Positions 1 through 64,000 of a stretch of 64,000 bases of DNA are shown here, piece by piece. How positions within the stretch are numbered: position 1 is the first letter of the stretch; the number at the start of each line of letters is the position of its first letter. The translations under genes and the position numbers were made by a program. A model generated the notes under the pieces. That model did not search any database, was not told the DNA's origin, and saw only the letters and a program-made list of their open reading frames with translations. Source of the DNA: Tetradesmus obliquus (Eukaryota; Chlorophyta; Chlorophyceae; Sphaeropleales; Scenedesmaceae); the NCBI GenBank assembly GCA_030272155.1, contig CP126199.1, positions 1,488,001 through 1,552,000 on the forward strand, in the 5' to 3' direction.

Positions 1-79
1 CACACCACCTCGGCTCTCACCCAGCATGCAAGCACCAACTGGACCCCGACGCCGTGCCTAAACCTCCGCTGCCGCTCAC

Positions 80-3000
80 TTGCGCAGCTTGTAGATGGTG
101 TCGATGAAGCGCGGCACAAACATGCGGCCAAACTTGTCGCAGAAGAAGCCAAACTGGCTGGCGTCCAGCACAGCGCCCAGCCGGGGGGCTGCCTCGATGA
201 TGAGCAGCCGCCGCATGGCGCTTACATAAGGGCTGTCGTCACCGGGTGACTCGATGGCGTCCCAGCGCATGCGCAGCATGTCCTGCAGCGATCCAGAGCG
301 GCAGTGATGTTAGTGTAACATAGGAGCGGCAGGGAGCAGGCGCCGCATGGAGCTCACGCAGGGGCTGTCGTCACCAGGTGACTCTATTGTGTCCCAGCGC
401 ATGCGCAGCATGTCCTGTGGGAGGTGGAAGCGGCAGCGTGATACACAGCAAAGACGCTGTGCATTGAAAATTAATTGGTCAAACCAAATTTCTGTTCGGC
501 CAGCAACAGACGCGGATTGCAAATCAAGCACTCCCAGTGTTGCAATCAGGCAGTCTGCTGCTGTGGCTGCTGTGTGTTGCTGTCTGCTCTGCACAGCTGC
601 AGCCTCACACCCACCTGCAGGCAGGCGTCCAGGCGCGTGTTGATGCCCAGCACCAGCACGCTCAAGCACTGGCTGGCCACGCCAGTAAAGGCGCTCTCCT
701 CCTCCCCAAGGTCAGTGGCCTCCACCAGGCTAGGAGCCAGTCCTGGGGCCAGCTCCTTGGCAATGAGACGCCCCAGGCCCTCCGTGGTCTCCCTGCAGTA
801 TAATGAAAAAGAACGGGTGGAGTAGCAGCAGTGATTTTAGCGGATGGGGAACAGTTTGGTGACCCAGGATCTCAGGGTTACATCATAGGGGTGTTGAAGG
901 CAGCGTGCGTGCATGCGCGTTGCACTGCAAGCTTGGCGGCCTACGGCATCGCAACAGAGTCAGCAATGCACTCCACAGCACAACACCGTCTTCCCTTTCA
1001 AGCCTTGCTGATCCGCAGCTGCTATCACCTGCAGTGCTCTGCAGTAGCCAGGATGGCCGCCAGCACCTCCTCCTCCTCCTGCGGCAGCCGCACATGCCAG
1101 TCGCTGCCGTGGTAGGGCGGCTGCGCTGAGGTGCCGCCGGTAGCTGTCTTGGGCAGCCGCTTGAGCAGCTCGCCAGCATATGCAGACAGCACGCGCTGGA
1201 CGCGCAGCAGCAGCAGCAGTAGCAGCAGCAGGGATACACAGGACAGGGTCAGGAACACAGCAGCATGATGCTCAACATCAGGCCCGAGACACAGGGGCTT
1301 ATGCTTGATCATGGCGCTTCCACAGCTGCTTACATGCTAAAGGCGGGCCAAAGCAGCACCTCAAACACGTGTTGCGGCGCCCACTGCAACAACAGCTGCT
1401 CTTGCTGTCATCCCACAAGCCGTTCTGAACCCATGCTTTCTTCCTCTCCCTCGGCTTGACAGCAGCCCCTGCGACGCGCTGCCGGTCATTGCACCCAGCT
1501 GCCTGCTGCTCTCATACGCGCCCCACCTTGAACGCGCCCGCCAGCCGCGCCAGCGTGCGGCCCCTGCTGACTAGCTTTACGCAGCGGTGCAGCGATGCGC
1601 GGATCTTGAGGAACAGCGCGTTAGCGCTGCCCAGCACGTGACTGTCCTCCTGGCCCTCAGGCGGCTTCCAGGCGCGCTCAGCCTCCTCCTTGATGAGCTG
1701 GTCTAGGTGCTTCAGCAGCTGCATGTGGTGCGATGTGTTGACGCGCAGAATGCAGGCAGCAAGGGTAGATGCAGTTGGCAAGTGAGTGTGCCAGCATTTG
1801 GCCCTAGGCAGCAACGTGCTATCAAGTTTGGCCAGCAGTGCTGATGCAGAGGCTGCTCCTGCAGGCCATGATGCAGCGCTGCCAGCGCTTGAGGTACTGC
1901 TAGCGCTCATGGCACTGCTAGCGCTTACGGCACTGCTAGCGCTTACGGCACTGCTAGCGCTCATGGCATTGCTAGCGCTTACGGCACTGCTAGCGCTTAC
2001 GGCACTGCTGCATACAAATGTGTCAGCAGGGCCGTGCATCATACCTCTTTCTGCTCCTCAGCTACGTAGTACTTCAATGAGTCCTCAAACGCTTCACTGA
2101 TGGCTCCTTCAAATGCCACGCGTGCTGCAGCAGCAGCAGCCTCAGCAGACGCACCAGCCGGAGCGCTGCTGCCGCCTGCATCTGCCTGCTGTTGTGCTGC
2201 TGCTGCGGCTGCTGCAGCAGCTGCCGCCGCCGCTGCCTGCTGCTTCTTGCGGAAGGCCTCGAGGCGCCGCCTTGCTTCGCTAGCTGGGAGGTTGTCAATG
2301 TCCTGCATGCAGCATGCACGCAAGCAGCAGCAGCAGCAGCGTTGAATGACATATCACAGATGCATGTACGCACCAGCATGGCCACAACTACGCAAGCCCC
2401 ATCACAGAAGCTAGACTGCGTGCCTTTGCCTTGTAACCCTGAGCCCCTGCGCCAGAGATACCCACCTGCAAGTCATCATCGTCGTCCTGCGCTGCGCCGC
2501 CGCCAAACATGGCCGCCATCTCGCGCTCAAACTTGTTGGTTGCAACAACTGTCTTGATGAGCGGGCCAACGTCCTCACGCACCGCCTCCTCGTTGTCCGA
2601 CAGCAGCCGCTTCACGGCAGCCTGCGGCAGAATCAATTGCGTCACACATGGAGCGAGATGCACATAGCAAGGTATGTGCTTGCGCTCGCACAAACAACAG
2701 ATGGTAAACAGCAACAGTGATGGTGGCGGCTGCCAAACTGTCAAAATATCTGCTATTGCAGCCGCACATTGCCAGCAGCCTGCAGTGCAGGCTGCGCTGC
2801 TTTCCCGTTGTAAACTTCACACAGCGCAAACATCACACAGCGCAGGAGGCCAGATTACCTGCAATCATTGATTACCGCAGCACATGCTGCCTATGCAGCA
2901 CCTTTCCGCACCTTGGTGATCTTGCAGAAGGTGATGCACAGCGTCTGCGGCACGCGCCAGTGTGCCGGGAACACCGCCCACACCTCCTTGCGCTCCTCCA

Positions 3001-6000
3001 GCCGCCCCTTGAACCACGCGAAGCGCCGCTCAAAGCGGTCCAGCTTGGCTGCGTCCCCGCTCATGCTGAAGATGGTCTGGTACACTGTCATCTCGCGCTC
3101 GCACAGCCAGTCCATGAGCTGGTCGCGCACCTGGCAGCAGATTGCAACAAGACGTGGGTGGATTGCGGTGATTTAGTCGACTCAGTGTTGAGGTGTGGTG
3201 CCACAGAGGGATGGAGTTTGAGGTTCAAGGCATCATCTGCAGTCTGGTTGAGAGCACCGGCAAACAGCGGGAGTACATGCCGCACACTAGCACATGCATA
3301 TGCAACCCTACAGGCACACTATCCTTGTGGTTTATGCAACTTTAGTCAGATGGCCAGCAACGCCACAGCCGCGCACCTTTGGTCCGAGCGCGTTGACCAC
3401 CAGGCATGCATTTGCCAGGCGTTCGATGTTGTCTGGCGTGAGCTTCACGTCGCTGCTGCCCAGCAGCATCTTGAAGTCGTCCAGCACAGCATCACGCAGC
3501 CCATTCTGCAGCGGCAAAGCGAGATGAACAAGGGTTGTGAAGGCAGGAGGACAAAAGATCAAAATTACATCGATGTCAGCAGCAGCAGCAGTGGCAGCTG
3601 CTGCGGTGCTCAGGGCACACAGTGCAGGCGGTGTGCTCGCACTAGTAGGCAGCATGTGCCATATGGTAATGCTGCAAACCATGCAAACATAATTGATGAC
3701 TGAAGATGTCAGATGGTCAGCCCACGACACTAACAACAATGCAGCAACAACACATGGAAGCTAACAAACAACAGCTCATCACAAATGCTGCTTCCTGACA
3801 ACGCTGCATTTCAAAGGCTTCCACCAACCACTGCAGTCCTTGACACGTTCCGTTGCAGCAGCCAACGCCTGTTGCTGCTGCTCCAAGCCTCCCTCTGCCC
3901 CCACCTGCACTGTCGCCAGCCGCTTGGTGAGGCTCTGGATCTTGGGCACGTCCTGGTAGTGGTTGAAGTACTCCAGCAGCTGGCTGACCGCCTCCAGCAG
4001 GTTGGCGCAGCGCTTGTACTGGTCACGCCGGTAGCCCACCTGCACAGCACACGCAGCGCATGTCCTAAATCCCAGCCATTGACTGCTTGACATGCAGCGG
4101 GTGTGCAAGGGCCTAGTTGGCTGCGGCAAGCGGCAGCAACCGCAGACTGCGGTCCGCAGGAGCCAGCTGTTATGAGTGATTTGTGATGTGAGGAATGACA
4201 GGCGTTGGATATCACAGTTGGCACTGCGGCGGAGGCAAGCGCTTAGGTGGCACAACCTGTGGGGGCTACAAAACTTTGCAGGCCAGGACGCTGAGCAGCA
4301 ATAAAACCTTCACCTTTCACCCTTCACTTTTCAGGTATGTAATGCATTCAACAACGTATCCATAGCAAAGACAGGTTTCAATCCTGTGACCTATGGGTTA
4401 TGAGCCCATCACGCTTCCACTGCGCCACTTTGCTTGCAATCAAGGAGCAGCTCAACTCTGCTGCATTGAATGAGCAGGACAGCACCCGTCCCACCCCTTG
4501 TCTGGCACCCGTGTGTAACCCCTCTTCTTCTTCTTCTGGCACCCGTGGCTCAAATCGACGCATTCGCCGCGAGACCTCTCTCGGCCTCTCTCCTGCGCTG
4601 CTGCTGTGCAGCTTCTTTGCTTTCTAGACAGCCGCTGTTGGTCCTGCAAGCACTTTTTTGTAGCACAGCACAGAGGCAGAGCCCCTAGCAGCTGCTGTGC
4701 GTGCTGCCCATGCTGAACATCACTCCCTAGCCATCACATCCGCTGCATGGGGCATAGAGGCCCCAGACACGCTGCTGCAAGTGGCACGGCCCAGTGCCTG
4801 CCCACCTGCTCCAAGTCGTCCACTGCTGCTGTCAGCATCGCCAGCCGCCGCAGGCTGGTGATGGTGTGCGTCAAGTGGCGCTTGGCATAGTCCAGCTGCA
4901 TTGCACAACAGCAGTAGCAGGAGCCATTGCATGCGCGGCGCGTGTTGGCATGCATGCACAGCCAAGGCCATGGTTGGGCTTGTTTACGGCCTGTTGCGTG
5001 CAGCTGGTCGAATTATCAAAGAGATGTATGTGTGCCGCTGTTGTATCTTAACATGTGGTGCAATCCTGTCTGCTTGCTGCCATGTCATCTGCTGATGAAC
5101 CTTGCTTGTCCCAAGCAGCAATCAGCTTCCACTGCCTGTCCTGCAAGTGCAGTCCTGTCCAGGCTGCACAAGCACAGCCAGGCATGCAGCTGCTGGCCAC
5201 CGCAAACCCCTCAGAGCTTGCCCACAACAACCAGTGCTTGCTGGCTAACCATGCAGCTGCTGGGCTGCGCCGCACCTTGCGGATGTCCCTGCAGATCTCT
5301 TGCACCAGCACCTCGCTGTCTGCTGCCTTGGCCTGGATGTCCCTGACGCGCGCAAACAGGTCGCCTATCTGGCTGGTGGCGACACTCAGGTCTTGCCTGC
5401 AAGAGGCAGTAGTAGGCACAGCTGTGTTTGCAGGAACTGCTCGTGCTGTGGGTATTACTGTCTGCTTCCTGTGCCTTTATGTGTGAGCCGAAGGGTTCTG
5501 TGGTTTGGGGCGTGCCACCAACTGCTGCAGGTTTTTTGCAGGTGAATTGGCATCCATATGCACACCAATGCCTGGCAGAAGCAACTCAAGCTGCTGATGC
5601 TGGCTACTGTCTGCTCGGCTGCTGCTCCAGCACAGATGCTCAACGCTGCTGCTATGACTGCTGCTGCTGAAGGTGCTGGCCTCACCTTGACCTGGCCTGC
5701 GTGCCACTCTGTGAGCGCACTGCCTGGAAGATCTCTTTGTCTGCTGACTTGATCTGCGGCGGCAAACAGCAAGCCACGACATCAGACCATATTCTGCTGT
5801 TTGGGCACTACCACCTTTGCATGCTTATCTGCATGGTAGCCAGCACAAGTGCTGCGCCTGATGCGGTTCTGCTTCAATGACATTTGAGTCACGCTGCTGC
5901 AAAGCGCTCAGAAGCGCGTGTTATCAGCACCCAGCAGCGGCCGCACTGCTTCTGATAGCAGGGAGCTGTTCCTGCAAGCACTGCCTGCAAAATTGCTGCA

Positions 6001-6592
6001 TGGCTGTATAAAGTGGCAAGGCAGATGCATGGCAATTTCAGACAGCCAGCTCGTCACCTGCTTGTGCAGCATGTCAATGAACTTGCCCAAGTCTCCCAGC
6101 GATGCCTCTGTTGCATGTCACACAGGTAGAAGAGCAGCCAGGTGTTGCGTGCAGTTCAGCGCAGATAGCATCATGAGCAACAGCCCCATGCAGCTGCACT
6201 CTGCTGTGTTGCACGAGCTGCTTCAAACCCAACATGGTCGCTCTCCGAGACATGGTGCAGCATGTTCTGGGCTGCGACTGATGGTGTAGTGCTTAGCTAC
6301 TTAGGGCATGGGTTGTGGTTGACAAAGCATGCACCGGGATCCTATGATGCTGCTGGCGCTCCTCGCTTCTGGTGCTGTCCAAGCATGCTTCTTGGCTGGC
6401 GTGAACCAGCAAACTCTGCTGCTGCTGTTGCTGCTCACCATCTGGGTATATCTGGTTCACAAACTTGACTGGGTCAAAATCCTCAGTATCAAAGATATCA
6501 CTCTTGCGCTGGAAAGGCGATTTCAGAGTCACAGTAGTGGAGCTGCCTGGCTGAGAGGCAGCAGCCTGCACTGCACTCCCGCTGTCAGTCAT
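80..6592 (-). CDS. VPS53: VPS53, GARP/EARP tethering complex subunit (3' end beyond the window)
   Basis: VPS53 forms GARP/EARP with VPS51, VPS52 and VPS54 or VPS50, tethering endosome-derived vesicles at the trans-Golgi and recycling endosomes. Fourteen exons can be joined in frame: 6592-6439, 6107-6058, 5753-5686, 5396-5276, 4895-4806, 4039-3905, 3505-3377, 3130-2912, 2621-2466, 2302-2045, 1718-1527, 1195-1029, 792-615 and 282-80, about 706 residues. Family landmarks in order: FDPVKFVNQIYP near the N-terminus, LVQEICRDIRK, the coiled-coil LRRLAMLTAAVDDLEQ, YFNHYQDVPKIQSL, LANACLVVNALGPK, RFAWFKGRLEERKEVWAVFP, and FCDKFGRMFVPRFI in the last visible exon. ATG 6592 is chosen because the conserved region follows closely; the frame is also open upstream. 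Exon 10 carries a poly-Ala insert. The last donor (after base 80) is phase 2, so the gene continues past the left edge. Identity is firm; small boundary shifts are possible. Confidence 0.95.
340..418 (-). repeat. Echo of the 5' edge of VPS53 exon 14
   Basis: This stretch repeats the first ~75 bases of the exon at 282-80, including the acceptor (CCCACAG then GACATGCTGCG). The encoded text DMLRMRWDTIESPGDDSP differs from the real exon at one of these 18 residues. It loses the reading past MRRLL, whereas the 282-80 copy continues into the conserved C-terminal region, so the latter is taken as the functional exon. The echo could still act as an alternative acceptor. Confidence 0.85.
1896..2010. 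repeat. 18-bp minisatellite in a VPS53 intron
   Basis: About six tandem units of an 18-mer of the form gctagcgcttacggcact, with cttacg/ctcatg variants, lie in the intron between exons 10 and 11. Each unit contains the palindromes GCTAGC and AGCGCT. Both strands read open across it because 18 is a multiple of three, so the long open frames here are not evidence of coding. Confidence 0.9.
4364..4434 (-). tRNA. tRNA-iMet (CAT), initiator, nested in a VPS53 intron
   Basis: The minus strand folds into a complete cloverleaf of 71 nt without CCA: acceptor AGCAAAG/CTTTGCT, D stem GCGC/GCGT, anticodon stem ATGGG/CCCAT with loop CTCATAA (anticodon at 4402-4400), and T stem ACAGG/CCTGT with loop ATTGAAA. 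Eukaryotic initiator hallmarks are present: an A1:U72 pair, the AGTGGCGCAG start, G-C pairs at the bottom of the anticodon stem, and a T loop beginning AT rather than TTC. There is no intron. It lies inside the VPS53 intron 4805-4040 on the same strand as the host gene, with internal A and B boxes for Pol III. The first TTTT run downstream on its strand is roughly 55-60 bases away. Confidence 0.93.
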
Positions 6593-7569
6593 GATGTTGA
6601 CTGCAGTTAAGCAGCGTGAGCTGGTTTTAGAGGCAGCATGTGCGCGCTGCCTGTTGTCAGGTTGTGGCACAGTACAGCAGGAGCAGTTGGACGTTGCCTT
6701 GCAGCTTTCACGTGTAACACGTTGCCCCAAGCTTGAAGTTCGTTTCTGTAGTATGCAAAGGTCGATGATTTTGAAGTTGCACTCGCTTTACGGTCAGTTG
6801 TTCTTCTGCTGTCATTTCCTTAGTCAACATTAACTTGGGTGACGCCCACTTCGATCTCGACGTATTGCTGCGGTGATCTTCAAGCGTGCTTACCATCTGT
6901 ACTGTGTGCCGAAGTTCCCATCGTTGCAGTCTATCGACTGCCAAGCTTCGTCGCAGATCAGGCACTCTGCTGCAACATTCGAGTCTTGTACATTTAAAAA
7001 GAGATATCATTGTTTCCACTCAAAGTTACGTCCTGCTTGTCCCAGTCCCCTCACTACCACACAACCCCCCACCTTGGAGGGACTTTGTCTACATCCACCT
7101 CCGTCATGGGCAGTTGGCCCAACACCCGCCAGTGCTTGTAACATGGGACGTTAGCGCCGGACACATGTGTTAGTGAAGGCACCGCAGCAAAGCATCAACT
7201 AGGGCTCATTGCCAGAGCAGCTGGCCTGGCATGTATAAGCTGGGCGATGAGGAGGACGCTGAAGGTGATGTTGCTTGTCACACGACGACACAGATGCATA
7301 TTCTGATCTGCACGCCCGCAGCATCGTATGCACGAGCTCACAGCATGTGGGTGTTGTGCCCACCTGTCTGCATCAGCAGCATGCACCGGCTATACATGTA
7401 GGGTACATGATGTTGCAAGCAAACCTGCTGTGCTGCTCCTGCAGACCGTGTGTTTCTTGCTGGATTTGACCGCATTGAGGCTCGCAGCCAGGAGCGGGCC
7501 AACACACAGCTGCGGAAGAAGCGGCTAGCTTGTGAGCAACGATACTGGTTTACATCGGCAGCAGCAGCA

Positions 7570-7602
<33 letters not shown>

Positions 7603-7838
7603 GTTACAGCATCTGCAGACACCAGGTTCACTCACATGGCATCTGGCTGCAGTACCTGCTGCTCTCTGCATGCCTCCTTTTGTGGCTGAAACCAGCAACT
7701 TGCAGCATTACAGCCAAGTGCTGGCACTGCAGCACAGATATCAAACCTGATGAACAGTGCAAGTATACGGCATCTTTCACTGATACAGCCGGCGGAATAT
7801 GCTTCGCAATATGCTTCTGACCAGAACCAGGCATCTAA
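6593..7838. other. Intergenic region between VPS53 and the phosphatase (divergent)
   Basis: The two genes point away from each other, so both promoters should lie here. No clear TATA box was found. At 7447-7530 the plus strand has an exon-like stretch after CTGCAG reading FDRIEARSQERANTQLRKK, followed by a CAG/GCA run. It could be a 5' exon of an unrecognised transcript, but nothing links it to the phosphatase. Confidence 0.4.
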
Positions 7839-9510
7839 ATGCCGTTCTGCATGCGTCGTGCAGACGGGATGGCGGCCGCAGCAGCCTTGCTGGCAGTGGT
7901 GATCATCGTCGGCTTATCTGTGGGCCTTGCACGCAAGTCTGGGATGCCATACACTTGCAAGGATGAGCGAGGTGCCAGCTATGACACTACATTCTTTGTG
8001 GTGAGCAGGCTGCACTGCCAGTTGAAGCAACAGCAGCGGCAGCAGTGAGCAGTTGCTGTGTTGCCGCGCTGCAGTGTATCGATGAGTTGCATTGTGTGCT
8101 TGCTGATGACAAGCAGCAGTGGCTAGCAATGTATGCTTCGCGATGTGGCCAGTAGTTTGCGGCAGCTGCACGCGTGCAGCCACACACTCTTGTGTCCACT
8201 TCTGTCTCATGCCACAGAGTTGCAGCGGCATCTGCCTAGCAAGCAACAGCAGCTGACAAGCCGTAGCATCTTGTTGCTTGCAATGCACGCAGCACGCCCC
8301 AAGTGCCCTGGACAGTTGCTGCGGCAAGCAGCTGACACTGCTGCTGCTGCTGCTGGTGCTGCTGCTGCTGCTGCTGCTGCTGCAGATCGGTGACTGGGGC
8401 AGGCAGGGCAGTTGGGATCAGCGCCAGGTGGCGCGCATGATGGCTGACGTTGCTCAGTGCATGACGCCTTCCTTCGTCATCTCAACAGGGGACAACTTCT
8501 ACGACCGTGAGTGCAGCACACACAAACAAACAAACAAACAACAGAAATTCAACGGTTGCTACTGCTCAAGCTGCTGCTAGCGTTGCTGCGGAGGACAGAG
8601 TCAGATCTGCTGTCTTGCGTACTCAGCATGCAGTGCTCAGCACAGGTTGCTGATTCTTAACGTGGCTCCGCTGTGCACTAATACTGCGGCCGTGCAGCAG
8701 CCGCAATTGAGCCTTGTGATGATGTTGGCGCTGTTGAAGCCAGTGCTGCTGCTGCTGTTGTGGCCTGCAGATGGCTTGAAGTCGCCAAATGACGAGATGT
8801 TTGCCAAGTCTTTCTCAAACGTGTACGACCAGGGCTCACTGCAGGTGAGGCAGCATTCAATCACAGAGGTTGGCAGATCTTGAAGATGCATGGCTGGTTT
8901 GCTGCCTGCTACAAAGCTTCAAGTTTTCGTGACGAAGCAGCAGCAGCACATCTTGCTATCCACTTGCACTCTTTGGACTGCAGCATTGCTGAGACAATCA
9001 CGATAACGCAGATTCCTGGTCACTTGCATGCTGTGCCTGCACTCCAAAGTGCCAACAGCCCTGCTGGCAGCCCCTGACATGTAACACCTTGTGCAGCTTG
9101 CAGCCTCTGCTCAAACCACCATAGATGGACGTCGCAAATGCATTCATGTAACTCAGCACACACTTTGATTGCTGCGCCTGCAGGTCAACTGGTATGCTGT
9201 TCTGGGCAACCATGACTATGGTGACAAAATCGACCCTGCAGAAGACAGCTGCGCAGCCAACACGCTGGATGCATGCCCCAAGGGGTGCTGCTACAGCTCT
9301 GTCTGGCAGGTGCGTGCCGCCGCCGCCGCTGCTGCTGCTGCTGCTGCTGGGTACCCTGCGGCACATCGGTTGTGGTACATGCAGCTTTGCTGGCTGGGGG
9401 CCTGGTACTATGGCAGACAGATGGGAACATGCGCTTTGCAGCATAGCGTGTGCTGCTGCGCATGTATCTACCGTGCTCAGTCAACCTGCTTCTGGCTCTC
9501 ATTGCTCATG

Positions 9511-9551
<41 letters not shown>

Positions 9552-11130
9552 TGTGCCGTGCCTTGCGCTGCCCTTTCCTGTGTACATGCAGTTTACTGGC
9601 CGCCCCAATGACGTGCGCTGGCACTGCCAGAATGGCACCTGGAACGTGCCCACAGGCAATGCAGGCCTCCTGGACATTGTGATGATAGATACTAACCCCT
9701 TCATGCCACACTACCTAAATGAGGCGTGGTCGAAGAATGCAGGTGGGCGCGGTGCTATAGCAATGTTTGTGTTGCTGTTTGTGACGGGTGCACGTGTAGC
9801 TCTTGTTCAGTCGGTGGGTTGTATAACAATGCTGGGCCTCACCGCAAGCATGCAGTAGGGCGCAACATACGACAGCGCCAGCAATGCCACACAACCCAAG
9901 TGCAGGCTTCAATGCAGCTGTGCACGCTAACATTTTGTGACGCCGTCCTGCAGGGGGCATCTGGCAGCAGAACGCCTCTCAGATCAAGCAGCAGCTGCGT
10001 CAGCGGCTGGCGGCCAGCAAGGCCCGCTGGAAGCTGGTGGTGGGCCACCACCCGATCGCCAGCTACGGCCACCACTGCAAGTTCTCAATGGATGGCGACT
10101 GTGACCACATGGCGTGGCTGGAGGCTGACCTGCAGGTGGGGGCTGGTGTGCATGGCATATGCGTGGACATCGTCATGACACAAATTTGTGAGGTCAAGTC
10201 AACTTAGTCGTGTGTGGCGGCTGTACTGTAGGATGCAGCCGTCATTGCGTATTTGTGCGAGCATGTTCACGACCTGCAGTTCATCACGCGCAGTCACACC
10301 CGGCGTCCTCATGAAGAATACATTGCACGGCGAATTGGCTGCGTCAGCAGCAGCCAAGGCACCCTGCAATCTGTTCTGCAAGCCTACTCTGTGATCATGC
10401 ACCTGTCACTGGTGCCTGCCTGCCATGTACTGCCTGCTTGCGCAATCCAATATGTTGATTGTGATTTGCAGGACGCGCGTGTTGCAGCATATCTGTGTGG
10501 CCACGACCACGACCTGCAGTACATCACGCGCCAGTCAGACCCGGCAGTACAAGACAGCACACCTGTGTGGCCGGCGTTTGTGGTCAGCGGCGCTGGCTCC
10601 AGTGTGCGCAACAATGAGTTTGGCAAGGTCAACCGCAAGGTGGGAGGCGCAATAATCTTGCATTCATATGCTGCCTCAGCAGAAAGTAACAATTGAAACT
10701 GCCTTCATTACATACATACTTCAGGTTTCAATCGCAGGCTCAGGCGAGCTACCCTCAACATTCCTGCATGGTTGATCTGTATCTCGGCGGCTGTACACGC
10801 TTGCTGGTGCTGTGTGGGTGCTGGATTGTCGCTACAGGGGCCAGACTTGTTGATGGCTTGCTGTGGGTGTGACACGAACTCCAGCCACATGTGCCTGCTT
10901 GTAAATGCTGACTTTGCCAAGTTGTCAGCTGGTTTGGGGATCGACTGGTTAGGCTGCTGCTGCTGCTGCTGCTGCGGCTGCTGCCGCAGGAGGGCTACAA
11001 CATGCCTTTCATGGCAGACGACCAAGGCTTTGTTGCTGCGCGCGTCAACGCCAGCCACCTGGTGATGCACTACTACACTACCAGCCACGCAGCGCCTGTG
11101 TACACGGCAGTGCTGGCGGCACAGCGGTAG
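7839..11130 (+). CDS. Purple acid phosphatase (low-molecular-weight metallophosphatase)
   Basis: Predicted dinuclear-metal phosphomonoesterase, 374 residues from eight exons: 7839-8000, 8386-8506, 8771-8844, 9184-9309, 9592-9742, 9954-10135, 10472-10639 and 10990-11130. All joins keep the frame. The metal-binding blocks of the family appear in order: GDWG (residues 56-59), GDNFYDHG (89-96), GNHDYG (127-132), GHHP (242-245) and GHDHD (282-286), which together supply the expected Asp, Tyr, Asn and His ligands. A hydrophobic segment at about residues 12-30 (AAAALLAVVIIVGLSVGLA) after a basic start suggests a signal peptide or anchor, hence a secreted or endomembrane enzyme. The length fits the small plant/mammalian type-5 class rather than the larger plant PAPs. 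Substrate is not readable from sequence; phosphate scavenging is an inference. Introns 1 and 4 end in CTG runs before the acceptor. Confidence 0.95.
9510..9548 (+). repeat. CTG run in phosphatase intron 4
   Basis: Roughly thirteen CTG units on the sense strand lie about 45 bases before the acceptor at 9591. A similar run at 8338-8382 abuts the acceptor of exon 2. They appear to take the place of a pyrimidine tract. Confidence 0.85.
10213..10320 (+). repeat. Decayed echo of phosphatase exon 7 (5' edge)
   Basis: The region resembles the start of exon 7 (10472 onward): GTTCACGACCTGCAGTTCAT against the exon's CCACGACCTGCAGTACAT, and CACGCGCAGTCACACCCGG against CACGCGCCAGTCAGACCCGG. It lies in the intron just upstream, has lost the GHDH histidines and contains indels. 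It is therefore a non-functional, older copy. Confidence 0.75.
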
Positions 11131-12780
11131 CGGCAGGCGCAGCAGCAGGAGCAGCAGTGGCAGCACACCAGGGCATGCACAGCTTGGTTTGAGCGCGCTG
11201 CAGGCACGGTAAGGACCGCAAGTGCGCTCGCACAGCAAGGCGAGTGCTGCCTGTGCGTGTGCGATGTGGCACTATCAAGAAAGACTGTTTTATGCGGCTA
11301 CCGCTGCAATTAGTATGAAGCGGATGCTTGACGGGGACGCAGCAGGAGTTAGCTGTTTTGCAGTAGATATCAAGAGGGTTACAATCCATGGTTGCACACC
11401 TGTTGCACTTGTCGTGTGTGGTGAGTGGTGTCTGTACATAACACTGCAGAAAGAAGATTGCTCAGCACAGGAAACTCAACACGCAGAGCAGCGTGCCCAG
11501 CTGCTCTGTACAAGCCGTCACCAGCACAAGCGCTGCTGCGTTGCACAACTTGACATCATGCATGCTGCATAACACTGCCACGAGCTCGGTGCATATGATA
11601 CGCTTGCGTTTTGTTTTATATATATAGGCATGTGGCACATGTGGGTGTCTAGATTCGTTCTTATACATGTATGGACACACGCGGGAGTCTAAAGGTTGGG
11701 GGCATTGCATGCTGTTGCAAGCATGGGCGTCGCATATTGTGGTGATCAGTTCAGCAGCTGTAGGCCTGTGCCGTCTGCAACATGGTGCTGGCTGACTCTA
11801 CTGCAGCCCGTGCAAGGGCTTCAAGCCACAAGTTGTGCCCAGCATGGGCATGTGTCGCTGCAGTCTCTGTGTGTCATCTTGCTGGCATGCACACTGTGCC
11901 TGGCAGGCATGGCACGGCATGATTGACAGGTAATGACGGTGCTGCAGCGCTGCCTCAGCAGCGGCCATTCTTTGCAGCTGCATTCAGGGTGTGCCAGGCT
12001 GCAGGTGCCGCGTTTGACTTTGAAGCAGGCACATGCAGGTGCCTCGTCAGCTGATGAATCGGGCCAGCTGGCATGAGGCATGCATACTATGAGTAATTGG
12101 CGCCACCATCAGTGACTCACATCGGATGCTGCAGAGTTGAGGGTGTGTTGATGGGGATCTGCGCATCTGCACATCTGCTTTGTGTCATCTGCTTTGCGTC
12201 AGCAACCTGTGTGTAAAAGATCATGGGTGATTCTACAAGGATGCAGCTGTGTAAGTGCTTACCCCAAGTCAGTCTGCCTGCAGGAGCAGCCCTGCCTACA
12301 ATCACCACACAGCTGCAGCCCAGCCTGCACTAAAAGCCGCCGTGGTCGTTATAGAACGGCCGTTTCAGATGGTAGGAACCATAATGATATTGGTGTCTCA
12401 GCTACATCCCCAATCTTGGTGAGTGTGCTGCCCTTGCAGGAGGTGCTGCAAGTGCTGCTGGCAGTTCACTGCGTGGAGACCCCAGGTCAGGTGAACGTGA
12501 GCGAAGGCCATCGTCGGCGATTTCATATACAATCATTTCAGTCAAATGATACGACTCGTCAGTAAGCAATTGAAGAAGTGGGGAATTCTGAAGAATCATC
12601 GAGCCCTTACTCTGTCACCTACGTGACAGCCTGTTACAGCTGTGCTATATGAGGCCACGCAGCGCACATGCAGCTCACCAGCACTTGAACTGTCTTACGT
12701 TGCTTCTAATCAACTATTGCACAGCACGCGATTGCCCTGTTTGCACCCTTTCGCGCCCTTACTCAGAGGTTACACTCAAG
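11131..12780. other. Intergenic, no gene supported
   Basis: No open frame here has family features or consistent splice sites. An AT-rich patch with TATATATATA occurs near 11616-11626, but no transcript can be tied to it. The end of the stretch should contain the ferredoxin promoter. Confidence 0.4.
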
Positions 12781-13460
12781 ATGTCTGCAGCTCTCAGGTG
12801 CAACACCGCTGCTTGCAGCAGGACAAGTACAGCAGCATTCAGGGCTCCACGCAGGGCTGTTGCTTGCCGCGTTGCCACACACAATGTGACGTTCAAGTAC
12901 CCAGCTGGCGACGAGAAGACTTTCCAGTGCACAGCAGACAAGAACCTGCTGGAGGGCGCACTGGCTGCAGGCGTTGAGGTGAGACACGTTTTACAGCGTG
13001 CATGACATCGAGGACGCCACGAGCAGCACAACAGCAGCAACCACTCCCTGGGCAACAGCATTGCTGAGTCTGCGGCTCACTGTGCTGCCCTCTACATAAT
13101 TGCAGCCCCCACACCTATGCAAGACGGGAAGCTGTGGAGTGTGCGCTGCTCGTGTGCTGGCCGGCAACGTGGAGCGTGCAGACTTCCTGCTGGATGACCT
13201 GCAGCAGGAGCATGGCTTCGCCCTGCTGTGCTCTACATTCCCCCGTTCAGACCTGACAGTCATCACAAACCAGGAGACGGTGAGAAGCTGAAAATCGCTT
13301 GACTGCCGGTTATAGCGTGCGTGCTAGTCTCGGAAGACCGGACTGCAGGGGGCAGCAGGTGTTGTCATGACATGATGCACGTGCACCAATAGTTTATTCG
13401 TATACTGATTGATGTTTTCACTGCTTGCAGGAGCTGCACACAATCCCCTACGGCCTGTGA
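12781..13460 (+). CDS. Plant-type [2Fe-2S] ferredoxin, plastid-targeted
   Basis: Small electron carrier that accepts electrons from photosystem I and passes them to FNR and other stromal enzymes. Three exons (12781-12978, 13106-13279, 13431-13460), all phase 0, give 133 residues. The first ~33 residues are rich in Ala, Arg, Ser and Thr with almost no acid, typical of a chloroplast transit peptide. The mature start is probably near VTFKYPAGDEKTF. Cluster ligands are C71, C76, C79 and C108, in the motif CKTGSCGVC plus LLCSTFP. The spacing between the third and fourth cysteines is 28 residues, one fewer than in common PetF. The sequence is fairly divergent from leaf-type ferredoxins, so a specialised isoform rather than the main photosynthetic one is likely. 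The C-terminus TELHTIPYGL comes from a ten-codon last exon. Confidence 0.95.
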
Positions 13461-15739
13461 GCTGCTCAGCTTGGAGGCTACGTGACACTGTGGGCGTTAC
13501 AGCTGTTCGAGAAGGCATCATCCCGGCTGCAGTCGCTCCCATTCATCATCTAATACGTTTTACAATGGCGTGGCAGCATGTGACCAACTGCGGGTCTGTC
13601 AGACACCTGGGAGTGAGGGTGAGATGTGCTGTTGACTTGCTGTCCAGGTGCAACAGTTGGCCTGCACCCTTGTGACTTCAGCAGGCAAGGATAGCTCCTC
13701 ATCATACGAAATAGTACAAGGTTCTACAGCAGCATGTTGCTGTGTGGATCTTGGCGCCCGTCCTATTGATGCATCCTTTCAAATCGTGCATCCTGCACCT
13801 GGTGCCTTTGCTGGCGAGGCACAGGCAGCAGGTGCACTTCAGAAGTGTACAACATAACTGATCATGTACTTGTTGCAGCGCAACCTTGCTTTACAACTAA
13901 GGGCTCATGTCTGCTGCATGTCAGCGCAGTGTGGCAGCAACATAGCAAGTTATCGCACTGCTGCTTCGACAGCAAGCGCACTAGGACATGCATGCCAGTG
14001 CTAGCTTGTCATCCTGTTAGCTGTTCAACTGTGCTGAGTGGTCAAGGGTGTTCACGGTTATGTACCAGGCAGCAGCATGTACAGAAAGCACTCTTCAAGG
14101 CTTCTAGCTTTGTCAGGTTTGTCAGCTTATCCACACGCTGTGGCGTGCTACCACATGCGTGGTGGCTTGCTGAATGCTGCAGCAGCAGTGTCATCTTGTT
14201 ATTCTTGGCTGGCTTATATCCTTGTACCAGCTCCACGTTTATGTGCAAGGCTGCTGCAGTTCCGTCTCGTTCGATTGCTGATCCATGCAGCACCAGCTGG
14301 CTTTGTAACTGCACAGCTTGCACTGCATCATGGCTGTCAGCTGTGTGTGTTGTGCCTTTGTCAGCTGTGGTGACTACCACCTGGAATGCTCGCACAAAGG
14401 AGAGTGTGATGCATCGCCTACAGTATTGTGCCTTAACGAGCAGTGCCGTTGGTGTAGCTGAAGCGATATGCAGCTGGCTGCTACTGCTTTTCCAGCACTG
14501 CATGCACTGTGGTGTGCAGAGAAGTGAGTGAGCTGCTGGCAGCTGAGATGCTGCAGCAGATCCGTGTGCCATTGAGAGGAGAGACAGGCTGTGCTCCTAT
14601 TCCAGGATTGCAGTGCTGCAAGCAGGCTGGTAGGAGCTGCACCTGCAGATTGACAGCGTTTGCAGTGCAGCGCATTTACACCCAAGCAGCAGCTGCACCT
14701 TGCATGTGCACTGTCGCTGCATCCAGACTTGTCTGCACGGTGCTCTGTCTGCACTCAATGTTGGATTGAGCACGCATGAATTTCAGCTGTTGCAGGCCAG
14801 CTAATCCATTCCTGTGGAGCCAACACATGGCGCAGGGTGCAGTGGTTTTGGGTGGATTCCTCTGTGGGCTGCAAAACGCTCAGCAGTTGGTGGTTCCCTG
14901 TGTGCAGCCAAGCGGTGCATCCCTGCTGCTCTTGTCCTGCAGCTGCCAGGTCTCAATCACTTCTGTTTTCTTGAATGAACCATATGGCCTATCTTGATTC
15001 AAGTTGTAACTGGCAAGTTGACAGGACGTCCTGCTATGGGATGCTGGCCATCACTCCTAACCACCGGCAGCTGCCCTATGATTAGCACAGCGCTTTTCAG
15101 AATCTGTGGTGATGCTGCCCCGGTTGGCCTGCATGCGTTTCTAAGCCTGGGATACAGCTGCTGTCGTCATAATCCTGTAATGTTGTTCTCGTCGCTGTGC
15201 TGATGAACCAACACAGGCAGTTATGAGCATGCGGTTGGTAAAGAGCGGTGCGGCTGATGCCCAATCATCATCATCATGTTACCATTGAAGCCATAGCAAC
15301 GTCGCCATCGGCCCCGCGCCCCACAGGTCGGCTGATGCCCAATGTACACTGCAGCACTCTGATTACACAAAATGCCCAGCCGAATACTGCAAACACTTGT
15401 GAGCTGACTGAACACGACACACCTTGCAACTATCAGCACTAGCTACTCCATGAACAGTAGCTCTGCATAAGGCCCGTGCAAGCACAGCAGCCGGCAACCA
15501 GCAACCTGTGCAGCAACTGTAAGTGGTGCCATGATGTACCCTGCAGGAGGCTGCAAATGCAAATGCAGCAACTCAGCCAGCAAGCACTGGCCCTCATGGC
15601 TGCACGTGATATACATGCAACTGGTGCCACAGACGCTGGCAGACAAAAAATGGCAGCCTCTGAGCTTCGCCTCTCCAGCTGTGTACATGCACGGCAAGGC
15701 ATCACCTGGATAAACAACACCTGCAAACCACAGCCACAC
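13461..15739. other. Intergenic, no gene supported
   Basis: This space lies between the convergent ferredoxin and CWC22 genes and should hold both 3' ends. Several plus-strand open stretches near 13.8-14.8 kb lack family motifs and have scattered codon use. A 15-base motif, cggctgatgcccaat, occurs twice, near 15250 and 15330. Confidence 0.45.
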
Positions 15740-18700
15740 TCAGCGCCTCTTCCTGCTGCGCCTGCGCCTGCTGTCACCGCTGTCACTGTCGCTGTCACTG
15801 CTGCTACTGCTGCTGTCACTGCTGCTGCTGCTGCTGCTGCTACTGCTGCCAGAGCTGCTGCTGCTGGTGCCGCTGCTGCTGCTGCCGCCGCTGTCGCTGC
15901 CGCCGCCTGCTGCCTTACGTGCAGCCTCCTCTGCTGCGCGGCGCTCAGCCATGATGCGCGGCATCTGCAGATACAGCAGCAAACAAACAGTCAGCAGGTA
16001 CAGCAGCAATCAACTCCACAGCATCACTCCGCTTCGCCGCTCAGCCATGAGACGCGGCATCTGCAATATAATCAGTGGGGACAGCAGTAAGCAATGTCAC
16101 AGCAATTCCCTGTTTTAGCCAATTCCACCCGCAGCACGTGTGTACACATTACAAAGCAAAGGGTGCAGCACGACAGTTTGGGAAACCACAGATAGCATGG
16201 GAAGCAGCAACACATGAACGCACTTGCGCACCCGCTGTGGCACAGCACGCCCTAACAAGCCACATGCAGCTGCGCCTGTCAGTGATGCTGCCCAGGCGGA
16301 AGCTCATTGCCAGGCTCCCTCCCGCACAGTCAGCAGCAAGCAAGCACAAACACGTTGCAAGCACAAACGCGCCACAACCAACGCTGCAGCCGCACCTGCT
16401 TGTACAGCTCGCGCTGCCTGTCCGTGATGCCTCCCAGGCCGATGCTGGTGAAGAAGTTGATGGAGAAGCGCATGGCTGCCATGCTGTCTGTGGGGAAGAT
16501 GCCAGTGAAGTACTGCTGCAGGCTGGGCTCAGCCAGCCGCGCATTGAGCTTGACCAGGCCCATGTACTCGCTCAGCTCCTGCAATCGGTGAAGGTTGTGA
16601 TCATGGTGATGAGGTGTTGAATGGAGAATTATAATTCATGCATGTAAAAGGCAGCTTGGCGCATGCAGCAGCGCGCGTTGAGCTTGACCAGGCCCATGTA
16701 CTCGCTCAGCTCCTGCAGGTGGCATGCAAGGTGTTCAAATGTTGATGTTAAGAGTGCAGATGGCATGCAGCAGCGCGCGTTGAGCTTGACCAGGCCCATG
16801 TACTCGCTCAGCTCCTGCAGGTGGCATGCAAGGTGTTCAAATGTTGATGTTAAGAGTGCAGATGGCATGCAGCAGCGCGCGTTGAGCTTGACCAGGCCCA
16901 TGTACTCGCTCAGCTCCTGCAAGCAATGAGTGATGGTGGTGCGGGTGTTTATCAGTTGAGTGCATTTGAGATACTTGGAAGGCAGGTTGGCACATGCAGC
17001 AGTGCGCCTTGAGCTTGACCAGGCCCATGTACTCGCTCAGCTCCTACAGCATTGACCAGACAGATTGTTGCGGAAACAGGTGTCGATGAACTTCGTAGTA
17101 CCAGCGTTTACAGTTGTGAGCTTGTTGTAAAGGAATATCATTCTGATCTGACTGTTTCGTGCTGGTAGTACAAGCAGGCACCCTGTCGCGATGGTGGGCA
17201 CTCTGCCCTGCACCCACCTGGAAGAGGTACTTGATGAAGATGCGGCTGCTGCTGGTGGTGTTGTCCTCGGTCAGCTGTATGCATCCCAGCACGCCCAAAG
17301 AAATGTAACATTTATAACCTCAATAACATAACACAGCACACCACAATCCTGCCCCCTCCTGGCCCCAATTCACCTGGAAGAGGTACTTGATGAAGATGCG
17401 GCTGCTGCTGGTGGTGTCGTCCTCCGTCAGCCGTATGCAGCCCAGCACGCCCCAGCTGATGCCGTCCACCGCCAGCAGGTGCGCAAAGAGCTTGGCCACG
17501 TTGCGCAGCTTGTTGGTCTCGAGGCGGTGGATGATGGCGTACTGCTTCGCAAAGCAGTCCTCAAACGTGGCCTGCAGGAAAATAATAACATAGCAGATTG
17601 GTTACATGTGCGTGGCAGCTTGTTGGTCTCAAGGCGGTGGATGATGGCGTACTGCTTGGCAAAGCAGTCCTCAAACATGGCCTGCAGATAAAATTTAACA
17701 GGCGGGAAACTTTGTTATGTGGGTGGCGCAGTGTGTTGCACAGTGCGGTGGATGATGGCGTACTGCTTGGCAAAGCAGTCCTCCAAGGTGGCCTGCAGGA
17801 CAGTGATTATAGCGGTGGGTTGGTGATGTGGGTGGCGGCAGTGTGTTACAGAATGTGGTAGCTAATGGCATGCTGCATGTTGGCAAAGCAGTCCTCAGGC
17901 GTGACCTGGAACAGAACAACGATTGGTTGCGTGGGTGGCAGCAGTGCACAGGGCACAGGCAGGAGATGGTGCATCACGGAGTGCGGCCTGCTGGGGAATC
18001 GCAAGGCCGGTCGAGAGGAAATGGCCAAGGCATATTTGCCGCGCCAAGTTCAATGCTGCCGGCTGTACTGGCGGCATGTGCGTTGCACTACTGCTGGTAC
18101 CGCCGTGCTCACTCGTGCAAGGTGAATGTATGCAGGTTCCTTTGACACACCCATCCTGCAGCCTCCATCTCGAGCTCGCAGCGCAGCATGCAGCACTGGC
18201 ATGGTCGCAGGGTGTGTGCATGCATGAATTGCAGTTCCTGTTGCTGCATTCAGCCTGCAGCCCCCATCTGGAGCTCGCAGCGCAGCATGCAGCACTAGCT
18301 TTGAGAAGGCATTGTGCATGCACGTGTTGCAGGTTCATTGTAGAACAGAATAGCCTGCCGCACCTGGAACTCGCGGCGCAGCATGCAGAAGCGCGCTCCC
18401 AGCAGCGTGTAGTAGCGCACAAAGGTCTTCTCCTGGCTGCAGCACTCGATGATCATGATGGGGATCTCAGGCTCCTGCAGGCACAGCACAACACCAAGCA
18501 ATAGCTCCATTGGTATGGTGCCGACAGGAGGATGCATACCACAAACATGTACAAGGTATGGAACCACAAGCAGGCAGGCCAGGCAGCAGTCGGCGTGCAG
18601 CCATGGCCACAACACACTTATAACAGGGACAGGGAGGGCCACAGCAAGCACCCCTGTCAGCTGCAGGGTAAATCGTGGTGCAAGATGTATAGTCAACAGC

Positions 18701-21700
18701 CAGTATGAAAACGACATTGCACGCCGCACCGTGATGTATTATGCAGCAAAACCAGTCCAGCCCTCACCTGCCCAGGCGCCAGCTGGATCTTCATCAGCTT
18801 GTGGCCCGCCTCAGAGCAGACAGGGACACTCCAACAACAGTCACATATCACATGCATACCACGCCCACAGCTCCGAATCCAACCCAGCAATGCTGCCTCA
18901 CCTGCCCAAGAGCCAGCTGGATCTTCATCAGCTTGTGCCCCGCCTCCTCAAAGTCCACAGCAGGGCCATTCATGCAAGCTACACAACTGGTAGCTCAACA
19001 ACATGCTGTCAGCAGGATGACAACAATCAAAGACAACGAGCCTCACCTGCCCCGGCGCCAGCTGGATCTTCATCAGCTTGTGGCCCGCCTCCTCAAAGTC
19101 AAGGCTGCTCATGATGGTCAAATAAATTGTGCGCCGCAGGTTGACCAGGTTGGTGCCCGTCTCGTCCTCGATGTCCTGCTGCTGCTGCTGCCGCTGCTGC
19201 TCCTCCTCGTCGTCAGACTCCTCCTCGCCAGAGCCTGCAGCAGCAGCAGCAGCAGCAGCAGCAGGGCAGTGATTAGTCCTCTCACAAGTGAGGTGGAACT
19301 TAGCTGCAGCACTCCTGCTCGGTACACCCAGCCACAGCTCGAGTGATGAGCAACAGCCAAAGCCTCTGTTTGTTGCAGGTTTGCAGTTCCCCACAACTTT
19401 CTGCTTTCAACTGCAACCTCCCCATCTCGCACGGCAGGCACCACCATGCAGCACAGTACTTCCCTTACACCAGGCATACCCACAACCAGCAACAACCCAA
19501 CCCATGCAACCTCACCGCCTTCCTCCTCTTCGTCCTCGTCCTCGTTGTTGCCCAGCAGCTCCTTCACAACAAAACCACCCCATGCAGCACAGCATTCTAA
19601 ACAGATTGAAGCAGACTGTTCAACCCCTGCAGCCTCACCGCTGCCGTCTCCTGCGCCCTCCTCATCCTCGTCATTATCAAGCCCAGCAGCTCCTTCACCA
19701 AGGCCCAACCACCCCAGGCAGCACAGCACACTGAACACAACAAGACGGCAAAAGACTCCCGCTCACCGCTGCGCTTCGCGCCGCCGCCCTCCTTTTTTAC
19801 CATGGTGCAACACCCCATGCAGCACAGCACACTGAACAAACCATAACAAGAACGACAGCCCGCTCACCGCTGCCCTCAGCGCCGCCCTCCTCATCCTCCT
19901 CTTCATCATCATCGCCCAGCAGTTCCTTCACCAAGGCCCAACCACCCCAGGCAGCACAGAACACTTAAAACACAACAAGACGGCAAAAGACTCCCGCTCA
20001 CCGCTGTCCTTCGCGCCGCCGCCCTGCTCTGCATCCTGGTGCAACACCCCATGAAGCACAGCACACTGATTAACACAAAACAATAATCGCGTCGCCGCCC
20101 TCCTCTGCATCCTGGTGCAACACCCCATGAAGCACAGCACACTGATTAACACAAAACAATAATCAACCTGCAGCCTCACCGCTGCCGTCTCCTGCGCCCT
20201 CCTCCTCATCCTCCTCTTCATCCTCCTCGCCCAGCAGCTCCTTGACAATGGCGCGGTACTGCACCTCGTGCTCCGCATACTCGGGGTCCTCCTTGAACAC
20301 GTTGAGGATGGCCTACATGGAAAAAATCAGGTGCAGCGCACACAGAACAACAACAATCCAGGTCAGCACAGGCCAGCCACCAGCAATGGTGGCAGATGAC
20401 TGTTGCAGCCATGCGCCTCGTGCTCCGCATACTCCGGGTCCTCCTTGAACACGTTGAGGATGGCCTGCAGCACACATACATAGAAGTTGCATACACAACT
20501 GAAGTAAGCACAGGTTGCCAGCATGACTCAAGGGCAGCCAGCATGCACCGCATATTTGGGGTCCCTTTTTGACCACATTGAGGATGGCCTGCAGCACACA
20601 CGCACAGGAACACATTGAAGGTGAGCCACAGGCTGCCAGTGTGACTCTAGGGCAGCCAGCAGCAAACCAAAGCCCTTGGCCCGCCTACGGGTCGCGCTTG
20701 TCACCCAGGGACATCTCTCTTGCATTATGCTATAGCTGCCCCGCCACGGCAGAATCAGCCGATTGCAGACCACAACCGCTGCAGGGCCCACAAAGCAGTC
20801 TCACCTGCGGGTCGTGCTTGTCGTCCAGGCTCATCTCGTGCGTGATCTGGTCCTCATCCTCCACCAGGTCCAGCGCAGGCGCAACAGCGGGGTGGCCGCT
20901 GGCCTCAAAACCGGCCTAAAGGGTTTTAAAGAGCACAAAGCAGCAGCAGCAGCAGCAGCAGCGCCATACCGTGAGTGGCAAACAGGACGTTGCAGGTGAT
21001 CTGGTCCTCGTCCTCCACCAGGTCCAGCGCAGGAACCACAGCAGGGTGGCCGCTGGCCTCAAAGCCAGCCTGCGCAGTAAGGGGGGACAAGCAAGGGTGC
21101 AGGATGACGAACAGGCAATTGCGGGTCCATTTCACACACAGGTCACCCGGCAACAAATAGACAGGCATTGCCTGCAAATGAAGAGCACTCAGCAGAAACT
21201 GCGCTGCGACACACGCCGCACACGCCACCATCAACATTCAGCTGCCTGTACACCCAGTCGAAGCTACTACCCAGCACGGGCGCAGCCCACACAGTACACA
21301 AAGAGTCTCAACCGCGTTCGTCTGCTGCCGCACCTTGCGCACAGCAAACAGCCCCTCAATCATGTACTGGCAGCGCTTGTCGATGGCGCCCTCGTGCAGG
21401 ATTGCCCTGAAGCGCTCAAAGACGCTGTGCAGCCCCGCAGGAGCCACGTCCTGCAGGTATGCGCCCACCTGCAGTGAGGAGCAGGCAGAGCAGGGCAAGG
21501 AGAGCAGCAGCAGCAGGACTAGTGATGAGTACAGGGCTGGTTTGGTCTGCGGGTACAACACGCTGTGCAGCCCCGCAGGAGCCACATCTTGCAGGTACGC
21601 GCCCACCTGCACACACGCAAATGCAGACAGCGGGGCGCGGTGTATACAGCAGCAGCAGCAGCAGCAGGCGCAGGCGGATGGGTAAGAACTGATATGGGCA

Positions 21701-22116
21701 AGCTAGTTCAAGATGTGAACGGCCACTGGCCGCTGGTGTAGCTGCAACCCTGTAGGCAGCCGCATGATATCAACCGTGACATGTACGCGCGAGTTGTGGG
21801 CAAGTGAGTCACTCATCAATCGAACAAGCGAGCGGGCGCGTGAGCAGTGCGTGAGCACGTGAGTGAGCTGGCAAGTGGCCAGCTGGCCACAGTGCCCACA
21901 CCTCCTGGGTAGACCTCCATTGCCGTGTCCACGATCAGTCATGGTGAGTGAGCGGGTGACTTGCACAAATGACCGACTGCGCCAAATGATGTGAATGATG
22001 AGCATTTGTGAATTCACGGCCCGCACCTCCTTGCAGAACTCCACGGCCATCTCCACGCTGTCATCGCTGGGGTTCTCCAGCAGCAGGATCAGCACCTCCA
22101 GCGCAAGCACCTGAAG

Positions 22117-22150
<34 letters not shown>

Positions 22151-23701
22151 TGTGTGTGCGTGCATTGCTGGATGCAGAACTGACCAACAAACATGGTTGA
22201 CCATGATATCTGGCAACAACACAAAAACCTAGAAATAACAGGGAAGATACAGATAATGTGCAACGGCACCACGCGCACCTCGTGCAGCATGCCCTGGTTG
22301 ATCAGCATGACCATGCTTCCCAGCAACAACATAAAATCACAAGTATTAGGCAGATAAACATGCCATGTCGCCACGCGCACCTCGTGCAGCACGCCCTGGT
22401 TGATCAGGTGCGTCAGAATCTTGGCTGCTGCAAGTAAACGACCCAAGACCCCTGTGACACGTCATGTCATCAAGGAACGACCCAAGACCCCTGTGACACG
22501 TCATGTCATCAAGGAACACCCCGTCGCTCGCCGAAACACACACCTGCGCTGCCTGAACAAGGCACAACATACCTCGTGCAGCACGCCCTGGTTGATCAGG
22601 TGCGCCAGGAACTTGGCCGCCGCAATCGTAATCGGCTTGTCGTTGCGCTTGTACGCGCGCTTGAACTGCGCCAGCAGCCGGTGGCACAGCAGCTCGCCCA
22701 GCTCGGGGAACTTGGTGTTGACCACGCTGATGAGCGCCGCGTACAGCGGGCTGAAGGTGGGGCTGGCCAGCTGCGCCTTCATCACCGCCTGCACATCAAC
22801 GTCAAACAAACGGATGGTGATGTGACAGAGGTGTTGATGGTGAAAACTTTACTAGGAGCGTCGCAGCGGGCTGAAGGTGGGGCTGGCCAGCTGCGCCTTC
22901 ATCACAGCCTGAGAATACACATGCAGAAAAGCAACAGCTTGGTGAGTTGGGTGAAGAGGTCGCTCGTTTGGTAGTTGAGTGGGATAATTGCAGCGGGCTG
23001 AAGGTGGGGCTGGTCAGCTGCGCCTTCATCACCGCCTGCAGCACAAACAAACAAACAAACAAATATTAGAATGTGAACATGGAGTTTTCAGAGTTTTTTT
23101 TACAAATGTGAGGCGTACTTTAAGGCAGCTTGTTTGGTGTTGACCACGCTGATGAGCGCTGCATACAGCAAGTTGAAGGTGGGGCTGGCCAGCTGCGCCT
23201 TCATCACCGCCTGAATGACATCAAGCCGCGAAACGCAATGTTAGCATTAGCGTCAACCGTGAGTCATTGGTATGTTAAAGGTTGCGGCGTACAGCGGGCT
23301 GAAGGTGTGGCTGGCCAGCTGCGCCTTCCATCACCGCCTGGAAAGAAGCAGCACAAGGGTAGGATATGTCGAGCAGTGAGGTGGGGATGGTGCAGTATGT
23401 GCTGACAAATGGAGCAATGCAACACCAGCTGCTGGGTCGGCCGGCAAGCTTATGCATTCATCAGCTGCTGCAGGTGTCTGGCAGCATGCCAGTGCCTCCC
23501 AACCAATTCAAATGCTGAGCAGCCATGGCTGCTGGCAGCAGCTTTCCAATGCTGCAACAGCTCACGCCTGTGGTGCCTATGAAGCAGCAGCAGCGGCAGC
23601 AGCGCGCCCCACCTGGCAGAAGAGGCCCCTGCCCCGCATGAGGTTCTCCTGGAACAGCTCCGGCAAAATGTCCTTGATGTTGGGCGCGTTCACCTGCAGC
23701 A

Positions 23702-23734
<33 letters not shown>

Positions 23735-26025
23735 GCAGCAGCAGACAGCAGCAGACGCACGTCAGATGCAAGAACACAACCACTGTGGGGCCGGGTTCAA
23801 CGGGCATGCCAGCTTCTGGCAACACACCGGTAGCATCGCATTGCATCAGGTTTGATGCGTGTCTATTTCTTACACTCACAGCCTCTGTGTCACTGCGCGC
23901 CGCACCTTGAAGATGAGGCCGTTGAGGCTCTTGCACTGCGCCTCCCAGCTCGATGCAACGACACTGTGACGCCGCAATGGCTGCATCTGATGATATTGCA
24001 TACACTTGCAGCACCCAGCCACACCTTTCTTACCCTCACAGCCTCTGTGTCACGGCGCACCGCACGTTGTTGATGAGGCCGTTGAGGCCCTTGCACAGAC
24101 CTCCCAGCTGCATCGAGCATCAAAGCAATGACACTATAGCGCTGCACTAAATGCATTTGATATATGTTGCCCACCTTGTTGATGAGGCCGTTGAGGCTCT
24201 TGCGCAGCGCCTCCCAGCTCAGCTTCTGCGCTGCCGCGCTGTTCTTGTCGTCAATGTCAGCCATCATGCGCGCCAGGCGGAAGGGAGGGATGTAGGCCCC
24301 GCCCGCACGGCCTGCAAGACGAGACACAAGACACGAAACGGCACAGCACAAACATGTTCACTTTGCCTCGCTGCATGCTGCAGTATGCCACCATGCGCGC
24401 CAGCGGAATAGCGGGATGTAGGCGCCCCCCTGCGCGGCCTGCAGCACGCAAGAAGCAGCAACAACATTAACAGTGAGTGCATGTATGCAGCCCCCGCACG
24501 GCCTGCAGCACGCAAGACGCAGCAACAACATTAACAGTGAGTGCATGTATGCAGCCCCCGCACAGCCTGCAGCATGCGAGACAGTGTGACACAGAACAGC
24601 ACATGTTGACGAGGAGCACCATACCACGCAGTGGTTGTGGCTGCAGGGTGTGCAGCAGCTGCGTGTCGGCCTTCTACAGGTTGGGTGGGCAGGGTGCTGG
24701 CGTGCAGCTCACCGTGCAGCAGCTGCTACCCCCTGCTGAGCCCATACAGAAAAACAATATGCGGAAACCCAAACTAGGAGGTACACTGCAGCAGCTGCTA
24801 CCCCCTGCTGAGCCCATACAGAAAAACAATATGCGGAAACCCAAACTAGGAGGTACTAAGCGGCTGTATCGTGGTCAACCTCCACCTCACACTAGCAGCA
24901 GCAGCAGCGCTCCAACCGCAAGCAGGACACATGTTGCTTAAGTCAATTACAGTGCGCTGCGCACCGCAACTGCACATCTTGCAGGTGCAGCTGACTTGAC
25001 CAGCAAGGTGCTGCAACTGTGTTAACACATCCAACAGGCCCCACCTGACAGTGCTGCCTTCTTCTTCAAGAAGTCAGACGCCTCTGCCTCCTCACCACCA
25101 CCAGCTGCTGCTGCTGCTGCTGCCTGCACTGCGTCTGCAGCTGCATCCCCACCACCAACACCAGCAGCAGCTCCGTTCTCCTCAGCAGCAGCAGCATCAC
25201 CGTGCCCGCCTCGTTCCCTGCCGCTGCCATTCCTGTCAGTTCCCCGGTCCCGCTCCTCTGCAGCGTCCCTGCCACCGCCCCTGCTGCTGCCGCCATACCT
25301 CTCCCGGCTGCGGCTGCGGCCGCCGCGGCGAGCTGATGATGTAAAGCCTCGCCCTTTCCGCACCTCTGCTGCTGCTGCATCACCTTCCTTTGTGCTGCCG
25401 CTGCCTCCGCCGCCGCCGCCGCGGCTGCTGCCACCACCCCCGCCCTCTTCGCGTGCATATGCATCATATCCCCATCGGTCGCCGCGGCGGCGGCTGCCAC
25501 CTGCGCCTGCGCCGCCCCTGCTGTCCCTTGGCGCTGCTTCCCGCTCCCGTCCCTCATCCCTCCGCCTGTCCCATCCCCCACTGCGGCCACGCTCGCGGTC
25601 CCGATCGCCAGCTGCTGCTGCTGCTGCCGCGTCTCGCCGCTGCTGCGGCCGCTCCCTGCTTCTGCTCCTGCTGCTGCTGCAGCGCCTGTCTTTGTCCCTG
25701 CCTCTGTCTCTGCTGCGGCTGCGGCTGCGAGCTGCTGCTGCTGTGGGCTTGTCGCTCACTCCTGCAGCGTCCTCGTCCTGCTGCTGTATGCGGTGGTCGT
25801 CATCATGATCTGATGTGCCATGGCCCTGGTGCCTGCAGGCAAGGCAGCACAGCAGCGGGGCAGCAAAACACTGATACACGAGAACAGCAGGGTGTGGCGG
25901 AGCGCAAGACCTGTCGAGGTTGCAGCGCCAGCGCTACATATGCATGCGCAGCCAGTCGTTGTTTGCAGGACATGGCATGCTTGGGCATACATGCAGTCAG
26001 ATCATGGGATACAGCAGCAGATAGT

Positions 26026-26061
<36 letters not shown>

Positions 26062-26494
26062 AGTCGTGTGCAGATGAATCACCTGTTTACAGCCACCATG
26101 TGCAAGGCACAGCAACGGCAGCACCTTCTCACAGACACAGCAGCACGCAGCAACACAGGCTCTGCCGGTCCCATGCCTGCTGTTACAGCTCCTCTTGCTG
26201 CTTACCTGTGCTCTGCGTCCCGAGAGTCAACCTTTCTGCGGCTCTTTGCTGGCTCGGGCTCTTCATCAGTGGAAGGAGAGCGCTTCCTGTGCAGGTGGCA
26301 GCAGACAGTGCAGGTTGGTTGCGTTCTGGAGTCTGCTATAGCGAAGTTTTATACTTTTATCAGCAGAAACGTGTACTATACATACTAATGAACGCGGGCA
26401 GCCATTGCACATGGCTAGTGCCAGAACGGCCCGACACATTGCAGAGCCCTTACCTGCGCCGGGGAGACCGTGATCTGTCGCCAGAAGACGGCAT
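15740..26494 (-). CDS. CWC22: CWC22, spliceosome factor and eIF4A3/EJC loader
   Basis: CWC22 is a spliceosomal protein that holds eIF4AIII and deposits it as the core of the exon junction complex. Fifteen exons join without a frame break into 903 residues, close to the human length: 26494-26454, 26286-26206, 25832-25045, 24311-24175, 23693-23613, 22788-22573, 22110-22027, 21468-21334, 20915-20805, 20312-20180, 19234-19047, 18474-18364, 17571-17374, 16578-16396 and 15964-15740. Residues 1-300 are Arg/Ser/Gly-rich. The MIF4G domain runs about 305-520 ([50 protein letters not shown]). An acidic linker follows at about 590-620, then the MA3 domain at about 635-830 ([46 protein letters not shown]), and a Ser-rich tail ending RRRRSRKRR. 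Nearly every intron carries degenerate copies of neighbouring exon edges. The copy retained here is in each case the one that completes the conserved domain. Confidence 0.96.
16025..16068 (-). repeat. Echo of CWC22 exon 15, 5' edge
   Basis: It copies the acceptor and the first ~25 bases of the last exon (cagATGCCGCG region at 15964) into the intron just upstream, with CGTCTCATGGC in place of CGCATCATGGC. Confidence 0.7.
16661..17045 (-). repeat. Four echoes of CWC22 exon 14, 5' edge; three form a 102-bp tandem array
   Basis: Each copy carries CTGCAG or a similar acceptor followed by GAGCTGAGCGAGTACATGG and ~35 further bases of exon 14. Units start at 16661, 16763 and 16865 with an exact 102-base period and appear identical. 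A fourth, diverged copy lies at about 16990-17045, where the acceptor has become CTGTAG. The functional exon begins at 16578. Translated, each starts [14 protein letters not shown]. Confidence 0.93.
17211..17298 (-). repeat. Echo of CWC22 exon 13, 3' edge
   Basis: About 80 bases of the exon's end plus its donor are repeated downstream, reading [19 protein letters not shown] then GTGGGT. Compared with the exon (17374 onward) there are only a few substitutions, and the frame and the donor are intact. Confidence 0.9.
17590..17912 (-). repeat. Three echoes of CWC22 exon 13, 5' edge
   Basis: Copies at about 17608-17685, 17745-17800 and 17865-17912 repeat the acceptor and the first 45-75 bases of exon 13 (GAGGACTGCTTTGCCAAGCA). 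Divergence rises with distance from the true exon at 17571. Confidence 0.9.
18148..18302 (-). repeat. Two echoes of CWC22 exon 12, 3' edge
   Basis: Copies at about 18255-18300 and 18155-18200 resemble the exon's last ~45 bases (CTGCGCCGCGAGTTCCAG) downstream of the true donor at 18364. The donor GT is degraded in both. Confidence 0.75.
18763..18960 (-). repeat. Two echoes of CWC22 exon 11, 3' edge
   Basis: Copies ending at about 18905 and 18770 reproduce CACAAGCTGATGAAGATCCA, the following LAPGQ-like codons and the donor GTGAGG of exon 11, whose real donor follows base 19047. They differ from the exon at only a few positions. Confidence 0.9.
19508..20160 (-). repeat. Multiple echoes of CWC22 exon 10, 3' edge
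   Basis: At least three clear copies (about 19510-19575, 19633-19705 and 19868-19940) of the KELLGEE...acidic run plus donor (GGCAGCG then GTGAGG) are present. Two weaker, mutually similar blocks lie at 19995-20160. Copies share flanks such as CTGCCTGGGGTGGTTGGGCC, showing that intron sequence was duplicated with the exon edge. Confidence 0.85.
20415..20595 (-). repeat. Two echoes of CWC22 exon 10, 5' edge
   Basis: Copies at about 20421-20470 and 20555-20595 repeat the acceptor and GCCATCCTCAACGTGTTCAA (diverged to GCCATCCTCAATGTGGTCAA in the outer copy). The functional exon starts at 20312. Confidence 0.9.
20992..21071 (-). repeat. Echo of CWC22 exon 9, 5' edge
   Basis: About 70 bases repeat the acceptor and [20 protein letters not shown], then stop matching at DQIT. 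The copy at 20915-20805 continues to [12 protein letters not shown] and a donor, so it is the real exon. Confidence 0.92.
21556..21614 (-). repeat. Echo of CWC22 exon 8, 5' edge
   Basis: It repeats the acceptor and [16 protein letters not shown] with two or three silent changes, upstream of the true exon start at 21468. Confidence 0.92.
22272..22432 (-). repeat. Two echoes of CWC22 exon 6, 3' edge
   Basis: Copies at about 22378-22430 and 22275-22312 repeat [10 protein letters not shown] plus donor (GTGCGCGTGG). They lie downstream of the true exon end at 22573. Confidence 0.9.
22438..22516. repeat. 39-bp tandem duplication in CWC22 intron 6
   Basis: Two identical units beginning acccaagacccctgtgacac lie between the echo copies. 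They show that very recent tandem duplication continues in this intron. Confidence 0.93.
22858..23342 (-). repeat. Four echoes of CWC22 exon 6, 5' edge
   Basis: Copies at about 22865-22915, 22990-23042, 23140-23218 and 23285-23342 carry the acceptor and the start [13 protein letters not shown], with one substitution (LTSP), one frameshift (extra C in the outermost) and rising divergence with distance from the real start at 22788. Confidence 0.92.
23890..24118 (-). repeat. Two echoes of CWC22 exon 4, 3' edge
   Basis: Copies at about 23895-23950 and 24058-24118 repeat AGCCTCAACGGCCTCAT and a following AAG/AACGTGCGG donor-like site. The true exon ends at 24175. Confidence 0.88.
24390..24592 (-). 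repeat. Three echoes of CWC22 exon 4, 5' edge
   Basis: Copies end near 24445, 24512 and 24578. They repeat the acceptor and GCCGTGCGGGGGCTGC-like exon start, with a ~65-base period between the outer two that includes intron flank. The real exon starts at 24311. Confidence 0.88.
24714..24858. repeat. 72-bp tandem duplication in CWC22 intron 3
   Basis: Two essentially identical 72-base units contain gctaccccctgctgagccc. There is no exon match, so this is a pure intron duplication. Confidence 0.92.
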
Positions 26495-27911
26495 CTAGTA
26501 CGTCTAAAAGCACTCCTGAATACCGCACGCTTCGGCTGATGCTCTGCTGGGTTCACAGACAGTACAGTAGCGTGCCTACATACAAAGGCAGCACCCAGTT
26601 CGATCTTCTTGGTGTAGTGATGTCAACAACGGTTCTCAGACCTTGCTGCAAAGCTGCTGTATCGGAATCACCTGGCTGCATACAGCTTGACAGAGTGCAG
26701 GCGGTGCACATGCTAAAGCCCCAGTTGTCATAACGCCATGCTGTACCAGCGCACCTGTTGCCCGGGCCTGGACTGTCACCCTAGCAGGTGCAGCTTAGCC
26801 GGCTGCTGCTGACAACCGGGCACTTGCCATCGCATGTGACTGCATCTCTTGGGCCAGCCGCAAACATCCGGACACATGGGCATGCTCGACATGATGTCTG
26901 TTCCCAGGGGCCCACTGGGCGCTAGGCACCCAGCAGGTTGCAGTAACATGCCAGCCGCAATTTTGCATAAGCACAAACTTGCAGCAGTGCAAGCAAGAGT
27001 CAAACAGTGTTCCCCGTTGGTAATGGCTGACGCGGCACGGTCATGTCAGGTAAGCAGGCCTGACAAGTTGAACGCGCTGATTGCTAGGAATGCATGGATG
27101 GAGAATCTTAATTGAAGCACACGTGACAGTGAACTGCCGTGTGGTGCGTGTGGGCCAGCTGCACATTCAAGCTGAGAAGCAACAACTTTAAACTGCTGGC
27201 GGCACCAGCTGCAGTGACATTTGCAAAAGCTGTCCATGGTTCGGTTCCCAAACCACCTGGTGAGCCCAGCTCGCTCAGGCACGGTGAAAGTCGAGATTTT
27301 GTAGTCTAAAGCATTTTGTTGACTTTGTGTGCGGCGCTGTGTAGCTGGAAGGTTGTTGGTGATGTGTCATGACATGACTGTTGTGTTGTAGCCAGTAAGG
27401 CACATCCTGTGGCGCGATTGAGGACAGCAAGCGTAGCGTGGTCGCCACAGTTTCACTTGCTCTTTGAAATGGGTGTAAACTCTTGGTCTAGTCTACTAGG
27501 TTAGGCGTACAGTTGTGACGGCATTGCTGGTTGACGTGGTTGCAAACGTGATAAAGGGCGTGCTACGTGCATGCAGACAGACGACGTCAGCAGGTTACAG
27601 GCTTCTGGTTCAAACACTGTGACCGATCAAGACCCCTTCGCCTCGTAGCTGACAAGACAACGAGCAGCAGCTTGGCTGTCAGCAGCACAGCTGTGGTGTT
27701 AGCAGCTTGCTGGCCATGGTGCAACACAGCAGTGTTCAGCTGCTGCCCAGCCTGACTCACGTGAGATTCTGATGAACAATTGCACTTGGCTGGCAGCTGC
27801 AAGTACAACACCATCCGGACAGCTGATGTGTGCCATTCCAACGTCCTGCATGCAGCACACGTCACGCACCACAGCTGGATGTGCTGATAACATGTTTTCT
27901 CTGCCTGTTGG
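26495..27911. other. Intergenic, divergent promoters expected
   Basis: CWC22 reads left and the hydrolase reads right. I see no gene here. The 5' exon of the hydrolase may lie in the last few hundred bases, but no ATG-bearing exon with a compatible donor stands out. Confidence 0.45.
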
Positions 27912-28610
27912 GTGAGATCACTGAAACGACCGCTCGTCTGCTGCTGTCAGGCGCTGCGTGCTGCTGCGCTAGCCTGCAACGCAGCGCTGTGGTGCTGCTC
28001 AAGAGCCTTCAGCAGCAGCACGCCACACCTGCAGCAGCAGCAGCAGCAGCAGGAAACTGCGGAGCCGCTCACAGGGCTGGCCTTTGACGAAGTGTTTGTA
28101 CAGCAAGGGGGCCCTTATGCTGGCAGCAGCAGCAGTAATGGCAGCGAAGATCAGGCAACACAGGTGCGTGCTCGCAGAGCTGTCAAAAGCAGATAGGGCA
28201 GCAGGGCAGAAGGTAACTGAAGTGGACTGCTGCAGCATGACAGTCAGGGATAGCAGCAGCATGAGTGCAGCGTGTGTTCTACTGCTGGTGGAATGCTGGG
28301 ATACAGTGCTCTTTGCTTGTCTGTGTTTGCAGCCCGCGCAGCAGCAGCGAGCAAGCACAGTGAGCACCCCTTGCAGCTGCATGTGCAGCATAGCACTGCC
28401 AGCTGAGCAGTGCTATGCTGCACATGATGGGGGTCGTTGTTAGGGTGTGCTACCTTGTGCATCAGGGCTGCATTTGTCACAAAGCAGCCTTGAAAAGCAA
28501 GTCAACGTTGTTGCTTTCTGGTTTGCGTGTACGTGCTGTGTTGCAGGAGCCCATCACTGCCGTCTTCCTTCATGGGCTGCTAGGCTCCAGCAGGAACTGG
28601 TGAGGGGCCA

Positions 28611-28641
<31 letters not shown>

Positions 28642-29489
28642 CACAGCAGCAACCAGCAGCATTACCAGCAGCAGCACCAGCAGCAGCACCAGCAGCAGGT
28701 TGAGCAACAGCAGGTTGGGCAGCAGCAGCAGCAGCACCACTAGCAGCAATAGCAGCAGAACTGGCAATGGCTGCCAGCAGCTGCTGTACTGGCAGAGCCC
28801 TGGCAAAGCAGCTCACCTGTAATGATGTATTGTGATGCGCTGTGTGTGCCCTCTGTGTTCAAGTTGCTTGGTGGCACAGCAAGCAACTGGCATGACCTGC
28901 ATGTGTGCGCTGTGGCGTGCCTGCTGCCGTGCAGGCGCTCGTTCAGCCGCAAGCTCGCACAGGATGCAGCAGCAAGGACCAACAGGTGATCCGCATGACA
29001 TTGTTGCAAATATCTGCGACCAAGCAGCGCTACTTTGGCAGTTTGCGGCATGCACAGATGAAGGTGGGTTGATTTTGGCATGCACCAAGGCACAGATGAC
29101 AGATGTCCCTGCCAGCCAGCAGTGGGTGCAGCTGAGCTGTTGTGTCGCGGCTGCACAGCACTTGCTAGGCCATCCTGCGCCATGCCTGCAGCGCGGCTCT
29201 GCTGGTGCCGCTTGGTGCGGATAAGTGTGCTCATGGTTTCTTTCTACCTACTGCGGCAAAATGAACGACGCCACTGTTGCTGCTTTGATGATGATCGCAT
29301 CCTTTCCCGCTGCCCACAGGGATGTGCGCATGCTTCTGGTTGACCTGCGCTGCCATGGCGACTCAGCCAGCCGCTACGGCCTGTGGTTCTTGCCTAAACC
29401 TCATTCTGTTCTGCCATGGCTTGTGCTGCTGGGTGCGCATGGCGTTTGCTGTCATGCACTGTGGCAGTTTGCAGCGCAGTGAACCACCT

Positions 29490-29538
<49 letters not shown>

Positions 29539-29728
29539 CTGCCGCCTGCTGCCCTCAGGGATGTGTGCATGCTGTTGGTCGACCTGCGCTGCCATGGCGA
29601 CTCAGCCAGCCGCTACGGCCTGCATTTATGCCTGCACACCATTCTGCTCTGCCGTGGCTGGTGCTGTTGGGCGCGTGCGGCGTTTGATGCCATGCATATA
29701 TGACAGATTGCAGTGAAGTGAACCACGT

Positions 29729-29770
<42 letters not shown>

Positions 29771-31499
29771 GTGCAATGTCTGCTGCCCGCAGAGATGTGC
29801 GCATGCTGCTGGTCGACCTGCGCTGCCACGGCGACTCAGCCAGCCGATACGGCCTGCACCCGCCCCACAGCATGGCTGCAGCAGCAAACGACGTTGCCCA
29901 GCTCATAAAGCAGCAGCTGGGTGGGCAAGCCCCACACCTGCTAGCTGGCCTCAGCTTAGGGGGTAAGGTGGCGCTGCAGCTGCTGAAGCAGATGGTAGAA
30001 GAAGAGGAGCAGCAGCAGCAGCAGGCGGCTGGGCAGTACCACCACCATGGTATGTATGAAGCTGCGCCGCCAATCTCTCCGCCGGAGGACTTCAAATTGA
30101 GCTGCAGCCTCCCAAACACCACCACCACCAGCAGCAGCAGCAGCAGCCAAGCATCCTCACTACCAACAGCAGCAGCAAATGCTACAGATGCAGTAGCATC
30201 CTCACAGCTGCCACAGCCGCCGTTCCGGGGCCTGCCGCAGCAGGTGTGGGTGCTGGACTCTCAGCCTGGCACTGTGCCACTAAATGTGGATGCTCCCACA
30301 AGTGTTGGCAAGATCATCCAGCTAATCCATCAGATCCCAACCCCGCTGCCAAATCGGCAGGCGCTTTACAAGTATCTAGAGCCAAAGGGCATCCCGCTGC
30401 CTGTTGCGCAGTGGCTGGGCACAAGTCTGGTGCCTGGTGGGCGCTGGGGCAGCAGCAGCAGCAGCAGCAGCAGCGGGAATGGCAACGGCAGCAGTGATCA
30501 GCAACTAGACTGGGTGTTTGACATCACAGGGGCGGCCGCACTGTACAACTCCTACAGGTGAGAGGAAACACAAAGCCAAGCAGGGAGGATGCTGCTAGAC
30601 AGGCAGAGACTCCTGCGTCCTAGACTCCTGCTACTACTTTTGATCCCAAAGGCCACCGACCCTGAACACAGGTGCACTACCCATTGTGCCACTTTTGCAG
30701 AAACAAACAAGTAACAAAACACATTTTGCTACAGAATACTTGTAGTGGGTTGATGATTCATTCTTTTTCCCCCTTTTTTGCACCTGCAGGCTCAGCAGCT
30801 ACTGGGATGTGCTCACGCAGCCGCCGCCCGGTGTCGTGGTGCACCTCATGCGCGGCGAGCTCTGGACTTTGCCTTGCGCTGGGTGCCGCACTTATTTTTC
30901 TATGTCACCGCACGCTGAGTGCTGACGGCACAGCACTTGCCCTCTCTGCCACTGCAGGCGCTTTCAGGGGTCTCCAAGCATCTCTTGGTCATGTGCTTCA
31001 TGCCGCTGTCATGCATGGTTTCCTGCTTCGCCGCACCTGCAGGCTCAGCAGCTACTGGGATGTGCTGTCGCAGCCGCCGCCTGGCGTTACAGCACGCTCA
31101 ATGCTTGCTTTTGTGGCGCATTGTTTGGTGTTTCCTTCCGCTTGCTCCTGCGTCTGCATTCATTCGTCCCCCTGCTTCCTTCTATTTTTCCTGTTTTTCT
31201 GCACCTGCAGGCTCAGCAGCTACTGGGATGTGCTGACGCAGCCGCCGCCAGGCGTTGTAGTGCACCTCGTGCGCGGGGAGCTCTCCGACCGCTGGACGCC
31301 GCACATGCTGCAGCAGCTGGCCGATGCAGAGGCAAAGTGGCAGGAAGCGTCCTCGGAAGCACCAGAAAATGTAGGGGAGCTGCAGCTGCATGTGCTGGAA
31401 AAGGCAGGGCATTGGCTGCAGGCTGATAACCCGGAGGGGCTTGCAGCGCTGATGTCGCCTTGGCTGAAGGATCTGCACCAGGCTCGGCTGCTGTGGTGA
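27912..31499 (+). CDS. Alpha/beta hydrolase, ABHD11-like plant/algal family (5' end unresolved)
   Basis: Serine hydrolase fold protein of unknown substrate. Exons: ?-28163, 28547-28599, 28935-28985, 29793-30557 and 31211-31499, with compatible phases. Family blocks: TAVFLHGLLGSSRNW (oxyanion-hole HG), MLLVDLRCHGDSASRYGL, the nucleophile elbow GLSLGG (Ser codon at 29953), QVWVLDSQPG, the LSSYWDVL segment, an acid candidate in GELSDRW, and the catalytic His in EKAGHWLQADNPEGL. The order and wording match the plant ABHD11-like hydrolases. Poly-Gln and poly-Ser insertions interrupt the lid region. The upstream frame (RPLVCCCQALRAAALACN) looks like an organelle presequence but starts only with GTG at 27912, so the true start is probably in an unseen exon. 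Two exon edges and the terminal exon tail have been tandemly duplicated. Confidence 0.87.
29312..29625 (+). repeat. Two echoes of hydrolase exon 4 (DLRCHGDSASRYGL edge)
   Basis: Copies start at 29320 and 29559; the functional exon starts at 29793. Spacings of 239 and 234 bases, with matching downstream flank and CTG runs before the second and third acceptors, show a tandem unit of ~237 bases. All three acceptors keep the same phase. Only the third reads on into the catalytic serine region. Confidence 0.93.
30780..31092 (+). repeat. Two echoes of hydrolase exon 5, 5' edge
   Basis: Acceptors at 30789 and 31042 are each followed by LSSYWDVL(T/S)QPPPGV, as at the true exon start 31211. The first copy runs ~80 bases into the exon (to RGEL), the second ~45. 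All share CACCTGCAG before the exon. Confidence 0.93.
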
Positions 31500-32080
31500 T
31501 GTGATCGAGATGACGAGCAGATCCTGCAATGCTGCAGCGGTGATGTGCAGGACGACGAGAGTGTTGCTGCTGCTGGTTAGCGCCGTCCATTGCAGACAGC
31601 AACTGCACATGCGGAGGGTGTGGTGTGTTGCAGCTGCATGTGCTGGAGAAGGCAGGGCATTGGCTGCAGGCTGATAACCCGGAGGGGCTTGCAGCGCTGA
31701 TGTCACCTTGGCTGAAGGATCTGCACCAGGCACGGCTGCTGTGGTGATCATGACGGTCATGCATTTGACGTGCAAAACTTGCAATGCTGCAATCATGTGT
31801 GTATGCAGCACGACAAGAGTGTCACTGCTACTGGACGGCGCTGTCCAAATTGGACAGCAGCTGCTCATGTGGTGTGGCGCTGATGTTGCAAAGGGCTGAA
31901 GGCCGACTGGTGCAGACAGACTGCATCGGGCTCGCCTGCTGTGGTGATGCGCTGATCTTGACATGGTTGCTGCGATCATGTCTGCGTGCAAGCGGGCAGA
32001 GTGTCTCTGCTGCAGCAAGCTTTGCCGGTCGTCTGCGGCCACTGCACATGTAGTGTGGCGCAGGCTGATGGTGTGTGATG
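31500..32080 (+). repeat. Echoes of the hydrolase terminal exon after its stop codon
   Basis: The segment LQLHVLEKAGHWLQADNPEG...ARLLW plus TGA recurs at 31629-31747, 248 bases after the original, almost unchanged. A much weaker third copy of the tail and its flank is visible at about 31885-32065. These lie in the expected 3'UTR or downstream, so translation would not reach them. Confidence 0.9.
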
Positions 32081-32151
32081 TATGTATCTGTATTGACAAG
32101 CGACGTGCCTGACTTACACATCTGAAGCTTCCACCAGGCGTTCAGCATGCC

Positions 32152-34091
32152 ATGGCCAGGAACCTGGAGTTTCAAATTTGGTGATGCCCTGCCCGGAACC
32201 TTCCTGTCCAAGGTTTGAGCTGCACTGCTGGTAGTGGCAGCATTATGTTCCTGAAGTACACGATCGCTGCACAACTTGCCAGATCATTATCGAACGTTTT
32301 TTGGCGATTGCAATTGCACAATCGCCTCACTGCCGATCGGGTTCGAATAATATCGCTTCTTGTCGCAGCAGGTCTACAGCAAGCACAGCAGCATGCCTCG
32401 CCTGGATCTGGTTCCCGGATGATACAAGCAGTGGCTTGAAGGATCTTGCAGCGGGCGACTTTGATGTCTTCTGCAGGCTGCAGCCGAGGCTGTACCGAGC
32501 CCTGCCCTATCAGAAACGGGCTGGAACGCCGCGCATGACCGTGACTGATGAATTAAACATGTCAGAGTTACTGAAAATCGCGGCCAAAGCTGCTAGCAGA
32601 GGCTTAGCACTGGTTCCACAGGCGGCCAGCAGCAGCAGCAGCAACAGCAGCAGCGGCAGCCTCTCAGCGTACAGGCAGGGGTTTCTGTGCATCGCTCGGT
32701 GCTGTGAGGCAGAAGGCGCCTTGATGCAAGTCTGCAACAAGCAAAACTACAGGCGTGCACAGGTGGAAGTTGCAGTGGCAGTACAATCAGCAGGTGAGTG
32801 CCAAGCACAAATGCAGCAGCATGAAGCCGTGATGGGCAGCATATGCATTGCTTGGATTTACACCGAGGCCAGTGGTGGCTCGACTTTGTTTAGCTGAGCA
32901 CAGCATCCAACGACTGCCATTCTTGGCTGCAATGTTGTACGCTGTGCCCAGTTTGTGAGCTGTGCTTGTAAAGTCTCTCCCGGGCCTACCAGGACAACAT
33001 GAACGCAAATGCAAGCCTTTTGACCAATAAATTTGACCAACCATTGACCGACATGCTGGGTAATCATGCTGTGCAGGGCTGCTGGCAGCCCTGCCTGCCG
33101 CCTGCATCTCAGCAGCATGCCTGTTGCAGCAGCAGCAGCAGCAGCAGCATCAGCAGCAGCAGCAGCAGCAGAAGCAAACAGATCCACAGCTTTCCAGCTC
33201 AGTGATGACGCTAGCAGCGGCACAGCTGACCCTGGTAGACATATCGGCATGGATGTGGCCAACAGGCAGGAGCAGCAGCAGCAGGAGCAGCAGCAGCCAC
33301 CAAAGCTGGCTCAGCAGCGGCACGCGGCTTTGCCACGCTGCTCTGCCTGCTGCCCGGCTGGCTGTGGCAGTGCTGGACAGCTCGGCAGCTCATGAGGACA
33401 TCCACTTGGCAATGAGGATCGCACTGCAGCTCTGCTTCGGACTAAGTGAGGATGCAAAAGCACGGCGTGATTCAGTGGGCAGCGTGCCGCGCAATGTTTT
33501 GCTGTCTCGAGTCAGTGAAATGCACAACCGGACTTCATCAATGCAGCAGCTGCTGCGGTCAGTAGAGCTGCTGCGGCTGCTAGCTGCCGCGCATGCTGTG
33601 CACATACAGCATCTGGCGGTCCTGCTGTGCAGCAGCAGCAGTGGCGGTGGGAGCAGCGGCGGCGGTCATCGTGCGACTGGTGACACCGCACAGCCACAGG
33701 CAGCAGCTGCAGCAGCCGCAGCAGCTGCAGCAGCCGCAGCAGCTGCAGCAGCAGCAGCCCAGACCAGTGGGCCTGCTGGCAGCATCGCAACAGCGCAGCT
33801 GCTGCAGGCAGCTGGCTTTCCGCAGTAGCAGTGTGTGTTGGCGTCCCCAGCTGCCTTGGGTGCTGTCATTGCTGAGCCAGCAAGCAGCACAGAGGCAGTG
33901 GTGAGGCAGATCAGTGTAGCGCTGCAGCAGGTATGGATCAGCATGCGAGACACACCATGGGCCGTGCAAGACAGTGATGGCAGCAGCAGCAGCAGCAGCA
34001 GCAGCAGTGGTGATTGCAGCAGAGCAGCCATGGGCTGCCCTGAGCCAACAAGCAGCAGCATGCTGGGATGCAGCAGCGGCTGCTCCTCTCC

Positions 34092-34142
<51 letters not shown>

Positions 34143-34629
34143 CACGAAGTGCTTGCTTGAGGGCATGCTGCAGCCGTGGGCCCTGGTCAAAGTGCAGTGC
34201 ATGCTGCTGGCTGGCGACACCTTATGTAAGGCCGTCAGCATGTTTGCACTGGTGCATCTGCTGGACGTGGCCTCAAAGGCCAGCCGCAGCCACTGGATGT
34301 CTCTGAAGCAGAGCTTGCAGCAGCCTGTGCTGCTGCAGCTGCTGCCACGCCTGCAGCAAATGCTGGCGCACCCCGCCGTAAGCACCAGCAACAGCGGCAG
34401 CATGCTTGAAACCGGCTTGGCCTTGCTTCTGGCGCGGCTAATAGAGGGTGGTGAGCCCCGCCCCCATCACCTTCAGTTTGTCAAAAACCTGCAAGTGCTG
34501 TCTGCTGGTAGGCGCCCAGCATGTCTGGAACGCGCTCCAAGCTGCACCCCATACAAACATGCTGCGATTGCTCCGACGCCTATCACTAAGACGGCAGTGA
34601 AACCAGAATACTTCTCACCAAAGCGATGA
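32152..34629 (+). CDS. Unknown low-complexity protein with one in-frame TAG
   Basis: I do not recognise a family. A consistent model is 32152-32180, 32369-32793 and 33077-34629, with phases that match (2, then 1) and donors GTGATG and GTGAGT. The first exon is the weakest part. Exon 2 encodes FDVFCRLQPRLYRALPYQ and a Ser run. Exon 3 encodes Gln, Ser and Ala runs between ordinary helical text such as LRSVELLRLLAAAHAVHIQ and ALVHLLDVASKASRSHWMSL. The reading frame is broken once, by TAG at 33826-33828 in the context CCG CAG TAG CAG. The same frame is then open for 266 more codons with similar composition. Possible readings: a nonsense allele (CAG to TAG), a pseudogene, an overlooked intron, or TAG readthrough. 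No homology argument supports any specific function. Confidence 0.45.
34095..34141 (+). repeat. CAG run encoding poly-Gln
   Basis: About fifteen uninterrupted CAG codons lie inside the long frame of the unknown protein. Pure CAG arrays of this length are expected to be length-variable. Confidence 0.95.
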
Positions 34630-36754
34630 TGAAATTGCGGCTGCTGGCCATCTTGATGTGTGAGGCGTCGGCTTTAACAAGCTTCTGACGTAATTTGAAG
34701 GTGCAACGGATGGTGCTAGTGATTGAAGGCAGTAGAAGGTGCAGAACTTAGCCAATGAGCCAGCTTATACTGCGCGGTATCGTAGGCTAGCTAGGGGCGT
34801 GGTAGTCTCACAGGCTACCACCGTGCATACCTCGGGGTCTTGCTTTGCCGACCGTTATGTATTTCGAGATTTTCATGCAATGTCTTGCGCTGGTGCACAG
34901 CCAGGGTTATCAGGGTTGGCCCAAGTCATGTCGCGTAGGGTCTGGGTCAAACGGTGCTGCATGCAGCTGCGCTGGGTCAACAGGCCATTGTGCCTGGACC
35001 TTTGGGATTCAACTGTGGCTTCACGTTCCACAGACATCATCGCACACACAACAGCTCACAATATTCAATTACAATCATGTTTGAGCAGCGCCAGTGCGCA
35101 TGCAGCACCACACAGAGGGCTGCACATGCATGGCGAGCCTCGGAGGGGCACTGCAAGCAGTGCCCCAGCTGCCACCTTCTGTGCCACATCTCACAGCATG
35201 CGCTGCTTCTAGCATGTTCAAACAATCTGACAAAGTATTGATGCTAACTTTAGTAATAGGAAGAATGCCTCACAGATCACAACAGGACACAACAGCAGCC
35301 GAGCTGTGCACATGTCGGCACACACTCTGGACACAAGCCTGGGCTGCAACCACAGCACTGCAACTGGCTGTTGCAGCACACAAGTGCTAGAACTCGATGC
35401 TGTACCGCACAGGCCCTGAGGGCAGCTGTAACAGTACAGCATGGCACACACTGTGGATACGCAAGCCAGGCCATGGCTGGCCAGCTGGCGTGGCAGCAAC
35501 ACGCGAAATTATTTGAAAGCACTTCTTGACAACCACTCGCAGGACACTATGCAAATCTCTGTATGTATTTGTCAATTAGTAGGCGTGGTGCTTTCATTGC
35601 GCACCACACGGCGTTGTCAGCATTAGCAACTCAGCCGCCTGCAGGACACCACGGCCCCAGGAGCTACAAAAACAAAGCCGCACAGAGACCAACATGCACC
35701 AGGAGCAAGTTGCGCTGCACCATCACAACCCTTTCTGTGAGGCTGTAGCTACCGCAAAGAATAATAAGCGACCTGTGCACATGGCAGGGTCAATAATGAC
35801 AAGCCGAATGCGTGGGCATTGGCTGTTGTTGCGGGCCAGCCAGACGGCTTTTGGAATTTGCCTCCTTTCACTTATCAACACCGCATCGCACATCACGTGC
35901 TACTGCAGCCGCAGCTCCAACCGCAGCACAATCTGTGCTGCGGACAAGGGCATTACATCCTGCCTGCTGAAGCACGCAAGGCACTCTATACACCCCACAT
36001 GTCATAACAACAACGCCCCATAGTGCAGCACATATGTGCACAAGTCCTGCACTGTGCACCCACCCGCAATCCCCGACATCTGCTGCTGTGCAGCCGGCAG
36101 CAACACTGCATGAAGCAACATGCTAACTGTTGTAGCCCGGTGCACAACATGCAACAACATTTCGCAAACGTATTAGAATCAAACGTATTAGGGGCAGCAA
36201 CACCCAGCAGGCGGCAGCTGAGAGGCAGCTGCCACTGCGTGCAATGCAGCCATCGCATTGTATGTGCATGCCCTTGTGAGACAACGAGCGCATTGCTAGC
36301 ACCAGCAGCTGCATACGCAACACGGTATCAATTGCTAGTACCCTACGTTCAAGAAAATTTGAACTGCATTTGAATGCAGTGCTGCCACATGATTCAAGGC
36401 CTCCATGTGCCTCTGAATCATTCCCAGCCTGGTCACACATTTTTTGCTTTTTGCTCGGGTTGTGCACAGATCACTGCAGCATAGCACGATATACGCCTGA
36501 TGGATTGACATCGGCGCAAAACCCCTACTGAGCAGCACTTGCAGCTATTTGAAGTGTCAAACACCTCAACTCGCCTGTGGCAGGCTTGCCAGCCAGCCAC
36601 CAATGTAGTAGGCAAACCTTGCAAGTTCCCTTTCCGTGTGCATCTAGAAGGATTCCAGGAGGGTCGCACGGCTGCTGGCCAATGTCAAGACTTTCAATTA
36701 CTTACTACTGAAATGGACCCCATATGCCGTACCCGCTTCGAACAATACAGCAGA
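34630..36754. other. Intergenic, no gene supported
   Basis: Only short frames without family motifs, splice logic or repeats are present. The base composition is less CTG-rich than in the neighbouring genes. Confidence 0.45.
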
Positions 36755-37743
36755 TTTAGCCGAGCCTGCCAAAGGCGATGCTGGCGGCATCAGCCACCTG
36801 CAGCAGCAAGCAACTGGTGTGTGTCAACAGCTTGATTGATTTTATTGATTTGATTGGGATATATAATTGATAGGGAAGAAAGGCTAGATGCTGGTGCAGC
36901 TGCGGGGTTGCTGGTCGGGCACCTGGCGCTGAAGCAGAGCACACAAACCAGCAACACATGTACAGCTGGCCAAAGTCGGTGGCAGCTGCAGAGGTGCTCT
37001 GACATCTCTGGTTGCTGTTGCCGCTGCTGGTGCTGATACTGCGCTGACATTTTTGAGGGCCACAATGCAATGCAGCATGCCTGTGCAATGATATATGATC
37101 AACTCACCTTGGTGTCAGTGGGCTTGCTTGGCTTGGTCTGCGAACCACATCAGCAGCAGCACACACAGCTCAGCACAGTGTCCCGTCACTCTAGCAGCAT
37201 CGCCCTTCACAGTAGTTGTTTTTGTTCTGCTGCAAATGCTGCCACACAACCCTGTGTTGCAGTGTCACTGTGCTGAGATGCTCATGCTGCCCTGAGAATC
37301 AGCTGCTGCTTAGGCATTCGCAGCGCTCAGCCGCACGTATGCTCAGGGACAGGTTGCCGCTCCCTTGGATGCTGGTACTCTCGCTCTGAAGTTGGAAGTG
37401 CAGTGAACACGGAGATGACAAAACGCTATTTCACAGGCAATTGCAGGAATGCAGGCCTGGGTGTGTGGTCTCACGTGAGTCATGACATCAGACATAGGCC
37501 TGGCAGCCAGCAGGTGGCGCAGGCCCAGCCTGCCAAAGGCAATGCTGGCGGCATCAGCCACCTTCTTCTCAGAGGGCTTGTCTGGCTTCACCTGCAGGCA
37601 GCAGCAGCAGCAGCAGCAGCTAATCAGCACATGCACATCAAGGCACTCGGCTCCAGTTTCACCATCACTCTGCGCACTGACGCGTTGCCAGCACATGCAA
37701 CACTAGTATGCTGCATGCACTGCACCATAATGCGGCATGCTGC

Positions 37744-38890
37744 TGTAGTTCTGGTGCTGGTAGTGCTGTTGCCTGGCCTTGCTGCTCAACTCACACTTGT
37801 CTGCACAGACGAGAAGGGCCTGGCAGCCAGCAGGTGGCGCAGGCCCAGCCTGCCAAAGGCGATGCTGGCAGCATCAGCCACCTGTAGCAGCACAACACAC
37901 CAGACGTTTTGAGGTAATGGGTTGCATTCATGTGGCGGACAACGCATATATGCTGCTGATGTTGCTTCGCAATGGGCAGTTTCCAAGTGCAGCCGCTGAC
38001 AGGCCGCAACTGCAGTTGTACCGCCAAACAGCTGTGCTGCATGGCAAATGACACAGCTGCAGCTGCATGTGCATGACTGCTTGCAGCGCATGCCGCACCT
38101 TCTTCTCAGAGGGCTTGTCCGGCTTCACCTGCAGGCAGCAGCAGCAGCAGCAGCTCATCAATACAAGCACATCAAGGCATGACCTTGCACTGCATGGTCT
38201 GGCATGGCGTGGCTCCGCCAAACGCCAACTTGTTGAGCCAGCATGTGTCTGGATTTGATTATGCTGCCTGGTGCTGCATCGGCATGCGGCATGCTGCTGT
38301 AGTTGAGCTCTCAGTGCTGGTAGTGCTGTTGCCTGGCCTTGCTGCTCAACTCACACTTGTCTGCACAGACGAGAAGGGCCTGGCAGCCAGCAGGTGGCGC
38401 AGGCCCAGCCTGCCAAAGGCGATGCTGGCAGCATCAGCCACCTGTAGCAGCACAACACACCAGACGTTTTGAGGTAATGGGTTGCATTCATGTGGCGGAC
38501 AACGCATATATGCTGCTGATGTTGCTTCGCAATGGGCAGTTTCCAAGTGCAGCCGCTGACAGGCCGCAACTGCAGTTGTACCGCCAAACAGCTGTGCTGC
38601 ATGGCAAATGACACAGCTGCAGCTGCATGTGCATGACTGCTTGCAGCGCATGCCGCACCTTCTTCTCAGAGGGCTTGTCCGGCTTCACCTGCAGGCAGCA
38701 GCAGCAGCAGCAGCTCATCAATACAAGCACATCAAGGCATGACCTTGCACTGCATGGTCTGGCATGGCGTGGCTCCGCCAAACGCCAACTTGTTGAGCCA
38801 GCATGTGTCCTGGATTTGATTATGCTGCCTGGTGCTGCATCGGCATGCGGCATGCTGCTGTAGTTGAGCTCTCAGTGCTGGTTGTGCTGT
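37744..38890. repeat. 560-bp tandem repeat, two near-identical units
   Basis: Two units (period 560 bases) each contain block Y, its intron and block X. They differ by very few bases, so the duplication is young. Confidence 0.93.
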
Positions 38891-39960
38891 TGCCTGGCCT
38901 TGCTGCTCAACTCACACTTGTCTGCACAGACGAGAAGGGCCTGGCAGCCAGCAGGTGGCGCAGGCCCAGCCTGCCAAATGCGATGCTGGCAGCATCAGCC
39001 ACCTTCTTCTCAGAGGGCTTGTCCGGCTTCACCTGCAGGCAGCAGCAACAGCAGCTGATCATTACAGGTGCCTTTACACGCACGTCACCTGACCATGCAC
39101 GTCAGACACTGACGTGTTGCCAGCACGTGCCAGGGTATGCTTGTGCCAGGATATGATTATGGTGCTGCACCGGCATGCAAGATGCCGAGGGGAAATTGCT
39201 GCTGGCTGTGCTGTTGCCTGGCCTTGCTGCTCAACTCACACTTGTCTGCACAGACGAGAAGGGCCTGGCAGCCAGCAGGTGGCGCAGGCCCAGCCTGCCA
39301 AATGCGATGCTGGCAGCATCAGCCACCTTCTTCTCAGAGGGCTTGTCCGGCTTCACCTGCAGGCAGCAGCAACAGCAGCTGATCATTACAGGTGCCTTTA
39401 CACGCACGTCACCTGACCATGCACGTCAGACACTGACGTGTTGCCAGCACGTGCCAGGGTATGCTTGTGCCAGGATATGATTATGGTGCTGCACCGGCAT
39501 GCAAGATGCCGAGGGGAAATTGCTGCTGGCTGTGCTGTTGCCTGGCCTTGCTGCTCAACTCACACTTGTCTGCACAGACGAGAAGGGCCTGGCAGCCAGC
39601 AGGTGGCGCAGGCCCAGCCTGCCAAATGCGATGCTGGCAGCATCAGCCACCTTCTTCTCAGAGGGCTTGTCCGGCTTCACCTGCAGGCAGCAGCAACAGC
39701 AGCTGATCATTACAGGTGCCTTTACACGCACGTCACCTGACCATGCACGTCAGACACTGACGTGTTGCCAGCACGTGCCAGGGTATGCTTGTGCCAGGAT
39801 ATGATTATGGTGCTGCACCGGCATGCAAGATGCCGAGGGGAAATTGCTGCTGGCTGTGCTGCTGCCTGGCCTTGCGCCTCAACTCACACTTGTCTGCACA
39901 GACGAGAAGGGCCTGGCAGCCAGCAGGTGGCGCAGGTCCAGCCTGCCAAAGGCGATGCTG
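38890..39960. repeat. 324-bp tandem repeat, three units plus a partial fourth
   Basis: The exact 324-base period is set by the block-X landmarks at 38941, 39265, 39589 and 39913. The first three units carry the intron-less fused Y-X form. The fourth diverges after the X block and is preceded, on the minus strand, by an intron. Confidence 0.94.
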
Positions 39961-40445
39961 GCGGCATCAGCCACCTGCAGCAGCACAACACACCAGCGGC
40001 GGTGAGGCACGGTTTGTAGAAGTCTGCACAGGGCACGAGAGGCACAGCTGGCTGCTGCTGCTGCTGCTGCTGGCTGCTGCCACGCAGGCACTGGCACTGC
40101 ACGCTTTGAGTTCGAGTGCAATTCTTGAGTTTGCTGCCAGGGCACTGGGGGCCTTCCTTCCCATAACCGTGCAGCTCCTGCTATCGTTCACTGGTGCTGC
40201 TGCTGCTGTCCACTCAGAGATCTGGTGTTACTCCTGTGCCACTTTGGCTGCAACCAAACAACAAAACCTGTGCCTGCTACGGCTGCTGCAGATGCCAGCC
40301 AGAGTACAGCCAGACAGCTGCACCAAAAACGGCTGTTGGTGTGCCGCATAACGCCAGCTTAATTGCTATTGCTGCTCTATATTTGGTTGTGGCTAGCTTC
40401 GCACCTTCTTCTCAGTGGGCTTGTCTGGCTTCACCTGCAGGCAGC

Positions 40446-42532
40446 AGCAGCAGGACCAGGCATGAGTCTAATGATGAGCTGAAGTACAACTCACGGCATA
40501 AGATTGAATTCGTCACTGCGAATGTTCCTATCACCACAGGTGCTACACACGCAAGTATCAGATGCGTCTGGCCATACATAAGCAAGGAGCCAGCCGAAAT
40601 GGCTTCTGCTCAACCAGCGCATCGATGACACCTTTGATACAGCAGCTTTCTGGCAAGCAAACGACGTAGCAAGTATTCAAACTAATGCTCGAAAAAAACC
40701 AGGCTGTGTATGCTCACACTTGTTTGCACGGAGGAGAAAGGCCGGGCTGCGGCGAGGCACTCGCTGACCAGCAGAGCAGCCTGCGACCATCAAGACATGT
40801 CAGACGAGGACATTGCATCGCCATTTTGATGTACGCGGGAGCCAAAACGAATGATGCGCCTACCAGTACGCAGATCAGGGCGTTCTTTGCCATTGTGAAG
40901 GTTGCTGCAGCAGCTGCGTGAGCAGAAGTTCCAGGCGAGTGTATGCGATCAAGCTAGAACGCTGTGTAGAAGCAAGGGCTGCACTGAAAGACCTGGTGCA
41001 GTCGCACGATCATGCTCCAGGAAATGCCTGGATCTACGGCTGTGTGCTGTTACATAACGCAGAACGAGTATATCCACCCCGCGTGCGACACCAGATTGTT
41101 CGGCAATGCAAGCATCATACGCAAAAGCATGAAATTGTTTTTTTAATTTTTCGTTGCTAATGCATATCAACTCAATCCAATCGTTCCAAGCGTGCTGACT
41201 GTCCGTTCCACGCACCTGGACTGGCAGCCGGGCATCTGTGCACAGAAAATCAGGAAAATGTTCCTATTGACTGAAAGTATCTTCTTACCCACCTCACCAC
41301 CGCAGAACTGATCAAACGCCGTGCATCATCATTTGAGCTGTGACCGCTTGCCATGGGGCCACGTGGCCGAGCACCACCTCCAGGTGCCAGTGCTGAACTA
41401 GTGACGGTCAGCACCTCCTCATCGAGTCGCTACTTCTCTTTGGTTGCTTTACCGACAATCAGACTGCAACAACAATCTAATCAAAGCTCAATGACTCGTG
41501 CACTACCATGACTGCAATGCTGGCCAGCATGGTCTCAGGCAGTGGAACTTGACTTTGCTGTCCTTGTTTTCTGCACTGCTGCCTGGTTGAGCTACAGCAG
41601 TCATGTAAAGCTCTTCAAGATTGTGCAGCGAGATAGTCAACGAGCAACACGCATGCAGCCGGCACAACTCTGTAGCACCACTGCACAGTGAAGGACATGG
41701 TCCTTGCTTTGACCAGGTCAGACGTGGCATGTCCAGTTTTCTCTATGCCCGACGAGCCTGTCATTGGCTCCCCAACGGGGCGAGGTGCCCCGTGTGAATC
41801 TTCTAAGATGTGAGCAGCTGTGAGGTTCAGCATGTGCTGATGGCACTGTCACAGTGTGGCGCTGGCAACAACATCTGTAAGGCAACTGCACGTTTGTTGT
41901 ACCCTAATAGCCATCTGACAAGACACAGCAGTCCTTGCTGACGCCATGTCAGCATCACAAACATCGTCATTATCATCAACTTCACAATCATCATTAGTAA
42001 TAGTATGTTACCAAACACGCCACGACAACGATGCTATCAAACCTATGCAAGCGCCATGGCGGCAGAAGACCACATACAGTAAAGAGTTGCAGACCATCGT
42101 TGGCCAGTTGGCCAAATAAACAAAGCATGCCTGCAGACAATTCTGGCAGCTTGTGCCTCTGTGCTATAGCTGCAGCATCACACAGTGGCATAACACCCCT
42201 CGGACAAGCACAGGCCGCAATCCCAGGGAGAGGTGAAACTGGCAGCAAGCTACTTGCTTGGAAGCACCGGCAGGCATCATTGCTGCTCGACTTTATTCTT
42301 GTACAGAATACTAGCCCAACATCAGACACACGTATTAAGAGACACATTGGCTTGCTGCATGCCCAAGCAGCCCCATCATTCCATTAAGCATGCTTCACGC
42401 AATCCAGCGCTGATGCAGTTGATCTGTCAGCCGCTGCTGCTGTAGCTGAAAGCATTTGCACGCACGCATGCAAAGGGAAAGGATGCAGAGTGACCCAGCG
42501 CAAGCTGAAGAAAGCAGCTGCAGCAGGCTGTC

Positions 42533-42568
<36 letters not shown>

Positions 42569-44689
42569 AACATGCATATGCCGCTGCTTTTCAACGCGCT
42601 ATGTACAAAACACAGCCAAAACTGATGTGACGATTGCTTTTCTGCAGTGATGCTCTCGCTGCCGCTGTCGGCCAACATGGTGTGACACACAATGTGATGT
42701 AGGTATTGGCACACACACGTCATAAGGCCTGTGCTAGCCGCCACACGCATGCGCACACAGCCTATCAACACAAAACACGACCTCGGCACCAAACAGCCTG
42801 TAAGATGGCAGCCGCAATGCAGCAAACAACTGCATACATGTGTTGCATTGCCATGCATAGTGCCGCGCTTTTCAGCAGCAGTTGCTTGTCGAGTGCTGGC
42901 CAGCTGTTACTGCAATGCCTATGCCTGCCTCTTGCAACATTCAGTGCAACCCGAGGCATCACCGTCTGAGATGCGTGATGCCGTGCGTGCATTCTGTCGT
43001 CATCCAAGCAATGAGTCATTGACACCACACTTGGTAGCCAAGTTCAACATGACACATCATTATGCGTCTTCAGGGCAGCAGGCCCTGTGTGGATCAAGAA
43101 TGGGGGCATGGAGGGGCTCAGGGTTCAACTCACAGAAGCTTGAACCCTACAAAGCCCTGCCGCAGAACACTGCATGACCAAACAACCCTGCTGCAACGCT
43201 AAGAGTGCAAGCAGAGCAACCACACTGCAGCCAGAAATGCTTGCAGATATGAACGGTGCAAAAGGTGTGGTCATTGGCTGGCATTGCAGTAGCTGTGTGC
43301 ATGCCGCAAAGAGCCACCCGATTGCGATGAGCATTGCCCATTCAAGAACCCGCACACAAACGCAACACCAGGGCAGTGCAGTAATCAGAACCACAGGGCT
43401 CTGTGAAAAGGTACCGCACATCATCCTGCACAAGATATGCAAGGCAGGGTTTACTTGACAACACGCCAGCTAAGCCCCCTCATGCTACATCAACACTGTC
43501 ACTGTGCCGTGTGGTGGCACAGTTCACTGGGACCTCATCACTGTATGCCATTACTGGGTATGGCATATGCAAGGCAAGCTAGGGTACAAAGCTATACATA
43601 GACAAAGCAGACACCACGCAGTGTGCTGGACGCAATCCAAAAGGCAAGTACAGCAGGGACACAGAGCACAGGCTCTGCTGCTAGCAACATCAACCATTTG
43701 CTGTGTGTGTAAGCACCATGCATTCAGCAACAGGAGCACACCCCACACGGTAGAAGTGGCTGGAAGGTGTAATGAGGCAATGCAAGTGCTGCTATCTGCT
43801 TGCGCCCAAAACTAATAGTCAGCCACCTGCAGACCGAATTTAAGAGGCAGGAAGCACCAGCAGACAGGGGTACCGCTCTCAAAGCATAAGACCACTTGTG
43901 CAGTGCACCACAACCCACAAACACAGCCAGGATGAATCAAGCATACACGCATGTGTGCACCTCATGAGCCTGCAATGTGTCTTCTGCATGCATGCACAGA
44001 ATGTCAGCTGCAGGTAGCACTTGATCAGTGCACCTCAGCACCTGCAAAAGCAGCAGACGCCCACCGCCCTGTGCGCGTAACAGGTTGCAACCAACCACAG
44101 CCACAGCAATGCTGCACAAAGCTCAAAATTTGGGGCTGCACACAAGAGCAGCTGCGTCACTCGGTCATACGTAGCGACTCATTCTGTCACGCTTGTTATA
44201 CTATGTTGTTATACTATGTTATATGACGACACAACTCCTGCCCTGGGCTCCGACGGACACCTTGGCACAATGCTGAGTTGATCAACGCAGCAGGATAATC
44301 ACTGCTGTTCATTCTGCAGGTGATTGTGAGTGCAGCACAACTGCACCACTCACAGCACCTCTGCAAGCTCCTGCATCCCTCCCTGACGCTTCCCAAAATC
44401 AATGTGATGCTGCCTACGCAGCATAGGCAGGGGACCACCATGGTGCACAGCACATCACGAATCCACCCAGCTGTACACCCGAAGCTCCGCTGCTGCCATT
44501 TGCGGCAACACACCAACATACCAGCACACCATAGCCAAACCATCTCCTGGCCCTTCACAAGATCAGCAATACGCTACACCAACCCTAGATAACTTCCATC
44601 TAAGGCTCAGCAATCAAAACCCTGAAACCTACCAGGCCACCTGCAAACACAGCCCGTCACAACTCTGCCAGCCCCTCACCCCCTTAGCC
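40446..44689. other. Long intergenic stretch, no gene supported
   Basis: No family motif or splice-consistent frame is seen over 4 kb. Noted items: a CTG run (about ten units) at 42537-42568; a perfect 7-bp hairpin at 41775-41793 (ACGGGGC/GCCCCGT); a 9-bp hairpin at 43120-43148 (AGGGTTCAA/TTGAACCCT); an A/T-rich patch at 41128-41155; and a direct repeat of TTATACTATGTT near 44197-44221. Confidence 0.45.
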
Positions 44690-45069
44690 CTGTGAGCAGC
44701 CCGCCCAGATCCAGCACTAAGTACGCCTGCTGCTGCTGCTCCAGCCACCTCCACAGACTGCCCTTCAAAACCCTGGCAGTCCACCAAACCCTTTCAGCCC
44801 TTCAAGCAGCCCGCCGGGGTCTCCTGCGGCACCTGCTCCACCACACTGATTAGGCCTGCCGCCGCAGCTCCAGCCACTTCCACCACACCCTTCAAAACCC
44901 TGCTGTCATCACACCCAAAACCCTGGCCTTTCAGCCCTTCAAGCAGCCCGCAGGAATCTCCGGCGGCGGCTGCTTTGCCAGGTAAGCCTGCCGCCACACC
45001 TCCGGCCGCCTCCAACACACAGCTTTCACAAACCCTGCTGTCATCGCACCCAAACCCCTTCAAGCCCTT
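44690..45069 (-). repeat. Echoes of the RAMA-protein terminal exon after its stop codon
   Basis: The last ~60 bases of the coding region (LAKQPPPEIPAGCLKG and the stop) recur in diverged form starting near 44932 and 44795 on the plus axis, spaced 139 and 137 bases, with a faint further copy near 44700. Shared flank includes cagcccttcaagcagcc. Confidence 0.85.
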
Positions 45070-48000
45070 TCAGCCCTTCAAGCAGCCTGCAGGAATCTCC
45101 GGCGGCGGCTGCTTGGCCAAATACGCTTGCCGCCACAGCTCCAGCTTGCGGCCAGCCAGCCGCACCTCCTTCCAGCCGTCACATGCCTGCCTGGCCGGGT
45201 TCCTGCTGCGCGCAGCCGCCAGCGCAAAGCTGCTGATGCTCGCATACTGCTCGCTGCCGTACGTTATGACGCCCCCCGCATTCACGCTCGCCGTCACGCT
45301 CTGTACAGTTCCCACGCTGAACTCGTATGTTCCAGGTGGGAACGCGCCAGCCGTCACGAGGTCGCAGAAGGTGGGCTTTCCACGGGCTGTCATCTCGGGT
45401 CCTGCAGGTGGTGGCACCATAATGCCTGCGCTGTTGATGGTGGGGGTAGGCATGCCAGAAGAGGTCTTTTTGAGGCCCCGAATGGTGAGGCCTGTGCTGT
45501 TGGAGGCGTTGCCGTTGCTGGTGGAGGCGGGGTTGTTGAGGTTGCCGTTGCTGATGCTTGAGGTGTTGAGGGAGCTGAGGGACTTGTCGCTGCTGCCGAA
45601 GGAGTTGGAGCGCTCCAGCTATAGGGGGGTGAGGCGGAAGAAGAGGCAGCGGCAGCAGCAGCACAGGCAGTGTACGTGTCAGCAAGAGGGCGGGGCGGAG
45701 TCGGAGCGATCGAGCAGAGAATGCAGGGCAAAGGCACTTGCAGCGGGGCAGAGCCACTGTGAAGCTGCCTAGCATATCAACATTCTCAATAACCATTGTA
45801 CGCTGTTTTTCCACAGCAGACATCAGACATCAAAGTGAATGGACTCTGTTGTACATCACTGCGGAGGCTGCTTCACAACCTGCTCTCACCTTCACAGACT
45901 TGGTGGGCTTCAGGCCCTCCAGATCGCTGCTGTTGCCGCTGCGCTTGCGCTGCTGCTGCTGCTGCTGCTGCAGCCCGCCGTCAAAGCCAAGCGGCACCAT
46001 CCCACCACCCAAGCTGCCTTCATGACCACCCACTGGCATCATCATGCCAGCACCTACACCTGTATACATGCCAGCAGCAGACGGCGGGGCGCCATACATG
46101 CCCTGCTGCCGATCATACAGGCCGTGCTGCTGCTGCATCATGCTGTGCGGCTGCTGCTGCTGCATCATGCCCTGCTGGCTCGGGTGGGGGTGCATCACCA
46201 TCTGCTGCTGCTGCTGCATGTGCTGCTGCTCGTGCCAGATTGCATCCGGCCCCTGAGCAGCAGCAGCAGCAGCAGCTGGCGCCTTGGGTGACTCTGGCAC
46301 CTCAACAGGAATCAGCTCCACCTCTCGTGCTGCCAGCCGGGCCCTTGAAGGAGGCCTGCCCCTGCCCCTGCGCATTGGTGCCACCTGAACCTTTAGCTTC
46401 ACTTTCATTCCAGGGGCAGGCGCAGCACCAGGTGCTAGTGGCTTCCCTTCCCCTACCACCTGCTCTCCTGGGGCTGCAACACCAAAGCCAGGCGCGCTGT
46501 ATCTGCTGCTGCTGCCATGCCCCATGCCGCCGCCACTGCTGCTGTGGTAACCGCCGCAGCCGTTATAGCCCCCGGAGCTCGGGGCAGGGCTTAGCAGGCC
46601 TGAACCGCAGCCCAGGGCTTGGGGTACAGATGGGCTATACCCTAGCGGTGTTGAGTGGGGTCCGGGACCTGAACCCTGCATGTTTAGGGGGCTGTGCATG
46701 AGGGGTGCTGGGGCGGATCCTGCCCTGTGCAATGCACCGCCACCTGGCACCATCTGCTGCTGCTGCATGCTGTGGCCCGAATGCATGTGCTGCTGCTGCT
46801 GCTGGTACATGTTGTTGAAGCTGCTTGGGTGCTGCATGCTGTCTGGCATGCGGCCGCAGCCTCCCAGCTGCTGCTGCTGCTGCTGCTGCTGCTCAGGCCC
46901 TGCAAAGCTCCGGAAGGGTGCATCCTGGGCTGCAGGGTGGCCAAACGGCGAGTCCACACGCTGCTGCTGCTGCTGCTGCTGCTGGTGGTGGTGGTGCATG
47001 TGCGGCGAGGCTATCTGGCTAGTGACAACAGACCTGCCAGGCTGACCATGCTGCTGCATTCCTGCAGGGGTGCTGTAGCCGCTGCTGCTGTACCCTGCTG
47101 GCCCCATTGCGTGCTGATGCTGCTGATGCTGAGGCTGGCCTGGTGCATCCATCATGTGTGCCCCTGGTGCTGCACTGCTGGCAAATCCTTTTCCGCCGAA
47201 GCTCTGCTGCATCATGCTGTGCACTCCCCGCAGCTGATGATCTGGCCCGGCAGCAGCAGCCGCAGTGTGGCCACCCCCCCCGCCGCGCATCTCTGCCATC
47301 ATGCTTTCCATCTGCGCATCAAACAGATGGTCCTCATGGCTCGGGTGCGGCATGCTGCTGCTGCTGCGCATTGCCCCGGGGCCTACCCCTGCTGCTGCTG
47401 CTGCACCCTGCCAGCCTGGCATTGGACCTGACAGATGAGGCCCTGGGAATGCACCCTGCTGCTGCTGCTGCTGCTGCTGCTGTAGGGGGTAGCCCTGGGG
47501 GTCCAGAGGTGCATGCTGCAGGCTGTAGCTGGTGGGCAGCTGCTGCTGCTGCTGCCGCTGCATTGGCCCCAGGGCAAAGCTGTTGCTGCTGCTGGGCATA
47601 TCTGGCGGGCAGGAGCCCATACTGACCATGCGGGGACCTGGGTGGGGCATGTAACTGCCGCCGCCGCCGCCACCGCTGCTGCTGCTGTGCATGGCAGGGT
47701 GTGGCGCATGGTGGTGGTGCTGCTGCTGTGGGTACGGGTGGTAGCCACCAGGGTGCTGCTGCTGCTGCTGCTGCTGGTACTGCCCAGGTGCTGGCGAGTT
47801 GCGCTGGTGCTGGTGCTGGTGGTGCAGCGGCCGGTCATAGCAGCTTCCCGGATCCATGTGGTGCTGCAGCATTCCGTGCTGCTGCTGCTGCTCGGCGTGC
47901 TGGAAGGTGCTGACCACATGCGGGCTGCTGCTGCTGTGGTAGCCAGGTGTGGAGGCTGTTGTGACAGTGGGTCGGCCCATTGGGTGGGGATGCCAGCTGC

Positions 48001-49049
48001 CAGGGGGACCCCCCACAGGTACTGCACGGTGCTGCATCAGCGCGCTCTGCTGTGCAACGCCAAGCGGCGTGCTGTGGCGTGCTGCTGCTGCTGCTGCACC
48101 ACTGCCAGGACCCTGCTGCCACTGCTGCTGCTGCTGCTGCTGGGCCATGGTAGGGGTGCTAACTGCATTGCCGCTCCAGCTAGGGCCTCTGCTGCTGCTG
48201 CCGCCGCCCTGGCCAGGCTGCTGCTGCTGCTGCCGCTGCTGCTGCTGATCGCCGCTGGGCCGCACTGGTGACCCAAAGTCGAGCAAATCGTCCAGCATCA
48301 TGCCTGGTGACAGGTCGTCAGCAAAGTCTAACATATCTAACATGCACATGCCTGGAGCAGCGGCTGCTGCAGCAGCAGCAGCAGCGCCAGGGCCTGAGGG
48401 TGGTCCTGAGGCAGGCCAGGCTGGCCCTGGGGGGCCTGACAGCACAGCCTGAGGCCCAGCAGCAGCTGCAGCAGCAGCAGCAGCAGGAGCAGCAGCTGCG
48501 GTAGCCGCGAGGGACTCGTCGCTGCTGGGAAGCAGGTGCTGCTGCTGCTGCTTTCTGCGGCAAGGGATCATTGGGCTGTAGCTGTCTGTTGCTGCCATGG
48601 CTGCCGGGCGCGCTGTTGCGCTGCCTGGCTGCTCCTGCTGCTGCTTGCTGCTGCTGCCGAGCGCCCAATCCAGGGGCCCAGGCGCAACCTCGTTATGACC
48701 GTTATCTCCAGATGACGTCAGCTCGTCATCTTGCGGTGACGCCGGCTGCTCAACTGCAGCTGCCGAGCTGCCTGCAGCGCAGCCTTCTGCTGGTGCCACT
48801 GAGCTGCTGCTGCTCTTCATGCCCAAGGCGACTACAACATCCACCATTTCAGCCACAACTTTTGCAACCTGGTGCTTCTGGCTGTCGCTGCTGGCGCTGC
48901 TGCCGCCGCTGCTGTCAACAACACCGGGTGAGTCAGTGACGCCGCAGCCGGGGCCTTGCTGGTCCCGCTCAGCCTTCACATCTGCGCCAGGCGCTTCAGC
49001 AGCAGCAGCTGCAGCAGCAGCCTGACCTGGCTGCTGCTGCGTGGGCTGC

Positions 49050-49088
<39 letters not shown>

Positions 49089-49544
49089 TGTGAGGATGGT
49101 ACCCTCAGGTTGAGGTCCATGGTAGGCATGTCCTCGTCAGCATCACAGTCAGCAGTGAAGCTCTGCCAGGCAGCAAGCATCTGGGGGTCATACCCTGCAG
49201 GCGCTGCTGCTGCTGCTGCTGCTGGTGCTGCTGCTGCTGCCGCGCCGCTGGCAGACGCCTGGCGCTGCAGCAGCATCTTCTCCTGCTGCTGCAGAGTGTT
49301 AAGCTGCTCCCGCAGGACTTGCTGCTGGTGTGCAAGGGTGTAGTACTGTAGAGAGAGGTTTTCGACACCTGGCGCTTGGCCGCTGCTGCCAGCTGCTGCT
49401 GCTGCTGCTGCAGCAGGTCCAGCCGGCGCATACATGCTCTGCTGCTGGTAGTGCTGCTGGTGGTGCGGCGCCTGCTGCTGCTGCTGCATGTGCAATTGCT
49501 GCTGCGGCTGCTGGGGTGGGTAGTGCGGCGGGTGCCCCATCATA

Positions 49545-49577
<33 letters not shown>

Positions 49578-50343
49578 GGGTGGTGACGTGGCTGGCCCGG
49601 GTGCTGCATGTACTGGTGCGGCTGTCCATAGGGGCTGCTGCTGCTGCTGCCATAGTAATCACCTGAGCCTGGCCCAGCATATGCCTGCTGCTGCTGCTGT
49701 TGCTGCATGCTAGGCATTGGCACCTGGCCAGCATGGTGGTACTCCATCTGCCCGCCCTGCCGCTGCTGCTGCTGCTGGTGGTGGTGGTGCATCGGAGCTG
49801 GGACAGCAAACTCTGCTGCTGCTGCCGGCCCTGCAGGGGTGCTGCTGCTGCCAGGGCCCGAGTAACGCGTTGCTACAGCAGTAGCAGATGATGCAGGAGC
49901 TGTGGTGGCACTTGAGGCGATGGGGGACGCGCCAAACACACCAGCAGCTGCACCAACAGCATCGTGAATGGGCTGGTGTGGCGGGGGCAGCATAGCACCT
50001 GCTGCCGCCGCTGCTGCTGCTGGTGGTGCAGCTACCTGTGCTGCCCCTGCCTGTGCTGGCTGCAGGGCAGCTGCTGGTGACAGCTGCGACTGCGCTGCAT
50101 CACCAGTGATCCTCCGCTCCATAACTCTCTGCGCTCCAGGCTGCCTGGGACTGCCGAAGCTAAATGCAGTCCCTGCTGCTGCTGCTGCAGCCGCTGCTGC
50201 TGCTGCCGGCGGCGACAGCACTGATGCTGCAGCATACTCTGGGCTTGCATCGACAGGGCTTGCGCTTGCAGGCGAGGGATGGTGGCTGCCGTTGCTGCTG
50301 CCTGTGCTGCCTTTTTGAGCTGGCCCAAGGGGCCCTGCACACA

Positions 50344-50386
<43 letters not shown>

Positions 50387-50695
50387 GGCGAGAGGGCTTG
50401 CTGCAGCATCTGCTGCTGGTGCTTCTGCTGCTGCATCATCCATAGTGGTGTCACCTGCACTGGTGCTTGCAGGAAGTGCTGCTAGGGCCTCTTCAGTGCA
50501 GGCTCCTGAAGCTGCATTGCTGGCAGAGGCGGGTGACGCTGGCAGCGCCTTGGTTGCTACTGCATCGGCACACAGTGGCTGTTCTACTTGCAGGAGCTGC
50601 TGCTGCTGCTGCTGCTGCTGCTTTTGGGCCAGGTGCGCTGCTGCTGGGAGCTCTCCTGCAGCTGCTGCGCCAGGCACGACACTAGCCAGCTCCAT
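45070..50695 (-). CDS. Large poly-Gln nuclear protein with AT-hook and C-terminal RAMA domain
   Basis: Two exons, 50695-45890 and 45618-45070, join in phase 0 (AAG|GTGAGA ... CCTATAG|CTG) into 1784 residues. Most of exon 1 is Gln-, Ala-, Ser-, Pro- and Gly-rich disorder. About residues 445-485 (LSLQYYTLAHQQQVLREQLN) form a short coiled coil. At about residues 1441-1452 lies MRRGRGRPPSRA, a minor-groove AT-hook. Residues ~1685-1770 (TFCDLVTAGAFPPGTYEF, VITYGSEQYASISSFALAAA, GWKEVRLAGRKLELWR) fit the RAMA fold (restriction adenine methylase associated), a small domain proposed to recognise modified DNA. Together these suggest a chromatin- or DNA-binding regulator; a link to N6-methyladenine is inference. 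ATG 50695 is the first in-frame Met before the conserved frame. It is preceded by GCGCAG, so an upstream exon cannot be excluded. Confidence 0.82.
50344..50384 (-). repeat. Poly-Gln tract (CAG on the sense strand)
   Basis: About a dozen CAG codons occur in the N-terminal part of the RAMA protein, one of many such runs in exon 1. In exons the sense strand carries CAG; in introns it carries CTG. Confidence 0.9.
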
Positions 50696-53600
50696 CTGCG
50701 CAGCAGGCAAACTACAGATGCGTTATGTTTGACCAAGTAACTATCCTGGGATGGTCTACACAACAGGTTGGTGGCTGGGGTGCAGTGGGGATGAGCAGGG
50801 GGCTGAGCTCAGGATGGTGTCACCCTTCCCTGCACCATCAGGACCAGCACGTGGCCTAGATTCTAGCTTTGAGCTACAGGCTACAGCGCATCACTGGATT
50901 ACAGCTAAAGATATGTGATATCAGCGCATGTGATAGCTGCTTGCGCGGGCGGGGGCTGCAACGCGCCCGCACACTCGCTGTCGCACCCCCACGCTGCTCG
51001 AGCACCTCTACGGTCCGGTGACACTGCCGCTGGTGCCACGACGCGTACCTGGGAGCAAGCTGTGCCGTGCGACAGGTGTCCTTACAGGCGATTGCCTGTT
51101 GGTTGGCGGGTGGGTGTTGTTTGTTTGCTGGCAGGTTTGCTAGTGGGTTGCCAGTGTGCAGCCACGAGGGGTCTACCTGCAAAGGGAAACACAGTAGCCA
51201 AAAGCAAATATTGTGAGGGCTTCGGTGGCGCACGAGTGAGAGATGCGCGAGACAGCTGCAGAGGAAGTCACCTGTGATCCCCAGACAATCGCAAGCTACG
51301 TTATCTCAGAAGTGATTCAATGTCACAGTCATTTCATTACAGAAAGTCGGGGCTGGCTGTGGCTCGGCTCCCACCGGCTCCAGTCTCTTGGCTGATCTTG
51401 ACCAACCCAGAACGTTGCACATTGTGCTTTTATACTACAAGAACTAACTGATACCCGAGCAAAAGCACACGAACGGCGTGCTGGGCTACGCAAGGGGTGC
51501 ACCCACGCACGCAGCGAACCCCAGCGGCTCCAATCACACACGCTGACATGTTTGCCTGCCTAAACAGTTGTTTACTAAGTTTAGTCTCACCTGAGCTCGA
51601 CGGGAGGCTCTTTGCCAGAAAGCCCTTCGGTCCCGGCTAATGCTGTGCCTCTTATGCTCTGCCGGCTCCAGTAGGTGCTAACGCGGCCATAAAAGCTTGT
51701 TTCAGAGCAACGTGTAATGATCGAAGACAGCTGATGTCGCGTTCAGCTCAACACCGGCCTTGCGTGCGTCTCCGTCACATCCCAGAGCTCCAAGAGCTAC
51801 GTTTGTATGATATCAGAAAGATGATCAACGGTTTCGTTCTGACAGGACGTTGGGAACATCTGTAGTTTCCCGCCATTGTGCCATGTCCCCAGCACACGCC
51901 GATTACTGACTGCTAGCCGAGGTGGGTTTAGAGGGTTGACTGTGCACGCACACTGCCGAAAATGCTGGAGAGCCTTACAATCACGTTCAGCGTGATACAT
52001 AAAAACGTGAATGACACGATCGCCTGGAACAGTGATGCTGACGATGATCTGTTCTAGCCGACGGTTGGGGCGGGAAACTATGTCAACGCAATCGCAGCGT
52101 AAGCATCACCTGGTGCTCGCGTTAAACCAACACTTGCACTCACTGTTCTGTTTGCGAAGTGCGTTGTCGCATATGTGACACTGCACTGATCCTGAAGCAG
52201 CTGATCACATGTCCACCGTGAGGGCGGGAACAGCAGATCGTGAGGCAGGCACTGCACACGGTGAGGGCAGCTGCTGGCACGCAGTTATAAAGTCTTTAAG
52301 CTTGCCGGCTTCTATGCTGATATCATATTTCAGTTGAGTTCAGCTGTCCCAGTGGACGACGCTCCTGCTGCATTTCCTGCGCTCAGCGCTGGCAGGCTGC
52401 CAGCTACATGTGAATCCAATCTACACGTGTCAAGTCCACGCACATCAAGTTGAGAATGTTGGTATAATGTGTTACAACCAGCACTGGATGCTGCAACCTG
52501 AGGCAGCAACACACCAAGCACAGAAGCCACCAGCAAGCTGAAGCTGGCACAGCTGCACACAGGGTTCGAAAAGGCTGAAAAAAGCGCTGTGCGCTGCAGC
52601 TGCAGTTCATGCTACCGCGGTGGCTGACTAGATCACTGCCTGAAAGGCAGCAGCCAACAGCAGCTGGAATCACACACTGCTTTGACAGGACACCAACGGT
52701 AATCGCATATGCTATTGCCCACAGCAACGGGACGGGCAAGGCTTGACACATAACAAAGTTGTTGGCAAGACACAACTTATAAAATGCAAACTCTCCCTTT
52801 ACGACCAGTGACCAGCACGACAGCTACCAGCTGAGACAGATGTGAAACCCATGCTGCTGGCAGCCCAGATGCAAGGCATGCCTGTATGGACAGTCTCACC
52901 CACTCTCATGTGGCACGCACACTCGTCAAAACATTTGCTGCAATAGCTGCTGTCGACTAGTGAGCAAGGGATGCAAATGTATGTGCAGCAGTGGTTGAGC
53001 ACAGCAGCAACTGTGAATGGGATCCCACCATTGCATGGTTGCATGCTGTTGCCGACATGCATTTGATAGACACTCTGGTTGACAGTCTGACTGAAGCGCT
53101 ATGCTACTGCGTGTCTGCACGTGTCAGGCACATTGCAACAGTACCTTTTCTGGCACTGCAGTCCTGCAATGTGTGTTGCATTTTGTTTGCTGGCGAGACC
53201 GATCCATGCTCAAAGCTGACATGAGAAAAGAAAATGAACAAGGGACGAATGGCTTGCACTGAGTTGGCTCAGCGCGCAACAACACGCATGCAGCGCAAAA
53301 CGTGCATAGCCCCGTCCTACTTGCCTAGCTGCTGGAGGTGGAAAACTGAAAAGCCACAACGATACACATCAGACAACCAGCAACAACAGAAAGGCATGTT
53401 ATTGGGTTGCACCGTACGCACTGGCCTGCAAACACAGGACCACCACAGGCATCTGCTAGGGCAGGGTGCCTTGCATGATCAGCAGCTGCTGCAGCTGTCT
53501 GTGCTCCAAAAGCACACAGCTTGAGAGCTGCAGTAGGCACCTTGAATGCGCTGTAACGCTGCCCAGCTGCAACTGTCCAGCTGTGGGTGCTGCCCCTCAA

Positions 53601-53779
53601 AGATTGTTTAGCATGCAGCATGCAAACGCTCTGTCAACAGCTATAGGCAGGCACACAAACGCATCTCACCAAGCAGCAAAGAAAGACGCAACCAAAACAT
53701 GCTCAACAAAGAGTCAAGCCAGGTGTGTAGTGCCCACATTTATATAGAGACACCAGGCAGAGCAGGAGCGAACGCATGC
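50696..53779. other. Intergenic, no gene supported
   Basis: The first few hundred bases should include the promoter of the RAMA gene. Nothing in the remainder has family motifs, and the open stretches are short and start without ATG or lack splice partners. The RAMA gene reads away from this region and the carrier gene ends into it. Confidence 0.4.
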
Positions 53780-53980
53780 CCGCTGCACCTCTCCCTCCAT
53801 GTACACATCACGCACTCTCTTTCACTGCCTCACCACACCCCAACCATGCACACCCTTCCTTCCACCTCTCCTTCATCAACATACACAAGATCTCTCTCCG
53901 TTGCCCCTCTCTGCCTCACACACACGTACACACATACACTGCTGTCCCTCTCAAAACTCACTCGTACACAATACACACAC
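53780..53980. other. Strand-asymmetric AC/TC-rich stretch next to the carrier stop codon
   Basis: The plus strand is almost free of G, with runs such as cacacacgtacacacatacac and ctctccttcatcaacatac. On the carrier's sense strand this is a GT/GA-rich 3' flank, probably the 3'UTR. Confidence 0.75.
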
Positions 53981-54327
53981 TCACTTTGCCGTGTACGGCT
54001 CCAGCACCCTCCTAGCCCCCTCCACTGCCATCCAATATAACATAGTAGAAGGCACACTCTCTAACAGCCGCGGCCCCATGCCACAAAACAAACCGCCAGC
54101 AACACCCCGCTGCGCCACCAGCTGCCGCCCAGTAGCACCAAATGCAGCCACAGAGCCAAACACTCCACTGCCTGGCTTGGGAGCCACGCCTCCGCCAGTT
54201 TCCAGCACCGTTTTCACGCAATCTGGAGGCATGGACACCAGCACAGCAGCAGCGCCGGCTGCGGCACCTGCTGCCATGTCCCAGACATGATCCGGGGTGC
54301 TGGCGATCACCTGCTGCAGCTTGTTCT

Positions 54328-54385
<58 letters not shown>

Positions 54386-54498
54386 GGCTGTGGTGAGGGT
54401 GATGGCACCCATGTCACTGCTAGTAGCTGTGATGCTGCCAAACGCAAGCTGCTGCTGCTGCTGCGGTGGCTCCGCTACAACAGCTGCCGCCGCAGGCT

Positions 54499-54530
<32 letters not shown>

Positions 54531-55771
54531 GCTGGTGGTGCTGCTGCCAGCTGGCGATCCTTCCAGTCGTTAAGTGATGCGTAGGTCAGCAGCTCCCCGA
54601 TGTCAAAGGGCAGCGACTTGAAGCAGAAGGGCAGGAAGAAGGAGCCGTACAGCGCCCTGCAGCAGCAGCAGCAGCAGCAGCAGCAACGCCGTCAGCAAAA
54701 CTATGCAGTGTAACCAGGGTCAAACCAGGTGTGCCTGAAGCGTCATCAGTTTCAGAACGGCCAACCGCCGTGTGACAATTTCATTGCCCTGAATGCAGAC
54801 CCCAGCCATTAAAAGCATGCAATGCGTCCATGTATGCTGTCGCTAACAGTGAACAGCCAGCTGCTCGACCTGCAATGTGACATGTAGCAGCCTAACAGTG
54901 CTTACCTTGGCCCCTGCTGCTTCAGTGCCTTGAACATTGCTCCAAGCATGGACCCTTGAATCTGCCCAACTTGCGCCCTGTGCTTAAACAGCTCTACTGG
55001 AGCCTCAATCAGAGCACCAACCACAGCAGCAGCAACAGCAGCAAGCACATTGGCCTGCAGCCGGCCATTGCTACTGAGCTCTGCTGCTGCTGCTGCTGCC
55101 GAGCTGCTAGAGCTGCTGCTGCTGCTGCTGCTGGGGTCGAGCTTTGCTTGCTGGTCATTGCTGCAGATGGCAGCAAAGACAGCATCATGGTGGTAGTCTG
55201 CTGCAGCACCATGCGGGTAGATGTGCGAATCCGCCACGCTGCTGCTGCTGCTGCTGCTGCTGCTGTGGCTGGCTGCACCTACTGCCACAGCTGCGGCGCC
55301 AGCTGCTGCTGCCGCTGCGGAGCCTGCAGTGGCTTTTGCTGCGTTGCTTTTGGCCTCTGCATCCGCAACGAGCCTTGTTGCTGTGCGCTTGGCAGCACAG
55401 AAGGTGAAGAAGTACAGGGATCCTGCAAGAGCAGCAGCAGGAGGCGTTTGAAGCAGGTTAACGCGTGCACTCTGAAGATCTGCAGCGGAAACGAGAGCAG
55501 ATATCGCCTCCTTGAACTGGGCAACACCAGGTAATTGCGAAAAAGGCGGGGAATGCAGCACCAGCCACAACCTGCACAAGACCCCACCCGAGAATGCAGC
55601 TTGCAGTTTTACAATCAGATGCAAAGCCGCTCACTCACCGACAGCCACTGAAGCCACTGAGGCGCTGACCACGCCTGCATACAGCTGGCCCAGTGTGGTG
55701 GCTGGGCTGGCCATCAGCTGCCGCACCACCACACCCATGGGCAGCCCACTGGCCTGGCAGCGCACCTGCAG

Positions 55772-55806
<35 letters not shown>

Positions 55807-56474
55807 AAAGTGAGAGTTGGAGGATGCAGGATGAGGCCGATGGTGAACATGAGCGCAGATGGTTGTTCTCCACATGGCGGGAGGGCTGTCCATGCATCCC
55901 CAGCTTGCGGTGTCATGTAAGACCCACATTGCCGAATGACAGCAAACATGAAAAGTCAAGCTGAGCTGCCTCTCCTTGAGCATGCAGTCACCGCATAATC
56001 GACAGCCTCCATCCTGCAACCAGTCCCTGCCACTAGCCACTACAAACACGTAATTTGGTTCTGCGTGTTTGCGGCTTCATATGCTCACCTTGATAGTGTC
56101 AATTGGGTACAGCGCTGCCACTTGGATGATCTCTGCAAAAGCTCCATGACTTCTGCAAGCTCCCGGGGAATCAAAAAGCGCTGCCCAGCCTCCTGCTGCT
56201 GCTGCTTGTTTGAAAATGGCAGCGACAGCTTGCCGTGGCGATGCAGGTGCATGCCTGTGGCGCCTGCTGTTGCTGCTGCAGCTGCTGCTGCTGCCACGCG
56301 CAGCCTGGCATGAGGCCGGGGCTGGCGCTGCTGCTGGTTCTGGTTTTGGGACTGGGAGTGCAGGTTAGCGCTGCTGCTGAAGTGCGGCAGGTGGCTGCCT
56401 CCTCTGATGGGTGCTGCTCCGCTGCTACCGCCAAAACCGCCGAAGCCACCACTGCCAAAGTTGAAGCGATGCAT
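53981..56474 (-). CDS. Mitochondrial carrier family protein, substrate unknown
   Basis: Inner-membrane-type solute carrier of about 543 residues. Exons: 56474-56227, 56152-56089, 55765-55639, 55422-54906 and 54656-53981; the first junction (74-base intron) is the least certain. All three tandem repeats keep the P-x-[DE]-x-x-[KR] signature: PIDTIK (P99), PVELFK (P288) and PPDCVK (about residue 461). Around them are carrier-like segments: EIIQVAALYPIDTIKVRCQ, SLYFFTFCAAKRT, FFLPFCFKSLPFDIGELLTY and GLFCGMGPRLLESVPSTMLY. Length exceeds the usual ~300 residues because of a Gly/Gln-rich N-terminus and long Ala and Ser runs in the loops, including a Ser run of about 18 codons. The matrix-side residues normally used to guess the substrate cannot be aligned with confidence. 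Several introns end in CTG runs. Confidence 0.86.
54328..54382 (-). repeat. AGC run encoding poly-Ser in the carrier
   Basis: About eighteen AGC codons on the sense strand lie between the second and third carrier repeats, in a predicted loop. The same trinucleotide gives Gln, Ala or Ser elsewhere, depending on frame. Confidence 0.93.
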
Positions 56475-56706
56475 GCCGCTGGCTGCTTATGTATGGCACG
56501 CAGGTGTGCTGAAGTATGGGGGAAAGGAAGTGTGCGGCACTGCCCACGCCTAGCAGCAGACGCTTGCACGGGTGTGCTTGCAGGAACAAGGGCGGGGTAT
56601 CCTTGCACACAGCTACTCGAACGCTTCAAGCGACACTTTAAGTGTGCTGAAGCACCAGACGCTGCTGAGCCTTGAAACTACTGCACCCAGAAGGTTGTGC
56701 CTGGTC

Positions 56707-57612
56707 ACTGGTATTGTGTGGACACAAACAGAATGTAATGCTGCTCAAGAAGCATGAAGCTGGCACTCGAGCTACTGCTGGTGCTGCTAAGGCTTGTAAA
56801 TTGCCACAATAGCATCCCGTGTGCTTCAATGTGCTCCTGCGGCGCATCAAAATGCAGGCGGAAGTGTGAGGTGAGAAGGTCAGGACCTGCTGCTGTGGCT
56901 CTGAACATGCGAAGCAGAGCCGCGACAGCAATTGCCGGTATCACCTGAATCGCTCAAAACAAGCAAATGCAAGCTCATGTCAACACATCGCTGCATGTAT
57001 GAGGCCAGTGTCTGCCAATGCTGCGTGGCTGGCTGCTGCGTGCCGGTAGTCCCGGCCAACTAGTTGTAGCTGCCTGTTGCACCATTTGGACTGCGTAATT
57101 ACCTCGTAAGGACGTTGATGGAATGTTATGTGCGCCTTGTTGAACTGGCTGCCTCCTGAAAAGTAGACTGAAGAGTACACACCGGGAACAGTGCGAGGTG
57201 GTATACAGACAAGCTCAATTCTCAAAAATTGAAGACAACTTCACTTTCAATGTGAAGAGGCTACAGAGGAGCTGAACATATCCTTGACATGGCGGTTGTG
57301 TGGCCTGGGGTGTGTCCTCCGTGTCAGTGTGTGCTCTCAATGACAACTGCTGACACTGCGTCTGTTGTAGCCGCTTGCTGGCTTTAATGCCTTTAATGCT
57401 GCTGCTGTATAGCACGCTGGAGTCTTGATGCCAGCAGGATCATTCAGAGGATCCTTGGCCAACTCCCTGGACCAGCTACCAAAGTTCGTGCCTTGCTTAC
57501 TTGGTGCAAGGTATTCATAACCGAATCCAGGCCCACTGTTTGTTGAAATCAAATCGTATAAGCTGCTGGCAATTGGCGCAGCTCTCTCTGCCGTCACTCC
57601 TTTGAACGTCAT
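56707..57612 (-). CDS. Possible small gene of unknown function
   Basis: Low-confidence model. A first frame from ATG 57612 reads MTFKGVTAERAAPIASSLYD and continues for about 90 codons. A second open stretch at about 57225-57115 reads PRTVPGVYSSVYFSGGSQF and ends in Y-E before GTAATT. A third begins after TTCAG at 56942 with VIPAIAVAALLRMFRA and runs to a stop at 56707. The second and third join in phase 0, and their text looks protein-like (HFRLHFDAPQEHIEAHGMLL). I found no family. The first exon would begin only ~50 bases from the candidate start of the next gene on the other strand, which is uncomfortable for both. Confidence 0.3.
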
Positions 57613-57959
57613 CCTGCCAGTGTACAGCCAGCACAGCAGTGCTGCACTCTGCAAGATCACCATGCAAGCGCTGCCGCTCACCCAGCAAGCAAACATAGGC
57701 ACAATAGTTAAACGTAGAGTAAGATCTGCTGTTGCAAAGCAGCTAGCAGGGAAGGCGACTGCCAAGGTTGTGTCAGCAGGCAGGCATGCGGACTACATGC
57801 AGCTCCAGTGAGTGCATCTGCTGCTACATTGTTGCAGCGTTTGTCTACATTTGCAACGACGTCCCGCAACACTGCAATGGCAGGATGCTCTGACAGCAGC
57901 AGACATGCTACTCAGCATTGCAGCGCTCCCAGGCCTTGCCAGCAATTGCGGCAGCAGGT

Positions 57960-58004
<45 letters not shown>

Positions 58005-58496
58005 CAGTGCCGCATGCACCGCTTCCTGCAAACAGCACACTGCATGCGGCATGGCTTGACATGAAGCCATTTCACATTGGACACAACCATTCTGCAGCCA
58101 AGCAGCAGCTGCATGCCGTGCAGCTGTTCGCATGCTGGAAGCCCCTCAAATTGCATGCTTTGCTATTCGATGTGGCATGACTCAAGGAACCCATGACTGC
58201 ACGCACCCCTGCTACCGTGCTGCAGTGAGATAGTATGCTGCAGATATGTCGCCTGCTTTCGTGCTTTGTATGCTGTCTGTTCATTCCAAGCAGCATGCCA
58301 GCAGCACGCATGCCTGAACACACCCCTCGCAGCGTATGTTCAACGTGAACGTGTGCTTCAACTAGGCACCACACCCGGCTGCTTCGCACACTGCAGCTGC
58401 GAGTTACTGCTATTCCGTTTATCTGCTGCATGCATGCGTGCAATGGCTTCAACCGTCTTCATCATGCATGCCTTATGTCAACATAATCACCACTGC

Positions 58497-58547
58497 TGCC
58501 GCAGCGACAACCCGCTGCAGCCTGCCACTGTCGAGGAGCGGCATGCA
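58497..58547 (+). repeat. Echo of SirB1 exon 58600, 5' edge
   Basis: GCCGCAG then CGACAACCCGCTGCAGCCTG and about 25 further bases match the true exon start at 58600 with one change, then diverge. Confidence 0.92.
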
Positions 58548-58599
58548 TGCGCGCAACTGCCTAACCCATGACATGCCTTCTTCTTTACGACTGCCGCAG

Positions 58600-59491
58600 C
58601 GACAACCCGCTGCAGCCTGCCACTGTCAAGGAGCGGCACAACTTGGAGGCAGACCCGCGCTACAGGCGGTGAGGCGGGCTGCTGCTGCTGCTGCTGTCGA
58701 TCACAGTCACACGGCTTGTCTGGTTCTATGACAGGTGCCGCAGCAGCGCGTGGATCCTACGCCTCTCTTGTCCTACCAGTTGTAAAAGCAGCAGTAACGG
58801 CATTGGCAGCGCACGGTTTCTTATACACACGTTATCTTGAAACCACATCCTGCCCATTGAAGTAATATGCTGTCTATATGTTCGATCGATGCTTGCAGCA
58901 CCGACTTCAATGCTGAGCTGGCAGCAGAGGCACGGCATCAACTGTAGCACTTCACTCCATCTGCATATTCTGCTGTCTATGCTTGCAGCACCGATTTTAG
59001 TGCGGAGCTGGCGGCAGAGGCTCGGCTGCAGTTTGCGGCCTGCCTGGCGCAAGGGGAGGCGCGGCTGCCGCTGGCGCGCGCTGCGCTGCTGATCGCAGCA
59101 GAGGATGACGCAATCGGTGAGCATGCGCTGTGGCGCAGCTGCAAACCTTAAACAATCAGATGGGTGTGTATGCGGGCAAAGTGGGCTGGGGAGCGGCTGT
59201 TGGGTTCATGGTGTGTATTTCTTTCGTCATCTCACAGCAGGGGAATGTGCCAAGCTGCTTGAGGCTGTCTGCGGCAGGTGTGAGCTTCCTTTGTGTCAGG
59301 CCTGCTGAAGCTAGTTCTAAATGTATCTGCTGTGTTGCTGCTGTTATTGCTGTACTGCTGCTGCAGCGTCATCCTCCATTGTGAGATTCCCTGTGGATGC
59401 CTTCATGGAGCGCATCACACGGCTTGCACGCGATACAGCAACAGCACTGGCAGCAGCAGCAGCAGCAACAGCAGCCGCCACGCCAAGCAGT

Positions 59492-59524
<33 letters not shown>

Positions 59525-60223
59525 GAGCAGCAATGGGCAAGCTTGCGCGGGCTTCCTGCAGAGCAAGTGGTGGCAGCCATTGAGCACTGCTTGTTCAAGG
59601 ATCACCAGCTGCAGCAGCAGTGGTACAGTGGTGTGCGCTGTGCCGGGTTCAGCATGCCTGCATACGGCCGCAGCAACCTGCCAAGGAAGGCGCTGCTGGA
59701 CCACCCAGGTGATTTTTTCACTGTGACAGAATACAAATGTAACATATTTGGACTCACGACCCTGACGCTGGCTGGGGTGCTGCATGCGGTTCAGCTCAAA
59801 CCCTAGCCCACAAAGGGGGGTTGGTTGGCCAATAGCTGCAGTGCAACTGATGCGGCTGCATCATGCTTGGCACTGCTGCGGCTTGTTGGCATGCTGTCTG
59901 CGCGTCTCATGCGCTGCCGCTATCGCCGCTGCTGCTGCTGCTGCTGCTGCCGCCTGGCTGCAGGCGTGTGGGAGGGTGCCCGCTTGGGCTACCTGCACGA
60001 GGTGCTGGTCAAGCAAGTTTTTCTGAGCTGCCGTTGCTGCTGCTGCTGATTCCGCTGCCGGTCCTAGAGGAAGAAACATTAAAGAACAGCTCATCATCAG
60101 CACTCTGAAGCACACCGTACTGTAGCAGCAGCCCCAGTTCATTGCTGCCGCCTGACTGCAGGTGTGTGGGAGGATGCCCGCTTGGGCTACGTGCACGAGG
60201 TGCTGGTCAAGAAGCGCGGCTGC

Positions 60224-60266
<43 letters not shown>

Positions 60267-61248
60267 ATTGCACTGCCGGGTGTGTTGCTGCTGCCCGGCT
60301 GCAGGTGTGTGGGAGGACGCTCGCTTGGGCTACCTGCACGAGGTATTGGTCAAGAAGCGAGGCTGCCCTGCTGCACTTGTTATTTTGTACAACGAGGTCA
60401 TGCAGCAGCTGCTGCTGATGGGCGCGGTGGGCTTTGCCGTCACGTTTGACTATGGGTGAGCGGTGGCAGCAAGACGGATATTTTTTGAGAGGATGTCATG
60501 TGTGGATCCTGATGGTATGAGCCATGACAGGGTGAACACATGGTCTGAGACCGGGAATCAAGACTGTGACAAGGTTACTCAGCATGCAGTGGAAAATTTA
60601 GAAACCAGGGGTGAGAGGTGGCGATAGGGACAGTGGTTGTTGTGGAGTTCACCCAGCATGCAGGCAGCAGTGGCAGTTTCAAGGCTATGGATGGATCTGT
60701 GCATCGAACTACTTGTCTTGGGACGCAGTCCATACCAGGTCTTGGCATGTGATGCTGCTGCATGTCCATGCAGGGGCTTCTCCTGCATGCCTACTGCCAC
60801 ACCACTTGCCAACCTAGACGTGCAGCAGCTCTTACTGCCACCACACCTTCAGCAGCAGCAACAGCAGCGACAGGGGCCCCAGCCGCCGGCAGCATCCCCC
60901 GCAGATGCCAGCATTGGCAGCAGCTGTTCTGCTGCTGTGCTGAACACGTGCAGCAGTGAGGCGCTTGCTGAGTTGCTGCGGCACCTGAAGCGAGCCTACT
61001 GGCCCTTCCCCTGGGACACCAATGTTGATGATCCTGAGAGGGGCGGCAGGGGCAGCTTGGGAGGCTTCAGGTGGGCGTTTTGAACATTGAGCAGTGAGGG
61101 TTCGCTTTGAAACACTTTGGGATTCACGTTTCACAGGAGGAATATATTGATGCTGCAGGCATGCAGTCCAGGGATGGACATATAGCTTGTCTTTGAGTTT
61201 GGCCTCTGCTGAGAGGTGCAGCGGCTATGTACATAGCAGAGCTGCTTT

Positions 61249-61292
<44 letters not shown>

Positions 61293-62887
61293 GGCTTGCG
61301 GCACCATGCACGATACTGTCAAATTTTGCCTGTGCGGCTGTGCGCGCCGCTGTGCTGTTGCAGGGGTGCTGCCAAGGCTGCATTGCACTCGGACGACATC
61401 TCTGCTGCACTGCGAGCCATTTCAGCTACGGCAGCACACAGGCTGCAGCGGGGCATATGGACCAGCCCGGTGAGCTGCTGCTGCCAATGTTTGTCATGTC
61501 ACTGGAATTTATCATTGTTTGATGTGTTGCACCAGGCTTGGACCCTCGGCAAACGTTTACTACAGGCGCGCAGGCTGTGTTTCAACAAAGGGGTGACCAT
61601 GTTGCTGCTTGGACACGATTTTGACCGCGTGTTTGACTGCGTGTTTGACCGTGTGTTTGACCATGTGTTTGACCGTCCTGCAGGGTGCTGGCGACCTCAG
61701 CAGGTGCCTGGCTGCCTGTGAGCGGCTGGTGATGCTGGTGGGAGACGAGCAGCCGCAGGAGCGGTGAGCACAGCGCAGCACCACACAGCACCACACAGCA
61801 CAGCACAGCACAGCACAGCACAGCACAGCACAGCACAGCACAGCACAGCACAGCACAGCACAGCACAGCACAGCACAGCACAGCACAGCACAGCACAGCA
61901 CAGCACAGCACAGCACAAAGTAGTAGGCAATGCCGAGCGGCACACTTTGGCTTAGTAATTTGTGCTGATGATGTGAATGATGCGCTGTGTCAAGCTGCAC
62001 GGGTCACGGGCCATAACACCACAACAATTTTGATGGAACCATGATACACCGCTGTCTGAGCCGCTGGTGATGCTGGTGGGCAAGGAGCAGCCGCAGGAGC
62101 GGTGAGCACAGCACAGCAGCACAGCACAGCAGCACAGCACAGCAGCACAACACAGCACAAAACAGCTCTGAAAACTTCATGTTCACAGCACAGCACTGCA
62201 CAGCAGGCAGTGCTCAGCAGCATGCACTGCACCTATGGTGTGTTTTCGTGTGATGTATGTTTGCTGCTGCTGCTGCTGCTGCTGCTGCTGTGTGCAGGCG
62301 TGACCTTGGGGTGCTGCTGCTGCATGCCGGGCAGCCCGCTGCTGCTGCTGCGGAGCTGGCAGCATACCTGGACAGTACCAGATCAGCAGGTCCAAGGTTT
62401 GGCCGAGCTGCTGCTGCTGCTGCTGCTGATCCGCTTGACGTGCGGTTTGCGCAGCAGCTCTGGAAGATGCTGGTTCTGGATACTGGCATTGTTCCTGCAA
62501 GGTGAGAGCTGATACACTGCTATCATGCTGCACTTACAGCACAGATCTGGCAGCAGCTGCCACAGCAGCATCTGCAGCAGCAGGACATCTACGTTGTAAA
62601 GGGGGAGTTTACAGTTTATGTTGTATGAAGACTTGCTGATCAGCTGAAGCCCTTGCTGCTGTTGATTGCAGCCGCAGGTCCTGCAATGCCATCCGTGATG
62701 CCAAATTTGCTAGCCTTCTATTTCTTTCATGCATGCTGTTTGCAGAAGTTCACTGACCTGTTACAACTCTTAAATGTGCTGCAGGGAGTTGATGAGTGTG
62801 GAGAAAGTCCTGGCTCAGGGGCTGCCAACAAGCAGCAGCGGCAGCAGCAGCAGTAGCAGTGATGGTTACAAACCTTTGACCTGGTGA
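58600..62887 (+). CDS. SirB1/transglutaminase-like protein with TPR-type C-terminus (5' end unresolved)
   Basis: Nine exons join in frame: 58600-58668, 58989-59116, 59367-59708, 60305-60455, 60774-61070, 61364-61469, 61684-61763, 62298-62501 and 62785-62887. The order follows the SirB1 family: FSAELAAEARLQFAACLA and LARAALLIAAEDDAI at the N-terminus, EDARLGYLHEVLVKKRGCPA then ALVILYNEVMQQLLLMGAVG (the RRGIP-like core), AELLRHLKRAYWPFPWDT, and a helical repeat tail RRDLGVLLLHAGQPAAAAAE. The family is found in bacteria and plastid-bearing eukaryotes; its biochemical role is unsettled. Poly-Ser and poly-Gln inserts are present. The incoming phase of exon 58600 needs two bases from an upstream exon. 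ATG 57662 followed by an exon at 57838 would fit (leader QALPLTQQANIGTIVKRRVR) but requires a 30-base intron, so it is only a candidate. Exon edges are echoed at five places. Confidence 0.87.
58890..58940 (+). repeat. Echo of SirB1 exon 58989, 5' edge
   Basis: GCTTGCAG then CACCGACTTCAATGCTGAGC copies the exon start (CACCGATTTTAGTGCGGAGC) about 92 bases upstream, with several substitutions. Confidence 0.9.
59955..60228 (+). repeat. Two echoes of SirB1 exon 60305, 5' edge
   Basis: Acceptors near 59964 and 60160 are each followed by VWE(G/D)ARLGY(L/V)HEVLVK. The second copy extends through KKRGCPA before a CTG run. The functional exon starts at 60305 and alone continues into LVILYNEV. Confidence 0.94.
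61613..61680 (+). repeat. 12-bp repeat before the SirB1 acceptor at 61683
   Basis: Four to five units of the form gtgtttgaccgt (one carries ctgc, one ccat) run up to CCTGCAG. It supplies a T-rich stretch immediately before the exon. Confidence 0.9.
61765..61917 (+). repeat. Pentanucleotide (CACAG)n array directly after a SirB1 donor
   Basis: The array begins right at the donor GTGAGCACAG of exon 61684-61763 and contains about 25 perfect CACAG units after an imperfect start. All six frames are open through it, so the long frames are artefacts. Confidence 0.96.
62048..62165 (+). repeat. Echo of SirB1 exon 61684-61763, 3' edge
   Basis: GGTGATGCTGGTGGG, then an AAG-for-AGA difference, CAGCCGCAGGAGCG and the donor GTGAGCACAG are repeated about 340 bases downstream. 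A short imperfect CACAG/CAGCA array follows, as at the original. Confidence 0.93.
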
Positions 62888-64000
62888 CGGCCTGATGACT
62901 CACCTTCAAGCAGAACAACTGGCTGCTAGTGGGATTTGCTGCCGGTGTCACACTTTTGTCAGTCTTTTGTCAGTACATGTAGTGTGCACTGGCGTGCCTC
63001 TATGCTGAGTGGATTGTGTATACGCCATCCTGCTCCGTCTGGTAACTTACCAGACGTTGAACTTCACACTGTTGCCAGCTCCAGCAATGGCAGCAGCCGC
63101 GAGACACAATGTGTTTGTCGTGTAACTCACACTGGCTAGTGCCCAGCGACTCTTCTGGCAGAGGATCTGACACATAATTGCAGACATCTGCAGGTGTCCC
63201 TCCATGTAGTGGGGGAATCTGACAGGCGTGCCAGTGTCACGTGTGGCACGCACCGACTGTGGCCGTGTTATGGTGTTATGTCAGTTACAGCCAGACCCGC
63301 AGCCCTGAAACCTGCTAGGGTTGCAGCTTGAGCTTGCACGCCTTGCTGCATCTGTGTCCAAGAGCAAATGCAGAAGCAAAAGCAGAAAGAAAAACATACT
63401 GTGCAGAACGTTGTGCTGCCACCTGCTGGGTACAGTTGCATTTGCCAGCCCGGCACAGTTGTGTGCTTGTATCAAACATACAAACTCACAAGCAGACCAT
63501 GGTCGCAACTAAATCACCCATACATACTCAGTGGGCGGCTGTACATGTGCACGATTTTGTGGCAGCAACTGACAGATTCCGTGCAACACAGCCTGAGTTC
63601 CTTCATGGAACAAGTTGCAGTACACCTTCCAGCAACTGCTTGCCGTGGCTGACAACACACACAGCGGCTATGTTTACAGCACCAATGTGCTGTAACAAAA
63701 CAGCCCACATCAACCAGCTTCCCAACCTCGGCAGTTGGGGTCAAACATGACAAGCATTTGTATGCAAGGCGGCTGCGTACCTGTTCAAAATGTATAGATA
63801 ACATAATGTATGCAAAGTGATAGGACCCCAACCACATCGGCCATGATGTGCATGCTGTGTTACTAGCAGTTTCCCGTGACTACGTCACTCCTATCTAGTA
63901 ATGATGGGCGGCACCTGTGCTTGCTGGTGCTGTCCTCAAGGCAGCAACTGCAACACCTGCAATCTTAGCAGCCACCCATGATCATCCCTAACCCGTTCGC
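62888..64000. other. 3' flank of the SirB1 gene and intergenic DNA
   Basis: No gene is supported. TGTAA, the usual chlorophyte poly(A) signal, occurs near 63120, about 235 bases past the stop codon, and could end the SirB1 transcript. Confidence 0.4.

Follow-up and report, generated by a model that had tools for sequence, protein, structure and literature searches.

Copies of exon edges recur in the adjoining introns of the green alga Tetradesmus obliquus

Introduction

Local copies of exon sequence are familiar from tandem exon duplication and from mutually exclusive exons. The copies described here in Tetradesmus obliquus, which we term echoes, are in contrast mostly partial exon ends carrying one splice site and not whole exons. 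They bear on the origin of intron sequence, an old open question that is usually met with single cases.

As far as the cited passages describe it, the potato RdRp case comprises a local same-strand duplication that includes splice signals and yielded a new intron in one gene (PMC4974935). The algal echoes share the local same-strand duplication and the splice signals with that case, whereas it is existing introns that have apparently become longer, at 15-19% of tested junctions, often through arrays and with no requirement for AG|GT. Novel intron positions in Drosophila have been traced to tandem duplication of proto-splice sites with one copy intronised (PMC2891723), and here too duplicated exon pieces lie beside splice sites. 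However, the relevant passages concern a handful of introns, inferred cases at AG/GY proto-splice sites, and contain no intronic arrays of exon edges. The introners of Micromonas, presented in the cited text as repeat sequences common to many genes (PMC3488318), are comparable in that they have shaped the introns of an alga massively and genome-wide. Unlike introners, each echo derives from its own neighbouring exon, and five queries located spacers nowhere but at their own place. A full-text literature search, with subscription journals mostly outside its reach, returned no description of the exon-edge echo pattern.

Methods

The sample comprised a 64-kb window, the whole stretch of DNA initially analysed, and 25 systematic 10-kb stretches of the T. 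obliquus genome, 314 kb in total. We predicted gene models ab initio after training on 17 exons read by hand, of which the final run recovered 14 exactly; these models should be read with the caveat that this run labels some echoes as exons. For five window genes, exon edges were aligned with the introns by Smith-Waterman using a cut-off taken from shuffled introns (99.5% level 23.3, 318 scores; top shuffled score 39), and 15 hydrolase matches on one CTG run were removed from the raw 47. Locus L007, which contains low-complexity repeats, and a tandem-exon gene at 36.7-40.5 kb of the window were included in the count over 534 edges, the 296 genic pairs, the reading of 34 arrays and the 325-intron test, and were left out of the later tests (profile, strand and side, flanks, gene comparison, divergence).

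Results

A preliminary description had named five genes of the window as carrying echoes, and all five do, very unevenly: VPS53 and a putative phosphatase have one each, CWC22 has 24, and a hydrolase and a putative SirB1 gene have three each (Table 1). Its estimate of more than forty is too high for these genes, which hold 32 at the threshold used. VPS53 matches Pfam Vps53_N over its first 363 predicted residues (E 4.2e-85), Abhydrolase_6 falls slightly below the Pfam cut-off in the hydrolase, and TPR_9 is the sole Pfam match of the putative SirB1 gene.

Table 1. Exons of the CWC22 homologue and exon-edge copies in the window
Gene	Feature	Position	Strand	Identity and remarks
VPS53	echo, 5' edge of exon 76-282	345-414	-	87%; 132 nt off; 3 nt of intron flank in common
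phosphatase (putative, label by reading)	weak echo, start of exon 10472-10639	10247-10300	+	80%; score 29
CWC22	11 hand-read internal exons	16396-24311	-	reading and protein homology
CWC22	exons	24175-24311, 23613-23693, 22573-22788, 22027-22110, 21334-21468, 20805-20915	-	hand-read
CWC22	exons (rest)	20180-20312, 19047-19234, 18364-18474, 17374-17571, 16396-16578	-	hand-read
CWC22	four echoes, 5' edge of exon 16396-16578	16654-16712, 16774-16814, 16876-16916, 16982-17043	-	86-98%
CWC22	echo, 3' edge of exon 17374-17571	17218-17287	-	94%; only 3 nt of intron flank in common
CWC22	two echoes, 5' edge of exon 17374-17571	17615-17792	-	96%, 84%
CWC22	two echoes, 3' edge of exon 19047-19234	18768-18955	-	98%, 93%
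CWC22	three scored echoes, 3' edge of exon 20180-20312	19516-19931	-	81-85%; within longer array 19498-20252
CWC22	two echoes, 5' edge of exon 20180-20312	20412-20588	-	96%; 82% with weak score
CWC22	echo, 5' edge of exon 20805-20915	21000-21069	-	90%
CWC22	echo, 5' edge of exon 21334-21468	21557-21606	-	92%
CWC22	two echoes, 3' edge of exon 22573-22788	22279-22440	-	96% (short, weak); 87%
CWC22	four echoes, 5' edge of exon 22573-22788	22864-22908, 22991-23035, 23141-23210, 23284-23337	-	93-98%
CWC22	two echoes, 3' edge of exon 24175-24311	23906-24109	-	91% each
CWC22	repeats of 5' edge of exon 24175-24311, upstream	24387-24582	-	outside scored intron set
hydrolase	239-nt repeat around 5' edge of exon 29795-30557	29306-29858	+	echo 29563-29624, 94%; further copy 29309-29383
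hydrolase	copies of 5' edge of exon 31211-31391	30764-31284	+	31043-31088 (96%), about 30790-30863
hydrolase	248-nt repeat, mainly intronic, from 3' edge of exon 31211-31391	31374-31872	+	contains third scored echo 31392-31455
SirB1 (putative)	echoes	58899-62101	+	58899-58936 (84%, weak), 59966-60013 (96%), 62057-62101 (91%)

The CWC22 homologue is the richest of the five, with echoes at 11 of 20 junctions in 10 introns (14 of 5' edges and 10 of 3' edges; about 30 when judged by eye). The joined protein contains Pfam MIF4G and MA3 domains and aligns over residues 2-524 with PDB 8xi2_V (E 1.5e-231) and with 5mqf_T, a CWC22 homolog (8e-194); the true exons give this alignment with no echo required. 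At positions 16661-16921 a 102-nt unit is repeated perfectly in tandem (2.6 copies), while the spacers between the four echoes upstream of exon 22573-22788 are, by eye, mutually unrelated.

That the echoes are artefacts of assembly or of gene models is extremely improbable. The models are indeed ab initio, and our own gene finder was misled into calling several echoes exons, since such copies look like coding sequence and have good splice sites although they lie in introns. Yet the copies differ from one another, at about 71-100% identity in the exonic part, as do their spacers and flanks, the hand-read CWC22 exons are backed by protein homology, and an LHC and a UPRT gene of locus L015 encode Pfam-supported proteins across echoed junctions.

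Across the 314 kb, a same-strand copy lies in the adjoining intron at 100 of 534 tested exon edges, compared with 6 of 534 beside unrelated junctions, and at 81 of 532 once two repeat-rich cases are left out. Local same-strand repeat pairs number 312, against none in 78 shuffled sequences (three for each of 26). Of the 296 genic pairs, 215 (73%) span a junction, against 51% when the pairs are shifted randomly within genes; pairs confined to introns make up 20 of 296 (7%), against 26% after the same shift. Exon-edge 30-mers are likewise copied more often (15% and 17% for the two edges) than intron windows unlike exon edges (2.2-2.8%). Of the 34 arrays in which no copy held an annotated junction, 15 were judged by eye to be exon-edge echoes, one of them at a stop codon. 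Introns with echoes are also longer, as had been proposed, with a median of 369.5 nt (n = 38) compared with 275.5 nt in those without (n = 158).

The pattern is genome-wide but patchy. At least one repeat pair occurs in 20 of 25 stretches and at least one echoed junction in 25 of 42 gene models having tested junctions. The 28 genes with at least eight tested junctions differ strongly (chi-squared 91.8, df 27): echoes occupy 13 of 26 junctions of a TRA1-like gene and 16 of the 37 in CWC22 as modelled by the gene finder, and are absent from 7 of the 28.

Echoes of a 5' edge were said always to lie upstream and those of a 3' edge always downstream. This is nearly right, with 36 copies on the expected side against 6 on the other among 239 edges, and 40 against 9 among 230, for the two kinds of edge; inverted copies were found at none of these 239 and 230 edges. 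The copy rate is 16.2% for the first exonic 30-mer, 10.4% at 30-60 nt, 3.2% at 60-90 nt and 0.6-3.2% further in, and is 5.4% for the adjacent intronic 30-mer (control 0-0.9%). The nearest echo has a median offset of 129 nt (interquartile range 112-152) and a median exonic extent of 52.5 nt. Offsets have no in-frame bias (remainders 0/1/2: 32/27/22). Units made of an exon piece and its spacer, 94, 102 and 137 nt long, are repeated in tandem perfectly or nearly so. Echo pairs of one junction share an exonic end point to within 5 nt in 47 of 89 cases, against 15% between junctions, as is expected if a single event was amplified; a counterexample is one CWC22 junction, with exonic ends at 45, 45, 77 and 53 nt.

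The duplicated units had been thought to be AG|GT-bearing segments. However, GT-initial exons account for 7 of 38 exons with a 5' echo and 53 of 233 without, and AG-final exons for 25 of 43 with a 3' echo and 132 of 218 without. Since echoed exons are not enriched for a GT start or an AG end, the process is not the intron gain by AG|GT duplication described by Rogers. The echoes sit inside introns of recognisable genes, and it is existing introns that look longer.

Copies frequently end at the splice site. A plain junction-spanning duplication would copy the intron and exon sides together, yet most young single echoes, defined as single echoes with an exonic part at least 93% identical (n = 19), have the exon side only: the flank is homologous in just 5 of the 19, even though artificially mutated real flanks were recognised in 97.9-100% of cases at up to 0.15 events per site. 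The junction-spanning tandem duplication originally proposed accounts for the direct orientation, the shared strand and the adjoining side, and does not account for the flank of most young single echoes. Sharp-edged and flank-copied echoes are spaced alike, with medians of 134 and 124 nt (p = 0.09). The similarity left in sharp-edged flanks was above the 95% level of unrelated flanks in 0 of 42 and shifted slightly upward in one class out of four (n = 10, p = 0.01). This result is partly by construction, as an edge counted as sharp when no more than 13 nt of flank could be aligned; the test on 19 young echoes is independent of that cut.

These flanks weigh on a neutral account in which tandem duplication across junctions involves no targeting or exchange, events inside exons are selected out and introns diverge fast. 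It agrees with the homologous flanks seen at 12 of 51 single echoes and, where a junction has several echoes, at the nearest echo in 16 of 30. Incomplete unit alignment (less than 0.75 of the offset) is not peculiar to exon edges either: it affects 44 of the 88 arrays at junctions and 5 of the 14 judged non-exonic (16 of 21 and 2 of 6 at 90% identity or more). Local repeats also occur in 179 of 2045 intergenic windows (8.8%), all in four stretches, so part of the signal may reflect a duplication-prone genome with selection against exon-internal events; with an estimated exon-side detection advantage of about 1.5-fold, the 16% at exon edges is not far off. Against this account stand the young flanks and the intron-only copies, rarer than it predicts, and it is already strained; we consider it unlikely.

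A second account supposes exon-limited copying by a process aware of splice sites, such as repair or template switching with spliced or partly spliced transcripts. The sharp stop at the junction in many near-identical copies suggests it, as do the units of the 36.7-40.5 kb gene that lack an intron exactly as after splicing. Acceptor-like TGCAG microhomology alone also fails as a sufficient cause, as the 30-mers that follow exon-internal TGCAG are copied upstream in only 4 of 283 cases and downstream in 5 of 283; of the 30-mers that precede exon-internal AG|GTG, 1 of 75 has a copy. However, many echoes retain splice-site sequence outside the exon, none is inverted, and in 325 introns exons joined as in spliced form appeared only in the tandem-exon gene and as low-complexity or repeat-unit matches, which leaves RNA-templated insertion of spliced sequence without general support. 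Spacers had no source elsewhere in the 314-kb sample (28 cases), and five whole-genome queries of echo plus spacer, with very common words skipped, matched only their own place and their own exon. This argues against exon-limited copying, which we hold to be rather unlikely, and against a repeated element as the spacer source or one family inserted in many introns.

The copies range from identical to nearly gone, as first described. Where 60 nt or more of flank could be aligned (43 echoes), divergence averages 0.095 in the exonic and 0.185 in the intronic part, a ratio of about 2 compared with our own estimate of 1.5 under neutrality. Third codon positions are mismatched about twice as often, and 52-56% of the mismatches are synonymous, close to the 46% that we estimate for a neutral echo set against a constrained exon. 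Coding constraint on the echoes was rejected, the codon-position pattern being much alike in sharp-edged and flank-copied echoes; the synonymous excess of young echoes (52 of 84 differences), more than a neutral copy should have, remains.

Selection of echoes as splicing decoys or regulators is very improbable. In its favour, 40 of the 42 3' echoes whose flank was copied too keep their GT, and the splicing factor CWC22 ranks with the genes richest in echoes. In the other three classes, however, the AG or GT dinucleotide is kept in 19 of 24, 27 of 31 and 23 of 33, about as often as expected under neutrality; use of the echo splice site is predicted to cause a frame shift or stop in 72 of 81 nearest cases, and genes vary greatly.

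Discussion

We favour, with close to an even chance of its being right, a model of local exon-edge duplication that splicing tolerates, followed by tandem amplification, decay and some refreshing from the exon. Short stretches at exon edges would repeatedly give rise to same-strand duplicates in the adjoining intron, for the most part at a distance of 85-170 nt. These duplications would survive because the correct splice site remains and the copy falls in the intron, leaving the protein unchanged, while duplications inside exons would be removed. With a spacer flanked by two exon pieces, whole units of exon piece and spacer would then multiply in tandem, a step visible in the units of 94, 102 and 137 nt. 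The copies would decay roughly neutrally, their exonic part staying near the exon longer than the flanks, and the intron would in this way grow out of its neighbouring exon.

The most economical reason for the refreshed exonic part may be occasional non-crossover exchange with the adjacent exon, which selection holds constant. Such conversion-like exchange must be assumed because under crossover alone the outermost copy would go without refreshing at its outer end, and the profile over all echoes has no such loss. We know of no alga in which exchange confined to pieces of 25-80 nt is established. The 14 of 19 young single echoes without a copied flank, the synonymous excess in young echoes and the differing exonic end points at some junctions speak against the favoured model.

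A bolder possibility, which we regard as quite unlikely, is that the adjoining intron receives exon ends trimmed exactly to the splice site, written there for example by transcript-templated repair; splicing itself would then mark DNA for duplication, and introns would be built from their own exons. More generally, if the sharp stop reflects the making of the copies and not their ageing, splicing and DNA change would be linked. Worn copies of adjacent coding sequence give a direct view of intron growth, and as one genome holds many of them, identical to nearly gone, at about one sixth of tested edges, the birth, amplification and decay of intron sequence become measurable. A separate case is the window gene at 36.7-40.5 kb, where whole exons are repeated in tandem and some units have an intron missing exactly as after splicing.

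Exon edges are copied into adjoining introns

Among 534 strong splice junctions tested, 100 have at least one echo, a same-strand copy of the exon edge on the adjoining side (36-nt edge, identity ≥72%, within 1.2 kb), compared with 6 of 534 in a control that looked for each edge beside one other junction. Without the tandem-exon gene of the window and L007, a low-complexity repeat locus among the sampled stretches, 81 of 532 junctions carry an echo. The sample comprised the window (contig 9, 1,488,001–1,552,000) and 25 stretches, each 10 kb long, taken at round coordinates on the 17 contigs of the 104.7 Mb assembly, 314 kb in all. Genes were predicted by a gene finder trained on 17 hand-read exons from CWC22 and the phosphatase gene, which returned 46 genes and 509 exons, recovered 14 of the training exons exactly and miscalled some echoes as exons.

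Self-comparison of the 314 kb with simple repeats masked gave 312 same-strand repeat pairs at most 1.5 kb apart, and none in 78 shuffled sequences. These local repeats are real; at least one pair occurs in 20 of the 25 stretches. The pairs group into 122 arrays, 88 with an annotated splice junction within a copy, and 15 of the remaining 34 were judged by eye to be exon-edge echoes, in one case at a stop codon. An assembly artefact is hardly likely because copies and spacers differ among themselves.

Copying is centred on the exon edge. Of the outermost exonic 30-nt windows, 16.2% have a copy; the share falls to 10.4% at 30–60 nt, 3.2% at 60–90 nt and 0.6–3.2% further in. On the intron side the rate drops immediately to 5.4%, stays at about 5–7% up to 180 nt and then reaches 8–11%, probably as such distant windows are often themselves echoes. 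Intron windows unlike exon edges have local copies in only 2.2–2.8%, and exon edges therefore stand several-fold above introns, the comparison by which the preliminary description had said its claim could be refuted. Local arrays also occur outside genes, with copies of 8.8% of intergenic windows (179/2045), every one from four stretches, and the exon-edge rates have to be read against this background. Copies lie on the adjoining side, as had been claimed, and none of the exon-edge copies tested was inverted. TGCAG was rejected as a sufficient seed of copying, as exon-internal TGCAG sites lack seeded copies. Introners were rejected as the source as far as five whole-genome searches go.

The share of echo junctions varies between genes far beyond chance (χ2 91.8, df 27; compared over the 28 genes in which 8 or more junctions were tested). 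A TRA1-like gene in the sampled stretch L010 (Pfam Tra1_ring) has echoes at 13 of 26 junctions and the predicted CWC22 model at 16 of 37, while 7 of the 28 genes have none. The CWC22 homologue is closest to PDB chain 8xi2_V (E 1.5e-231), a Chlamydomonas protein, which suggests that the organism is a green alga. The 11 true exons of the homologue, when joined, encode a protein aligned to residues 2–524 with the main gaps in an acidic low-complexity stretch. By eye, many true acceptors of CWC22 are preceded by one to four blocks of TGCAG plus the initial 40–80 letters of the exon, and many true donors are followed by at least one exon-end copy and then donor-like sequence. With 15 rows on one CTG run left out, all five genes named at the outset contain echoes: 24 in CWC22, adjoining 11 of the 20 junctions of the 11 exons, 1 each in VPS53 and the phosphatase gene, and 3 each in the hydrolase gene and the gene called SirB1.

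Similarity often stops at the splice site

Same strand and adjoining side agree with the tandem duplication across the junction originally proposed. Random junction-spanning copying should also yield like intron flanks, easily recognised at 93% exonic identity, but the flank is recognised in only 5 of 19 single echoes of at least that identity and 12 of 51 overall. Artificially mutated real flanks were recognised in 97.9–100% of cases as long as there were no more than 0.15 events per site; at 0.3 the rate was 66–72%. Where a junction has several echoes, the flank is recognised for the nearest copy in 16 of 30 cases and for the outermost in 9 of 30. At exonic identity of at least 95%, a flank was scored as homologous for 19 of 47 exon-echo pairs and, among echo-echo pairs, whose two members are both non-coding, for 8 of 18. 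Some young blocks extend 26–32 nt into the intron and then end (L010, L021, L015). Exon pieces thus often alternate with spacers, two of each preceding the exon itself.

Exonic end points lie within 5 nt of each other in 47 of 89 same-junction echo pairs, compared with 15% between junctions, which suggests a single initial event amplified later, though not at every junction. Alignment covers less than 0.75 of the offset in 44 of 88 junction arrays, yet also in 5 of 14 arrays judged non-exonic, a weaker contrast than expected.

Local duplication next to exon edges, followed by unit amplification and decay, is well supported, and such duplications may be tolerated since splicing would pass over them. 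The sharp stop could arise if the neighbouring exon served to refresh the exonic part of an echo and the flanks were left to diverge. Alternatively, copies may have been exon-limited from the outset, a bolder reading that we consider improbable. Sharp and flank-copied echoes are alike in spacing (medians 134 and 124 nt, p = 0.09) and spacers of some arrays still appear related (CWC22 16.6–17.1 kb, by eye), and for these reasons refreshing is favoured; the whole scenario of duplication, amplification and decay with exonic refreshing is preferred tentatively, at just short of an even chance.

Single genes provide documented cases of tandem duplication across intron-exon structure (PMC4974935; PMC2891723). 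We found no account of dense exon-edge arrays in the open-access full-text literature searched.

Decay and possible function

Exon-echo mismatches amount to about 5% at first, 4–6% at second and 12–13% at third codon positions, and 52–56% are synonymous compared with 24% for random changes. A neutral echo next to a constrained exon should show an estimated 46% or so, and young echoes (52 of 84 differences synonymous) are somewhat in excess of this. AG/GT is intact in 19/24, 27/31, 23/33 and 40/42 echoes of four classes, about neutral in all except the last. Use of the nearest echo would bring a frame shift or stop in 72 of 81 cases. Judged from these patterns, good evidence that echoes function appears absent. 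Intron gain by AG|GT duplication, the proposed route that the preliminary description brought up, was rejected here as far as the junction test goes.

Other features

Spliced retro-copies were rejected as a source for the introns tested, with the tandem-exon gene as the exception. It looks like precise intron loss and then amplification; intron gain instead is possible. As the repeat in L027 indicates, echoing can also affect edges of coding sequence that are not splice sites.

Features of the window and of sampled stretches (L numbers)
Feature	Position	Strand	Description
tRNA-Met gene	4363–4434	minus	Anticodon CAT; within long VPS53 intron, same strand
CWC22 sharp echo	17218–17287		95%; flank in common 3 nt
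Tandem-exon gene	36756–40440	minus	By eye, four units of 30-nt and 87-nt exons with intron between, and four further units of the same 117 nt in which the intron is absent as precisely as if spliced out; three of the latter form 324-nt copies that are nearly identical
Open frame	45830–50722	minus	1630 codons, many CTG/CAG runs; mostly one exon per gene finder
AGCAC pentamer arrays	61767–61917, 62105–62159		In or near intron of gene called SirB1
L003 sharp echo			54 nt, 100%; flank in common 5 nt; exon piece and spacer then perfectly repeated
L015 sharp echo			48 nt, 98%; flank in common 2 nt
L012 predicted protein	1249–9970		One long sequence repeated, two full copies and partial third (in 900 residues shown)
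L018 tandem arrays	3848–9681		Four, outside predicted genes or at gene end; units ~157–230 nt, ~69–83% identity
L027 repeat	2977–3288		End of predicted terminal exon and stop codon repeated downstream, in presumed 3' UTR

In contrast to many exon-edge arrays, the full unit is alignable in those of L018. The L012 gene is perhaps a mobile element; self-comparison over distances up to 1.5 kb paired no repeats in it.
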